Assembly (NCBI GenBank): GCA_000310025.1
Contig: FN648441.1
Span: forward strand, 163,968 to 227,967
Direction: 5' to 3'
DNA length: 64,000 nucleotides
DNA from: Ectocarpus siliculosus
Taxonomy: Eukaryota > Sar > Phaeophyceae > Ectocarpales > Ectocarpaceae
A model generated the notes under the pieces. That model made no database searches, was not told the origin of the DNA, and saw only the letters and a list, made by a program, of their open reading frames with translations. A program made the position numbers and the translations under genes. Position 1 is the stretch's first letter, and the number at the start of each line of letters is the position of its first letter. Below are positions 1 through 64,000 of this stretch, one piece after another.

Positions 1-2623
1 CAACCTTGCGGTGAAACGCTAGCAGCGTGCTTACTCCTTGGTGTGGGAGCAACATACGACTACAGTGTCGCATATGGAACCTCGAAACTCTGTGCTATCA
101 GGCGGCTTGCGTCAGATTTCGAAGAACGAAGTTGGGCATTGGGCTTGGGTCAACAACTCCTCCGGTACGATTTGGCGGGGGGTGAGGAAACACACGGATG
201 AGTCGGAACTTCGAGCGAAGCTTTCGCTCAACAAGCACTGGGCCGTTTGAGGTCCTCGCTGTTGGTTCGGCCAAAGCGGAGAACACGTCGGACGGGAAGC
301 CTGTGGAGCGCAAACTCCTCTGCGTGGAGTAACCTTCAGACATGATGGGACAGGAACACCGCAACCGTTCATCTGTCTTGCGGTGCAAACCGCGAGTATT
401 CCGTACGACACGGATGACCTGTCTTACTATTTGCCGGCCAACCTGTTGCTTTCGTATAGTCACAAATTGCCCCTGTAGTGTTTGACGGCTGATGGTATAT
501 TGTGGGAGATCCTGTAGTCGTCTCGAGGTTGAGAAAAATTCGGGAAACCTAAATGTACGCGGACGGGATGGTAGGGTAGCCGTTTCATAACTGACGCACT
601 GGGTGGCCGTCATGGACAGGGGGGCTGGGCAGAAAGTGCAGTAATACAGGAAACGCGGTTCCCTTCATGTTCTGGTCTTGTAGTACTAGTCAGCGGGTAC
701 AATGCAACCGGGCTTATCGTAATGCCCAGATAGCCCCTGCCAACCGCCAGTTTACTCGGAACCAGGCACAACGATTCATCCGTGCCGACGCCCTCGCAAG
801 GCATTTCGCCAGCTTCAACGGTGGCATTGTCGGAAGCGCGGCCGCCGCTCCGGCTGTCTAGACGGTCGCGGACGTTCCTGCTTATGGCCGGGCTTTGCCC
901 CTATCGTCTGAGGGTGCACGCACAGCCCAGGCAGAATTGGATGCGACCGCAGCTACCGCAGCGGAGGCGCTCGGTCTTAGAGTGCGCAAAGGACACCACA
1001 AGCTCGACGCCAAAAATAGAGTGTTCAGGTGTTTCGCTTCTGCCGGCATACTGCTTTCGTTCGCTCGACCAAAAGTGTGCTTCCTTAAATTCTCTCAGCC
1101 GGTGATCCCTCTGGCAAGCAGACCTGCAAGCTTTCTTTCCACAAGTGTGTCCTCGTGGCCATTCCGGATCCTCACGGCGCCAACGTGGAAGCTTGCGGCG
1201 AGGTAGATTCTTCGTATTCTCACGTGAACGCTTTCGGGAAAACAAGAACACGTCGAGTGCCTCGGTATACCGCCTGCTGGTCAAGTTGCTGCGGACGAGC
1301 GGGAACCGAAAGGTTTCAACCGGGGCATCCATACAAGCTGCAGGACTTTGGTACGCCCAACGGGCACGCCGCACAACGGCAAATTTGTTTCGAAATTCAA
1401 GGCGTTGACAATGTCGGAGTGGGTTCGCATCGGACTTTCGCGCCGGATCTTGCCATGGTACAGCGTGCGCTCAGGGACGGCCTGCTTGAGAAGTACCTGA
1501 ATGTTCTTTCGTCATTTAGCTCCGAAAAATATGATCCTCAACAACGTGATGCATGTTTGGTGATCAGGATGAGCTCTGGGATGCATTAAAACACTCACCC
1601 GCCTGGAATGGCGCTACTTTGCCACCGTTACTTGTGAGTTTTCATCGGGGCATACACGAGCCATGCTGCGACCTTTGGGCGGCAGCGGCCGCCACCGCCG
1701 TCGCAGCTGCTGGCACACGCTTCGTCTCTGGGGGCACAAATACCTGCTGGGGTAATGTCCATTGACTTATGCGTCCGATCACTCGTGAGCTTTTGAGAGG
1801 GCTGCGACTGTTGGCCGTTGCGTGGCCACTGCGCATACGTACACAGCGTTGTTGCGAGCGTGGCTCGCTTAGAACCCCCTTTTGTCACGCCGCCATTGAC
1901 CGCTGCTGACCGCGCCAACGCCTGGTGGCAATTTTCGGGCAAATGTCTAAACTGAGTTCAAACGGGTCACAGTCTACGATTGTCTCCCAGCATGATTTCA
2001 CGAGTTTACCGGCTAATTAAGCCCAACCATAGCTTCGCGACACGATAGTGCACGGGTCTTCCAGCGTTGGCAAAGCGGGATAAAGCCTTACCACACACGC
2101 ACCAACGTTTCGGGTGGCACAGGTAAAAGCGGTCGCCATACACAGTGAAGGCAACTTGGACTCACACGCCCCGCCTCCGGTGCCTGCTGCCGGCGCAATC
2201 GTGACCCCGGCGCCCGCCGCTGTTGCGATATCCCTGCATGGTCGGAATTCCGGAACTTCACACTCACGCTGTAACCGGCACGCCGGTGACGGCTTTTCGC
2301 ACACATCGCCGTCAACAGCACCGGGTGTGCGCTATATAAGTATTTCCCAGACGTTCGCGTCGGACGGACGCGTCCGCATGCGCCTTCGATAGTTTCACAA
2401 ATATGTCTCAATAAATTATAAATTCGCCCGCTTGATTCATCACAGTCTATCTTTGGCGACCGTCGTGATTTGTCGGCACCAATACAGCCTTGTGGTGTGG
2501 GTCCGGGAACGATAAGACTCTGTGGGTGCCCTAAGGACACCATCCGTGTTAGTCCTGTGATACATGTAGCCCCATGTACGGGTGTGTTCGATTCTGGTGG
2601 CAACGAGCCGAGAGTATATCTTT
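1..2623. other. no confident gene; short decayed ORFs
   Basis: Short open frames occur on both strands (for example a plus-strand frame at 1155-1589), but none shows a recognisable domain, a consistent exon chain or a credible start. The plus-strand stretch from about 900 to 1600 shifts frame repeatedly, as expected of old transposon or pseudogene DNA. A good TATA-like sequence (GCTATATAAG) lies at 2331-2340, but no coding region can be linked to it. I see nothing else that can be supported. Confidence 0.5.
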
Positions 2624-2697
2624 TGTTAGAAAGGCTTACCCATTAGACTACTCAGTCAGCGCTGACTGAGTAGTCTAATGGGAAAGCCTTTCTAACA
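2624..2697. repeat. 74-bp near-perfect palindrome
   Basis: Two 37-base arms (2624-2660 and 2661-2697) are reverse complements with one mismatch and no spacer. The centre reads GTCAGCGCTGAC, flanked by copies of CCATTAGACTACTC. The same arm sequence returns as a hairpin with a loop at 23765-23856 and as a half copy near 23952-23975, so this is a dispersed family. On the minus strand, next to the palindrome (about 2699-2731), there is a TGGCCCAGTGG string that fits the tRNA A-box consensus. No B-box or cloverleaf follows, so no tRNA is called. Confidence 0.85.
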
Positions 2698-2732
2698 GGA
2701 TGGGGTGACTGACCACTGGGCCACTTCGCCTG

Positions 2733-3622
2733 GCTTGACAACATCACCCGTGCAAGGGTTGATCAAACCTCGAATACGGTGTTTTCGCAAGCGCCAAGAA
2801 CCACGAGAGTATCCAGAACCGTGGAGTATCTATCCGACGGGAGAGACGTAAAGGTCTCGGGTCCGGGGTGTCCAAGAATCGTCCAATATGTACTGATCTG
2901 CCCTAGCCACCAAAATCCATCCAAAGGGTTGCTACAGACACGGGGGGGCAACAGTCAATAAGCAAGGTCATGTGATTCCAACTCGTACCCGGGAGCGATG
3001 AACCTGTCTAAGGGACTACTCTCCGCAATCTGTCTGTCCCTTGTGGCCAAGTACGTTCGTGAGCGTCAGCATTGTGGGCGAACTTCGCGCAGCAAAGATA
3101 CAACGTCCTCGTGGTGAGCTGGCATACTGCAAAATCCTGCACCTTGCGCCCAAGAGACTTGTGTTCGCTCGGGTCCGAGGTGTAGTGTTGAATTGTTCAT
3201 AGGCGGAGTCATCGCCGAAATTGCGGGCATTTCCGCCATCAAAGACTGTTCGCCGCACACGGAGCGAATACCATGGACCGAGAACGCTCAGGGCGTACCA
3301 TTGGACCAACGCGACGGCGGTTTCCAATAGAGGAAGACCTATTCGTTGTAATATTCCTGTCCGCCGCCATAAACGGATGTTTGCGGCGCAGGTGCTCCCG
3401 CCACTCCCGCCATCCCCGAGAGAACCCGCTACATCTAGGGAGGGAGATGGAACCGGCAACCGGCAAGATGGGCGGATCCCGATTTGTAGGGATCCTAATC
3501 TGGGTGCCGCCCGGAGGCGGGCCAGATCCAGATTTACGAGGAGCGACAGGCAAACGCGGTTAAAGAGACGCAGAAGGGGTCTTGCGCTGGCCTTTATACG
3601 AAAAAGGGCGGCATGGGCCTGT
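2733..3622. other. no confident gene between palindrome and ORF
   Basis: Overlapping minus-strand frames at 3016-3553 lie directly downstream, in the sense direction, of the ORF that ends at 3623. They may be its decayed continuation, since element polyproteins often break up this way. No protease, reverse transcriptase or integrase motif can be read in them. Confidence 0.4.
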
Positions 3623-4264
3623 TCATTGAAAGGGTTCTTCGTCGCGCACGCTCGACCAACATGGCCAGCGGCCGCGGGATGCTCGGGGCCACACTAATAC
3701 ATGACAAACTAAATGAAACTTCCAATATTGTGGGAATTCTTTTGCCGGGCCCGGCAACGGGGGTGCAGTCAGCACCGTTGGCGTTGGTTCGCAGTGGAAG
3801 AAAGTTGCGGGGGGTCTGAACGGGACGCGATGGGGACGGGTCCGAGCCACCACCACGGGCTTGGGGCACCCCCGAAGGTCCCGAGGCTCTAACGGGGTCG
3901 ACAAGACCACCCGGAGCTGTCGAAACGGTGGGAATTGCTGAAGCAATGCCCCCAGAGGGACTTCCCTGGTTTCCGCCCCCAGGGTGTTGGTCCTTCGCAT
4001 TGCCCGAGCGAATGAATCAACGAGACGGTCCTCCAACGATCGTGGCTGGTCTTCAGGTTGCGGGTTCAACGCTGTTCGAGCCGGCCGAGCATGCCGGGGA
4101 TCGCCTCCATCCGGGGGCATGTCCACGCTCTCTGATGCGGGACGCTTTTCTTCTGTTTCCTTCATTTTGTCTTGTACTCCCTTCTCCACTTCCTCTTTGA
4201 TATGCGCCGCTAATGCTTGGCGATTCTCTTCAGTAAAGCTGCTGAGGTCGAGGGCTTCCTCCAT
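3623..4264 (-). CDS. uncharacterised 213-aa ORF, possibly gag-like
   Basis: This is a single open frame starting at the ATG at 4264. Residues 1-45 are acidic, charged and probably helical (MEEALDLSSFTEENRQALAA at the start). A Pro/Arg-rich middle follows, then a Pro-rich C-terminal third with no clear fold. The minus strand upstream carries TATA-like strings (TTATAAAGG about 75 bases before the ATG, and AATAAAAGG nearer), which fits a transcribed unit. A charged helical N-terminus followed by a Pro-rich linker resembles the N-termini of retrotransposon gag proteins, but there is no zinc knuckle or pol motif. The last ~90 residues may be out-of-frame reading. Function unknown. Confidence 0.3.
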   Translation of the reverse strand: MEEALDLSSFTEENRQALAAHIKEEVEKGVQDKMKETEEKRPASESVDMPPDGGDPRHARPARTALNPQPEDQPRSLEDRLVDSFARAMRRTNTLGAETREVPLGALLQQFPPFRQLRVVLSTPLEPRDLRGCPKPVVVARTRPHRVPFRPPATFFHCEPTPTVLTAPPLPGPAKEFPQYWKFHLVCHVLVWPRASRGRWPCWSSVRDEEPFQ

Positions 4265-4869
4265 GATCTACTTCTCTAGCCGAACCCTTTTATTGCTAGC
4301 CTCACCTCGGGATCCCGTATGATATCCACGATAGCGTAAGCCTTTATAACACATCCGGGTCTGTGCTTTGGTTTTACCGCCTGCGGGTCACCACATTTTC
4401 TCTCCACTATTCTCCTGCCGTTGATCGTCGAGGACGAAGGTATCTCCGATGCGTACTCGCTTAGTTACTTGGTATAGGAAAGTCGCATCTGCACTCTCTA
4501 CCTTATGTTGAGTAGTTGTTTGGGTATCTGCAAATACGACTTCCCAAGGTGGGCGAATAAAATGAAGCAATCGAGAGCATGCACATTGTATGAACGCTGC
4601 GTGAGCGTCGTCAGAGCGTTACATGGATTATTTTGAATTTTCGCTGGATACTTGGCATCTTTGTCAAGTATTGAAGAAGTAGATCAAGGAAAATCAATCC
4701 CAGTCCCGCCCTCGCACTCCTCAATCGAGCTCTGAACGGACCTGGTCAAAGACCTGGAACAGGGGGGTACAAGAACTGATTTACGTCGATGCTACAGTAG
4801 GAGCAGGGGACCTATACTCCCTTCCTTATATTTCTTTGTTTTTCCATTGAAACGTGGAATATTATGTCA
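4265..4869. other. non-coding stretch
   Basis: It contains the putative minus-strand promoter of the ORF at 3623-4264. No gene, RNA or strong repeat is apparent beyond that. Confidence 0.4.
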
Positions 4870-4870
4870 A

Positions 4871-5180
4871 ATATTAGAGGGTGAAAAGGGCGGGTCTACG
4901 GCAACGGAAGCCCACAGACGAAACCGTTGTGGGAGCCAGTTTACTTCCATGGAAGATGGCTGACGTCCATGGAAACCCCTCGATCTGGTGTATGTCAAAG
5001 AATGTAGGGTAAAATGGGGCTTGTTTGTTGCTACGGAAACCTACGCAAGCAGTTGTGAAGCCAGTTTTCTTCCATGGAAGCGGGCTTACTTCCATTGAAG
5101 CTGGCTCGATGCCGCATAAATGTACAATGGATGTAGGGTGAAATGGGCCAAAATCTACTTCCACGGGAGCTCATGGGGGC
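4871..5180. repeat. imperfect tandem repeat, ~127-bp period, about 2.5 units
   Basis: The marker ATGTAGGGTRAAATGGG recurs near 5003 and 5131, with a weaker copy near 4876. Each is followed by a CTACGGAA-type segment, a GCCAGTTT segment and TTCCATGGAA palindromes. The spacing is about 127 bases. The minus-strand frame across it simply translates the repeat and is not called as a gene. A CCATCCATC/CATACATA microsatellite follows at about 5385-5505. Confidence 0.65.
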
Positions 5181-5508
5181 GGTTGTGGAACCATTAACCA
5201 TTGTACATATGTAAGTCGAATAAAATATTGGTACGTGACATCTCCGGCTTCTTCGAGGGCAGCATGATGAGTGGAACTCGAAACACCCTTTTCCTTCAGG
5301 GTTGACACAAGCCCCACGAAAGAAAATACACCTTAGTCATGGGCAGCCCATCGTCACCCATACACCTAGCTCCAATGCTTTCCATCCATCCAACCATCCA
5401 TCCACCCACACACATACATATAATACTTCAAGTAGGGTATACTTCAGGAACATCAACAATACTTCGTACGTACATAATATGAAGTACATACATTACATAC
5501 ATACTGTA

Positions 5509-6760
5509 GGGGGCCCGATATAAGGCGGTCGAAATTTGCATCCACAGCTCAGACATAAGGCGGCCACCGCCTTATACCGGGTCTGGCCCTGTAAAGGCGG
5601 TATCTACCAATCTCAAACCCGATATATGGCGGTGATCATCTTCGCGTGAGTACGCCCTCTGGGAAGAATCTGAGCGAGTACACATACCGGATCTAAACAA
5701 CAGTTATCACGTGGCACATCTATTCCCGTGTAGCACCCGGACATGAGAATATTCTTGTAGACGGATGTAGAAATTTCAAGGCTCCTCTCGGTATCGATTC
5801 GTTTTTAGTGACGATTGGTACGGGAACCGTCGACCACCGTAATTCACGTATTTTTTGGATGGTAACTGGTCATCACGGTAGTTACTTAAGGCAACCGACA
5901 ACCGCGGTATTGCACGGTAGTACTGGGGTGGTGGTGGTAACTAGCCACCACGGCATTTCCTTACGGGAACCAGCCACCACGGTGATGCACCGAAGTATTT
6001 ACGTGGTACAGTAACTGGCCACCACTTAATGCACGGTAACGTTGGATGGTAACGCCCCACGGCGATTCACCGTAATTGTGTTGGATGGGAATGGGAGAAG
6101 GCCATTTCTTTTATAATGGTTTGGGCGGATACGGTAACTGCCGATTATCACGGTAAGACGTTACCAACTACTATTCTCGTGGAGGTCCCGCGGGAAAAGT
6201 ACCGCGGACAATTTTCCTAAATGATCCTTGTTAATTATCTTTGAGCTGTTGCCTTACATCGAGCAAGTTTGTTGCAAAGAGGGGCATTTGTTTTCAGAGA
6301 TACAAGCGCCGGGGAAGTAGTACGTAACCCGTACCCAGGGGCCAAACGCCATGGACGCAGAATACATGTGTTCCTTCGGTACCACAACAGATTTTCAGTC
6401 ATTGCATGGTGGGTCCATGTTGTCTGTCAAGTTTTGCTCTCCACAAAGTAAGGTGACAGAATCGTTGTTCATCGCATTGGCACCCGACAGCATGTACGAG
6501 GGCTTGTACTGGGATCGGATGTACATGGCGCTGCCGAAAATATTACGTTCGCAAACTTTACATACATGCACGTGTGAATACATGGTGCATGCGACCATCC
6601 TCTTCCACTCAGCAACGCGCCGTGAGGTGACAACGGCTGAAAACCTCTGTTTTTTGCCCTGAAAAACGCGGTTTACAGCCTCATCCATGAATAAGGCGGC
6701 TGCCCGATATTAGGCGGTTATATGTTCACCACGCACACCACCGCCTTATATTGGGCCCCC
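5509..6760. mobile_element. 1.25-kb non-autonomous element with terminal inverted repeats
   Basis: The left end GGGGGCCCGATATAAGGCGG (5509-) is mirrored by the right end at 6740-6760 with one mismatch over 21 bases. Further ATAAGGCGG motifs in both orientations lie just inside each end (5552-5635, 6690-6715), like subterminal transposase-binding repeats. The middle (about 5805-6230) is dense in CACGGTAA/TTACCG strings. There is no transposase ORF and no clear target-site duplication. Related end sequences (ATAAGGC, CCTTATATAG, GGCCCTGTATAAGG) occur at 13465-13560. Confidence 0.7.
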
Positions 6761-7138
6761 TTTTGTACCTGTATCTTTCTTGTATCCATGCAGACAGTTT
6801 TTTTCGCCGGATGTTTGTTCCACGTCACTCAAATGATTCAGAGGTGCTGATTTTTCTATTGTGATTTCACATATATTAAATATTTCCCATTAGAACCGAA
6901 CTTCTTCCGAAACAACACCACACACGTCAACATGATCAATACTGATCAACACTTGTTGCGTGCGTTCAGACTTGTCTACACAAGCGTATCGCTGGCATGT
7001 GCCCGCTGCGAAAGGTAGAAGAGAAATGGTTTTTCGGGGCATTGCGATGCACGAGAATAAGCGATGTGGAACCAAGAGAACGCTGAATGGATTTGGAGAT
7101 GAACAGCACATGAGCGTCTTGACATTTTTTGGATTTTG
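6761..7138. other. non-coding stretch
   Basis: No gene, RNA or notable repeat is seen between the TIR element and the CCATGG repeat block. Confidence 0.4.
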
Positions 7139-7490
7139 TCCATGGACCGGCCATGAACCGGCTATGACCCAATGACCGAGGCCATGCCCTTGGGCCATGG
7201 CCCAGGCGATGGCCCGGCCATGGCCCGGTCATGACCTAAGACCATGGCCGGTTCATGGCCGGTCCTGACCGGTCAATGGCTGGATCATGGCTGGATCATG
7301 GGTTATGACCGGTCCATGGCTGGATCATGGCCGGTCCATGGCCGGTCCATGGCCGAGTCAAGGACGGGCCATGGACGATCTATAGCCGGGTTATGAACTA
7401 GCAATGGCCGGGTGGTGGACGGTCTATTGGTGGTTCATGGACGGTCCATCGACGGCCCATGGCCGGGTCATGGCCGGGTCATGGGTGGGA
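7139..7490. repeat. CCATGGCCGG-type short palindromic repeat block
   Basis: About 350 bases are made of loosely repeated 10-12-base units built from CATGGCC, GGTCATGAC and CCGGTCCATGG. Most units are self-complementary, so the same pattern reads on both strands. Similar in style, but not in sequence, to the CCCATGGGTACCC blocks near 31.6 and 32.3 kb and the CATGGG-rich block near 48.2 kb. The ORFs across it are translations of the repeat. Confidence 0.8.
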
Positions 7491-8984
7491 TTGTCAGAGC
7501 ATATGCCATGTGATCAGCATTATGATCCGGCTGGTTAAGGCTCGCTGGCCAGCTCTCTCTCACTGTACGCTGGCAGTCCTGTTAGGAACGTGTCACACAG
7601 CATGTGGTCTCTGCTCTACTAAAAACTTCACGTGTCTACTAGCTACTGACCAGCTACGTGACAACGTACAAACGCAATCTTTTTTTATCGCTTGGGTAGG
7701 GCTTCTGCTGTCTCGTAGCCAACAGTGACCACAGAAGGGATAGAACCTGGCTACTGCTGTCTACATGGACGCACACGCAAACACTCCCGATACGACCTCT
7801 CGATGGACGAAACCTACTGTAGACCATAAAATGATGCGATTCAAGAACCAAATGCTTTGCGCTCGACCGACCCTTCGGAATGTTCGTTCCGAAAATGAAT
7901 TGCCTACAATACATTGGTATTGCGCTCTCTGGTGTGCCGGCAGTGGAGGACTGTGCGAATTGACGTGATCTTTTTGGCACCGCCGTCGTCGTACCGATCG
8001 ACCTAGAACGGAACAAAGAGATTCGAGATCGTCTTCTCCAGGTCCACGAGATTCAAGGTCATCTTCTCTTTGTCAAAGATCAAGACTCTCCTTCACTACT
8101 AGGTCCAGTCGATGCGGACCAACCAGGAAGTGAGGAGCAGAACAGTGTGTAGAAACAGTATGCCCGTTCGCCCGTGCTGCGAGCATAGTCGTGTACCGCG
8201 GTCGATGCTTGGAGGGTGTTCCGTCCGGCCGTCCTCACCTGTTCTGTAAATTCGATATGAATACTTGGCTATGGGCGCACATATTCGGAGGGCGAAGGCT
8301 GACATGATCGGGGATTAGACCAATATGTTGCCTCGATCTAGCCTACTGCCTACTGGAGAGGTTCGGGATAATGGTTCCCTGACCCCTGGGGCAAACAAAT
8401 CCTCTTGGCGGTTGCCCGATCATCACCCAGGTGCAAAAATTGACACTGCCCTCGAAGGAAAAGATCGATTGAGCCATATCCTGGTGTCATTGCCCACCAC
8501 GTGCGAATTCCTGTGAGTGCTGAACCTAATATGCCGATATCGAGCTTTTGGGCATGCCATGTGACTGCTGTTAGATATCGCCAACTCGCCTTGTAGAGCC
8601 GTGACACTGCATGAATGATCTACGAATAGACATCGACTCCACAGATGTAGTTACCGGTGAGACGTACCTAGCCTGATTAATGCAGAGATAAAAATAGCTT
8701 GTCTGCTACACTCGTCATTGTCTGGGCTAGGGCGTATGGAGTTGTATGGTGTTTGACATCAAAAAGGTTCGTTACTCCTTTGATAAGCACCCAACAGATG
8801 AAGCCGCTGTTATTTTGCTACGACGGGTGATCAATCCATCTTCGGCAACACCACAACGCGCAGCCTTGATGTAGCCATAAATCGTGCTTTACTATGTGAA
8901 GAACCTGTCGGGCTCACAGTTCCTCGGGAACTGATTAATAAGACCAACAGAAGCGTAGGTACGCATACTTGATCGTGATAGCTC
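7491..8984. other. non-coding stretch
   Basis: No open frame here shows a domain or a plausible exon chain, and no repeat stands out. Confidence 0.4.
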
Positions 8985-9978
8985 TTGCTGTTGCATAATG
9001 CAAGGCGTGTATTCTTTCTACAAGTAAATTGGAAAACTATTTTGCCTTCCCTTCCCTATGAGCATTCACGGCGTTCAGCGGGCGACCTTGCCCTCTGTAA
9101 CATGTTGGTGCGACCCCAGGGACTCGATGCTTTCTTTCCGCGGCCCCCAAATGGTGACGACTCTCCGCCGCCCAAGACGACCTCACACGGCGGTGAAGAT
9201 CTCTACAAGCAGCACGGGGGCAGCACGGGGGCCGCAGCCAGAGAGGGGGGCAACAACGCGTTTTCTTTAACATTGCGCTACCACCGACGCGGTGAGAAAC
9301 TGATCCTGGACTCTTCAGCCGTGGGGAAGAGTTCGGGGAGAACCAAGTTGGGAAAAAGTCATGTTCTTTTTTAGACTATATATCGTGAGCCATGAACAAC
9401 GACTACTGATCATTGACGAACCTTGGAGTCAGGGGGGGCTGGCCGGGATTGCCGGAGACACGAGCGTTTTCGTCTGGGATAAATTGCAAAACGCCATAAA
9501 TGCGCCCGGGGTTGCTGGGAAGGTATTTTCGGAATGCCTACAGTCGCTTGGACGCCGCAATATTGGGTCGTTCAGAGAGGAAGCCAGGATCAACTTCGGG
9601 GAGATGTCTCCGAGCTTGGACTACACATACAGAAGAGAACCGCTTGAGGGTTGCTGGAACGACACATTCCGGGACGCCTACAGTGCTGCCGTTTGGACGT
9701 CGGGACATCGGGTCGCTTCGACACAAGAAGACGAGATCAGCCGTCGGTGGAGCTGCCTCCAAGTTTGGACCGCCAAACAACATTCGAATCGCTGCTGTAC
9801 ACACCGACGGCCGATTTCACCTCCTTTTCTTTGTGATCCAACCATCCTCGTAACCGCCGATACCTTGTGCCTCTCGACGCCGTTGTGTTGGCCGACAACG
9901 AAATTCCGATACTGTGCCGACAAAGCTGTCAAGTTGCAACACCAGTACTCCTCTGTCCTTGACCTCCGCAACCCTTGA
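8985..9978 (+). other. two overlapping uncharacterised plus-strand frames
   Basis: A 129-codon frame (8985-9374) and a 205-codon frame (9361-9978) overlap by 14 bases in different frames. The first has a hydrophilic Gly/Lys-rich segment. The second begins with an IIDEPWSQGG stretch but shows no recognised domain. Within the second, the segments near 9537 and 9677 resemble each other (GCCTACAG, then TTGGACGYCG, then TCGGGTCGYTTC), suggesting an internal duplication. No intron is needed, and no homology is recognised. These could be a decayed gene or chance frames. Confidence 0.2.
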
Positions 9979-10430
9979 AGTCATTGTCCGTCGAATACAT
10001 GGCAGCCTTCGATGAGTCGCTCATCTCGTACTTGGAAGCATGTGATGAGTCGTTGATGACTCACCACATTCGATCGTGCCATCCATCAGCAGGGTGTGAT
10101 CACAAGTGGTCTCCTATAACAGTCCACAGCAGTATGTAGTGGAACGTCTCGAAACCCCGGCACCGATGGATATAAACAACCGGTCTCACGGCGGTTGTCG
10201 TAGTAGACTGTAGTCGCTCCAGCTCGCAACAATTTGATTGGTTCTTCTCAAGTTCCGCTTCGAGGCTTGATGTCTTTATGGCTTTATGGTGTGATATTTG
10301 TGTTCCGAATTTCTGCGATCGTGCAGATCAAAGATCAAAGATCAAAATAGAGATGGATTCGTTGTGTCAGGGGAGATGTCCCTATATGCTGTCTGGGAAA
10401 CCGTAGACATACAGGTACTTTCTGACGCTA
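9979..10430. other. non-coding stretch
   Basis: No gene is seen. A short piece at about 10347-10370 (AGAGATGGATTCGTTGTGTC) belongs to the dispersed repeat that is longer at 10431-10515. Confidence 0.4.
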
Positions 10431-10515
10431 TGAATTCATTGCTAATCTATCTCACTCTTTTCTATGATAGAGATGTATTCGTTGTGTTATATTAAGAAAA
10501 AAAAAAAAGGGCCGT
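10431..10515 (+). repeat. dispersed repeat, copy 1 (inverted copy at 41.3 kb)
   Basis: It reads GAATTCATTGCTAATCT, then CTCTTTTCTATGATAGAGAT, then ATTCGTTGTGT, and ends in an A-rich run and GGGCCG. The reverse complement of 41320-41410 has the same order of segments with a few differences. The A-rich end suggests a retroposed short element, but no RNA-gene promoter is recognised. Confidence 0.7.
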
Positions 10516-13464
10516 TCAAGGAGCAGCAGTCGGTGTGGCAGCTCAGGGTATATTATAGGGGCATGTCTTGGACTCGCCGTGGTGTACATCGCTGGCTGTG
10601 CTGGGAGTTGAAGCTGCGCTCACTTGGTGATAAGCTTTCAGTGGTAGCGCGTCGGGCTGAGCCGCTCTGGAGAGCTCACCCTGGTGCCTGGTGCTCGCTG
10701 TAGGAAGCAGCCAGCCTCTCTTTGGTTCGGGGTGTACAAACTTCCTCCGCGAATAACACTACTAAAATAATACTTTTTTCAAACAATTTAAATTTGTAGT
10801 CGACGTCCCATGGCTAAATTTAGAAGCCCATCTGGGGGGTGGATATGAGAGTACCGCTCGCCTGCTGTGTGTTGCTGTGTGTTGCTGTGTGCTGTGCGTA
10901 GATCCACCACACACTCCTATCGATTGTGTGTCGATCGGACTTGAAGGGCGAGATTCAAGTGGCAGGCCTTACCTGTGGGCCGCAAGTCTGTGCGAAGCGA
11001 ATTTCATCGGTAAAATATCGGGCAGGCGGCCTTTTTCGTGCGGCCCTCCTACTGCTGTAATTGTACAACAGCAGTGTGTCAAATTGCACGCTACCAGTAG
11101 GTATCGTACCGTTCAGCTCATCATCCTGATAAAAGCCCATAACACCAGCCGCGAAGCGTCTGGGGACGGCAGACAGCGTGCAGCATGCGACATTTCCCCC
11201 ACTCCCCCACCTTTCCAGTCGTTGGCTACGACCGCATAATAAGAAAGTTCAAATATTTTTCTTGCCATGCGTTGGCATCCTGATGTGGTCGCCAGAAAGG
11301 CGGACTCTCGGAAGAGACGAATGTATGTATGGTTTCTCATTCTTCTATCATAGGTATCATATAGAATCAAAGAAGCAAGCCGTTGAGGAGCAAAGCTGCT
11401 GATGATGTGCGTGGCCACAACACCGTCATAACGTCATAACTACCCCCTCGCCATTTCCACTTACTCCCCTCTCTCTCTCTTCTCGGAAACAATCCAGAAC
11501 TGTGCAGCATCGTAGAGGGAAGTGTACGGGTGCCGCACGTAGTCTAGATACAGCAGGTGAGTCCCTGCGGTTCGTCGTGTGGTATAAACCCTAGCATTCT
11601 GTCCGCCCATAGGAGGTCGTAAGCTTTCCACAAGGCGAACCGCCGAACCAGCAATCTACCTGCAGGAATGGTTGGCGACGCTGAGTAGACTACCGCGGCC
11701 AGAGCAAACGGGTAGGCCTGCCTGTAGGTATCGACCGACGCGGCGTTCACGAGGTGCCTGCTCAGGAAAGCTATCGTGGCGAATGATCGTGTGGCTACGA
11801 CCACAACAACGTGCCAACTTCCGGTGCATTTATTTCGACTGCGGTGTGTTGCGAGAGGAGTCTGGTAGTCTAGACTATGCTGAGAGATGGATGGGTATCA
11901 TTCCTAGCACTCCCAAGGGACCGACCGAGCGTTTCGTGCGGGCATTTCGTGTTGGAGATTCTGTGGCATTCTGTGGCCGCCATTACACCTCACATCCTGA
12001 ACATCTCCGGTAATTCCTACAGAGTACGGAGTTTGCTTTGGGTAGAAAGCAAAGTCAGTTTTCCAGAGTCAGTCTTGTTGTTGTGGTGTTGGTGGCGGAA
12101 AGGAGTGTAGGATTCCATATATATTCGTATATAAACTATACTGCTGTATGCGCGTACATGTCCTTGCGCTCTGGTTGACGTAACTCTTCGTGCTGGCCAG
12201 ACATCTTCTTGTTGGGCACGCAATCGGCCCAGGCCTGCGATCGATTCCGAACAACCTTGTAGGGCTTTGCTTGTTGTTTGGGGAACGTTGGAGCTGTTTG
12301 CGAGGTGTCTAAACGTAGCGTGCAAACTTTTGGTATCCTGCGCGTCCTCTACAAGTACTTCGTACGGCGGTACTGGTGTGCCTTACAATTGCTTCAGCCT
12401 CAAGTCACCTGGTTTGCCACAACAACAAGAATTCTGTTCTTGTTTTCCCAAACACATACATGCTGCGTGCTGCTTACTCCACAGCTCACCAAACACGGGA
12501 CCCAATACACGTACATGTACTCTAGTAGCCCCCATCCTCCTACACACCTGCACTGAGCACGAGATAAGAACTCGATTGCCGTACATATTCGCTTCTCTAG
12601 TTGTTGTGTGTGTGTTGTGCTATTTTTGACAAGCAGTGAAAACTGGTTTTCAGCGGCTCCTGTGTGGCCCACGGGCCACACCCTAGCCCGACACCCATCT
12701 ATTACGTGCGGGCTATGTATAAGGTGGTTCGGAACGTATTGGTCTCTCGAAACGTCGAGTAAAACGGCCACAGCTGTTAGTTGTACTTGAAGCATCCAGG
12801 GTGGGAGTAGAGTGCATGCGATGGCTAAATTTGCGCTTGCATCACTTCATGTACAGGTTACCCCGATGCGTTATTTTCAAAATAGTCAATATTGCGTGTG
12901 TGTTTTCATCCTATTAGTACTTCTATTTATTACGACGACAATAGCAGTCCCCCCATTTTTGTGGTGAGACATGTACGAGACTTTTCAGTGTAGGTTCATA
13001 CAACTACAACTATGTCCAGGGTCACACAGGAAGGAAGGGGTAACACCGGGTGGGGCTTTTTTCTTTATTTCTTGTTATTTTCGTTCCCCACCGTCCTGCG
13101 GTGCGTGCTGAATTCCATTTTTTATCACGAGAAGGGTCAAGCCGTCCCCTTCTCTCGTCAACGGTGCTAACGTCGAAGTGTGGTTATATCTCGAATGGGT
13201 AGTCTTTTTGTGTTTGTATTTATTTTTCCAAAGAAGTTTGGTGCTCACGAGAATTTACAGCTAATTTTTTTGCTTCACCCGCAAAAAGTTGTCAAGTTTT
13301 CATCCCATGGGTATTCGAGCTTACGACTTTGCCACTACGTTATGGACTATGGTATTTGGGCCCTTGGCGGTTTCGAGGTTACCACTATTTATTGTAGACC
13401 ACTGGGGCGACCTGTCAATATGCGTATGTCGATATTCGGATTTCACAAGTACAGCAGTACGGGG
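10516..13464. other. gene-poor DNA with dispersed repeats
   Basis: No coding region can be supported. A segment at about 11901-12012 (CCTAGCACTCCCAAGGGACC, then CCGAGC, TTTCGTG, CCATTACACCTCACA, GAACATCT) recurs in diverged form at 14990-15090. A TGTGTTGC microsatellite-like stretch lies at 10863-10895. Confidence 0.45.
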
Positions 13465-13560
13465 GCCTCAATAAGGCTTTATTGAGGGCACCCGGCCTTA
13501 TATAGAATCGGCCCTGTATAAGGCCGGTACCGGTCTTATAGAAGACCCGTGCGCCTACCA
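13465..13560. repeat. small inverted-repeat element related to the 5.5-kb TIR element
   Basis: It contains AATAAGGC/GCCTTATT pairs and GGCCCTGTATAAGGCCGG. The latter parallels GGCCCTGTAAAGGCGG inside the left end of the element at 5509-6760. It is probably a short internally deleted relative; exact ends are not clear. Confidence 0.45.
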
Positions 13561-13922
13561 TACGGGGCCGACGATGCTTTTTTATCGGTTCTTTGCTATC
13601 ACGTTTCCCATCCAACCTTTCTTCGTCTCTCAGGTACATGTCTAATCGGCAAGAAATAATTCTTCCAGCAGACATCAGACAGATCCTCCCGTTTCGCAGA
13701 AAATAAAGGACACAAGTCCGTACGCATTTGTGTGATCTACAGGCAAACACCTGAGACGATACCATAACGTATAGGTCAAGGCCATATATCAACAGATTTT
13801 CAGCGTTCTCGGAAGTCACGCACGAAGAGTGGGGTAAATGGGCACAAAATACTCTCATATCATGATGGTAACCGTCTCGGTATGGTCGCTTCCAACTGTA
13901 ACCGTTTCGTGTCTCACGAGGC

Positions 13923-13925
<3 letters not shown>

Positions 13926-14006
<81 letters not shown>

Positions 14007-14015
14007 CTCTATCTC

Positions 14016-14080
<65 letters not shown>

Positions 14081-14081
14081 T
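13926..14081. repeat. (CT)n microsatellite followed by (CA)n
   Basis: About 139 bases of CT with scattered TATC interruptions end in about 16 bases of CA. Long Ser-Leu frames over it are artefacts. Confidence 0.97.
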
Positions 14082-15909
14082 CGTACATACCTCGAGAGGG
14101 AGAGAAATTCATCCGGGATTCAGTTAAACAGTAGAGAGTGAATTTCCCGCCAATCTCAACCCACCAGCGTCAGTAAGCCCTTTGCAAAGAGGTTACCCGT
14201 CCTGAGGCCAACGTTTGCTCAACACAACATGCGGCTCACAAAACGTTTATTCGCGAGTAACGGACATCACAGACAGTGTCGACCGGGGAACGATCCCGAT
14301 GTGTTTGTGCGAGCAGTGCAGTGTGAAGAATACTTAGAGAGAGCTGGCCTGATATTCGTGTCATGCCTTGTTTGTAAGCTCAAAAGCGTGCTTGGTTAAA
14401 AAACTAATCGACGGATACCCCGCGAATCGGGTCCTCGTTAACACTCTCCACCCACAGAATTTACCCTCAACTTGGAACCGTCTTTGTGGCCAGGACTGGA
14501 AATTCGATGGAAGTGCCACAGATTCTTATGGGAAAAATGTCCAAGTCAGGAGAAAAATGTGCACCCAAGGAGATTAGAACCAATATCCTGCAGACGCCGT
14601 ACGCGAAGGTGAACCGGTTGTGGGGAACGTCAATCGACGGATACCCTGCAAATCGAGTCCTCCTTGACATGTACATCCCATGCTCGTTACTCCTTTAGAA
14701 TGCCTTTTTGTGGCTTAGAGCTTTGTGTGACGAACGCTTATGTAGGGTCAGGCAGATTAAATACTGCTGTAGCCCACTATCAACGCGCCGGCTGGTGCAG
14801 GCAGCAAGCTTTAAGCGAGCATGTGTGGGATGTGGGGTGCGCTCTCTGCTCTACCTCAACCAACGAATTGGGAAGATCCAGTCTATTGGCCGAAATTTCT
14901 GCAGTGACATCCTCCCCTATGCTTGTCTGTGTACTGTAGATTTTTCACACCACAAAAAAGTCCTTGTGGGATGTGCTCTCTGATATCCGTCCTAGCATTC
15001 CCAAGGGACCGACCGAGCCTTCTCTTTCGTGTTTGAGCTTCTTCTTCGGCCGTTACACCTAACACCCGTGAACATCTTCTGCGAATACTTCCAAGTTCCG
15101 TGACACCTACGCAATCCTTTTGTGAGTTCTGTGACGCTTCCAAAAAGCTGTACCCGATAGGTCGGTGAGTTCCGCAACGAAATGAGAAGTGTTATTGAGA
15201 AACGTGCCCACCCAAAGAAAATAGGGAAAATAATTGTTGTTCTGTACGGCGCTGCTCACAACCCCGATGTTTATTGTTTTCATATTTGCTGTTAGTTCTG
15301 TGACACCCCAATATCCTATGCGACACTTTCATGAGTTGTGTGCCAATTCCATTACCCTACCCGAAAGCACAGTTCCTAAAACATTATGTACCAGCTGGCA
15401 AGTTCGAATTTTTCACTCCGAGATGTGCGTACAGCTAGCTTTTTCACTCTATTACCTCTAGTTTTGGCCGAGGCTGGGGTTCTTGGTTGCTCTTGTAGGC
15501 TACTAATGGCCCACACAGATACTCAGTATCGTGTAGGGATTCTTTAAAGCTCACAAATGGTGTTCAATTTCTTGCGTTCTACACAACAATGTTGAGCACA
15601 TGAATTTACGTAGCACCCAATGTCTGTATACGTGCGGGCGATGTCTGTGTTTGCACACAACCCAGATTAAGATGGTTGGCTCCCAACAGGCGATGAAATA
15701 TTGACGATCAGCAACGCTTTAGTCCAAGCGACCTTGCTTTCACCAAACGAATCGTGGTACTGCTCTGTTTGGAACAATCCGGAGCAAAGAGAATGTGCAG
15801 TCCCCCACCCACAACTATATAGAGGCCGCGCGGAATCTCCCACATTCGCCTGCCCTGGTGTAAGTCGTGCATCCTTATACGTTGTTCTGGACAAGGAAGT
15901 AGGCGAACA
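14082..15909. other. gene-poor DNA with short direct repeats
   Basis: A ~35-base direct repeat (TCGACGGATACCCYGCRAAT core) occurs at about 14405-14441 and 14631-14668, 226 bases apart. The diverged copy of the 11.9-kb repeat lies at 14990-15090. No gene is supported. Confidence 0.45.
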
Positions 15910-16200
15910 TTATTCTCCATGAGGCCCGGAGCAGACCCGTCCAGAAGGAAGGTCTCTCGTCGGATTTGGGAGCAGCTGGGGGGCTCCAACGAACGGACCG
16001 ATACCTCCGTTGTTGACCAGCGGGTTCACGACCGAGGGCAGTAGGACCGACTTGATGACAGCAAAACAACCCACTGACAGCAGCAGCAGCTGTAGAACAA
16101 CCATCGTCGGAGAAGACGATCTCTTTCGCGGACCAGGGTCGTCGTGGTAGTGGACGATGGAATAGACATTCGGCCTGTGTCGGTCCAGAATCTTGCTCAT
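15910..16200 (-). CDS. small single-span membrane protein candidate (96 aa)
   Basis: The intronless frame begins at the ATG at 16200 and has a hydrophilic basic N-terminus (residues 1-31), a strong hydrophobic helix (about 32-57, TMVVLQLLLLSVGCFAVIKS) and a Gly/Pro/Asn-rich tail. This topology fits a small tail-out membrane protein. It lies 200 bases downstream, same strand, of the terminal exon at 16401-16537, and could be a separate small gene or chance. No family is recognised. Confidence 0.3.
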   Translation of the reverse strand: MSKILDRHRPNVYSIVHYHDDPGPRKRSSSPTMVVLQLLLLSVGCFAVIKSVLLPSVVNPLVNNGGIGPFVGAPQLLPNPTRDLPSGRVCSGPHGE

Positions 16201-16400
16201 GCGTCTTCACGATTTCTTCCAGACAGAACAAGCCGCCCACAGGAAGGAAACTTGTACTGGGAATGTCGCGATCTAAACTGGGACACAAGACAAGGGGGTA
16301 GCTCGAAGACAAAATTATCTCGCCTTGAACTCGGGCCGATTCTCGAACGGCTACACCATACGCATCGCGCATTCACAGCCATTCCTCTAACGCTGTTGAT

Positions 16401-16709
16401 TTAGAGTGCCCAATTTTCATCGAGTTCGGGATGTGGAGTGCTGCCGGCCCAAGTTAAGTATCCCAAGAGGATGGAGAAGGTCAATCCAATGCCCCCCACA
16501 GAGAAAAGCGACGTCACCACGACGAATGCCCAGTGATCTGTTCAGCCTTAAGGCTTAAGGCACGCGATCGGATATCGGTACGTCGTCTTCTTTACCACGA
16601 TACGGGGGAGATTTGGTCGTGAAATTGTTGCAAGACATTCTGCGAAAGGGGCTGGCAAGTAGAAACGTACCCCTGTCGTCCGCGCAACGTGGGTACTGCA
16701 GGCGCAAGT
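16401..16709 (-). CDS. 3' exons of an unidentified membrane-protein gene (partial)
   Basis: Two exons are proposed. Exon 16671-16709 follows a good acceptor (TTTCGTGTTGCAG) and ends at a GTACGT donor. The last exon, 16401-16537, follows GCTGAACAG and ends in a TAA. Phases agree (2 bases + 12 codons + 1 base, then 2 bases + 44 codons). The joined C-terminus reads LRLQYPRCADDRDHWAFVVV, then a long hydrophobic stretch typical of a membrane helix, then a short acidic tail ending ENWAL. Earlier exons must lie above 16709, but I cannot place them. Identity unknown; the splice model is inference. Confidence 0.4.
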
Positions 16710-17373
16710 CTGCAACACGAAACCGAAACGCGACGTTTGGAGTGTTTTCTCGGCAGATCCTTAAGCTGAACTCCGATGACGTTGCCCTACATCTTATCGC
16801 GGTTGTGTTCTCAAAATTATTGCATGAGTGAGAATGGGTATGGGACAACAGGAAATCCCTTTTACCAAGAAGATATTTAGCAAGTTGACAACTTTTTGAG
16901 GTCGTGCACCCCCTCTTCACTGTACTTCCAAACGGGGGCGAGTACCAACGCAAAGTTTTCGCAGACTCTGTTTCCCTGGCGGCGTACAAACAACGGTGGG
17001 CTTCTACGGTAGTTCACGACAATGCTGTCACCCCATCTCCTTTTAGCATCAGTTGTACATCATTTACGGTTGGACTCACCATCAATCGGGGGTAAAATTA
17101 GGCGAAAGCCACACTCGAGAGCCAATCTACGTAGTTTCTTCACATTGCACGTGGCGTCTCCCCTTTTCGTCGATCACCACGTCATTATTTTACAGAGATC
17201 CACACCTAACATCGTTTTTCATTTTTTGGGCACGTGCTGAGTACAAACTCCACTTTTTGCCTGACTGCACCGAGAACCCAACTCATGCCAACACTCGAAG
17301 AGGTTCAACGGTGGCACGTGACCGTTACCAACTGAACCCCCGCGGGGCGACCGGCACCGCTGAGATGAGGCAT
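16710..17373. other. probable introns or upstream exons of the membrane gene; unresolved
   Basis: A long minus-strand frame (16555-16989) overlaps the proposed short exon, but the real exon set above 16709 cannot be decided. The same interval separates this minus-strand gene from plus-strand gene A. No repeat stands out. Confidence 0.3.
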
Positions 17374-17704
17374 GACAAGAACGAAGTGTTAATAATGTTA
17401 ACTTCGTTGCTCATTGGTTTCCCTTCTTTTGCGCATGTGGTGACCTAGCGTAACGATTCCATGCAATCCTCGGTGCCCCAATGGCACCACGTACGGGTGG
17501 TGCTAGTCACTCATACCGGCACCAGAGCAGCTAGTTGATTGATAAAATTCGGCGGTACGCGAGAAAAGTTATGGCACCGCCAACAACTCGCGATAGAAGC
17601 TTGGTGAGTTCCTGTCATGTGCCTGACACACCTGCCTTTAATCCTGTCGTTTTCCGGCCTCGTTCGTGCCCGGTCTCAATTTGGCCAGGATAAGAGCAAA
17701 CACC
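17374..17704 (+). promoter_or_regulatory. upstream region of gene A, duplicated upstream of gene B
   Basis: From the ACAAGAACGAA string onward this 5' flank is clearly homologous to 24189-24531, right up to the start codon. Long identical runs include the segment from GTAACGATTCCATGCAATCC to the GCACCACGTA box. Another shared segment is AGCAGCTAGTTGATTGATAA. No canonical TATA box is obvious. Conservation of the whole flank implies that both genes inherited the same control region. Confidence 0.6.
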
Positions 17705-19365
17705 ATGCGGGGAGAACATGTCGGAACAGTCGGCACGACCCTTCTTCTCGTCGGGGGGTTCGTGGCCAAGGCGGGTGCCGCAGGCTCGTTTGACCCGATG
17801 ATGCACATGATGCGAAACCTGTTCACCACCACCTACACCGATGGAGATGCCTGCCCTAATGAAGATGATGCCTGCGTTGCTTCAGCCAGTTGTCTGGCTT
17901 GCAACGAAGCCTACATGGCCGCTTTTTCGGATTGCGCTGCTTCGTTGACCAGCACCTCCACGTGCGATGACCTTGCCGAAGCCATGTGCTGTGCGGCGGA
18001 AGGCTGCGAGGACAACGAGGAATTTGCCGACATCATGGGTACGTGCACGACAATTGCCTCTCCTCCGTGTTTTCGGCAACGAGAACTCCGTGATAAGAAA
18101 AGATAAATAGTTCAAACTTGCATTGTTCGTACGCAGCAGCATTGGTTTCAAGCCACGTCGCTATTTTTCGGTGATACTTTCTCGGCTCTTCTGTGAAATG
18201 GCTTCAGTGACAAGCAATGCGTGGTCTATACGGTTTCGCGTTCTTCAACAAGATGGGTCGCGACGTACAGGTTGTGACTCGTGCAGTGCACCTATCTCAC
18301 GTTTAGCGCTTCTACCCCGCTTGGTATTTCGTCGGGCAGGCTGCATTAATGGGGACCTTGGTTGCGGAGTCATCGACATTGGTGATTGTGCAGGAGGCGG
18401 CAGCACGGCTATTTCCGGCTCCGACACCACGACGGACTCCACATCCACAACCGAGACAGACTGCCCCACCGAAATCTCGGCGTGTAACGCGGATGACGAG
18501 TGCGTAACATGCACCCAGTCGTATGTTGACGCCGTGGAGGGATGCTTTGCTTCAGCGACTGGTTCCACGTGCGACGATGTTGAAGAATCTGTTTGCTGTG
18601 CGGTGGATGGCTGTGAGGACAACGAAGCGCTCAATGATCTCTTAGGTGCGTTCCTGGTTGGTTGACTTGTGTCTGCAGAAATCTCTGGGATAGAGACGGC
18701 GTATGTCAAATGCGCGACCCGTTACACTTGTAGAGCCTTCGACCTGTTCGCGTGATCGTGACATTGTATTGCGACCGGTTTCCGGCGTAGATCGGAGCGG
18801 GCCAGAAATGGATGCCAGTACCCCTTCGTAGCAGTGCTGGCGTTTTACTGATGTCTCGCTATATGTACAACCGTTGTGCGAACACCATGATGTTGCAACT
18901 GTTTGACGAATGCCGTTTTCTTCGCTCGCCACACTCGCGCTACTTGTCCACCGGCCAGCCTGCATCAATGCGGAATCTACATGCTCCATCGATATTGGGG
19001 ATTGCGAAGCGGACGGCAGCAGGGCCATTTCCGGCTCCGACACCACCACCGAAACCGATGGTACCGTCAGCGATACTACCACCGACACCGATGGCACCGC
19101 CAGCGATACTACCTCCGAAACCGATGGTTCCGCCAGCGATACTATCACCGACACCGATGGTTCCGCCGCTGACGACGGCGACGACACCAGCGACGCCATC
19201 CCTTTCCCCGTTGGAGACGACGAGGAAGATGATGAAGACTCTGATGCAGATGCGGACGCGGCCGACACCGAGTCATCCGCCACTTCCGTTGCGGCAATGG
19301 GAGGTTCCACGGCTGTCTGGCTGATTGCCGCCGCTGCACCCGGCCTGTGGGGCCGGTTCCAGTAA
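17705..19365 (+). CDS. gene A: modular Cys-rich secreted/surface protein, 1 internal module
   Basis: Three exons (17705-18038, 18340-18645, 18959-19365), joined in phase 1 at both introns, give 348 aa. Exon 1 encodes a signal peptide (hydrophobic TTLLLVGGFVAKAGAAG) and a nine-Cys domain with spacing C-x6-C-x5-C-x2-C-x10-C-x9-C-x7-CC-x4-C. Exon 2 encodes a short three-Cys segment, a Ser/Thr/Asp linker and a second nine-Cys domain (CPTEISACNADDECVTC, then CCAVDGCEDN). Exon 3 has the three-Cys segment, Thr/Asp-Gly repeats, a long acidic stalk and a hydrophobic tail (GGSTAVWLIAAAAPGLWGRF). The tail may be a GPI signal or a membrane span. The start codon sits in the same CAAACACCATGCGGGG context as gene B. 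Function unknown; the domain is not one I recognise. Confidence 0.8.
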
Positions 19366-20880
19366 CCCAAGCCTACCATTTTCGCCAACGTGGCGGGATG
19401 TAGTTGTAGACAACTCGAAACATTCGTCCTGCTCCCTTACAGCAGTAGGCAGTTCGAGGATTGTTTGTACAAGTACGTACAAGTCTAGTGCTGTCTACAC
19501 ATCGTCTAGACACGAAACAGCAGGCCATATACTATACGCGACACGTTCAGTCCATGGCCGCTGTTCCTGTGGACGGTTTTGTCCACCACAAGTGTTTTCG
19601 ATTTTGAAGAGAATGCTTGCGTCGTATGCTTTGTTTGTAGTCGTCAAGAAGAACATCAATATTCAGTCCGCCGAGAACGTGTACAATATGTAGTCTAGGT
19701 GTGACGAAATACAGAGAAATTGAGCCTTATGTCTTGACCCGAACCATCGATGTGTCTTATCTCCGGACCCTGCCTACACTGTTGCTGCTACACCAACTAG
19801 ACAGCAGTAGCCGTGCTGCTGCGTTGTTTCTGTTTCGTAAGCGTAGTACTGCTGTGTGTATAGTGTTGCTGCTTCACAGCAAGTGTGTGTACACACACAG
19901 CAAGAAGTTGTGCTGCTTGCTGCGTTCTGACCCGCGTAAGAAAGTTCGAAGAAAAAATTCGTGTGATGCGGTGACGTGGTGTGACATGGTCGCCAGGAGG
20001 TGAGAAATTGCCCGCCAGGAGCAAGTTGTCGTGCAACAAGTTTTTCTTGTTGTTAGTATCAAATCCAAACGTAACTTTGTAGTTACATGCGCACAGAACA
20101 TCTACTACCTCATTGCTTACCGCTCCTCTCTCGAACAAGAATCGCGCACGCAGTATCAGGACTGCGCGTCAACGCAGGAAAGTTCACGGGTGACGCATAG
20201 ACAGGCGAGTGAGTACAGAGGCTGGTTGCGGTATAACCCTGGCATTTTATTATTCCTTAAATCCCCTGCCATGGACTGGTGGGCCGCCAAAACCAGCAAC
20301 CTACAAAAGCATACGAACACTCTCTGTCTACCATGGTTGGCGGTAGTGGCGCTGTTGAGTCTATACATAAGAGATTAGACGATCAGTAGTGAGCACATGG
20401 GTTGTGGCCGTAGCTACCGACGCACCTAGCTCACAAGAAGCCTAGACTTTCACAAAGGCTGGTGCTGTGTGGCTGCTGTACATGTATTGATCGAAACACA
20501 CGGCACACGCCCTCCGATCTCCCATGAATTTTCGTCGTTACCAACAACTTGCACCAACGGAACTTGTCCTCCTCCCTATTGATGGGCCATCGAACGCCTT
20601 TCTTTCTTTCATGATCGAGAGTCTGTGGCCCACCTGGCTGGCCTGACACCTCACACCCTATGTAGAGCACTGGGTCCTGTAGATGATCTCCAGCAATTTT
20701 CCTATACCACAAGCAGCAGCCAGGGGTGACACTGAACCGGATGACCGATGAAAAAAAATGATTCTTCTACTCTGTACGTACACGGCGGTGAAGACCGTGA
20801 TCTCGGACCCCGTGAGGGGGCGACATGGGGGAGCCTATGCTACATACTCTGCTGATACAAGACAGAAACGCTACATGGTA
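19366..20880. other. intergenic DNA with no supported gene
   Basis: No exon chain or domain is seen. Several CAGCAGTAG-type strings occur, which are common through this window, without a clear element boundary. Confidence 0.4.
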
Positions 20881-21062
20881 CAGCAGTGTGAAGTGGTCCC
20901 GGTATATTCTGCAGGTCGAATAGTGCCAGTCGCCCAAGCTCGCCTGGTATGACGCCGATGAAATCGGGTGGCACGACTGGAGGTCGGCATTCTGCAAAAA
21001 AAGCAGTGAGTGGTAGTCCCGGTATACCGCCGTGGTCGGCCCCGAGTAGTGCGAGTCCCGAT
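20881..21062. repeat. two tandem units, ~120-bp spacing
   Basis: AGCAGTG, then TCCCGGTATA, then TAGTGCSAGTC occur in order at about 20882-20935 and again at 21002-21055. The units are diverged and have no coding potential. Confidence 0.5.
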
Positions 21063-21331
21063 ACACCGCTGTAAATCGCTTGTCACTGGATTTGGCAACT
21101 AAAAAACTAAAAGCTATATATTCCCAACACACTCAATCAATAGTGCCTTGGTCCCGCGGTGATATTTGCCTGTCACTACAACAACACCGCCGTATATATA
21201 TGGGGACCACCAGACACTGCTGTACAGGCATCATGTTATATATGTACTCACAGGATGGTCGTCGTGACGTGATACGTTTCTTGTTATTAGTATGGAAAAA
21301 AATAAAAAAAAGATGGCTCGATTTTTGAATT

Positions 21332-21960
21332 TCTACAGCAGTACGGACCAGACGCCGACTTCACATGGAAGTCGTACGAGTGTCGACTTAGTTGTGCTGT
21401 CACAGCATCTTGCACGCACTTCTGCCAGTGCTGGTTCGTTGATTGGAGTCTTGTAGGCCGAGATACAGCAGTGGGATTCTCGGGTTGTGGAGGCAAAAGT
21501 GAACCAGAGCAAAAATTTTCATGCATAGCTCGATTACTGCTGCTGTGTTTTTGCTACAGCAGTATGGACTAGACGCCGAACGACGTCCGCGTGCTACAAG
21601 TACCGCAACGACCTAACGGGATGGGATACTTCCTGCCACGGCGAACCATAGTACAATGCGATGCAAACATCCGTTCGTGTGTCGCGCGGCTGCCACATGT
21701 GTCGACGACAGGTACACGTAGAGCTTTCGCCATGTTGTTGTCGTTACCGCGCAGGAGGACCCCTCGGAGATGTTCCACATGGTGCTACAACGACAGCAGC
21801 TACTGTACATAGATGTCATAGGAGAGTGGAGTTGTGCTGTCACGGCATCTCCCACGCACTCTCCTACCGGTGCTTGTGTCGATTGGAGTCTTGTAGGCCG
21901 AAATACAAGAGTGGGTTGGACTCCCGGGTTGTGGAAGCAAACCTGCCTGCAACAACAGAG
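21332..21960. repeat. duplicated segment beginning TACAGCAGTA
   Basis: Copy 1 (about 21332-21520) and copy 2 (about 21548-21955) both begin with a TACAGCAGTAYGGACYAGACG segment. Both then contain GTTGTGCTGTCAC, CACGCACT and GATTGGAGTCTTGTAGGCCG. Near the end both carry TCGGGTTGTGGARGCAAA-like sequence. Copy 2 carries about 200 extra bases. This is probably a non-autonomous element inserted twice or tandemly duplicated. Confidence 0.6.
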
Positions 21961-23764
21961 AGCGGTGTTCTATTTACTATAATACAGTAGAGTATCCCGC
22001 TCACCTTTTTTTTTTTTCGCGGCATGTGGTCGCATATTTCGTTGCCACTGCCGAAAAAGACCGCTGGATCTTTACGCAGTCCACCTTTTGCATTTATCAT
22101 TTTACACTGAACGACGCAGAACGGGTCGACCTTCATCGTTGTTGTTGTTGCTGTTGTCTCCACATTAAAAACCGTTCCGACGTCTTCCTCGATACTTGTG
22201 TACTACCTGTTGGAAATTGTGGGAATCTCTTCATTCTGAGAGAGAGAGCCATAGGTCGCCATCTGACCTTTTCTTTTTTTGTATCTTTTTTTCTTCTTGT
22301 GAAGTTTTGACGTTGCGCTTGCCATCGTCGCCGCATAAGTGTTTGTGTCTTCAAACCTTCTCAGCCGGCCTTCAAACTTCTTGTTGATAATTCTCCGTGT
22401 GGTAACTTCTCCGCGCATGAGTCATATGCAGCTATGACCTGCGCTTTGACTTTCACGATGGGTATTTTACCTCCCCGTCTTGCGTTGGTGAGTTCCTGCG
22501 ATATACAGAAGGATCGCTCCACGACGCAAACAAACGTCGACGTCTCCGTTTTTTGTTTTGTTCCCTTCGCACTCCATCCTTGCGGCGGTTTTCACACCGA
22601 CTTCGAACGAACGTGGGGTGCAATTTCCTCTCTTCGTGTACCTTCCTCGTCGGCCTTCTCCGTCGTTGGTTGTGTACATAATGTATACCTCGATTTTTTT
22701 GCTTTTCGATTCCGATAGACAAGACTACGGACTGACATGTTCCTTTCACCCCCGACGGGACCGCGCGCTCGTCGAGTGCCGAAATTCTTCATCACTTCCT
22801 TGCCTCTCCCAACACCGTCTCTTCTTCCCGCCCTTACAAATCCTCTCCCCTTCTTCTTCTTCTTTCCTTCCTCCCGGTCACTCACCACCATCCGTCCTGG
22901 ATGTTGGCCCCCAGCCCCATTGGGGGGCGGGGGGCCAATCCTTAACCCTAGTACTTACTTTAGTACTTACTTCAGGTGCCTCGTGTGTGGTTCAGTTATC
23001 GACACTACTTGGAATTTCACGTTGGACGTCCAATGGACGTCCCCTGGGAAACCAATCTTTGCAACCAACCTCAACAACACACACAACACACAGTGACAAC
23101 GTCGCGGCCGTATACAGAAGGCCAAGATGGCGATGATCGCAGCGCATGCCTCAGGCAGACATATCTGGTTGCTTTCACAAAAACTCTGATGGAAACGGTG
23201 CCTGCCGCAGAGCAATGCTGCTTACAGTATATATTGGATTTGGTTCATTCTACCAGAAGTGACGAAAAGCCCCAAATGTAAAAGAGTGATGAGCTACGGC
23301 CCAACGATGCACGCGCGTCTGAATGATGCTCGATAGCGGCATGCCTACCAAAACTCCTAACACAGCATCCAGTTTCTTCTCCATCACGTGAAGTTGGTGG
23401 GGCGATATGTATGCTGGCGTATGATTAGTCTACGTTTGTTTTCGTCCTGAATCGGTTGGTTCGTTGGAGGCACCCAGCTGCTGCCAAATACGACGAGACC
23501 TCCTTCCGGACGGGTCTGCTCCCGGGCACCCAGAAATTTGTACAAGGAACGCTTGCTTATGAATGCCAAATTGCAGGGTTGACGGGATGTGGGAGTCAAT
23601 CATACAAAACAACGTGAAGATGTGGGAGTCAGTCCGCTCACAGCATTTCTGCCGCGTCGGAGCTCCAATCCGTGGTTACACAAAAGTTCCTTCCCCTGAG
23701 GCCACCTACCAACTTCTCCCGCGGTGCGTGCCTTCGATGTTTCACTCGAGAAGAGTGCAGCACT
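21961..23764. other. pyrimidine-rich intergenic DNA with GC hairpin
   Basis: The stretch 22540-22890 is rich in TCC/TTC. A GC-rich inverted repeat at about 22905-22942 (TTGGCCCCCAGCCCCA and its near complement) is followed by a TAGTACTTACTT direct repeat at 22948-22973. Open frames are present but none has a domain or matching exons. Confidence 0.4.
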
Positions 23765-23856
23765 TGGTCGATAAAGGCTAAACCATTAGACTACTCAGTC
23801 AGGGCTGTGATGGTTTGTTGGCTGAAGAGTCTAATGGTTGAGCCGTTGTCGATCAA
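23765..23856. repeat. hairpin copy of the CCATTAGACTACTCAG family
   Basis: The left arm (TCGATAAAGGCTAAACCATT, then AGACTACTCAGTCAG) and a right arm with matching complement (CTGAAGAGTCTAATGGTTGA, then GCC, GTTGTCGATC) enclose a loop of about 20 bases. A further half copy (AGACTAATGGTTTAGCC, then ATCGATCA) lies at about 23952-23980. Same family as the palindrome at 2624-2697. Confidence 0.65.
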
Positions 23857-24188
23857 ACAATGTGTCCTTGGACTCTTGGCCTCCCAACTGCGAACAACAG
23901 TATTTGCGGGGCCGAACCCCAACTTGCCGTAGACCCCTACAATTCTCAGCGTAGACTAATGGTTTAGCCTACATCGATCAGCACTCTCTTCCCTCAACAT
24001 GTGCTCACGAACTACTGCATGCAGTAGCGCTTTCCACATCCAGGAAGGGAAGCGAGAGGAAAACTCACTTCGCAAGAAAAGCTCGCTTTTGCCGCTTTTG
24101 CCAGGATTCGAACCATTCCCTGGAAGGTTGCGAGGATACCAACTATAAATAGATCACCGAGGCGATCGTAGGAAGTGCACCAACCATA

Positions 24189-24531
24189 GACGAGCCATAA
24201 CAAGAACGAAATGTTGAAATGTTGATATCTAACGTTCCTCATTGGCTTCCCTTTTGCACGTGTGGTGACCTAGGGTAACGATTCCATGCAATCCTCGGTG
24301 CCCCAATGGCACCACGTATGGGTGGTGCTAGTCACTTGGACCGGCACCAGAGCAGCTAGTTGATTGATAAAATCGGCGGTACGCGAGAAAAATTATGGCA
24401 CCGCCAACATCTCGCGATAGAAGCTTGGTGAGTTCCTGTCATGTGCCTGACACACCTCTGCCTTTTAATCCCGTCGTTTTCCGGCCTTGTTCGTGCCCGG
24501 TCTCAATTTGGCCAGGATAAGAGCAAACACC
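24189..24531 (+). promoter_or_regulatory. upstream region of gene B (copy of gene A flank)
   Basis: Homologous along its length to 17374-17704, with small substitutions and indels, ending at the same ATG context. This indicates that the two genes arose by segmental duplication including regulatory DNA. Confidence 0.6.
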
Positions 24532-27307
24532 ATGCGGGGAGAACATGTCGGAAAAGTCGGCACGACCCTTCTTCTCGTCGGGGGGTTCGTGGCCAAGGCG
24601 GGTGCCGCAGGCTCGTTTGATCCGATGGTTCACATGATGCGAAACTTGTTCACCACCACCTACACCGATGGAGATGCCTGTCCCGCGGAAGATGCAGCCT
24701 GCCTTGCGTCTACCAGTTGCTTGGCTTGCAACGAAGCCTACATCGCTGCTTTTTCAGGTTGCGCTGCTTCGTTGACCAGCACCTCCACGTGCGATGACCT
24801 TGTCGACGCCATGTGCTGTGCCGTGGAAGGCTGCGAGGACAACGAGGAATTTGCCGACATCATGGGTACGTGCACGACGATTTTGACAACAACTGCGTGT
24901 TATTGGTAGATAAACACGCAGCATTGGTTTCAAGCCGTATCGCCATATCGCTATTTTCTCGGGTTTTCTGTGTAATTGTTCCAGTGACGAATGCGTGGTG
25001 TATTAACGGTTTCGTGTTCTTCAGCAATGGGTCCCGACGCACGTACCGTGCTCAATTGATGGACCTTTACGAGGTTACTCGTGCGGTTCACCCCTCTCAC
25101 GTTTGACGTTTCTCCCCTGCTTGGTATTTCGTCGGGCAGGCTGCATAAATGCGGACATTGGTTGCGGATACATCGACCTCGGTGATTGCAGCACGGCTAT
25201 TTCCGGCTCCGACACCACTACGGACTCCACATCCACAACCGAGACAGACTGCCCCACCGAAATCTCGGCGTGTAACGCGGATGACGAGTGCGTAACATGC
25301 ACCCAGTCGTATGTTGACGCCGTGGAGGGATGCTTTGCTTCAGCGACTGGTTCCACGTGCGACGATGTTGAAGAATCTGTTTGCTGTGCGGTGGATGGCT
25401 GTGAGGACAACGAAGCGCTCAATGATCTCTTAGGTGCGTTCCTGGTTGGTTGACTTGTGTCTGCAGAAATCTCTGGGAGTGTTGGAATTTACGGCATTAT
25501 GCCAGGGGCGTGATAGGGTCGAAACCTCGACCTGTTCACGTGATCGTGACATTGTATTGCGACCGGCGGCCGGCATAGACCGAGGTGGGCCAGAAATGGA
25601 TGCTGACCCCCCGTAGCAGTACAGGTGTTGCTCATGTCTCGGTATCTCTACAACTGTTGCGCGAACACCGTGATGTTTTGACTGATTGTATGACGAATGC
25701 CGTTTTGCTCCTTCGCAACACCCGCTTTACGTGCCCACCGGTCAGTTTGCATCAATGCGGAATCTACATGTTCAATCGACATTGGAGATTGCGCAGAGGA
25801 CGGCAGCAGGGGCATTTCAGACTCCGACACCACCACCGACACCGATGATGCCGTCATCGATACTACCACCGACTCTCCGTACACCTCGATGACGACGAGC
25901 GAGACTGACTGCCCCACCGAAATCTCGGCGTGTAACGCGGATGACGAGTGCGTAACATGCACCCAGTCGTATGTTGAGGCCGTGGACGGATGCTTTGCCG
26001 CCGTGACTGGTTCCACTTGCGACGATGTTGAAGAAGCTGTGTGCTGTGCGGTGGATGGCTGCGAGGACAACGAAGCGCTCAGCGATCTCTTAAGTACGTT
26101 CCTGGTTGGTTACCTTATGCCCCGCAGATTTTGTGGGAGTGTACCGAGATTGGCGCCGTATATCAGAGACTTGATAGGATCGAAAACTCAAGCGTCTGCA
26201 CATGATTGCTACATTGTTATGCGGCAGGCGGGCGACCTTATACCAGTCGTAGCTCCCTGTAGCACGGCCGGCGTTGCTCGTGTGCAGCTGTTTCTACAAC
26301 CGTAGCGCGAACACCGTGACGTTGTGACTGTTCGTACGACGAAGCTCATTGTGCCCCCCCTAAAAACCACTTGATTCTCGCGCTACTTGTCCGCCCCGTC
26401 AGCTTGCATCAATGAGGATTCTACATGCCAAGTCGATATTGAAGATTGCGCAGCGGACGGAAGCAGGGATATTTCCGGCTCCGACACCACCACCGACACC
26501 GATCCCGCCATTTTCCCGTCGACACCGACAACCACGACTTCCACAACCGACACCGACACTACCACCCCCGGGGGGACCGAGACCACCTCGATGACGACGA
26601 GCGAGACCGATTGCCCCACAGAGCTTGCGGCTTGCAGCGCAGATTCGGAGTGCATAGCATGCACGGAGTCGTATGTTGCAGCCGTGGAGGGATGCCTTGC
26701 CGCAGTGACTGGTTCCACCTGCGACGGTATCGAAGAAGCTGTGTGCTGTGCGGTGGATGGCTGCGAGGACAATGATGCGCTCAATGATCTCTTAGGTGCG
26801 TTCCTCGTTGGTTCTTGTGTCTGCAGATTTGCTGGGAGTGTGTTGAGATTGACCGCGTAATGGGCGTGGTAGGATGGAAACCTGTGAAGGTGTTTGTGGC
26901 ATTGTAATGCGGCGGGCGACCTATAGTCTATGTGTCAGAAATTGATACCCAGCCGTAGCTACCCGTTGCAGCACGGCCGGCGCTACTGAGGTGTTGTTGT
27001 GTCTGCCGCCGTAGCACTAACACCGTGATGTTGTGACTGTTCGTTCGGCAAAACCTCATTGTGTTCCCTCGCACAACACATGGTTCTCGCGCTGCTTGCC
27101 CACCGGTCAGGTTGCCTCAATGCCGATACATGCCCCATCGACATTGGAGATTGCGACAGTAGCGTAGCCATTTCTGACGAAGAGGGGGAAGCGGACGCAG
27201 GTAACACCGAGTCATCCGCCACCCCTTCCGCTGTGGCAATGGGAGGTTCCACGGCAGTTTGGCTGATCGCCGCCGTTGCACCCATCCTGTGGCGCCAGTT
27301 CCAGTAA
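24532..27307 (+). CDS. gene B: modular Cys-rich secreted/surface protein, 3 internal modules
   Basis: Five exons (24532-24865, 25140-25433, 25746-26093, 26403-26795, 27111-27307), all joined in phase 1, give 521 aa. Exon 1 matches gene A exon 1 (signal peptide plus nine-Cys domain). Exons 2, 3 and 4 each code for the three-Cys start, a linker of different length and composition, and a nine-Cys domain ending CCAVDGCEDN. Exon 5 is a short version of the terminal exon, with a brief acidic stalk and the same hydrophobic tail (GGSTAVWLIAAVAPILWRQF). Introns 2 to 4 share about 120 bases before their acceptors with each other and with gene A intron 2. Secretion and surface anchoring are inferred from the ends; function unknown. 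Confidence 0.8.
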
Positions 27308-30300
27308 TCAAGCCTACCGCGTTCTCCAGCGTGGCGGGACTCTTCGCCAAACACAAAAATACATATTCATGTATCAAGTTTTCTGCAGTCTCTCTACGTG
27401 TGCTGCTGGTAGACGGTTGAACCAAAGCTTTCCAGTAGAACCTTTGAGTGCGTGCGTGTACCACTTGACGCTGTTGGCAGGCGGAAAGTTGTGAAGATAG
27501 AGAACTTGTGCGCGCTGCGTCTATCGGCGGATACTGTACAAGTACTCAGCATCGGCGTGCTGGACCGGGAGACAGCAGTGCACTTGTCGCGGCCTTTTGG
27601 GACGCCGGAAGACAGTTGAGAGTTGTTTACGCCGTCGTCTAGACCGTAATGAACTAGCGCTTCTTCGTGTACGTTTGGTGGCGCCATGTAGTACAAGATT
27701 CGGACTCATATGCTCGTACCTGCGCGCATTTCGTGAAAGCAACAACAGTTGGGCGACTCCTTCCACCAACTTCGGTACAATTCATTGTTTTTTACATTCC
27801 CTGTGGGGCTTAGGTGATGACGTGGGGGGTTGGAGGGCATGGGTAATAAACCATTTTTGCGAGGATGAGTACAAAGTGTAGATCGTGCATGTTGTAAATT
27901 CGCCACTACTTCCTGGTATCGTTGTCTACCCGTACGTAGTCTACAATGACAGGCCTGTTTTCGATTGAAAGAAGCTTAGAAATGCGCGATGCGTACGCAC
28001 ACAAGTGCGTGAAGGGTGATGGAAGGGCCGGACCTACATAACGAACCCTCTGGGGTTCTAAAGTTGCACAAATTAATTGATGTTGTGAAAACAGACTGGC
28101 GAGCGCTGCGGGGCAGTCAAAGGAACGGATGGGAAAGAGTACGTTGGGGCATGTCCCTCGCATCAGCTTTTTTACGGCCGGCAGAAAAGGGTTAATCATA
28201 AGAATTAGCTAAACCCATTTGTGTGGCACACGGTGGGACGGTGACTGTTTTCACAGCACAGGCTGTCGATGAGGAGATCGATGCCAAGTGTTGTGTGCCA
28301 CGGAGAACACGTGGTGTTTCAAAGCTTTTAGCAGTTGCTGAGCTCGATGCAGGGGGTAGTTGGTGTAGAACGTTAACGTCATTAGCGAACCAGACTCGTC
28401 CTGACATAGAGCAGATGTATCCTCAACGCGGTCCGTGCCGAGGCGAGGTGTTCGCATGCATGCGCCGAAGGCGGCTTTGCATGTCTATTCGCTCACGAGC
28501 AGTTTCGCAATGCTTATCAGAGGGACACGTTAGGATGAGACCCCCTTGCGAATTTCATGTTTCGCCACCAACGTCACGTACCGAGTGGCGGTCTGTTTTT
28601 CGGGCGGTATCGATGTTTGCTGGTGCGTATGGGATGTATTACGTGTAGGACGAAAAGACCGTCATCCTCGACGGAAGCGGAGGAAAGGGTACACCGTTTT
28701 TTGCAGTGCCTCCTACGGGATAGTATTTGACATCAGCAGTTGTTAAGGTTTTTCGCAGAACGCGATTTAGTGAGAGAGATCAAGAGATTCGTAGAGCATC
28801 ATTCTATTGAGCATTTGGGTTGGGTTGAACAATGGACGGTGGTTTGGGGGATTGATTCTTGCAGCTTTTCCTCGCAGTTGTGACGAGAGTTGTGTAGATC
28901 GTACCTCGGAACGAGCAGGGGCGCTGCTTGAGGGAACTCGGCAAGGTACTGGATCATGACGTAGATGGTATTGGTTTGGTGGACATGACGCGCGAGGTCC
29001 TTCCTGCCTCTCCCAGGTGTCTCTCTTGTTATTTTGCTCTCTTTAGATATGCAGAAAAAAAGGCCAAGCTATTTTCTCGTTTGACCGCTGACGAAGCCAA
29101 GCACCAAGGTGCACATTTCTCCGGGTGTGGGTGATTGTGCCCAAGTCTTTAAACATCGGCCAAGGGTTTGCCGCAAGGCGCATCTTGCCATGGAGGTTTT
29201 TTTTTTTGTGTTATTCTTTGCTTTCGATCGGGCAAATGTTGTGCGCCATAATTACAGCGTGATTTGCAGTCATACGAGTTTGGAATTCTACGTGCAGCAA
29301 ACAGTTTCTCTCCCAAATGCCCACTTGATGAGTTCATGAGGAGATCTCTGATTCTCCCGGAAACAGGATTAATATAAAGTGTTCAGCTGTTGCGAAGTAG
29401 TACAAAAGTGTGCGCCAAACGGTTCCTCTTGAGATTCTGTATGCACAGGTACGTTTTTTTGTTCGCCAAGTATCACACTCAATTTTCGAGATATTCCAAA
29501 ACGTGAACAAAAACCAAGGGTGCGCGAAAAAAACGTTTCCCGAACCGAGGACCCTGCTCTTAGTTTTGGAGGTTTTCGGGAGTCTTTTCCCTGAAGATAA
29601 ATCACAGGGGCCCGCGGGGGGGACCAGGTTCGTTCGCTTCCGGGTGCCCGCCCTGCGCGCGAGCAAGGATCCAATCTTGTGAGAACCCCCAAGCCATGAT
29701 CGCAACCGGGTACGGAGCGCATCACCGGCACCAACCAGCTCAAAGTGTGCGTGAAATGCCTCCAAAAATAGCAAACGATGTGCCCTCGGCATGCAGCTTG
29801 CGTGCCGTGGGCTCTTAACCTCAAGAAAAGCCAACGGTCAATGACAAAACATACGGGGATGGGGGCGGAGGGTGTCTAACTAAGTGTACAGAGCAGAAGA
29901 TATTCTTCCTTCTCGTTCACCCCTATCTAAAGGGATCACACACACACGCTGTAATCATTTGTTATTCGATTAACTCTTGTGGGACAACAGTGCTACCGGT
30001 GCCGTGTTCTTAGGTAAATTGAACAGAATGAGGGCGTCCCTGGAAACGGTATGTGCCCTGATCCTTCAGTCGGGAGTTACTCCTCCCACCTTCTCTATGG
30101 GTATAGTAACCCGCAAACGACCTTTCCTACAGTCAAATCCCGTCACACTTGCCCACCCTGGGAGGTTCTGACACGCAGATACTTACGCTATATCTCGAAT
30201 CTTGATGTTCAATTTTCGAAGTGCGGTAGGTGCGATCGTTACGCCCACCCATCCCTCCCTCCCGCTCGTGACGACTACTGGTTCGAAGCGGGAGCCTTCC

Positions 30301-31197
30301 GGCAATCTTTGCCTAGAAGCACATCATGGTGCATGACACCGTCAGGAACAAACTACTCATGTATGGCCCAACAGCAAGAGAACAAGTATGCACAGGTAGA
30401 TCCCTACGGTGAAACGGACAATAGTTGATGCTGAAGGGGGGCAGATTCCCCGAAGTAGCCCCAATAACGGGTTGCGTTTGTTTCTCAGACAACGAAGAAC
30501 CAGACGAAGCAGCTTTCATGACCTCCCACTTGCGAGCACTAACGAAAGACTGCGGGCTACCTGTGTACAAATGTGCAACACATCCACACTGGACAGGGGC
30601 AGAACCACTACCGTGGGGCAGGATAGAATCTTCATCGATTGTAACAGCACCTTGACCAAATCCGGTCCTTTCTCGGGGAGCGGAGGCGATGGTTGTGAGG
30701 TGCACCCAGAACGCACCCGCCAAACGGCGGTGACATGGTCGCGGACGGAACGCTACAAAACGGCGTCTTGCAAACACGACGTGAATGAATCGTGCGGTCG
30801 ACGGAGGTATCGAAGCCGCCTGAAACAAACTACGCTGATGCGTGGAGGAATCAACAGGTTCGTATACAGCACCACGAGGAGACGAAGACGGGGGCCTACT
30901 CGCCAGAAGGCAGCAACGGCCAAACATCTTGTGAGTGGCGCGGTCGGACGCTCTGACGATGCACCGTGAAGGAAGCGTGGTCGTCTCCGAAAAGACGAGT
31001 TTTCCTTGACGAAAAACTGCTCAGGGCACAAACAAACAACAGCGTTAACCATGAAAATCGACGCGGTCCATTGGGTAGGTGCGCCTTTGCTGGAGTAGGT
31101 GCGCTTTTGCTGGAGATCCTGTCATCTTTCTGTGCTACTCTTTATCGAGCGAATTTTGTGAAAACGTTGAGCATTTCACCCGAGCACGGCTAGCTTA
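27308..31197. other. gene-poor stretch; a few unassigned ORFs
   Basis: Plus-strand frames at 28223-28648 (141 codons) and 30425-30655 and a minus-strand frame at 29334-29834 are the longest. None shows a recognised domain, signal peptide or consistent splice sites. They may be remnants of mobile elements. No strong tandem repeat is seen. Confidence 0.35.
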
Positions 31198-31310
31198 ATA
31201 GGGTACGGGCCCGGAGATGAGAAAGGTCAAAATCGGGTGGAGGCTCAACCCCTGATTTTGGGTCGAAGGACCAGCCGAAGTCGGCTTTTTCTTAAGAGGT
31301 ATCTTATTCC
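31198..31310 (-). mobile_element. fragment of the ACGGGCCCG/TAAGAAA element family
   Basis: Its order of motifs (ACGGGCCCG, GAGAAAGGTCAAAATCGGGT, GGAGGCTCAA, GGACCAGCCGAAGTCGG, TTTTTCTT) matches the reverse complement of 47816-47915, the right end of the element at 47367-47915. The other end of this copy is not certain; a GGGCCCGCG string at about 31471 may mark it. Confidence 0.6.
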
Positions 31311-31560
31311 TTTGGACTGCTGTCGCATCCTCCTGATTCCCTTACTCCATATTTTCTTATTTCTGGCTAAGAATATACAGTAACAACAACCCAAAACACA
31401 CCAAACATTCATGCAGCAGTGGGTAAAGCAGCCCACGAAGGTGCGGAGTAGCTACCAGCGCGGAGGTGGGAGGGCCCGCGACAATTCTAATCACTCTCCC
31501 ACGAAAAAAAAAATACTATTATTCAGCTAGGTACGGGGCAATCATACACACTATCGTGTT

Positions 31561-31613
31561 TAGTGCCCATGGGTACCCATGGGTACCCACGGCCACCCAC
31601 GGCCCACGTAATG
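31561..31613. repeat. short CCCATGGGTACCC repeat block
   Basis: Two or three units of CCCATGGGTA followed by CCCACGGCC variants. The core is self-complementary. The related longer block is at 32255-32456. Confidence 0.7.
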
Positions 31614-32254
31614 GCTTTCACCACCACGGGGATCACAACGGGTACCAAGATTAAGCGTACTCTATAACATCGATTAGGCGGGGTCGACGAAGGCGCGGCC
31701 GCAGCGAGGTGGTACACCCAAGGTTCCGTGGGAGGCTCACAGCACAGCAGTTAGTGAGTCCAGCATTATTCCAGCTCGGCGCAAGAATGTAAAGAAAGAA
31801 AGGAAGGTATCCAAAGCTGAATGAAAACAACTGAACTGGCTTGGTGTGGGCGCGGAGGAAAGCGCGTCAGTGTGGCCTCACCCAGATCCACGGCGCTAGG
31901 CTCACCCAGATCCACGGCGCGACGCTGAGGGCGTTGTCGCATCTCCCGTGTTTCGTACAGTGCACGCGCACGCCGAGGCATTGGGCAGGTCTCTTCATCA
32001 TACTTACTTGTTGCAGATTTAAACGGTACGGTGGGTTTAGTTGTTTTCAAAGCTCCAAGACGTGTCGTCTTTCCTTAGTCGGAGCGAATAGGTCCCGTGG
32101 TGATCATCATGAATACCCGTCGGCACCCGTAGGGTGCTACACCACCGATACCAATGGATCGCTACCCACGGTTAACACCACGGGTGCCTGTGGCTACCCA
32201 CGGTGACGACCATGGGCTAGCATTAGGCATCAGTTTGGGTGCCCATGGGTCACC
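31614..32254. other. non-coding stretch between repeat blocks
   Basis: No gene is seen. A 22-base direct duplication built on GGCTCACCCAGATCCACGGC occurs at about 31877-31925. Confidence 0.35.
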
Positions 32255-32456
32255 ATGTGTGTGGCCATGAGTCACCATGGGTACCCACGGGCAATACCCA
32301 TGGGTACCCATGGGCATTGCCTGTGGGAACCCATGGGTACCCATGGGCATTGTCTGTGGGAACCCATGGGTACCCATGGGTACCCACGGGATAATTTCAC
32401 TTGGTATGGGTACCCATGGGCATTGCCTATGGTGCCCGTGGGTACCCACGGGGTAA
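32255..32456. repeat. CCCATGGGTACCCA palindromic repeat block
   Basis: About 200 bases of units such as CCCATGGGTACCCATGGGCA and CCATTGCCTGTGGGAA-like spacers. A GGGTAATTTCACTTGGTATG-type segment appears twice (near 32390 and 32450), showing a higher-order unit of about 60 bases. Confidence 0.8.
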
Positions 32457-33544
32457 TTTCACTTGGATATGGGCGAATGTATCAAACATCTGCACCGAGA
32501 CAAAGAAATAAACGGAAAACCACGACGCATTGAAGAGGGCCGCGGGGCGGGAAAGCTTCGGGTATGGTTTGAAACCCTTTTGTCACCTGAACGGGCACGC
32601 ACGAATGCGTGTTTACTACCTCGGGGAGAGATAAAGTAAGGAACAGAACGCCATTTGGCCTGCGGGTTCGCTTCGGCGACGATATGAAACCCGGTATGTC
32701 GTGACCATCTCGCGTCCACGTGGTTGAAACCCCCTTACGCTTCTTGGGGCGGGGTCGCTTCTGCCACGACCTGAATCCCTTACCCCTTGCTGTATGTGCC
32801 CCATATTCGGAACTATTTGGCTCGGTCCTGAAGAACCACGAAGGAAATACTAACATACGTAATGACGCCACAAAAAACGATGTGGTGCAAAATTATATGA
32901 AGCCAAACACAGCACCATAGAAAATCCACGCTCGACACCTTCACCACGAACTCAATATCGGGCATCGTAAAATATCGTCGTTACGCTGTGTACGACGCAA
33001 CAACAAGGAAAAAAGATTTCGTCGGAACCAAGATATTGACAAGAAGTCGGAACCACGATGTTGACATACGCACGGCACATATCGTCCCGAGAACAGACAA
33101 CACCCCCGCCAGGAAGGAAACCCATACCGGGAAACGTTGGCAATTAACAATGTCAACCGTGCAATGGGACAAAAAAAAACGACAACAACGTCAACCCATT
33201 CTAGTAAACCCACTGTAGTAAGAAACGTCGCCGATCAAAGTGAGATGACGCAGCTAGATAAGAGTAAGCAACCTAAACGGCTCGAATGTACGTAAAGCAG
33301 CCCCATTAGGCAGCGCGAATGGTGTAACCATAACCAAGTGCATCCTTCAGCCCATCACCCCAGGACATCTGTGCGGGTGGAATTCCTCTCTGCTAGGTAG
33401 AGAGCACCAGGGAACTCGGATCGGTAGGAATGTTGGCCCACTCTTGACACACCGTAGGAGGACGAACAAGATGGCAGCGGGAGCTGTGCGGTTCCTGACG
33501 TCTACAACCTGCCGTTCCGGATGTATGTGTTGTACGTGCTAACG
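32457..33544. other. no supported gene
   Basis: Short frames only, with no domains. It ends where the decayed KDZ-type transposase gene begins on the minus strand. Confidence 0.35.
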
Positions 33545-36500
33545 GTCAAAGGTCGGGTGCTGGGACAACAGCTTTTTGGTGAGCAGGAGCTCGTTCTTAA
33601 AGCAGATGTTGTTGTCCAAGACGAAACGGTTCAGCACCTTTGGCATGCGCATGAGGAAATGTCGAAACCCTGGTCAGCAAGAGAGGCATGCGTTTCAGAA
33701 CAAGTGTGGGTAGTTAACGTAGTTGGAGGTACTTAGCCTTAATGGATGAAACAACACGGATTACGAGTGAGACAGCGAGTAAAATACATCAACTGGGGGC
33801 TGTAATGACGGCGTTAACCAGAAACTGCTATTGGTTCGACGCAGGGTGTATCTGACGCACCGCTTAGCCACCCATTGTTGGACTCGGCGATGGAGGAGTT
33901 CCAGCAGAACTCGGGTGGGTCTTGCTGCAAGTTCCACAGAAGAGGGTTGTTGTAGTCGTTTGGGTTGTTGAGGATAGAGCACGCAAGCTCCGTATGGCCC
34001 CGATAATGGAACCTGCCGGCGTCCACAGTAACGATATGCGCACAACACGGGTATTGGGTACGGCCGGGGTATGTGTTCGACGACGGTACTTCATTCCAAG
34101 TTGGAGTTCGGACACACTGTACACGTCACCCCCAACGCCACGCAAACTACAACTTAGAACGCCCAACCTGCTGCTGTGAGCAACTTACTTACAGGGAGCA
34201 CGCCCTACTTTAGGCCGAGGTGTACGTAGTCTCTCGTTGAACTGCCCCGGGTGCTTTGGAAACACAGGCCCACGTGTCACGTACCGGTCGACGATCAGCA
34301 TTGTTCCAACCCAGGACAGATCCCCTCGGCCGCTCAGGTAGCGGTCCAGAACGCAGGCCTTGTCGTAAAAGAGAATGGTCGGGCGTCGATCCTCATCGGG
34401 AAAAATATGTTTCAGGGCCGCGTCCACATCGGCACATCCTTCCGCCTCCAAGAGGGGCACTATCCCGCAGATGATCCCGCAAGACCAGCTCGCGGAAAGA
34501 CTCCCCCAGCTGCTCTTCCTTCCTAGAATTGCACGGAGCATCCTCATGTCCTCAGGCTATGTTGTCGGCACACACACGCACGCAGTGACAAGGGAGGTAG
34601 GGGTTTGTGATGGTGCCGATCAATGTGGCTGAAGTCCGGCTGCTCCCATGCGCGCCAGATTCGTTATGATACATTCGATACCGCCACGTTCAAAATAGGT
34701 TAAACCCGAAGCCTGCGGTGTCAGGTGGGCTTCAATCGCAGGCCCTCCTACAGTGTATTCTTGGAGTACATGGTGATGTACACCCTCAACTGATGTTGGT
34801 GTGTGGACCTTCTGTCTCAAGTCCATGCGGTGTGACAAAAAACGTTCGCGTCGTCTGCCGGGCGCGTTCCGTCCTCGCCTGAGAACCCATGTCGGAGGGT
34901 TCATCCCGGCCGGAACGCGCCTATTGTCCTGTAGCTGTGGTGGGGTTAGGAGTAGAGTGTAGGGTAAAATAGCTTGCGCTGTTGAAGGAAATATGTTGAG
35001 GCGGGTATTTCTCGCCCGTGAAGCAGAGGGGCAGTCGATGCAAAAACCACGGTGCTTGTGCGATAGTTTTGAGATTGGAACGTGCACACATCACGTACGG
35101 GAGTACCTCTAACATTTGTTTTTGCTGAAGCGAAAACGGCACCCCTATCGGAGCGGTTTTCCATAAAAAAACTTCCAAAAATAAAGAACGCAAGGGGAAA
35201 GGAGTAACAGTTATTGGGGTTCTGTAAAACGGGCCAGATGAAGGAGGAGAACCCCAAGCAGCTCTGTACCTTCGAAGGAGTCCAAAGACTCTTCTTTAGA
35301 CTCACGACGAAACACGTACTTGAGAGGTAGTTGAGAAGCCCTCCCGAACCCTCTGGTGATGTAAAGACGATATCATGTCGGTAACCAATCACAGAGTATG
35401 CCACCGCCGCGATGGTTGTTTATGCAGAAACCCCACATCAAAAACGCTTCGTCGTAAATTGCTGTTTCGTCCTAATGGCGGGTGGGCGTAGCATGCGTTG
35501 ATTCTACGACACCTCCTGGTCCAAGAAGCGCGCTCGCTGTGCAGCAGTCCACGTAACCTCCCGGTTCCTTCTGTTGAACTCGTCCTCTTGTGCCTTGTGT
35601 GCTGTGCACGTTAGCCTGTTGTCCTCGCGATTGTTTCCGCAGGGCGGTTGTGCGACCCAGAACACGCATTTGTGCCCGTGTACAGCAGCGTGGTCCTCGC
35701 AGTATCTGCCATTCAAAGATCACAAAAGATCACGAAAAGACGTCGGCGAATCTTGATTATTGTTGCCTTCCTACGATACGCAGTTTGTGTTGGTTGTCGT
35801 TTGACTGGTCTCGCAGTGTATGGAAGACGTAGCTGGTTACGTTATGCATGCTGTTGGTGAGCCTCTGTGTCACGAAAACCTCAGCCATCGATCTAGTGTT
35901 GTACAAGCGGCACGCCTTACTATCCCAGAAAGCTCATCGACGGCGCAGCTGCCATCGTTTTTCCTCATACCGATACGTCGATTAACGCGTCTCTCAGCAA
36001 GCGTGATGAACTTGGGCATGACGCTACCATTCAGGTAGCTTTAGCGACACGTATTGAACGTTGGATGTGGTGATGATGCACGAATACGTGCAGCCTAGCG
36101 GCAAGGGCTTGGGACAGGGCTTCGGACGAGGGTTAGCTACTAGGGAATCGTGCTCAACCGTGTCTTCGCTCGACACTAAGTTGCAACGTACGTCTGCGTG
36201 GAGTGAAGCCCTTCAATGTCACGGTCACACTTGTAGAAAGAGCACTGGCTTGTGAAGGCGCGGGACGTTTGAAGGAGAGGGTGGTGTCGAGTTATATTTT
36301 GTGGGATCAACAGGCGTTACAAACGACGTTGATGGTTGGTCTGTGCGTGAGCTGGGCAAACAGGAAAAATTCCGGGAACCATGCGACAACAAAGGAGTGT
36401 GTGTACGGGGACGTTCAAGTAACACTTAGCGCCCCCACCCACGGCGCCTCGAAAGGCAGGTCCATGTGAAACACACGGCAGCGCCAACTAACGGCGAGAA

Positions 36501-37650
36501 CATCGAAATGCGCCTAACAAAGTCCCGGCAATACGCATCATTTAAGAATAATATCATCTACCCGCCGCTGTGCAACGTCCTTGGCAGTGTTTGGAGCGGA
36601 CGAACCCAAACCGACGAGCGGAAGGTATGGATAGCGGCGACGAAGTATGAGACTGTTTTGCGACACCAGAATAAAACGAGCCAAGAGTAAGGCATTCTCC
36701 GCCGAAAAAAAACACTTGCAGACCTTGAAGTATCGCGTGGACGTATTGCCGTCTATCGCGGCCGCCTGCGTCCAGAAGTCCTGTCCCTCTATGGGAGTGT
36801 ATTTCCGGCACTGATCACAAGCGTGATCTACCCACGGGGAGTCCCTCCAGTACCTGTCGTTGAGCTCCTCCTCGACACGACGTAGCCCCGCCCAACTATT
36901 GCATCCTGACTGCTCACCTCTCTGATCAAACACATCGACAGCCTTGGGATCCCTTGGCTTGAGTGCCTGGCCCGGCAATGCGTACCACTTGTGTGGACCT
37001 TGCATGCAATCGTAACGGAGAAAGTTTGAGTAACGGCATGCAAGACGAAGAACTTGAGTCAGCTGCCAGCACGATAGCTGAAGGCGACTCGCCATCGGTT
37101 GTCGGTTCTGTGTGAATAACCCTCTGTGCTGTAGAGGACGCGCGGTCGTTCGTGTAACCGCTAAGGCTTGTCAAACATCTCCCACCCCGGGTAGGTGTCC
37201 CACCCCTTGCGTAATGACAGAGGAAAGACAAGAAGAAACAAACGATTGACTACTGCCAAATAAAAGGCTCGCACGCATGTCCCCTGCTCGGCGCTCCCTT
37301 ATCCTTCGTACGAGAAGTTACTGTTAACCTGTACGCGGTCGGATTGGGGATTGGGTACTAATTTTTGTTCGCCGTCGATGGAAAATGTATTCCAATGCGG
37401 GGAGAGGTCTGCTGTGTTGTCACAACAGAATACAACATGTTGCAGTAAGGGGACAACGCAACTTTCTTACCGACATCATTTGCGGCCTTAAGCACGGCGT
37501 ATATCTCCCAGCACTGCAGGAGCTCTGAACCCAGGAGGCGCAACTCCCGGCCGCCGACGACGTCCGCGGCGGCCGTGTTGGAGTGCAGTTCAGCGTAGGA
37601 GTTGAAGCCCGCCCTGTCAGATATGCAACGTAGCAGCGATGTGTGCCACA
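33545..37650 (-). pseudogene. decayed KDZ-type transposase gene with Cys cluster
   Basis: Coherent protein pieces follow one another on the minus strand. They are: about 37475-37650 (LHSNTAAADVVGGRELRLLG, then CWEIYAVLKAANDVG and a GTAAGA donor); 36538-37095 (HKWYALPGQAL, then WVDHACDQCRKY and AAAIDGNTS); 35513-35705 (YCEDHAAVHGHKC, then PPCG and LTCTAHKAQ, a Cys cluster after an AATGGCAG acceptor); 34193-34547 (ALKHIFPDEDRRPTILFYDK, then AC); 33814-34116 (VDAGRFHYRGH, then FCWNSSIAESNNGWL); and about 33545-33672 (RFVLDNNICFKNELL). The FYDKAC, VD-x-FHYRGH and N-SSIAES-N motifs and the CxC cluster resemble eukaryotic KDZ (Kyakuja-Dileera-Zisupton) transposases. Phases between 34193 and 34116 do not join cleanly and frames stop early, so I call it broken. 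Family assignment is from remembered motifs. Confidence 0.5.
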
Positions 37651-38084
37651 GTAACCCACAGAGGGATGCTGGATCCTCTCCTCAGGAGTACCCTTGGCGA
37701 CGAAATTTACCAGGGGTTAGGGTTACGATAGAGAATTGGTAGAGTTGCTAACCAAGCTGAAGCCATCGACTGCGGTTGCGATTACTTGGTCGGCATGTAG
37801 GTCCGCCCCTTCTTTTAACAAGTTCCACGACAACATGCACGGCGTCAGGATGCTGTCGATTTCCGCGGACTTATGGTCCGCTAGCGGGCAATCACATGTT
37901 CGCATGTTGCCGCCGAGTCACTTGCGTGTATTTCGGGCCAAGGATTGATTCGATTCGCCCATGGACGGAGTGGTGTGGCCGGCCACCGTTGAGGTGATGT
38001 CGTTCGTAATCTCGGATTTGAGACGCATCTAGATTTCGGAACGAAATCTGGAAGAGTCAGATATTCCAGAAAGGATGTTGGAAA
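37651..38084. other. non-coding stretch
   Basis: Nothing assigned. The short frames on both strands have no domain. Confidence 0.35.
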
Positions 38085-39103
38085 ATGACCCCACCTAGTT
38101 TAGTCCCCGTTTTCTCTCCCAAAATACGCCGGAGCTACCGAGGAGAAGGGATATATTTGAGAGTCGTAACATGCCGCCTCGCAACACGCGGCGCTCCACG
38201 GCGGCGACTTCGGCGGCTGCTTCTTCTACAACGGCTTCCTCAGCGGCGGCGCCTGCTTCCTCAGCGGCTGCTGCCCCGGCGGCGGCTGCCGCGGCCCCAG
38301 CGGCTGCCAGCGCGCCGATGGGACCGCTTTCCCCGCCTCCACCTGGGCTGCCTCCCCGCCTCCACCTGGGCTGCCTCCCCGGCCCGACCGCCAGACGGCC
38401 GCGTTTGTGGACGCGACCACGGCGGCCTACGCTCTGCCGTGCTACACTTCGCTGGTGCCGGGAGCAGGGGCAACGCTGGACCTTGGGCGGGTGTTCGACC
38501 GCAACCGCTCGGTTGCGATCAGGGCACTGTGGAGGAGTTGGTCCTCCGTTTGGGTGAGGTGGCCACTCGGCTGCCGCCCCTTCCCGGGGCGGAGACCTAC
38601 ACGGCAGTTTTGGCGCGCGCCAGGAAGGTGGTCACTTCGCGGGCGGGCGACAAGTCAGTTGCCTATCGCCAGGCCGAGGCGAAGAAGCTCCTGGCCGAGT
38701 ACACTGTGGAACTCGCGCTCCGCCATGGCCGCCTCCTGCAGTCAGAAGGCTGTGTTCGTCGTGCCAGACGGAAAACGTGGGACATTACAACTATTGTTGG
38801 TCCTGCGGTGTTCAGCCTGCCCGCGGGCGTCCGGTACCGCGTGACCCTCAAGCGGCTCGGGTGTCGATCGATTTCGACGCGCTGCGCGCTCGTGGTGATC
38901 AGGTCCTCTCGGCCGCGTCTAACCGTCGTCCTCAACAGTGCAAGTGCGCCGTAGCGGACGGGTTCGACGCTTTCATACTTTCGGCTGACTCCATTGCTGC
39001 TGCCGCCCCAAGCGTCACCGCAGAGTCCATCGACAGTACCGTTGGCCTTTTAGACTTAGCGGCGGGCACGGTGATACGCTGCGCAGCAGTTCAACTAGGC
39101 TGA
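38085..39103 (+). pseudogene. GC-rich frame-broken ORF, unknown protein
   Basis: Protein-like sequence switches between three frames. An Ala/Ser/Thr-rich start at 38171 (MPPRNTRRSTAATSAAASS) is followed by TTAAYALPCYTSLVPGAG near 38420 in a second frame. A helical Ala/Arg/Leu stretch (TVEELVLRLGEVATRLPPLP, then YTAVLARARK) comes near 38530 in a third, and RVSIDFDALRARGDQVL near 38860 in the first again, with a stop at 39103. The region is much richer in GC than its flanks. It may be the capsid-like or accessory ORF of an element such as the one that donated the recombinase at 40.4 kb, but that is speculation; orientation is opposite to that gene. Confidence 0.35.
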
Positions 39104-40424
39104 GCGTGTGCACCCAACTTTGGTAATAACGTAGATCATGTGTGTGATTGTTTGGGGTTGTGTCGCAGTGTACGGCGAATGGAATAAGTGTGGTGTGTTC
39201 TTTGGATAAAACGAGCAAAAAATAAGGTAATGCTCGTGGTAGAAAATATTTAAGCGTGAGGGGCCTTGTCAACGGAGGGTTCTATGCGCCACATCTTCCC
39301 AAAGATTGCTTTTGTTGTCCTGGGCACTCTTGTCGTCGTCCTCGTGCAAGAAGAGGCGGGAGTCCGCTGGCACAACCTCTCACGGAGGTTGGCAGCCACG
39401 AACAGTGTACATGGAATGACGTGTCGCAACACCTCGTGCGTGAAGCTGTGGGTCAAGTTTTCCTCGTGACCGGCTACAAGGCTGAACCACGTGCTTTGGT
39501 ACTTACAAGGGACATCGAACGCTAAATTACTTGTAATACGTGCTGTTCGTTGCCGTACGCAGGAGCAGCCGACAAGGATTGGATATATCTTGTCCACACA
39601 CCGGTGTTAACCCCCTCCTGTGTAGCCTTGGATGGTTGTAGTTGTACGGAAAAACGATACTGAAAGTGTACATTTTATTACTCTGCGTACAATGAAAAGT
39701 GTCGTATACGTCTCACGACGAAAATGGGAGTACTGTCGCCATACCAAGTTGGACGCCACCAATAGAAACCTGGGAAGGCTGTGCAAAAATGGTCATGTAC
39801 GTACGCGGTTGTCGTCACCTTGAAACCTCTCACCGAAAACACACCCGCGGACGCTCTTGCCGATACACGGTATACGAGAACATGGCAACAGGTAACGACC
39901 ACTGTAAATGAAGCAGGCAGCCGCAAGGATGTTACTTCCATTGTGGGATAGAATCACCTTGGAGGACCCGCTGATGGTAAGAAGTCGTTCCATACTGGAC
40001 TTGAAAACACTAAACAACTGCGAGAGAGAAAAACCCATGAGGACCCGATGATGGTAATAAGTCGTTCCATACTTCGATTGAAAACGCCAAACAACTGCGA
40101 GAAACAAACGTGGCACAACACGAACGCCTGAAGTCCCACAAAGAAAACTGTTGTATTCTTTATCCCTTACCCAGATCATTCGATGTAAGTATTGGATTTG
40201 GTTGGGTGAGGCCTCCTGCGCCGGCGTGTGGTTCCGCCCATTACTTTCTTGTTAATTATCCGATCTGTCACATCTTAGTTATTGACCACTCACGCCTCTA
40301 AGCTAGGTCTCGCCCACCCAAACTTTCTTTATTTTTCGCGGCGAGCACACGCAGAGAAATCGCATGTGAAGTCAGCCGACAACGGCAACGCGTTTGATTC
40401 TGCGTACAGCTCGATACGGGTCCT
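39104..40424. other. no supported gene; short inverted/direct repeats
   Basis: Two similar segments built on GATGGTAAKAAGTCGTTCCA, then TACT and GAAAACRCYAAACAACTGCG, lie at about 39970-40022 and 40049-40101, 78 bases apart. No gene is supported. Confidence 0.4.
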
Positions 40425-41034
40425 CTAGGAACCCGTTGCCCCCACACTAGTAGTGGCGCCAACATATGGCTTCGCTACACTCTCCGTACGCCACCCGGCA
40501 ATTTTCATGATAGCGTCCATCGCCGTTCCGTCAAGCGACTGCGCTACAGAACCTCCGACGCGGAACGAGTGCATAGTGTAGCGGTGCGGCAGTCCCGCCG
40601 CTCGCAAATGCCCTTGTAGGGCAGCCGTCATCTGAACCGCCGTAAGCGGAGCGCAGCCCCGAGTTCCATCCAGCAGAACGATAGGAAACAGATGCCCTTG
40701 GGACAAATCCCAGCCAATACGCTCCGCCGCACTGATGTAGGCCGTAACATTGCTCACCGCACAAATAGACGGGCAAGCGACGTCCGGACGCACGACCACG
40801 GCATCAACAGAGTCCCCGAGGGTCTTGCCAACCTGGAAGTTGAAAATCAGACCCTGCCCCGCGGGCAACCGCAGAACTTGCGATCCCATAGTGAAGGAGA
40901 GATCATGGCCTCGCCGCATGGAGGCGAACGCCAGCGAAAACAAAGCGACGTCCCTGTTCCCGCTCGCGAAATCTACCAACGGCAATCTCCGTAGATCTGT
41001 AGTGTCTTGTGCCCATATCCATTCGGGCAGATCC
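40425..41034 (-). CDS. tyrosine recombinase catalytic domain (Crypton/DIRS-like), 5'-truncated
   Basis: The open frame from about 41034 (after a TGA) to the stop at 40425 encodes about 200 aa without an obvious ATG start. It covers the catalytic half of a tyrosine recombinase: an early Arg in FASMRRGHDLS, a Lys in the hairpin FNFQVGKT, the HxxR box in YTMHSFRVGGSVAQ, Trp in the His/Trp position in IMKIAGWRTES, and the nucleophile Tyr in AKPYVG. The order and spacing fit enzymes that cut and rejoin DNA through a 3'-phosphotyrosine, as in Cryptons and DIRS-like retrotransposons of protists and fungi. All five catalytic residues are present, but the N-terminal DNA-binding half is missing, so this is probably a remnant or an exon of a larger gene. 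No terminal repeats were found around it. Confidence 0.75.
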
Positions 41035-42822
41035 GTTCAACATCCATGCTATACGATCATTACATACATATACAGCCGGCACACGCCCGGATAATTCTCA
41101 ACGAATTGCGACAGGACGCGCTTCAGTCGTAGATAGATCCCCGGAAAATTTGCATGCGTGCGACATATGCACACACACACACATGGATGGAAGCCTCGCG
41201 CTCATGGCGGATTTGGGCGGATTTCGCTTCTGCGGTAATGTGGATCGCGGAATGACTTCATTTCTTCAACTGACATGCTTGCTGACGGAATTGTTGTTGT
41301 GGAAAAAGGCCATATTGATTTTTTTCATATGACACAACGAATCCATCTCTATCATAGAAAAGAGTCAGAGACAGATTAGCAATGAATTCACAGCTAAAAA
41401 AAGGCCCGTCTCGGGCTGGCTGTCTCTCGCAGACTAGCAGAACAGATTGCATACCTTCGCCGGGAAGATTGATCATTCTCGAAGGGGATTGGATGTGGCA
41501 TTTCGTATACACGGCATCCACCCGGTGGCGTCTGCGGTGTCTCCGCGCGACCCGTGTCTCGGTAGACAACAGCAGTATTGGAAGGGGTGGAGATTTTGCG
41601 GCTCGCGCGGTACAGTATGTCTACATGAGGAAGAGGAAGAAAACAAATCGGAAGGATTTCATGAAGAATGAACGGACACAGGGCAGTTCCCGCGTACGAA
41701 AGACAACACACCGAGCACACACACGCGCAAGTCACAACACGCAAAGGGGGGTGTGAGAGCGAGCAAGGGAGAATCACTACATAGTTGTGACCAGATACGA
41801 CTGCGGTGCTACAGGAGCAGCACGGGAGGTGAGACACGGTCCGTCTATGTACTTATGCGAGAGGATATCGTAGTCTATGAGCACAGCAGTATAGATATGT
41901 CCGTGCAGCGGTTGACTTCCGTGTGGGTACTTCGGCTCAATGCAAATAAACGCTGCGTAGAGGGAGGTCCGTTTGGTTGGGCGAGTGCCCGTGTGCTTCG
42001 AGTTCCGACGACAAGTTCAGCAGACGACAGATCACGACATCACACGACACGCAACACAAGAGAACCTCGAAGCTGGAATCGGTATCTACATTGTGGTTCT
42101 CATGCCCTTTGCTGCAGAGTCTGGAGTAGACAGTCACAGTCTACAGCAGTATCATCGTCAAGTCCACCGCCTTCTCGCACAGCCACGGTGAGACCGTAGC
42201 ACGAGAGCTACGGTAGGGCAGCATGCAAGAGCTGTGGCCTTTGTTAAGCTAAACAATGAGGGTTTGACAATCGTGTTTACGCTGTACCGAAGGGCGGCAG
42301 CCAAGGGTTTATCTAGTCTTCAACAGAAGATCCCACGTTTCTGGCAGTACGGTGACAAGGGTGAGAGGCCTGTGTCAAATCCAAGTTGGTTGTATTGCAC
42401 AGCAGTCCTGGGATGGGGTTTGCGGGTCACTTACATATTATAGGTGCTACCACACAACAACAAACGGCTCATCGCATCGTCTCTGCTTGGGTTAAATTAG
42501 ATCTGGTCGCACAAAGTTGTTCCCTTCTATGCACACAGCAGCAGTAGACAGACTGCTTTGATTTTCCATCCGTGCATATCTCCGAACGTTCCTCAGAAAC
42601 TTCCGCGGAAAGTGGGGACCGTTCAAGCAATTAAAGAAAATCCAACCGTCTCACTTTGCATGTAAGTTGGCAGTCTTCATCGGGGTTTTGCTTTGTACAC
42701 CGCCTAATGACATCATGGCCATGGACTTGTGTACATTGGCCTTTTCCATCCCGGTCTGTTTGTTATATAGCGTATTATTTTAGCCATTTTTCGCCGCCCT
42801 CCAGCCCGCTCTCCATTATTAT
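41035..42822. other. gene-poor DNA with dispersed repeats
   Basis: It contains the 41320-41410 repeat and TACAGCAGTAT-type strings (for example near 42140). No coding region is supported. Confidence 0.4.
41320..41410 (-). repeat. dispersed repeat, inverted copy of 10431-10515
   Basis: The reverse complement shares GAATTCATTGCTAATCTRTC, CTCTTTTCTATGATAGAGAT and ATTCGTTGTGT with the 10.4-kb copy, followed by an A-rich end. This indicates a multi-copy short element. Confidence 0.7.
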
Positions 42823-43802
42823 CAGGGCTGTCCTCGTTATACTCTCCGTGGTAATTTTACCTCAGGAAAACCACGGTAATTTCCGTTCCCATCCAAATCG
42901 TTTCCGTGATAAATAGGTCTTACCGTTAACGCCCAAACCGTTAACGAACAAGTTAAAGTGCCCCATTACCGTACTAAAAATTACCGCGGAAAAATTGGAT
43001 TTCCCGTGCTTTCGAGTTACCGCGGAGTACGTTACCAAGAACAATAAATCCCATCTATCGCAAAGAAACACCAGTTACCGTTCGCCATAGTAAAATGCTC
43101 GTGTGCCCCTCTAGGCCAAGAGGTACGCACTTTATCCAATAGCTTGCGCGAGGTCAAGGGTCCGAGCCCCAATCCACCCACCCTTTTTTCTCCCGCTTTC
43201 ATGGTTAGATGTTTTGTGGGGGGGCTGTTGCGTACGGGTTGTTTCTGTATTGTTTGTTGAACCGTTGAGTAATTCCACCGTTTCTCTGTGGATGAGGAAG
43301 GCGGCGCTTGCTTGTTGGCTGCCCTGTTGATGATATTTTGCTTGGCGCAGCGATGGACATACGTCGTCTTGAGGCCACGAGAGCGTGCCGGTGCAATGAA
43401 GTGGATATAGACCATGCTGTCTGGTTTCACCCTTTTTATGCGACCGTTTTGGTTAACGGATGTGATGCTCGGTGAATGTACCGCGCACGTTTGGTGTGCG
43501 GTGACCACACCCTTACGGAACACTTCAAAGCAAGCAAACGAAACAGGGCCCGACGTTTCTTGGTGATGGTTAACTGTACAACTTATACCGTGGTTACCAG
43601 TTACGGTAAAAAATGCACATTTACTGTGCATAACCGTTGTGGCTGGTTGCCGTATAATAAAATTACCGTGGTGACGAGGTACCGTACGGAAATTACCGCC
43701 GTGGTGGGCAGTTACCGCCCGAAAACAAGCTGTTTTTTACCGTGGTGTTTGTTACGCGGGAAATGGTTCCGACATGAAGAACCGTTAACGAGGACAGCCC
43801 TG
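42823..43802. mobile_element. 980-bp element with 17-bp perfect terminal inverted repeats
   Basis: CAGGGCTGTCCTCGTTA at 42823-42839 is exactly complementary to 43786-43802. Both internal flanks (42850-43065 and 43555-43780) are dense in TTACCG/CGGTAA and CACGGTAA strings in both orientations, similar to the core of the element at 5509-6760. No transposase is encoded. The centre (43080-43540) is different sequence. Flanks read ATTAT and ATTAC, so a target-site duplication is not proven. Confidence 0.75.
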
Positions 43803-43876
43803 ATTACTTTCATTGTTCTTTCACCTTGCGATTCTGGCCCCGCCGCTCCTTTTGCCGTGCAAGAGCAACGTTGTAC

Positions 43877-43898
43877 GGGGGGGGGGGGGGGGGGGGGG
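43877..43898. repeat. poly(G) tract, 22 bases
   Basis: Uninterrupted G run at the 3' end (poly-C on the sense strand) of the minus-strand LINE fragment. Confidence 0.95.
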
Positions 43899-43903
43899 TA
43901 CTC

Positions 43904-45060
43904 TTATGTTTTGCATGCCTCAACGGTTAGACCATTGACCACGCGTCCTCGAAAGGACGGAGGATTGTTCCCACAGGACCGATCACCGATGGCCAATCGT
44001 TCCTTCCTACTTTGCCAAAGGTGGCTCACAAATGTCTTCCCTAGTCTGTCTATCCTAACGATATCCCTTCCCGCCTTTTCAAACCACTTCCTACTCCCCA
44101 GTACAGCTACCGTCCTCTCCTCTCTATTCCATGCCTCAAACATCTCCCTGTACGTCCCTTGCATTTTTCCCAGCTCAGTCATGTACACTTCCCTCTCCTC
44201 TTCGTACCACGGACATTCCGCGACTACATGAACACGGTCTTCGCATTCGAAGCCGCAATCACATTTGAACTTGTCGTCTTCGTCGTCTACCGTCCTATGT
44301 CTTCGTCGACGTTCTCGAAGGCCTATCTATGTCCCCGGTCCTGAATTTGACCTTAAGCTTTGTTCCTGCATCCATTGGTCCATGTAGGTAATCCTTGAAC
44401 CCTATTCCTTCTTTCAACATTCCGTACACTTCTAGACCCTCCTTGTCCTTGGTTTCTTTCCTTAGATTCTGTTCTTTTCTATCGGCACAAGCAACAGATA
44501 TCTTCTCCTTGAACCCCTGTAGACCCTCCGTTTCGAGCGTTTCATCTTCGTCGATGTCGAACCCCTTCCATACGTCCTCTACAACCTTGGACCCATTCTG
44601 TGGGTTGTCTACCCCTCTTCTTGTTTGCCCACTTCGCCTTCCCATACTATTCTCGGCAACTTCTCCTCTGCCATCCCGCACATGCGATACTGCCATGCAA
44701 GCTTCCTTGCGTCTCTTCCCGACCGTAGGGATTTGATCCCCAATTCTGCCCTGGACGGCTGCATTACTTGTATTGTGCGCTTGGAGCATCCTAGCATGAT
44801 CTGCTGCTTTCATCTGCGCCGCCTCGAGTTCTTTCACTACCTTCTTATTTCCTTCCCATACTTCTGCGGCGTACTCTAGCGGCGGTACGATTACGCTCTT
44901 CAAAACCGTCAATTGGATGCGTGTATCGAGGTGCCGGTTTGCGAGTATTGGGTGCAGCTTCCCCTGCTCGTGCTTTGCCCTTTTCCGCTACCTTGGACAT
45001 GTGTGCATTCCACGAGCAGTCTTTTGCGAATATCTACTCCGAGGTATGTGTACTGGTGGG
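43904..45060 (-). mobile_element. 3' part of a LINE (non-LTR retrotransposon), frame-broken
   Basis: On the minus strand the end of a reverse-transcriptase ORF can be followed. It runs YLGVDI, then (one frame over) DCSWNAHMSKVAEKGK, then TVLKSVIVPPLEYAAEVWEG and KKVVKELEAAQMKAADHARM (thumb region). A coiled, charged segment follows, and after another one-base frame change near 44310 a CCHC knuckle (CDCGFECEDRVHVVAEC). The ORF ends at 43904 beside a C-tract. At least two frameshifts make it dead. It starts abruptly at a G/C-tract at 45057-45076, as in 5' truncation during target-primed reverse transcription. Confidence 0.7.
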
Positions 45061-45200
45061 GGGGTGGGGGGGGGAGGTACTCATAGTCGTGCATGCCGTA
45101 GTCGTCAGACCATTGACCGCGCATCCCTACAAAGCCGGGACGGAGCATGCCGGGTTCTCACCGGACCAGGCTCTCACATCACCAAGCGTGAAGCGCCGTG
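45057..45200 (-). mobile_element. second LINE 3' end abutting the first fragment
   Basis: The sequence from the G-rich tract to about 45150 repeats the 3'-terminal sequence at 43885-43960 (GGTACTC, TGCATGCC, AGACCATTGACC, CGCRTCC). So the tail of one LINE copy is joined directly to the truncated start of another, both in the same orientation. Confidence 0.5.
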
Positions 45201-46255
45201 AGGTATTCGGCGAGTCGCATGAAGGGTGAGCTGCATCCTGCTAAGGGTGTTCGGCATCTTGTGCTTACTTGCTTGCATACGGATGACAGCTGCGTATGAC
45301 TTAATTTATTTTCTGGTGCTTTCACTTCCAGAGACAGTTGTAAGCACTGTGTAACTGTCTCGAGGATGCTTGACCATTAGCACAACATGGTGCGATCATC
45401 CCCCTTGCGCGGAGTGAGGGTTCTCCACTCCGCACAACATGATCTACTCGACCACCATTATGGTTACCGCCAAAAAAAACAGAGGTAAAAAAAAACGAAC
45501 GGTAACCTGGTTGCCGAGTTCACGAAGTGAATTGGCTTGTTTTTACAACGTCGTTGCCAAGCGACGAAAACCCAACCCCGATGGCAAACACCCGGGGGGG
45601 GGGATGCGGGTTGTTCGTGTAGCGTCAGCGAGTAGTACAGTATGTATGCTTTTTCTTTCTACCAAGCACCATCAGCACTATGTACACAATTGGTGCAACT
45701 GTAGGGCCGGCATGCACCGGCCCTACAGTATTAAGAGTTGGAAATCCTCACGAGTTGTACTCGCACCCACACAATGAGCAACATATATATGTTTGCACGG
45801 ACAGAGAAAAAGCGTGCCGCCACGTGATGGAAAATGTCCTACAGAGACATCCCAGCAGGCTCTCTCTTGGGGATGTAGGCTTGTGGATGTTGACGATTGT
45901 CCCGTATCGGTTCTCGAAGAGGTGTTGTAGATTGTCGTCGAAATTATGTCCTAATTTGTTGTTGAGTTGGTGCGTGCTCTCTCCGCAGTGTGTCGCGCGA
46001 GCAGAACAAACCCTATGCAGCAATGGCCACTGATGTACATAAGCAGAGCACCCGATTGTGCAATCTTATAGTCACAGGTCAAAGGCAAAACTCAAGTGCT
46101 GCGTATGAGCCTGTACGTGTCCTGTACAGCTGCAGCGCGGCGTACCAACTCACTTCTTGTGCCGCTGGACTCCTAGTACGAGAGGCTTGGCTCTGAGTAC
46201 GCAGGAAGTCCGAAGGAGAAGAAGATGGGTTGGTGGAAATGTAGTTACTTGATCA
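45201..46255. other. no supported gene
   Basis: Short GGTTACCGCC/ACGGTAACC strings at 45465-45515 recall the TTACCG-rich elements. Otherwise unassigned. Confidence 0.35.
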
Positions 46256-46380
46256 GTGGAGACCAGAACGAATGTAGAGAAACAGAGGGGTAGTGAACCT
46301 CGGAGAAGTAGAGAGGTTGAGAAACCCCAAATAGGCAGAGGGTTGGAGAACCCCCAAAGAAGCAGAGGGAGAGGATGGGG
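46256..46380. repeat. purine-rich imperfect tandem repeat
   Basis: AGAAGTAGAGAGGTTGAGAA, then CCCCAAA, and AGGCAGAGGGTTGGAGAACC, then CCCAAAG, repeat with a period of about 30 bases over three to four units. The strand is nearly all purine. Confidence 0.6.
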
Positions 46381-47366
46381 CGAGTACGCGCTCATCCTCG
46401 AGATCATGGAATCACACCCATCCGACAACGTCGACCAATCACACGTGTTCAGAATACGGTACTGGTAAGCTACGATACGTTTCTGGGAAGATGACTTCAA
46501 CACCATGCTCTCGAACTTTTGCCACGTATGCACATCAAGTATTGTACTTGCACGCACAAGTGATTACTTGCACTGACGTACGACAAACCGCAGAGTACAG
46601 CTTCAACAATAAATTGAACTACTTCCGACTGCTGAGCGCATACGAATATTCATTCATTCAAGCACGCAAGTCTGAGTTACTTGCGGCGGTACATATCCTT
46701 TATTTCATACACGCAACTTGTGACAACTACCCGATGCATATATACTTCCGAGCACGCAAGTCTGAGCTACTTGCACTATGACAAATTTCTGGAAATCTAG
46801 GCTATCCAGATTATTTCTGGGTATGAAACACAGAGCATCAACCATGTCTCCATATTCCGAGTATGACAGACTATACGGAATTTTACCTACTACATGACAT
46901 AACGACATTGACAATATTTGAACTAGTCAAACTGACTACCTAATGCTGAAGCTACGGTAGTGCCAAATGTTCCAACACTCTCCAGGAAGATGAGACGCGT
47001 GAACTACTACTGTGTACCATGTAGTACAGCATTTACTCAGTACTTGTAAACACGACTCATGGATGTGTGGTCTGAACAGCAGGATGTTTTCCAACGGCAA
47101 GCAAATCTTCCGTGGCACCACAGCAGACGGGCCTCCTGTTTACCCACACATGTCAAGCTACCGCGTCCTAACGTTCTAAAAATGTCCCGCCGCACACATT
47201 TTGCCCGCATTTAACTGTTCCGACGTTCTCCCTGCAAAACAAATAGCACGTGGTGCCAAACAATATGTACTGCCAAACAAATACTGCCTAACACAACTAT
47301 AAACAACAACAAAATAGTAAAACAAAACCCACACATGAGTAATTGCGTATCATACCCTAAACGACA
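46381..47366. other. intergenic DNA with TACTTGC direct repeats
   Basis: GCACGCAAGTCTGAGYTACT, then TGC, occurs at about 46660-46683 and 46752-46775, with shorter TACTTGCA copies at 46540-46575. No gene is supported. Confidence 0.45.
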
Positions 47367-47915
47367 TACAGTACGGGCCCGCAGTTGAGAAAAATTCTGT
47401 GAAGAAAAATAGGCTCAAACGAGAAAAAAAGGGCTAAGAAACACACCTCAATCTCGGCCACAACATAAGAGACGTCCCAATAAGAAACATGATGGTGCGA
47501 TACCCCCAAGACATCAGAAACAAGGGGTAGCGGAAGGAGCGTGCCCAATAAGAAACGTCCTACTGCTGCTCCTTCCGTGTTCCCACCCCCCTACCTAGCT
47601 GAACACCCCTTACTTAGCTGAACAGTGCATTTTGGGGGGGGAGAGAGGTGGTTATTATTTCGCCACACCAATGGCCACACCGAGCTTTCTTTCTGGTGAA
47701 GCGGCATGATGACAATTTGTTGTATTGTATTCTTTAGCCAAACAAGAAAATATACGAAGTGAGAAGTAAGCAGGATTGGGAGGATGCCACGTTCCAAAGG
47801 AATAAGAAATGCCTTTTTTAAGAAATCGGACTACTTCGGCTGGTCCTTGGACTCAAAATATGGATTTGAGGCTCGACCCGAATTTGACGTTTCTTATCTA
47901 CGGGCCCGTACTGTA
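47367..47915. mobile_element. 549-bp TIR element (ACGGGCCCG/TAAGAAA family)
   Basis: TACAGTACGGGCCCG at 47367-47381 is complementary to CGGGCCCGTACTGTA at 47901-47915. TAAGAAA motifs recur inside both ends. There is no ORF of note. A relative of the right half lies at 31198-31310. Another lies at about 48400-48533 (AATAAGAAA, GAGCCTCGCTCAAAATA, GAGCGGGCCGGCACTGTA). Confidence 0.75.
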
Positions 47916-48132
47916 GGCAAATGAAAACAATTGCTGTCCCAAGTACAACAACAACATCTCCAGTCATCAAATGGATGAGAAACACATCAAGGTGAACCCT
48001 ACACTGCATCCTACATGCAGCTGCCCGTCTGTGCTCGACGGTAGCGACGGAATAAGACACGAAGCCTGACGCTGGGTGGTGACGCATTGGCGGACTGGGA
48101 GGGTCTCCCACGCTTTCGGCAGATTGTGTTGA

Positions 48133-48335
48133 TTGGTCCATGGGCTGCCCATGAAACGGTTTAAGTGGGGTGCCCACCACATGGAACAAGCGGGTCGGCC
48201 ATGGAGTGACCATGGGTGCAGTTCCATGGGATGCCCATCGTTTAGCCCAGATTTCGCCTCGGTGTTGACCACGATGGGCATGCCCATTAGAATGTCCAAG
48301 ATCGGCATGCCCATGAGAATGTCCACGATGGGCCG
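48133..48335. repeat. CCATGG/GCCCAT-rich repeat block
   Basis: Short units such as GGTGCCCACC, CCATGGG, GATGCCCATCG and ATGGGCATGCCCAT, mostly self-complementary. Similar strings continue at lower density to about 48645 and near 49025-49095. Confidence 0.6.
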
Positions 48336-48399
48336 CCCACAGAAAGCTTACGATCGCACGCTCACCTTGAGCAACCCGTGTGCAGCCCCCCGCTCGTAA

Positions 48400-48533
48400 G
48401 GAATATGTTCGTAAGAAACTTCAGCAAGAATCACCTAAGAAATTGAGCATAGCGGCCGGCTCTACATAAAATAAGAAAATATCCTTTGAGCCTCGCTCAA
48501 AATAGGTGTTTCTGAGCGGGCCGGCACTGTATG
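48400..48533 (+). mobile_element. short copy of the ACGGGCCCG/TAAGAAA family
   Basis: It carries three TAAGAAA motifs, then GAGCCTCGCTCAAAATA and GAGCGGGCCGGCACTGTA, in the same order as the right end of 47367-47915. The left boundary is uncertain; a GCGGCCGGCTC string at 48452 could pair with the right end. Confidence 0.5.
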
Positions 48534-49303
48534 GAATGATGTCCATCGGATGCCCACCATGGGCAAAACAACGTGGTGTGCCCGCCGCGGGGCCACCCCG
48601 AAACGCCCGTCAACAGCAGACGATGTGTGGAATGTGCCCACCATGGGGACCCCCTGACCCTGGCCCTAGCCTCTCGGGACGTCCAACGATTGCCAGCTCG
48701 TGCTTCACGGTGTCCCTCCCCGCAAGGCACACCTTAACCACATTTTGGTTCTCAAAACAGAGCATACTGACTATCGATTGCTGGGGAACAGTGCAAACAC
48801 GGCCGTCGATTGCTGGATGCATGCACGTCTACATAAATTTCTGCGCGCACTGCGTTTGTTTTCACCGGACAAAAGGGCCGAGATTTGGTATTGATTGCAG
48901 TCAGGCGTTCTTGCCTACACCGTTGACGGGGTACGCTATTCGTTTTTCTCACGATAAATTGGTGGGGATTTAGCCTGCCCGCCATTTTCACTCCATGAAA
49001 CATTCGTTGAGCAAGATCCACGTAGGCATGCGCATGGATACCCATGATGGGCATTGGACTGGCTGAGTGCTCACGACAGGCATCCCATGGGAAGCCTCTC
49101 ATCACAGATGAAGGAACCACTTACTGCGTACGCATAAGGCTTCAACTCCTTCAGCATGATTTTGGAATCATAGTGTAGTGGCAACCTGGTGTGTTCTTGT
49201 CCCAAGACCAGCGTCTCTGACTCTCACGCCTTCCCCGCCCCGTGCCTACAAATAGGTCGTCGTGACCGTCTCAACGCAAAGCCAGGAAAACAGCAGCAAA
49301 GCC
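48534..49303. other. upstream region of gene C
   Basis: No gene is seen. TACAAATAGG about 55 bases before the gene C start codon is a possible weak TATA element. This flank shows no similarity to the flanks shared by genes A and B. Confidence 0.35.
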
Positions 49304-52300
49304 ATGCGGGGAAACGATGTCACTACGGCCCTCTTGGTTGTGGCGGGATGCGTCGCCGAGGCCTGGGCCTCAAGCGAGGTTGTTGATCCGACGGCCCACA
49401 TGATGCGGGGCTTGCTCACCACCGGCGCCACCACCAGCAGCAGCGTCTGCGCGGCGGAAGCAGCGACCTGCATCGCAGACGACGCGTGCACCGAGTGCCA
49501 CAACGCGTACCTGGCTGCTTTTGATGTGTGCGCGGGCTCGTCAACGAGCTCCAGCAGCCCCACGTGCGAAGAGTTCGTCGCGGTCGTGTGCTGCGCGATC
49601 GAACAAGCCTGCAGCGACAACGCCGAACACATGGAAATTTTGGGTGCGTGCGTGCGTGCGTTCACGATTGCTTCTCTCAGAGCAATCAAACGCTGTTTGA
49701 GGACAACGTCGACTTGCGTGGTTGGGGAGATACATGTAACTTGATCCCGAGGCAGTTGCGCTATGCAGCGATTTGTCCTGTCACCTCTCGAAACTATGTC
49801 ATCTCGCCTGCCTGCTCTTTGTCTATAATACTACGTATCGTGTTGTTGGTGTTGCCTTTCTGGCCCCTATTGTATCCCTGGGCGTTTTCAGAACATGTTT
49901 GTGCGTGGCACCGCGTTTTGGGGGTTGTGAAGCTATGACCACGGAAGGCATCCGCGTCAGTTGGACCGGTATCATGGTGAAGTCGGAAGGGGTTTCAATG
50001 TAAAGGCACCAACAATCCATGGCTGACGAAACGTGTTCTACATGATTCCGCGCTCTCCGGCACGCGGCTAGGAGGCAGGACCCACGACGCAAACTTCGCG
50101 TGAATCGTAATATCCTTACTCTGCTGTGGTGCCAACAACGTGATTCGTGCCCCGCGCCTCGTCTTTCTGTGCATGTTTGCTTGTCGATAGACTGCGCATA
50201 TGGGTACATATTTGGCTATGATACGGGGTGCGACCTGGCCGATTGCTCGGAGGACGGCAGCAGGGCCATTTCCGGGTCCGACACCCCCACCGAATCCACA
50301 TCCACCATCGATACTACCACCCCCGGCTTCATGGGCGGCTCCGACACCACCACCGACTCCACATCCACAACCGACACTAGTGCCCACAGAGTCAGTGGCG
50401 GCTCCGACAGCTCCTACGAACACACGTTCACAACCTACACTACCCCCGGGTTCTTTTCCGACTCCGGCACCACCACCTCTACGACGTCGACGTGGTGCCC
50501 CAACGAGTATTTGGCTTGTGTAGGGGATTCGGCGTGCGCAGAATGCTATCAGTCGTTCTGGGACTCCTGGCTGACATGCGATGCTTCGGTGATCAGTGTC
50601 GCCTCCTCTAACGGCTGCGACGTACTCGAGGATATCGCGTGCTGTGCGGTCGACGGCTGCCAGGGCAACGAACTGATGGTGGCGTATTTCGGTGCGTTCC
50701 TTGTTTTATCGCTGTGTCCTGGCATTCTGGGGGGAGGATCAGCCACCTAGGGCAGGGGATTAGATGGGGTCGAAGCTTCAGCGTCTGGACGTGGCCGTGG
50801 CATTGCTTGGCGTCCGGGGGGCGGCCTGTTTTGGCTGTCGAAAAATGAATACTCGGCGTGACTCCCGGCAGCACTGTTGGGACTGCACGTGTTTCGACAT
50901 ACTATACATAATCCAAAATTCTACTGAACACCGTGAATCTGTGTTCATGACGAGTCCCGTCTCCCTCGCCACCGTGTTGTCGCCCGTTCTAATTTCCGCG
51001 GGATCAGACTGCGCGTTCGCAGCAGACTCGGAATGTGCTGTGGAAGTTGGGGCTTGTGCGGAGGACGGCAACAGGGCCATTTCCGGGTCCGACACCTCCA
51101 CCGAATCCACATCCACAACCGACACTAGTGCCCCCGGAGTCAGTGGCGGCTCCGACAGCTCCTACACCGAACACACGTTCACAACCTACACTACCCCCGG
51201 GTTCTTTTCCGACTCCGGCACTACCACCTCTACGACGTCGACGTGGTGCCCCAACGAGTATTTGGCCTGTGTAGAGGATTCGGCATGCGCAGATTGCTAT
51301 CAGTCGTTCTGGGACTCCTGGCTGACATGCGATACTTCGGTGATCAGTGTCGCCTCCTCTAACGGCTGCGACGTACTCGAGGATATCGCGTGCTGTGCGG
51401 TCGACGGCTGCCAGGGCAACGAACTGATGGTGGCGTATTTCGGTGCGTTCCTTGTTTTATCGCTGTGTCCTGGTATTCTGGGGGGAGGGGGGATCAGCCA
51501 CCCAGGGCAAGGGGTTAAATGGGGTCGAAGCTTCAGCGTCTGGACGTGGCCGTGGCATTGCTTGGCGTCCGGGGGGCGGCCTGTTTTGGCTGTCGAAAAA
51601 TGAATACTCGGCGTGACTCCCGGCAGCACTGTTGGGACTGCACGTGTTTCGACATACTATACATAATCCAAAATTCTACTGAACACCGTGAATCTGTGTT
51701 CATGACGAGTCCCGTCTCCCTCGCCACCGTGTTGCCGCGCGCTTTATTTTCCACGGGATCAGACTGCGCGTTCGCAGCAGACTCGGAATGTGCTGTGGAA
51801 GTTGGGGCTTGTGCGGAGGACGGCAGCAGGGCCATTTCCGGGTCCGACACCTCCACCGACTCCATATCCACAACCGACACCACCACCACGGGCAACAGTT
51901 CCGTCGTCTTCCCGACGACAACGACAACCAGCGCATTCTCCTCCGACTCCGTCTCCATGACAAATGACACCGCGATATGCGTCGCTGAGAACGACGCCTG
52001 CACGGCGGATCCGACCTGCCTCGCGTGCGCGGGAGCGATTCTGTCCTCGCAGGAAGTTTGTCAGGGCTCGGACTTCGACTCGGAGACCGCCACGTGCGAC
52101 GAGAAGCAGGAGGCCAACTGCTGCGCGCTTGAAGGAGGAACCGACTGCGAGAACAACGTCCTGCTAGGCGCTCTGTACGGTGGGTGGCGGTCTGTTGGAC
52201 CTTGCTCACGTGTGAGAGTGAGAGACAGACTTACTCCGTAAGCGTTTGGACGGTGGTGACTCTACGCTGGGTGAAACCTGCAGCACACGGGTTTCGTCGG

Positions 52301-52904
52301 TAGTGTATGCTCCTGTTGCCGGGCCGGCGTACACGCAGTTTGTCATGCTGTAGGCTAGGCACTCTGTAGCACCACGGCTGGCTGGCTGTCAAGCGCGTGC
52401 ACCGGTGGAACAGGCGACTGATCCTGGAGAAACACGTCGCGAAAACGATGCCTCTATTGCGTCCCTTCGTTTTTCTTGTCTCGTTCCCCGTTTTGATCAG
52501 ATTGCTCGATGGCAGCCGAGGGTTGCACGGGAGCCCTCACCGACTGCCTCGACGGGTCCCGAAGTGCCTCCACCGGAAGCGAAATTTCTGTCGGCGACGA
52601 CGACGGTAGCGGCGGCGGCGGCGGTGGTTCCACAGGTGGCGGCGACCCATCCCCTGCTCCGGTCGAAGGCAATAACAGCGAGATCGACGACGACGAGGGC
52701 ACAAGCGAGGTAGACCCTGTCCCCGTCGAAGGCGACGACGACCAGGAAGGGAACTCTGCTGGAGACGCGGACGCAGCGGACCCCGATGCGTCCTCCGCTT
52801 CCCCTTCCGCCACGGCGGTGGGAGGCTCCACGGCGGCGACCGGGGCGACTCTTTTGCTGGTCGCTGCTGCCGGTGCACCCGGCTTGTGGCGCCGCTTCCA
52901 GTAA
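49304..52904 (+). CDS. gene C: modular Cys-rich secreted/surface protein, 3 internal modules
   Basis: Five exons (49304-49643, 50191-50691, 51008-51442, 51763-52179, 52501-52904), all phase 1, give 698 aa. Exon 1 encodes a signal peptide (TTALLVVAGCVAEAWAS) and a nine-Cys domain. Exons 2 and 3 are near duplicates with long Ser/Thr-rich linkers (GSDTSTESTSTTDTS type) and a nine-Cys domain with a longer fifth loop (CPNEYLACVGDSACAEC, then CCAVDGCQGN). Exon 4 begins like exon 3 but ends in a different nine-Cys domain (CVAENDACTADPTCLAC, then CCALEGGTDCENN). Exon 5 has the three-Cys start, a poly-Gly/Asp/Glu stalk and a hydrophobic tail (AATGATLLLVAAAGAPGLWR). It shares architecture with genes A and B but is more diverged. 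Role unknown. Confidence 0.8.
50237..51762 (+). repeat. tandem exon-plus-intron duplication inside gene C
   Basis: Exon 2 with its following intron, and exon 3 with its following intron, are tandem copies offset by about 751-755 bases. Intron segments such as GGGGTCGAAGCTTCAGCGTC (50766 and 51521) and GTGTTCATGACGAGTCCCGT (50941 and 51696) are identical. Exon 4 shares its first part with exon 3 and then changes domain, so the duplication boundary lies inside an exon. Confidence 0.85.
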
Positions 52905-55900
52905 CCATGCGAGAGAAAATCCTCTGACCGAGCCCGACAATTCGCCTGAACACGCGCAAGAATACGGTAGTAATATTGGCGTACAAATATGATAATAATA
53001 ACTAAATCGTTGTATCCTACCTGTCCTTAAGTGGTTAGAGCTCCAACACTCGGTGCAAGCTTTTGCAGTACCCCCGCCGTTCGCTGTAGCGGTCTCTCTG
53101 TCCAGATCATTGCGCCTGTGACCTTGGCCGGGGAGCATTTTGTGGTCGGGTGTGCTGGGGCGGGAGGCTGAATTTGCTTCTTCGTGGGCGTACTGTTAGG
53201 TGATTCGGTTCATGTAGTTTATAGCACTCCCTACAAGTGGTGGCAGCTTGACACACTCCTTCAGTAGTCGTGTTTATTTGTTGGCCGTATTCTGTGTGGC
53301 TGGGGTAGAGGGACTATATACCGAAGGCAATTGCATGCGAGGAGCCATCAGTATTTACTTAGCGGGGATTGGTGGAAGCACGTGCAGGCCGTGGTACTCT
53401 TGTGTTTTGATTTCTGTTTCGCCCTGAATCTTTGCCCACACCTTCGATAGAGATTATAGACCATGCATTCAATACCCTTGTGTTTCTTGCGAAAGGTGCG
53501 TCTTAGACGCATGCCACAAAGGGCGAACGACGGGCGGGACTCCGATGCGATGAAAAGTGAAGCTTCCGTGAGCTTCCAAAAAAGTCACCAGCGCTGCCGA
53601 TGACGGCCACTAGATTGTCGAGCAAGACAAGCAGGACTATGCATAGAATACGTAGGACTTTGGGCTAGTTAGACCTGAACTTGGATGGGGGTTCGGTTTA
53701 TTTTGTTCGAAAATGTGCGTATTTTTCATGGTGACTGTGACCTGGGTCCGCCTGTGGCAGCTTTTAAACGGGTCGTTTCAGCGGAGGTAGATGCTGTGGC
53801 CATCAATGTAAGACGATGATAGCGCTTTGCTTGCTGCGTGTTCTTCACCCACACATTTCATTTCATTTCATATAATATGGCTTAAGAAGCTCGTCAAGGT
53901 TTCAACGTCGCGTTTGTTGAACGACCTATACTGTCGACTGACACGACAACTGCTGGACACTGATGCCGGCGTCGATGCCGTTGATCTGTAAGCTCGCATG
54001 GTTAGGGCACAATAAGGTGTCCAAACTCGAAGAAGCCGCAAGAGCACGTCATCATTGCAAGATGTCCAGAATTAGGGACGCGAAAAGAACACGATTATGC
54101 CCCGGGGGGTCTTAATAGTTTGGCCCCCTCGCAGGCGAGGTCGATGAGGTGTCGTTCCCAACCAAAGGACACTAGCTTTTAGCAGCAGCAACACACACTA
54201 CAAAACAACTTTCGTTTTTTGCTATGCAGAGGCAGAGCCAGAAATAAATATCAAGTTGTGGTCAATACGTCGAACAACGAGCTTGCAAACATAGTCGGAG
54301 GAGGAACCGTACACAAGACGAAACAGCCATACGACGACGTTGTGTGGCGGCGTTTGGACGAGACATGTCCTGTGTCAACAAACTTCGGTCACAGGTCTAG
54401 CATATACACAGCATAATATGTCGTAGACGTACTTCTATCGTTTTGCCACCGACGTACATGTCTGGTTCTTTTCAAGTGGCCCTCCAACACTTGCACGGGA
54501 ATCCCATACACACATGGCTGTCCAGCGGCGAACAATCTGGAACCACGACACGTTCGTTCGTGGTGTTGCCAGCGTTGACTTTGCCGACGCCTTCGCGTAC
54601 GGCGTACGCCCGCATTGAGGAGGAATAAAAGCTGTTGATTGGTCCGGCGAGAAACAAAGAACAGACAGTCACACCATAACATAAATGCATACACTTCAAA
54701 AAAAATAATACCGTCAAATTCGAAAAGCCAAAATTGAGCGATCTGCTTTCTTGCGAAGCCCGCTCACCTGATGATGAACCGCTACAAGAACTAACCGCTC
54801 CACACACAGCAGCAGCATGGGCGACCACCATCCATGCAGAAGAACACCCGTCTACCAACTACTACACAGACGACCACGACCCTCTCCTCGTCATGACGGA
54901 TTAGTATGTAGGTCTATACTGTTTATACATTGTCTACATATAGCGAGAACATATCCCGAAGCGGACACCAAAAGAGGGGACCCGGCTCCAGCTAAGTCTG
55001 CTACGTCCTCGGCGCCATTGCGGACAAGTCAGAGTGCCATAAAATGTACTACAGCAGTAGTAGCGTACGCCTTGGGGCAGATGAATGGACGCGGGGGGGG
55101 TTGTGGAAAACCCACACAAGATTCGCGAAGAAGACATGCTGTATCCCTCCACTGCACCAAGCACACAAGCCAGCAAAAGGTATTTCCACCCCGAAGCACT
55201 GCAGTCGGGCGCGCGGGTACTGACCATCCCTCGCCATCCTCCCTCTACATCACATACGTCCTCTACTCATGCCCCCAAGGGTTTGAGACCTCCCAGACCA
55301 CCCAAATTCCATCGACCGTGAGTCAATGTCTGGGACAATCGTACCCACGCGTTCACTTTTTACAACCCAAACACGCCTGACCATCTCGATTTCGAATTTT
55401 TTCTTCCCATCAAAGCCCGCCCCCTGTAGCAGCTCGTACCTCATGGAGGGCGTTTTCAGATGGCCATCCCCACGAACAGAGCTGAGTTGATGACCCCGCC
55501 GCCAGCAACCCCTCCACATGCATGCTTAAGAACCGGCCAACCTTTTCAACCACAATATCAGACCACAGTCGATCGATCAATCAAACCACCAATGTCGCCG
55601 TCAAGTCTGTGTGTATACCCGATCAGCCAACACACTAGCTACAGCAGTCAGTCCACCCGCATCCCACCGGAGTTGCAGTATCACACCCAACCCTGCGGGG
55701 ATGCCCACCCACGATGTTCTTCGGGCGCGTTAACTCACCGGGTGTGAGTCGTATCGATCAGACTGCACACAACAACCACCCTCTTCTGCAGACCACCACA
55801 ACAAGAGCAGTCGGTTCGATGCATAGCGTTCGCCACGCCAAAGCACCGGGCTGCCGTCGCTGTTGCCTTGACACCCATACCCCATCAACCTCCCCGCGGC

Positions 55901-56631
55901 GAGCAACTCAGCACAAAACACTGCAAACCTAAACACACCTTCACCCGGGTCGTCTTGGTAACACAACGCCCCATGTCCGGGGGCGGTCAACTCTCATCCC
56001 CTGGTTCCGCGCCCGCTGCTGGCTTCACTCGTGCCCAACGGGTTTTTTTCTCCTCTAACAAGACAGGTCGGCAAGGAACGGCTTTTTCTTTCACATCGAC
56101 TGCACAAGGCGTTAATCCTCCCAAAAGACACCAAAACACAAACAGAACCTCAACTACCCAACGAATACATGTCCAATCGTGCATGTATGTACATCCATCG
56201 GTCCTCGCTATTACTAAACGAGATTTGTTATTATGTGCTACCACTTGTGACGTCCAAAAACTATTTGTACTCACGTTAAGACCCGCGTTTTCGAGTCCTC
56301 CACGCACCCCCCCACCCCCCACGCATCCAATATCTTACTGTCACAAGCTTCTTCTCGCGCCCACCGATGCCCGGCAATAGATGCGACACGATACAAATAG
56401 GGGGTGACGCAGAAATACATATATATATACGGTATATGCATCCCTCATCCTGGCCCCGCCCCCCCGTACTCCCTGCAAAGGTCGAATACACAGCAGCAAT
56501 CAGCATCTGCACAAAAAGTCCCACTCGGCTACAGCCGTTGTGCCACCACCATCACAATCACAACCAACCGCAACCGCCGACGCCGTCGCCTCCGCCGCTC
56601 CACCGCCACCGTTGCCGCACCGACGTCTCCT
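52905..56631. other. intergenic; no supported gene
   Basis: Frames at 54472-54858 (minus), 54817-55380 (plus) and 55868-56380 (plus) are the longest but lack domains and splice support. The stretch 52990-54200 is nearly free of long frames. The last few hundred bases may hold the 3' end of the minus-strand gene that stops at 56632. Confidence 0.35.
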
Positions 56632-59600
56632 TCATTGCCTCTCCGCTTCGCCGCCGGTACTGGCGCCGTCGCCCGACTGGTCGGTCCTCCTCCTTCCACC
56701 CCCCCGGCTGCTGCCGCTGCTGCTGTTGCTCGGCGTAGCGCCCGGCGACGACGACGACGACGATGAGAGCGACCCCAACCCCTTGCTCGCCGCCGGCTTC
56801 TTCTTCTTCTTCCTCCTCCTCTCCGACGCCGCCGCTACCCGGGGGTTCAGCGCCGTGCCCTCCTCCCGGAGGCCGTGGTAGCAGACGTGAAGGGTCGGGA
56901 ACGGGGAGCGGGTGAAGCGGTGGTCGAGGGGGCTGGCGTCGCTCACGGCCTCGGGGTGGAAGGCCTCTACGGAGATGTCGTGCTCCATCGGCAGGTGCTT
57001 CAGGCCTCTGTTCAAGGTTTCCTGTGTGATTGGGAGAGAGAGAGAGAGAGAGAGCAGGGGCACGTAGTAGGGCGAAACTTGTCTCAACGACAGAGAGAGC
57101 GGGGGCGCACGCAATAGGGCGATTTTTGTCTCAACCACGGGCCTCGACCTTCTCTATCCTGTGAGGGGTTCAAGAAAAATACTCAATAGAGGGCTCTTCC
57201 ACGGCTGTTTGTTTTCTCCCCTCTCTCTGGTGAAGGCGGTGAAACTGGAAACAAGTGGGTCCCACTTACAACGGCTAAACAATCTCCCTCTCTCGACCAA
57301 CACCTCAAATCGCCAACGTGACCCTTCACAAGCTCAACAACCTACGCAGCTGACCTGTTTCGACCAGAAAAGCCCACGCGACCTCGATTACAATAACCAA
57401 AACGAAAAATACAGACATGTCAACAATCTCACGCAGTTGACCTGTTTCGACCAGAAAAGCCCACGCGACCTCAATCAACCAAGAAAAATACAAACATGTC
57501 AACGATCTCATGGGCGCAACTTCGAAACGGAATGAAAGCAGGGTTGGGCAGCGTAGGAAGAGGCAGTAGGCCGAGGGGTGGCTTCAGGATAGAGGTGAAA
57601 AACACGGTTGCACAGAACGCGGTCGCCGCACCGACAACTCGACTGCGTGGGTTCTCTGGCATGCGCTGTGTGCAAATAAACCCCCCAACTGCTACGTTGT
57701 GGTGTGTATATAACTCGTGTTGGTGGATCCGTGTGTCTTCGTTATTTCCGCGCGTCTGTGATCATCCCTCAGAAGAACTGCGAAGATTGTGGCCGCGTGT
57801 GGGTGGGACAGACGAGGATGGGGTGAAAGACGCGGGGAGACTCACTTGACTGGGGATCAGGGGGGGGGGGGGGGGGGGTTCTGCTTTGAAGAGGCCGTAC
57901 ATTAGTGCCAAACGCGAACCCGCCTTCTTTCAGAGAGGAAAGAGAAAAACTCGCGCTTGCCTGGAAACGGAGGAACGTGTCCGAGCTGTAGGTGGCGAGG
58001 TCAGGCGTCACCAGCAATGCCCCGTAACACGGGGCGGAACTCGAAGTGTAATCTGTCGGCAGCACGGGAATGGAGTCGGCAGGGATGGGGTGGAAGCGGG
58101 TCGTTGGTGAGCATGAACCTTACCAGCCAGAGCTGAGAAGGAGCAAAGTAGGACTAGAACGCAAGATCGGGTCCAGCATACGCGATGCAGCGTAAGCATC
58201 GTCGATGTCGAGCATCGTTATGTCGAGCATCGTTGATGTAGAGCATGTTTCATGTGCGTCGTTCACGTTGAGCATCGTTGAAGTCGTGCTTCGTCGACAT
58301 CTCGAGCAGAGTACGCAGTGGGCATGAAACAATAGGGGGGCGTGAGATGGAACACAGAACTCCTTTGCCTTCCACGACGGAGACAAGCAACGACAGCCGT
58401 CAACGACAGCGACAACTGCAACAATCACCTTCTGTTGGCACGTCGCATCCCCTGGAGGCAGCCCTATCCGCCATCTCCATGACCACCTCCCACGTGTCGC
58501 TGTACGCTTCCTCTGCCGTCTTCGACCTAGCCACGACGTACTGGGAGATCTAATCACGTCCGGCCGGGAACACGACACACGGGGGAAAGCAGCACCAACA
58601 CCAGCGGCGATGGCAAGCAGCGGTGGCAGCGGTTGCGAACGGCGTTGGGGGTCGGAATAACAGCAGCTGGTGCAACGGCAAGAAGGAACACGCCTCGACT
58701 TCGATAGCAACGCTGGACGTGGACTAATAGGTGCGAAAGGCCGCATTAACTCTCGTCATGTTGGATTCGCCCTTTGCGTCTGTGGGCAACAATCGTCTCA
58801 CATGCTCCACAGGGGGTGCAGCCACGGACAACGGGCAAATGGGGGGGGGACTAAATCTGAGCCACATCACAAGGAAGAATGCGCTTGCTCCCACATTTTT
58901 CATCCTCTTGACCAGCTCCTTGCCCGGCAGCAGCGGCGGCTCAGCCGCTTTCCCGGAGGCCTCTTCGTCGCCGCCCTGCCCCTCCGTCTCAGCCGCCAGC
59001 TCCTCGACGGCCACACCCCCGTTAACGTTGTCCTCTTCCCGTGTTTCCAACAGCTGCGCCTCCACGGAGATGTCTTGGCTACCGCTAGCACCGGCATCGC
59101 TATCGCCCCCGTCGCCGCTTGCGGCGGCGGCGGCGGCCGGGCGAGACTCTTCTCGGTGGTGGTGAACCGTAACGAGTTCCGCCGCGTGCGCGAAGGCCTG
59201 CTTGATCCCGCCGGCCACGGTGGTGGTGGCGGCCCTGAACCTGACGCTTGGCGTGTGGTGCCGAGGTTGCGTGGACTGCTGCTGCTGCTGTTGCTCGCGG
59301 TTTTCGTTCTCGTCGCTACCGCTTTCCGAGGAGAGGTGGGCGTCGGGGACAGCCGTAGCGGAGGCGGTACGCGAAGCAACCGAGGAGGACGTCCTCCCTG
59401 TCGGAGGCGCCCGGCGTGGGGAGGGGGGGGTAAGCTCGCTCTTAAAGGTGCTGATGGGTGTTGACCAGGCATTCATCACTTTTTGAGACGACACAACTGC
59501 ACCTCGAAAACGACAACTCACAGACGTAAAATAGTCTCCGCGACTGTGCCACGCCACCCCCCAACACTGCCCGACGGAAATGAAGAGGCCGCCGCTTTTG

Positions 59601-62162
59601 TCCCCCAGGCCCCGGGCAACACGATGATAGACAAGAGGAACTAGACAATCACGGCACATACACACAAAGCACCGAGAAGCACGCCACAAAGCACCGAGAC
59701 GCACGCACCGCTTGTTGTTGTTGTCGTTGTTGTCATCCTGGCGGCTGCGCCGCGGGCACCGCCAGCCGCTGCTGCCGCTTCCTCCTCCTCGAGAGCGGCC
59801 GCGGCGGCAGCAGCTATTGCTTCGGCTGCCGTCGGGGGGCTGAATGACGTCGACCTGAGGCGAGGGGGGGTACAAAACGTTTGACCGCAGCGGGGTCAGG
59901 TGGCTGCCTTGCTGCGCCTTGTTTCTTCTGCTGATGCAGGTTCCACTTTTGTTGCTGGGGCTGGCGTTATTGAACCTGGGAGCGGGGGGGGGGAGATCGA
60001 CACAAAAAAAAAATGCAACTTGGTAACAGCTACCGAACGCTTTCCGAACACCGACCAGTGTGTGAGGGCTGGTTCAAAAGTGACGAGAAAAAAATAACAC
60101 CTTTCCGTATCGAGGCCGCCGCCCGTTCCAGTTCGCGAGTAGAGGGGACGGCCCTTCCCAGCAGACATGACGGCTGCGAGCGCGGACGAGGGCGGTGGCG
60201 AGGTGGTGGTGGCGGCGGCCGTGGGCGGGGACTGCTTCTTCTTGCCGTCCCCTGCCTCCGCCGTCGCCGCTTCCTCCGCCTTAAGCGTGGCCGCTGCCGC
60301 ATCGCTAGCGGCCGCGTCCTTAAGCACCTCCGTCAGCCACTCCTGAAACCAAACACGAAATGCTGCGTCAACCGACGCTTCTTGGCACGATGATGATGAA
60401 CCAATCACACATGTTGTATCTCCCGCCAGGAGCGGTTCCGCCGCACACGCCAACAACACCGTACATGAACCTCGGCACACCAAGCAACGCCACAACTACC
60501 AAGACATCGAAAAAGGCAACGAAAACAACAGACAAGAACAAACAGCACAGCAGCGCAGCGCAGCACAGCACTACCACTACCACTACCACTCGTCCCGTGA
60601 CGGCATCCATACACAGCAAGCAACACGACAAGCGAAAAAAACAACAACAACAAAAACAACATCAACAAAAAACGCGCTCGTCTACCCACCTGTGTGGCTT
60701 GCAATATTTCCACGCTACTCTCCGGGACCCCCCTCCCCGCAAGAACATGCTGGTGAGCCCACATCGAACTCCCGACCCCGTGTTCCGCCTCTTCCCTGCC
60801 GTACGACGCCGCCATGCCGTACGCGTGCTCCAGCGAGGACCTGAACACCAACAAACGCCCCCACCCAGGAGTCAGGTCCCACCGAGAAAAAAAAAGTACG
60901 GCAACACCGTTGTTCACCGTGCAAAAAGCGAGACGGCATGAATTGCCTTGCTTGCTGCAAAGAGGGTCATCCATTTGATAGTATTGTAACTTTCCTGTCC
61001 GCCGCGCTTACGGTCCCCCCTGCAATGGTCTCGCCGTCTTCGTCAACCATGAAGGGTTTCGCTTCGGAGACACACAAACAAAAACAACAACAACAACAGC
61101 AGTAACGGCCACAACGAGAGTGCGCGGCGCTCAACATTACCTCGTCTTGGCGGCCCACTCCTCCTGCCGTATCTTCCGCGCGATCTCGCTCTTCTTACGG
61201 TCCTCTGGGGAGGGGTCTGCCCTCAGGGGGGCGGTCCGAGCAGGGGTTGACTTGACCCGCGTCCCCTGCCGAGCCTCGGCCTCCTCGGACGAATCCCGGA
61301 TCGACGCAAGGCTCTTCAAGCCTCCCTTCCTGTAGGGGCATCGATCGTTCGTTGTCGTTGGTAATGTTGTTCCTTGTCTTCGCTGTCTCTCGCCTTGTAG
61401 ACGAACCAATGAATGAGACAACCACATGTTCAAACGCCGTTCAAGTACTTCGACAAGAACGAAACAGTAGTAGAAAAAATAAATATCTTTCTCGCACATT
61501 TCTTAATCTTTGTGCGACGTACTTACCCAATCGCTGTCGTCGATTTTATTCAACAATCCCTCGTGCTAGCATATGTATACAGCACAGCACGAACATTCTT
61601 GTTTTTTGTGTTGTTATTTTTCTCGCACCTGTAGACGACGTCGATGCTGAAGGCCGGGTGGGGAGAGTGTCTGGAGGCCATGCGAGACTGTTTCGGCTTG
61701 GGGCGATGTCGGTAGTTCTGCCCCCCCGCAACCACGAGATATCAACGAACGAAAGAGAACAACGATCGGCGGTGAGGGCGGTGATCATCGACACCCGAAC
61801 AGACCGGTGTACGGGTACGTAGACCGGGGTACCGGTATATATTTCCCCGCACGGAGAATCACACGCGCGCGGTAGCAGGAAGAGCCGCAACTGCTCATCG
61901 AACCGTCAACGAAGCTGTGATCGAACGCTTGCATCGAGGGTGGAGAAAGCGATCGATCACGACACAGACTGATTGTGAGAATGAAGAAGAAAAAAAAAAA
62001 AACATACCGGGTGGTAGTGTGAGTGCGTGATGTACGTGCCGAAGTCCTGGCAGCCTCCGTCGCACGCGCTCTGCTGAAGCAGCTGGTGCGCGTGCTCCAT
62101 CGTCTCATAGTCCCTCAGCTCCTGCCGTGCGGTTATGGTGTACACAACGGCAACAGCAACAA

Positions 62163-62215
<53 letters not shown>

Positions 62216-63093
62216 AAAGTTGGCTTCAACAGACTAACACTAAGCCCAGTATCCAGCTGGTGTTCTTCCCATTCACTGCGAAGCCAAGACTTCCACACAC
62301 ACCCTTCGACTGTGGTTACATCTCGAACGGGTAGTCATGTGTGTTCATTTTCTACAAGCATTGCCTCACTCTCTCTGCGTCACAAAAAATCGCCGTGTAC
62401 GTACACACACGTCCGTCAGCCAAGAAAATATTCACACCAAGACCCCGTCGTCGTCGTCTCGGAAAAAAAAAAAAAATCACCTCGCAGAAGGGGGCCACGA
62501 ACATCAGGACCTTGCGGAAAGAACGGTTCTCGGGCGTGGCGCGGTGCTGGTCGATGGCTCCCGACACCGCCTTCCAGAAGTCGAAGAAAACCTCGGGGAG
62601 GCTCGTCCCCTCGCTCACAATGTACTGCGAATGTTGTCGGACGGAGAGGGATGGTCCCGTCGTTCATTGTCTTATCCTATCTCCGGAGATAGACGCGCTG
62701 CGGCGTTTTCGGCCACGAACACACGCCCACCAAAGTATACCCCTTAACCACAAACCAATTCCTTTGCCGTGGCGACAAGATGAACATGGTGCAATAATCG
62801 CTTTCCGTCAGCGAAACGATGCGTTCACAGTTACCCTAACGGCAGGCATCATTCATGATACGATGGGCCAGCTCAGGCTAAACTTCACCGCCCCGTCCTC
62901 GACGGCAACAGGCACAAGTGGCGGTGGGTTTTGCAAGCACAAAACGGTCACCCCCCTTCCCTCCCCTCTCCGAGTCTACCTTAGTGTTCCTGCTGCTGTG
63001 GGTGTCGAAGGTAACGACCTTGGTCCACTCGTTCATCTCGGAGATGATGCTGGTCGTGTCCTTCACGTCGGGCTTGCTGCTGGCGAGGAGAGG
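56632..63093 (-). CDS. multi-exon gene with two DUF1415-like segments (5' end uncertain)
   Basis: Proposed exons on the minus strand are 63093-62980, 62624-62481, 62121-62008, 61717-61629, 61329-61141, 60840-60690, 60342-60101, 59450-58895 and 57021-56632. All phases join and give 662 aa to a TGA. Exons 2-4 read YIVSEGTSLPEVFFDFWKAV, then LMFVAPFCE/ELRDYETMEHAHQLL, YITHSHYHP and RHSPHPAFSIDVVYR. This follows the order of the bacterial DUF1415 family (VSE, LLxxP, xDY, FHP, RSPxPxxH). The last exon repeats the end of that domain (VEAFHPE, then FTRSPFPTLHVCYHG). Between them lie charged, Ala/Ser-rich, probably disordered segments. The family's N-terminal LNxCPFA motif was not found, so an upstream exon may be missing; the first exon is the least certain. 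Biochemical role unknown. Confidence 0.5.
57345..57512. repeat. tandem duplication (~80-87 bp) in the last intron of the DUF1415-like gene
   Basis: TGACCTGTTTCGACCAGAAA followed by AGCCCACGCGACCTC occurs at 57345-57385 and 57432-57472. Each copy is followed by AAAAATACARACATGTCAAC. It lies in the proposed intron between 58895 and 57021. Minus-strand frames repeat a hydrophobic peptide but have no splice support. Confidence 0.75.
57860..57878. repeat. poly(G) tract, 19 bases
   Basis: Uninterrupted G run inside the same intron. Confidence 0.95.
58190..58310. repeat. GTCGAGCATCGTT imperfect tandem repeats
   Basis: Units of about 16-18 bases (TCGAGCATCGTTGATGT-like) recur five to six times within the intron 57022-58894. 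Confidence 0.65.
62151..62216. repeat. (CAACAG)n microsatellite
   Basis: About eleven units of CAACAG/CAGCAA in the proposed intron upstream of exon 62008-62121. Poly-Thr/Ala or Asn/Ser frames across it are artefacts. Confidence 0.95.
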
Positions 63094-64000
63094 CTGAGGG
63101 CACAACCGCCTCCTGCCGCAGCCGCGGGTGGCCCCGCCGACACCCCTGTGGCGCAAGCACCGCGGAGGAAGACATTGGTCTCTGATCAGAAGTCGCGTCC
63201 GAAAGCACATGATGACATGCATTACGATTGTGTCGATTAAGAGCGTCTTTGGGTGTATTCCTGAGTATCCCCGTGTTTTCTGGAAGACAATCAATCCCGT
63301 CGTGTCAGTTTTTCTGTCTGTATCTGCAAGGCGCTTACATGCTTGTCACGTGATCCAAGAGCCAGAATGAAGCAAAACAACCAAAAAACACCGAACAAGC
63401 AAGCCGCAACACAGCGGCATGGACACTGTGACTGCAAGGCGTGATTGTTCATGCCCTCCCCATGCACCGACAAAGAGCCCTTCTGCCTCGTCCTCTACCA
63501 AAAACAACCCGGCGATTTCGGCGCGGCCCTTACTCTCTCGATCGTCATTTCCGTGAACGACAATATTGGTCGAATACTTCATCTCGGGGCATTAAAAGCG
63601 TGGTATCACGCTGTAGCCATCAAGGGACCGCTGCCGGAATACCAAACGAACAGGAGGGGGGGGGCGGATCGAGGGCAAGCTCGGGAGTAGCGGGCCAGAG
63701 TTTGCGCAAAAAAAAGTCGCCGAGAATCAAACTGTTTACAAAGATGGTGTCAAAAGTCGGGCCAAGACTCGCTTCGAAAGTGCACTGGCAAACAAAGTTC
63801 GTCACACCATGCTTGGATCAATCATACCCAGGAGCTAAAATGATTGAAAAGGCCTGGGCCTGGCAATCCCCCGCTCGCGTGAGTTATCTCATTTTCGTGA
63901 CAGGATCATTTTTCGGTTTCGGCTGGAAACCCATCGAACGCAATCGCAAGCGTTTCTATTCACCAGAGGGAGATGTCATGAAACCCTGACATCGGGCCGG
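63094..64000. other. unresolved; possible upstream exons of the DUF1415-like gene
   Basis: Minus-strand frames at 63346-63582 and plus-strand frames at 63445-63690 and 63441-63989 overlap. None shows a recognised motif. The missing 5' part of the minus-strand gene may lie here or beyond the window edge. Confidence 0.3.

Follow-up and report, generated by a model that had tools for sequence, protein, structure and literature searches.

The question raised by this locus is whether its three related genes, called here A, B, and C, belong to a surface or secreted family that diversifies by shuffling interchangeable phase-1 exons, as described for some receptor genes of brown algae. The stretch of Ectocarpus siliculosus DNA that was analyzed, referred to as the window, has a length of 64,000 nucleotides (C67:163968-227967), and our genome searches covered 189.5 Mb in 492 contigs.

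Gene models and exon layout

With GT-AG splicing, gene A has 3 exons and encodes 348 aa, gene B has 5 exons and encodes 521 aa, and gene C has 5 exons and encodes 698 aa (Table 1). The exons that had been predicted for the three genes were confirmed, with all 10 introns being GT-AG and phase 1, and the predicted lengths of the internal exons agreed to the nucleotide. These lengths are multiples of three because the phases are equal and so do not count as separate evidence. The common tail LW[GR][RQ]FQ was also found as predicted, the proteins ending in LWGRFQ (A), LWRQFQ (B), and LWRRFQ (C).

A DNA search identified a further gene, D, located 9.4 kb upstream of the window (C67:151128-154575), with 5 exons, 574 aa, and phase 1 in 4/4 introns. 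Taken together, the four genes contain 14 introns, every one of them in phase 1 and at the homologous place. All four lie on the + strand, span ∼66 kb, and have open frames. When the C-terminal tail of D was used as a query, it matched only A to D (E value of 0.1 or better) and one additional row with an E value of 1.5.

Table 1. Exons of genes A, B, and C and tracts of recent copying (window coordinates)
Feature	Position	Strand	Basis
Gene A exon 1: putative signal peptide and first nine-Cys domain	17705..18038	+	Gene model, hydrophobic N-terminus
Gene A exon 2: hinge, linker, and nine-Cys domain	18340..18645	+	Gene model; 306 nt
Gene A last exon: hinge, minisatellite linker, acidic stalk, hydrophobic tail	18959..19365	+	Gene model
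Gene B exon 1: putative signal peptide and domain	24532..24865	+	Gene model
Gene B exon 2: hinge, linker, and domain	25140..25433	+	Gene model; 294 nt
Gene B exon 3: hinge, linker, and domain	25746..26093	+	Gene model; 348 nt
Gene B exon 4: hinge, linker, and domain	26403..26795	+	Gene model; 393 nt
Gene B last exon: hinge, stalk, hydrophobic tail	27111..27307	+	Gene model
Gene C exon 1: putative signal peptide and domain; groups with A, B, and D exon-1 domains	49304..49643	+	
Gene C exon 2: hinge, 63-bp-repeat linker, and domain	50191..50691	+	Gene model; 501 nt
Gene C exon 3: exon-2 unit, recently copied in tandem	51008..51442	+	Gene model; 435 nt
Gene C exon 4: hinge, linker, and domain	51763..52179	+	Gene model; 417 nt
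Gene C last exon: hinge, Gly/acidic stalk, hydrophobic tail	52501..52904	+	Gene model
Gene C tandem duplication	50336..51880	+	50336-51125 versus 51084-51880, 96% identical
259-bp tract in A, identical to gene B 25220-25478	18432..18690	+	
Partner in B of the 259-bp identical tract of A	25220..25478	+	

Other repeats were observed in and around this region. The window contains tandem arrays of CATGGCCGGT- and CCATGGGTACC-like units with periods of 10 to 40 bp (7243-7484 and 32236-32473) and a (TC)70 microsatellite (13926-14065). An open 1058-aa endonuclease-reverse transcriptase open reading frame (ORF) of the LINE type (PF00078; L020:871-4047, - strand) lies ∼0.6 kb upstream of D, and pieces of its downstream part plus flank occur in the window at 43885-45057 and 45278-45603, with identities of 94% and 88%.

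A single repeated bead

The internal exons had been presented as differing shuffled modules, and this was not borne out: the nine-Cys domain of exon 1 recurs in each of them, giving one copy per first and per internal exon and 14 copies in A to D. After each intron, these genes encode a 3-Cys hinge and then an acidic linker of Ser/Thr/Asp that varies in length, and the linkers include coding minisatellites in both A (33 bp, 3.9 copies, 19038-19167) and C (63 bp, 2.7 copies, 50273-50444). Since each bead of domain, hinge, and linker ends at a fixed phase-1 intron, one exon-intron unit in A to D is one bead. In a tree of 25 domains, in which 4 of the 21 inner branches are well supported and 8 are open, the exon-1 domains of A, B, C, and D group together (support of 85/88) and C2 pairs with C3 and D3 with D4, which suggests a stable position for exon 1 and multiplication of the internal units. 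The layout is real, and it is better seen as one old exon-sized bead that has been repeated and copied among neighbors.

The end of the hinge and the start of the linker carry a motif, DGSRAISGSD, that hardly differs between several units of the four genes (window 19011-19034, 50252-50275, and 51818-51841). At this motif A and C share a 24-bp exact match, the rest of the two genes being far more diverged, and the near-identity may reflect either protein constraint or exchange.

A fixed position for the splice donor

The splice donor begins exactly 31 nt past the last Cys codon, in phase 1, in all 25 domains fitting the Cys pattern, of which the window contains 10, D 4, C3 10, and C327 1 (copies off the pattern, such as C3:4433918, were left out of this number). 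GTRNG fits 24 of these donors, and the exception, exon 2 of D, reads GTGCAT there. The scan did not fix the offset in advance, and a few domains carry a second GTRNG site nearby. In a control with 22 domains (window, L020, L022, and L023), GTRNG was present at +31 in 21 and at any other offset between 0 and 60 in no more than 2, and the placement of the donor is beyond chance. In the alignment, the C3 and C327 copies are 24 to 37% identical to its first row, the reference copy.

The family elsewhere in the genome

Protein searches of the genome located one more copy on C327 and others in two regions of C3, around 4.433-4.440 and 4.474-4.482 Mb. The searches returned at least 19, 17, 14, 2, and 16 matches, which are overlapping sets and lower bounds. 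Weak matches were seen on C11, C18, C20, C25, and C26, and a Cys pattern scan of the C26 locus (L037) gave 0 matches. On C3, a search for AG|NN-TG[CT] plus the 3-Cys hinge yielded 11 plausible hinge starts, a count that drops 3 rows inside domains or chance-like and that applies to phase 1, which the pattern assumes, so other phases are not tested by it. By eye, the hinge and the domain seem to be on separate exons in part of the C3 cluster, and one C3 terminal exon consists of a hinge, poly-Asp, and a hydrophobic tail. The gene on C327 (L024, minus strand) has a putative signal peptide, a domain, and a phase-1 donor, and a hinge exon was not found in the 4 kb downstream.

One domain copy on C3 (G000:C3:4433918-4434073) has an in-frame TAG, which may indicate decay or an intron that splits it. 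A tyrosine-recombinase-like ORF (L024:3068-3748, + strand) that neighbors the family gene of C327 has a match to PF00589 below the cut-off (E value of 5.6e-4), and an ORF resembling it, without a Pfam match, is found in the window at 40425-41036 (- strand). The EsV-1-7 family is expanded in brown algae, and Macaisne 2017 is a title on this subject. For the EsV-1-7 motif family, 150 of 150 scored sequences (from 880 candidates) matched in this genome and 0 of 14 control genomes did, as would fit a brown alga.

Recent duplication and exchange between genes

Units have been duplicated recently in both C and D. The identity between introns 2 and 3 of C is 97% and that between introns 3 and 4 of D is 99%, compared to 37 to 80% for other intron pairs, and exons 3 and 4 of D are 97% identical. 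The near-identical block in D (offset of 679, from ∼L020:6389 to ∼7083) ends at an exonic hinge/linker and not in introns, and all edges of the D duplication (∼L020:6389, 7068, and 7760) are in hinge/linker. Those of the C duplication (50336/51084 and 51125/51880) are in coding linkers.

Genes A and B share an identical 259-bp tract that covers the linker end, the entire domain, and the first 45 bp of intron 2, with flanks that are ∼74 to 88% identical. The odds of such a run are ∼1e-16 at a background identity of 85%, 2e-10 at 90%, and 1e-4 at 95%. The A2/B2 domain shows zero synonymous change, whereas that of exon 1 has a dS of 0.31. Selection on the protein does not account for identical synonymous and intronic positions, and copying between the genes is therefore the natural reading. 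A matches B over A 17363-19086 and then over A 19249-19398 (B 27188-27339), which suggests that the last exon of A combines the start of a unit of the B exon 3 type with the common tail, joined in the linker; at ∼83% identity, we are less sure of this putative junction.

As had been predicted, exon units are added or lost in frame, which is seen in the unit duplications of C and D and in the A/B exchange. That exchange would run mainly through introns was not supported, since six of the seven edges resolved are in coding hinge/linker and one (A 18690) is intronic. The preference of the edges for linkers is suggestive only, because just three independent copy-number events were resolved.

Misassembly can yield tandem units of high identity, and the pattern could in principle come from assembly errors in the repeats, from copies without function, or from exons called wrongly. 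However, the differences between copies are scattered, the frames of A to D are open, distant loci share the donor offset, and dS exceeds dN, and we regard such an artifact as extremely unlikely.

Constraint rather than diversification

We compared 14 exon pairs, which are not independent of each other, and dN/dS was <1 in all of them, ranging from 0.26 to 0.85 (A1/B1, 0.29; A2/B2, 0.36; C2/C3, 0.31; B2/B3, 0.26; B3/B4, 0.30; D3/D4, 0.85), with values of 0.47 to 0.72 for A or B versus D. By the Fisher test, the synonymous excess was significant in five of eight pairs, with p values of 0.006 to 2e-5 for A1/B1, C2/C3, B2/B3, and B3/B4 and of 0.047 for A2/D2, and was not significant for A2/B2 (p = 0.22), A1/D1 (p = 0.13), and D3/D4 (p = 0.73). 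As judged from these sequence comparisons, the pattern is one of constraint, modest in places (e.g., A or B versus D), and not of diversification. With A2 and B2 homogenized as well, the original prediction of a diversifying family finds no support here.

According to Teng 2024 (PMC11378527), brown-algal ROCO (LRR-ROC-COR) genes have 72-bp phase-2 LRR exons attached to ROC-COR GTPases, and diversifying selection is reported for the shuffling exons of ROCO and NB-ARC-TPR genes. On that description, the receptor genes alluded to in the prediction are a different system. A to D resemble them in having one protein repeat per exon, a single intron phase, and tandem unit duplication and in occurring in brown algae, but the phase is 1 instead of the phase 2 of ROCO, the exons of 294 to 501 nt encode a Cys-rich domain that follows a putative signal peptide, dN/dS is <1, and the edges are mostly in linkers. 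Pfam gave no row for LRR, TPR, ROC, or NB-ARC in A to D at an E value of ≤10. Zambounis 2012 and Teng 2023 are reportedly further studies on the shuffling exons of brown-algal ROCO and NB-ARC-TPR genes.

Pathogen-recognition receptors that diversify by exon shuffling, as proposed for ROCO and NB-ARC-TPR, would fit the in-frame exon units, the recent duplication of units, and the exchange between paralogues, and they have a precedent in brown algae (PMC11378527). We nevertheless consider this identity unlikely in view of the dN/dS values and the synonymous excess, the homogenization of the A2 and B2 domains to identity, the few loci in the census, and the result that no signaling domain was found by Pfam in the full A to D proteins (E value of ≤10).

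Clonal exon arrays in one intron phase, with unequal crossing-over proposed, are also described in PMC6564038 for the Tetrahymena LRR genes with 90-bp exons. The arrays of A to D are alike in this respect, whereas the Tetrahymena system comprises thousands of genes with LRR and phase 2, and the genes here are few, in phase 1, and encode a Cys-rich helical domain.

A role as gamete-surface adhesion or recognition proteins would be consistent with a probably anchored, Ser/Thr-rich, repeated ectodomain, and concerted evolution is named for the abalone lysin/VERL system in PMC4700764. However, the same text names positive selection for such proteins, and no sign of it was seen between the units, making a gamete function improbable as well.

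Protein character and relation to known domains

The surface or secreted layout of the original prediction is supported by hydrophobic segments at both ends of the A to D proteins, which would correspond to a signal peptide and an anchor. Their computed pI lies at the program's floor of 4.05, with 5 to 12 K+R against 75 to 114 D+E and 78 to 181 S+T. The hydrophobic stretch of the tail is short and ends in [GR][RQ]FQ, a combination that seems unusual for a glycosylphosphatidylinositol (GPI) signal. Several near-identical Cys-rich domains per chain could likewise be found in a precursor that is processed into a number of small, secreted peptides rich in Cys, but such a precursor is very unlikely given the hydrophobic C-terminal tail and the distribution of dibasic pairs, which number 0 in A and B and lie in the stalk/tail of C (695) and D (530 and 571), with none between domains.

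The AlphaFold2 model of the domain is all-helical, with four helices and a pLDDT of 89.8. The Cys domain had not been recognized as part of any known family, and this stands: Pfam gave no match for 22 domain copies at an E value of ≤1, and no PDB-sequence, viral, or prokaryotic relatives were found. Among the matches listed, which were open-licence titles and starts of abstracts, none was a prior description of a nine-Cys bead family.

GFR-alpha/GAS1 domain proteins (PF02351) are multidomain, Cys-rich, helical surface co-receptors. Two of the 10 Foldseek matches listed, 8os6_C and 7rhq_G, are structures that we take to be of the GFR-alpha/GAS1 type, and the start of the Cys spacing, C-x6-C-x5-C, is presumably alike in GFR-alpha/GAS1. 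PF02351 gave no row for the 22 domain copies (E value of ≤1) or the full A to D proteins (E value of ≤10), and the search of this genome with its HMM found none on C67 or C3 and one sub-threshold match on C2 (E value of 1.07). We consider it quite doubtful that A to D are unrecognized brown-algal anchored co-receptors made of GFR-alpha/GAS1-like helical beads, whose bead number and sequence would be reshuffled in populations through recombination inside coding linkers and would provide polymorphism for cell or gamete recognition.

In elicitin-like and CFEM proteins, the Cys-rich helical domains are small and are accompanied by a GPI anchor and a stalk rich in Ser/Thr, and the Cys patterns are different. 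Elicitin (PF00964) and CFEM (PF05730) gave no row for the 22 domain copies (E value of ≤1) or the four full proteins (E value of ≤10), and Notch LNR (PF00066), considered for the end of the domain together with the hinge, gave none for the four full spliced proteins at an E value of ≤10, a range in which HMMER filters drop most matches above ∼0.1.

A model for the family

Starting from the observed anatomy, fixed intron place, recent copying, and dN/dS of <1, we favor the explanation that these are probably secreted, membrane-anchored bead-on-a-string proteins for multivalent adhesion or ligand binding, with a bead number that varies by recombination. Points that weigh against it are the short tail with its unusual ending, the single intronic edge, the C327 gene, for which the 4 kb downstream gave no hinge exon, and the modest constraint between A or B and D, with three of the eight tested pairs lacking a significant synonymous excess. 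Each protein would consist of a signal peptide and two to four beads, then a stalk of acidic character and, as an anchor, the hydrophobic C-terminus. Each bead would be an all-helical, disulfide-rich nine-Cys domain with the 3-Cys hinge behind it and a linker of Ser/Thr/Asp that is flexible and acidic. The bead number may shift, and units may be copied between neighboring genes, when repeated units recombine unequally or undergo gene conversion. The edges would fall mostly in the repetitive coding linker, so the frame would be kept whatever the splice phase. Such proteins would likely serve, at the surface of the cell or its wall, for multivalent adhesion or the binding of ligands, and the number of beads would determine their avidity; an immune or gamete role is possible.

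What the family offers is an uncharacterized Cys-rich domain with an exon boundary that is fixed even among copies just 24 to 37% identical, together with exon-unit duplication and module exchange caught nearly in the act.
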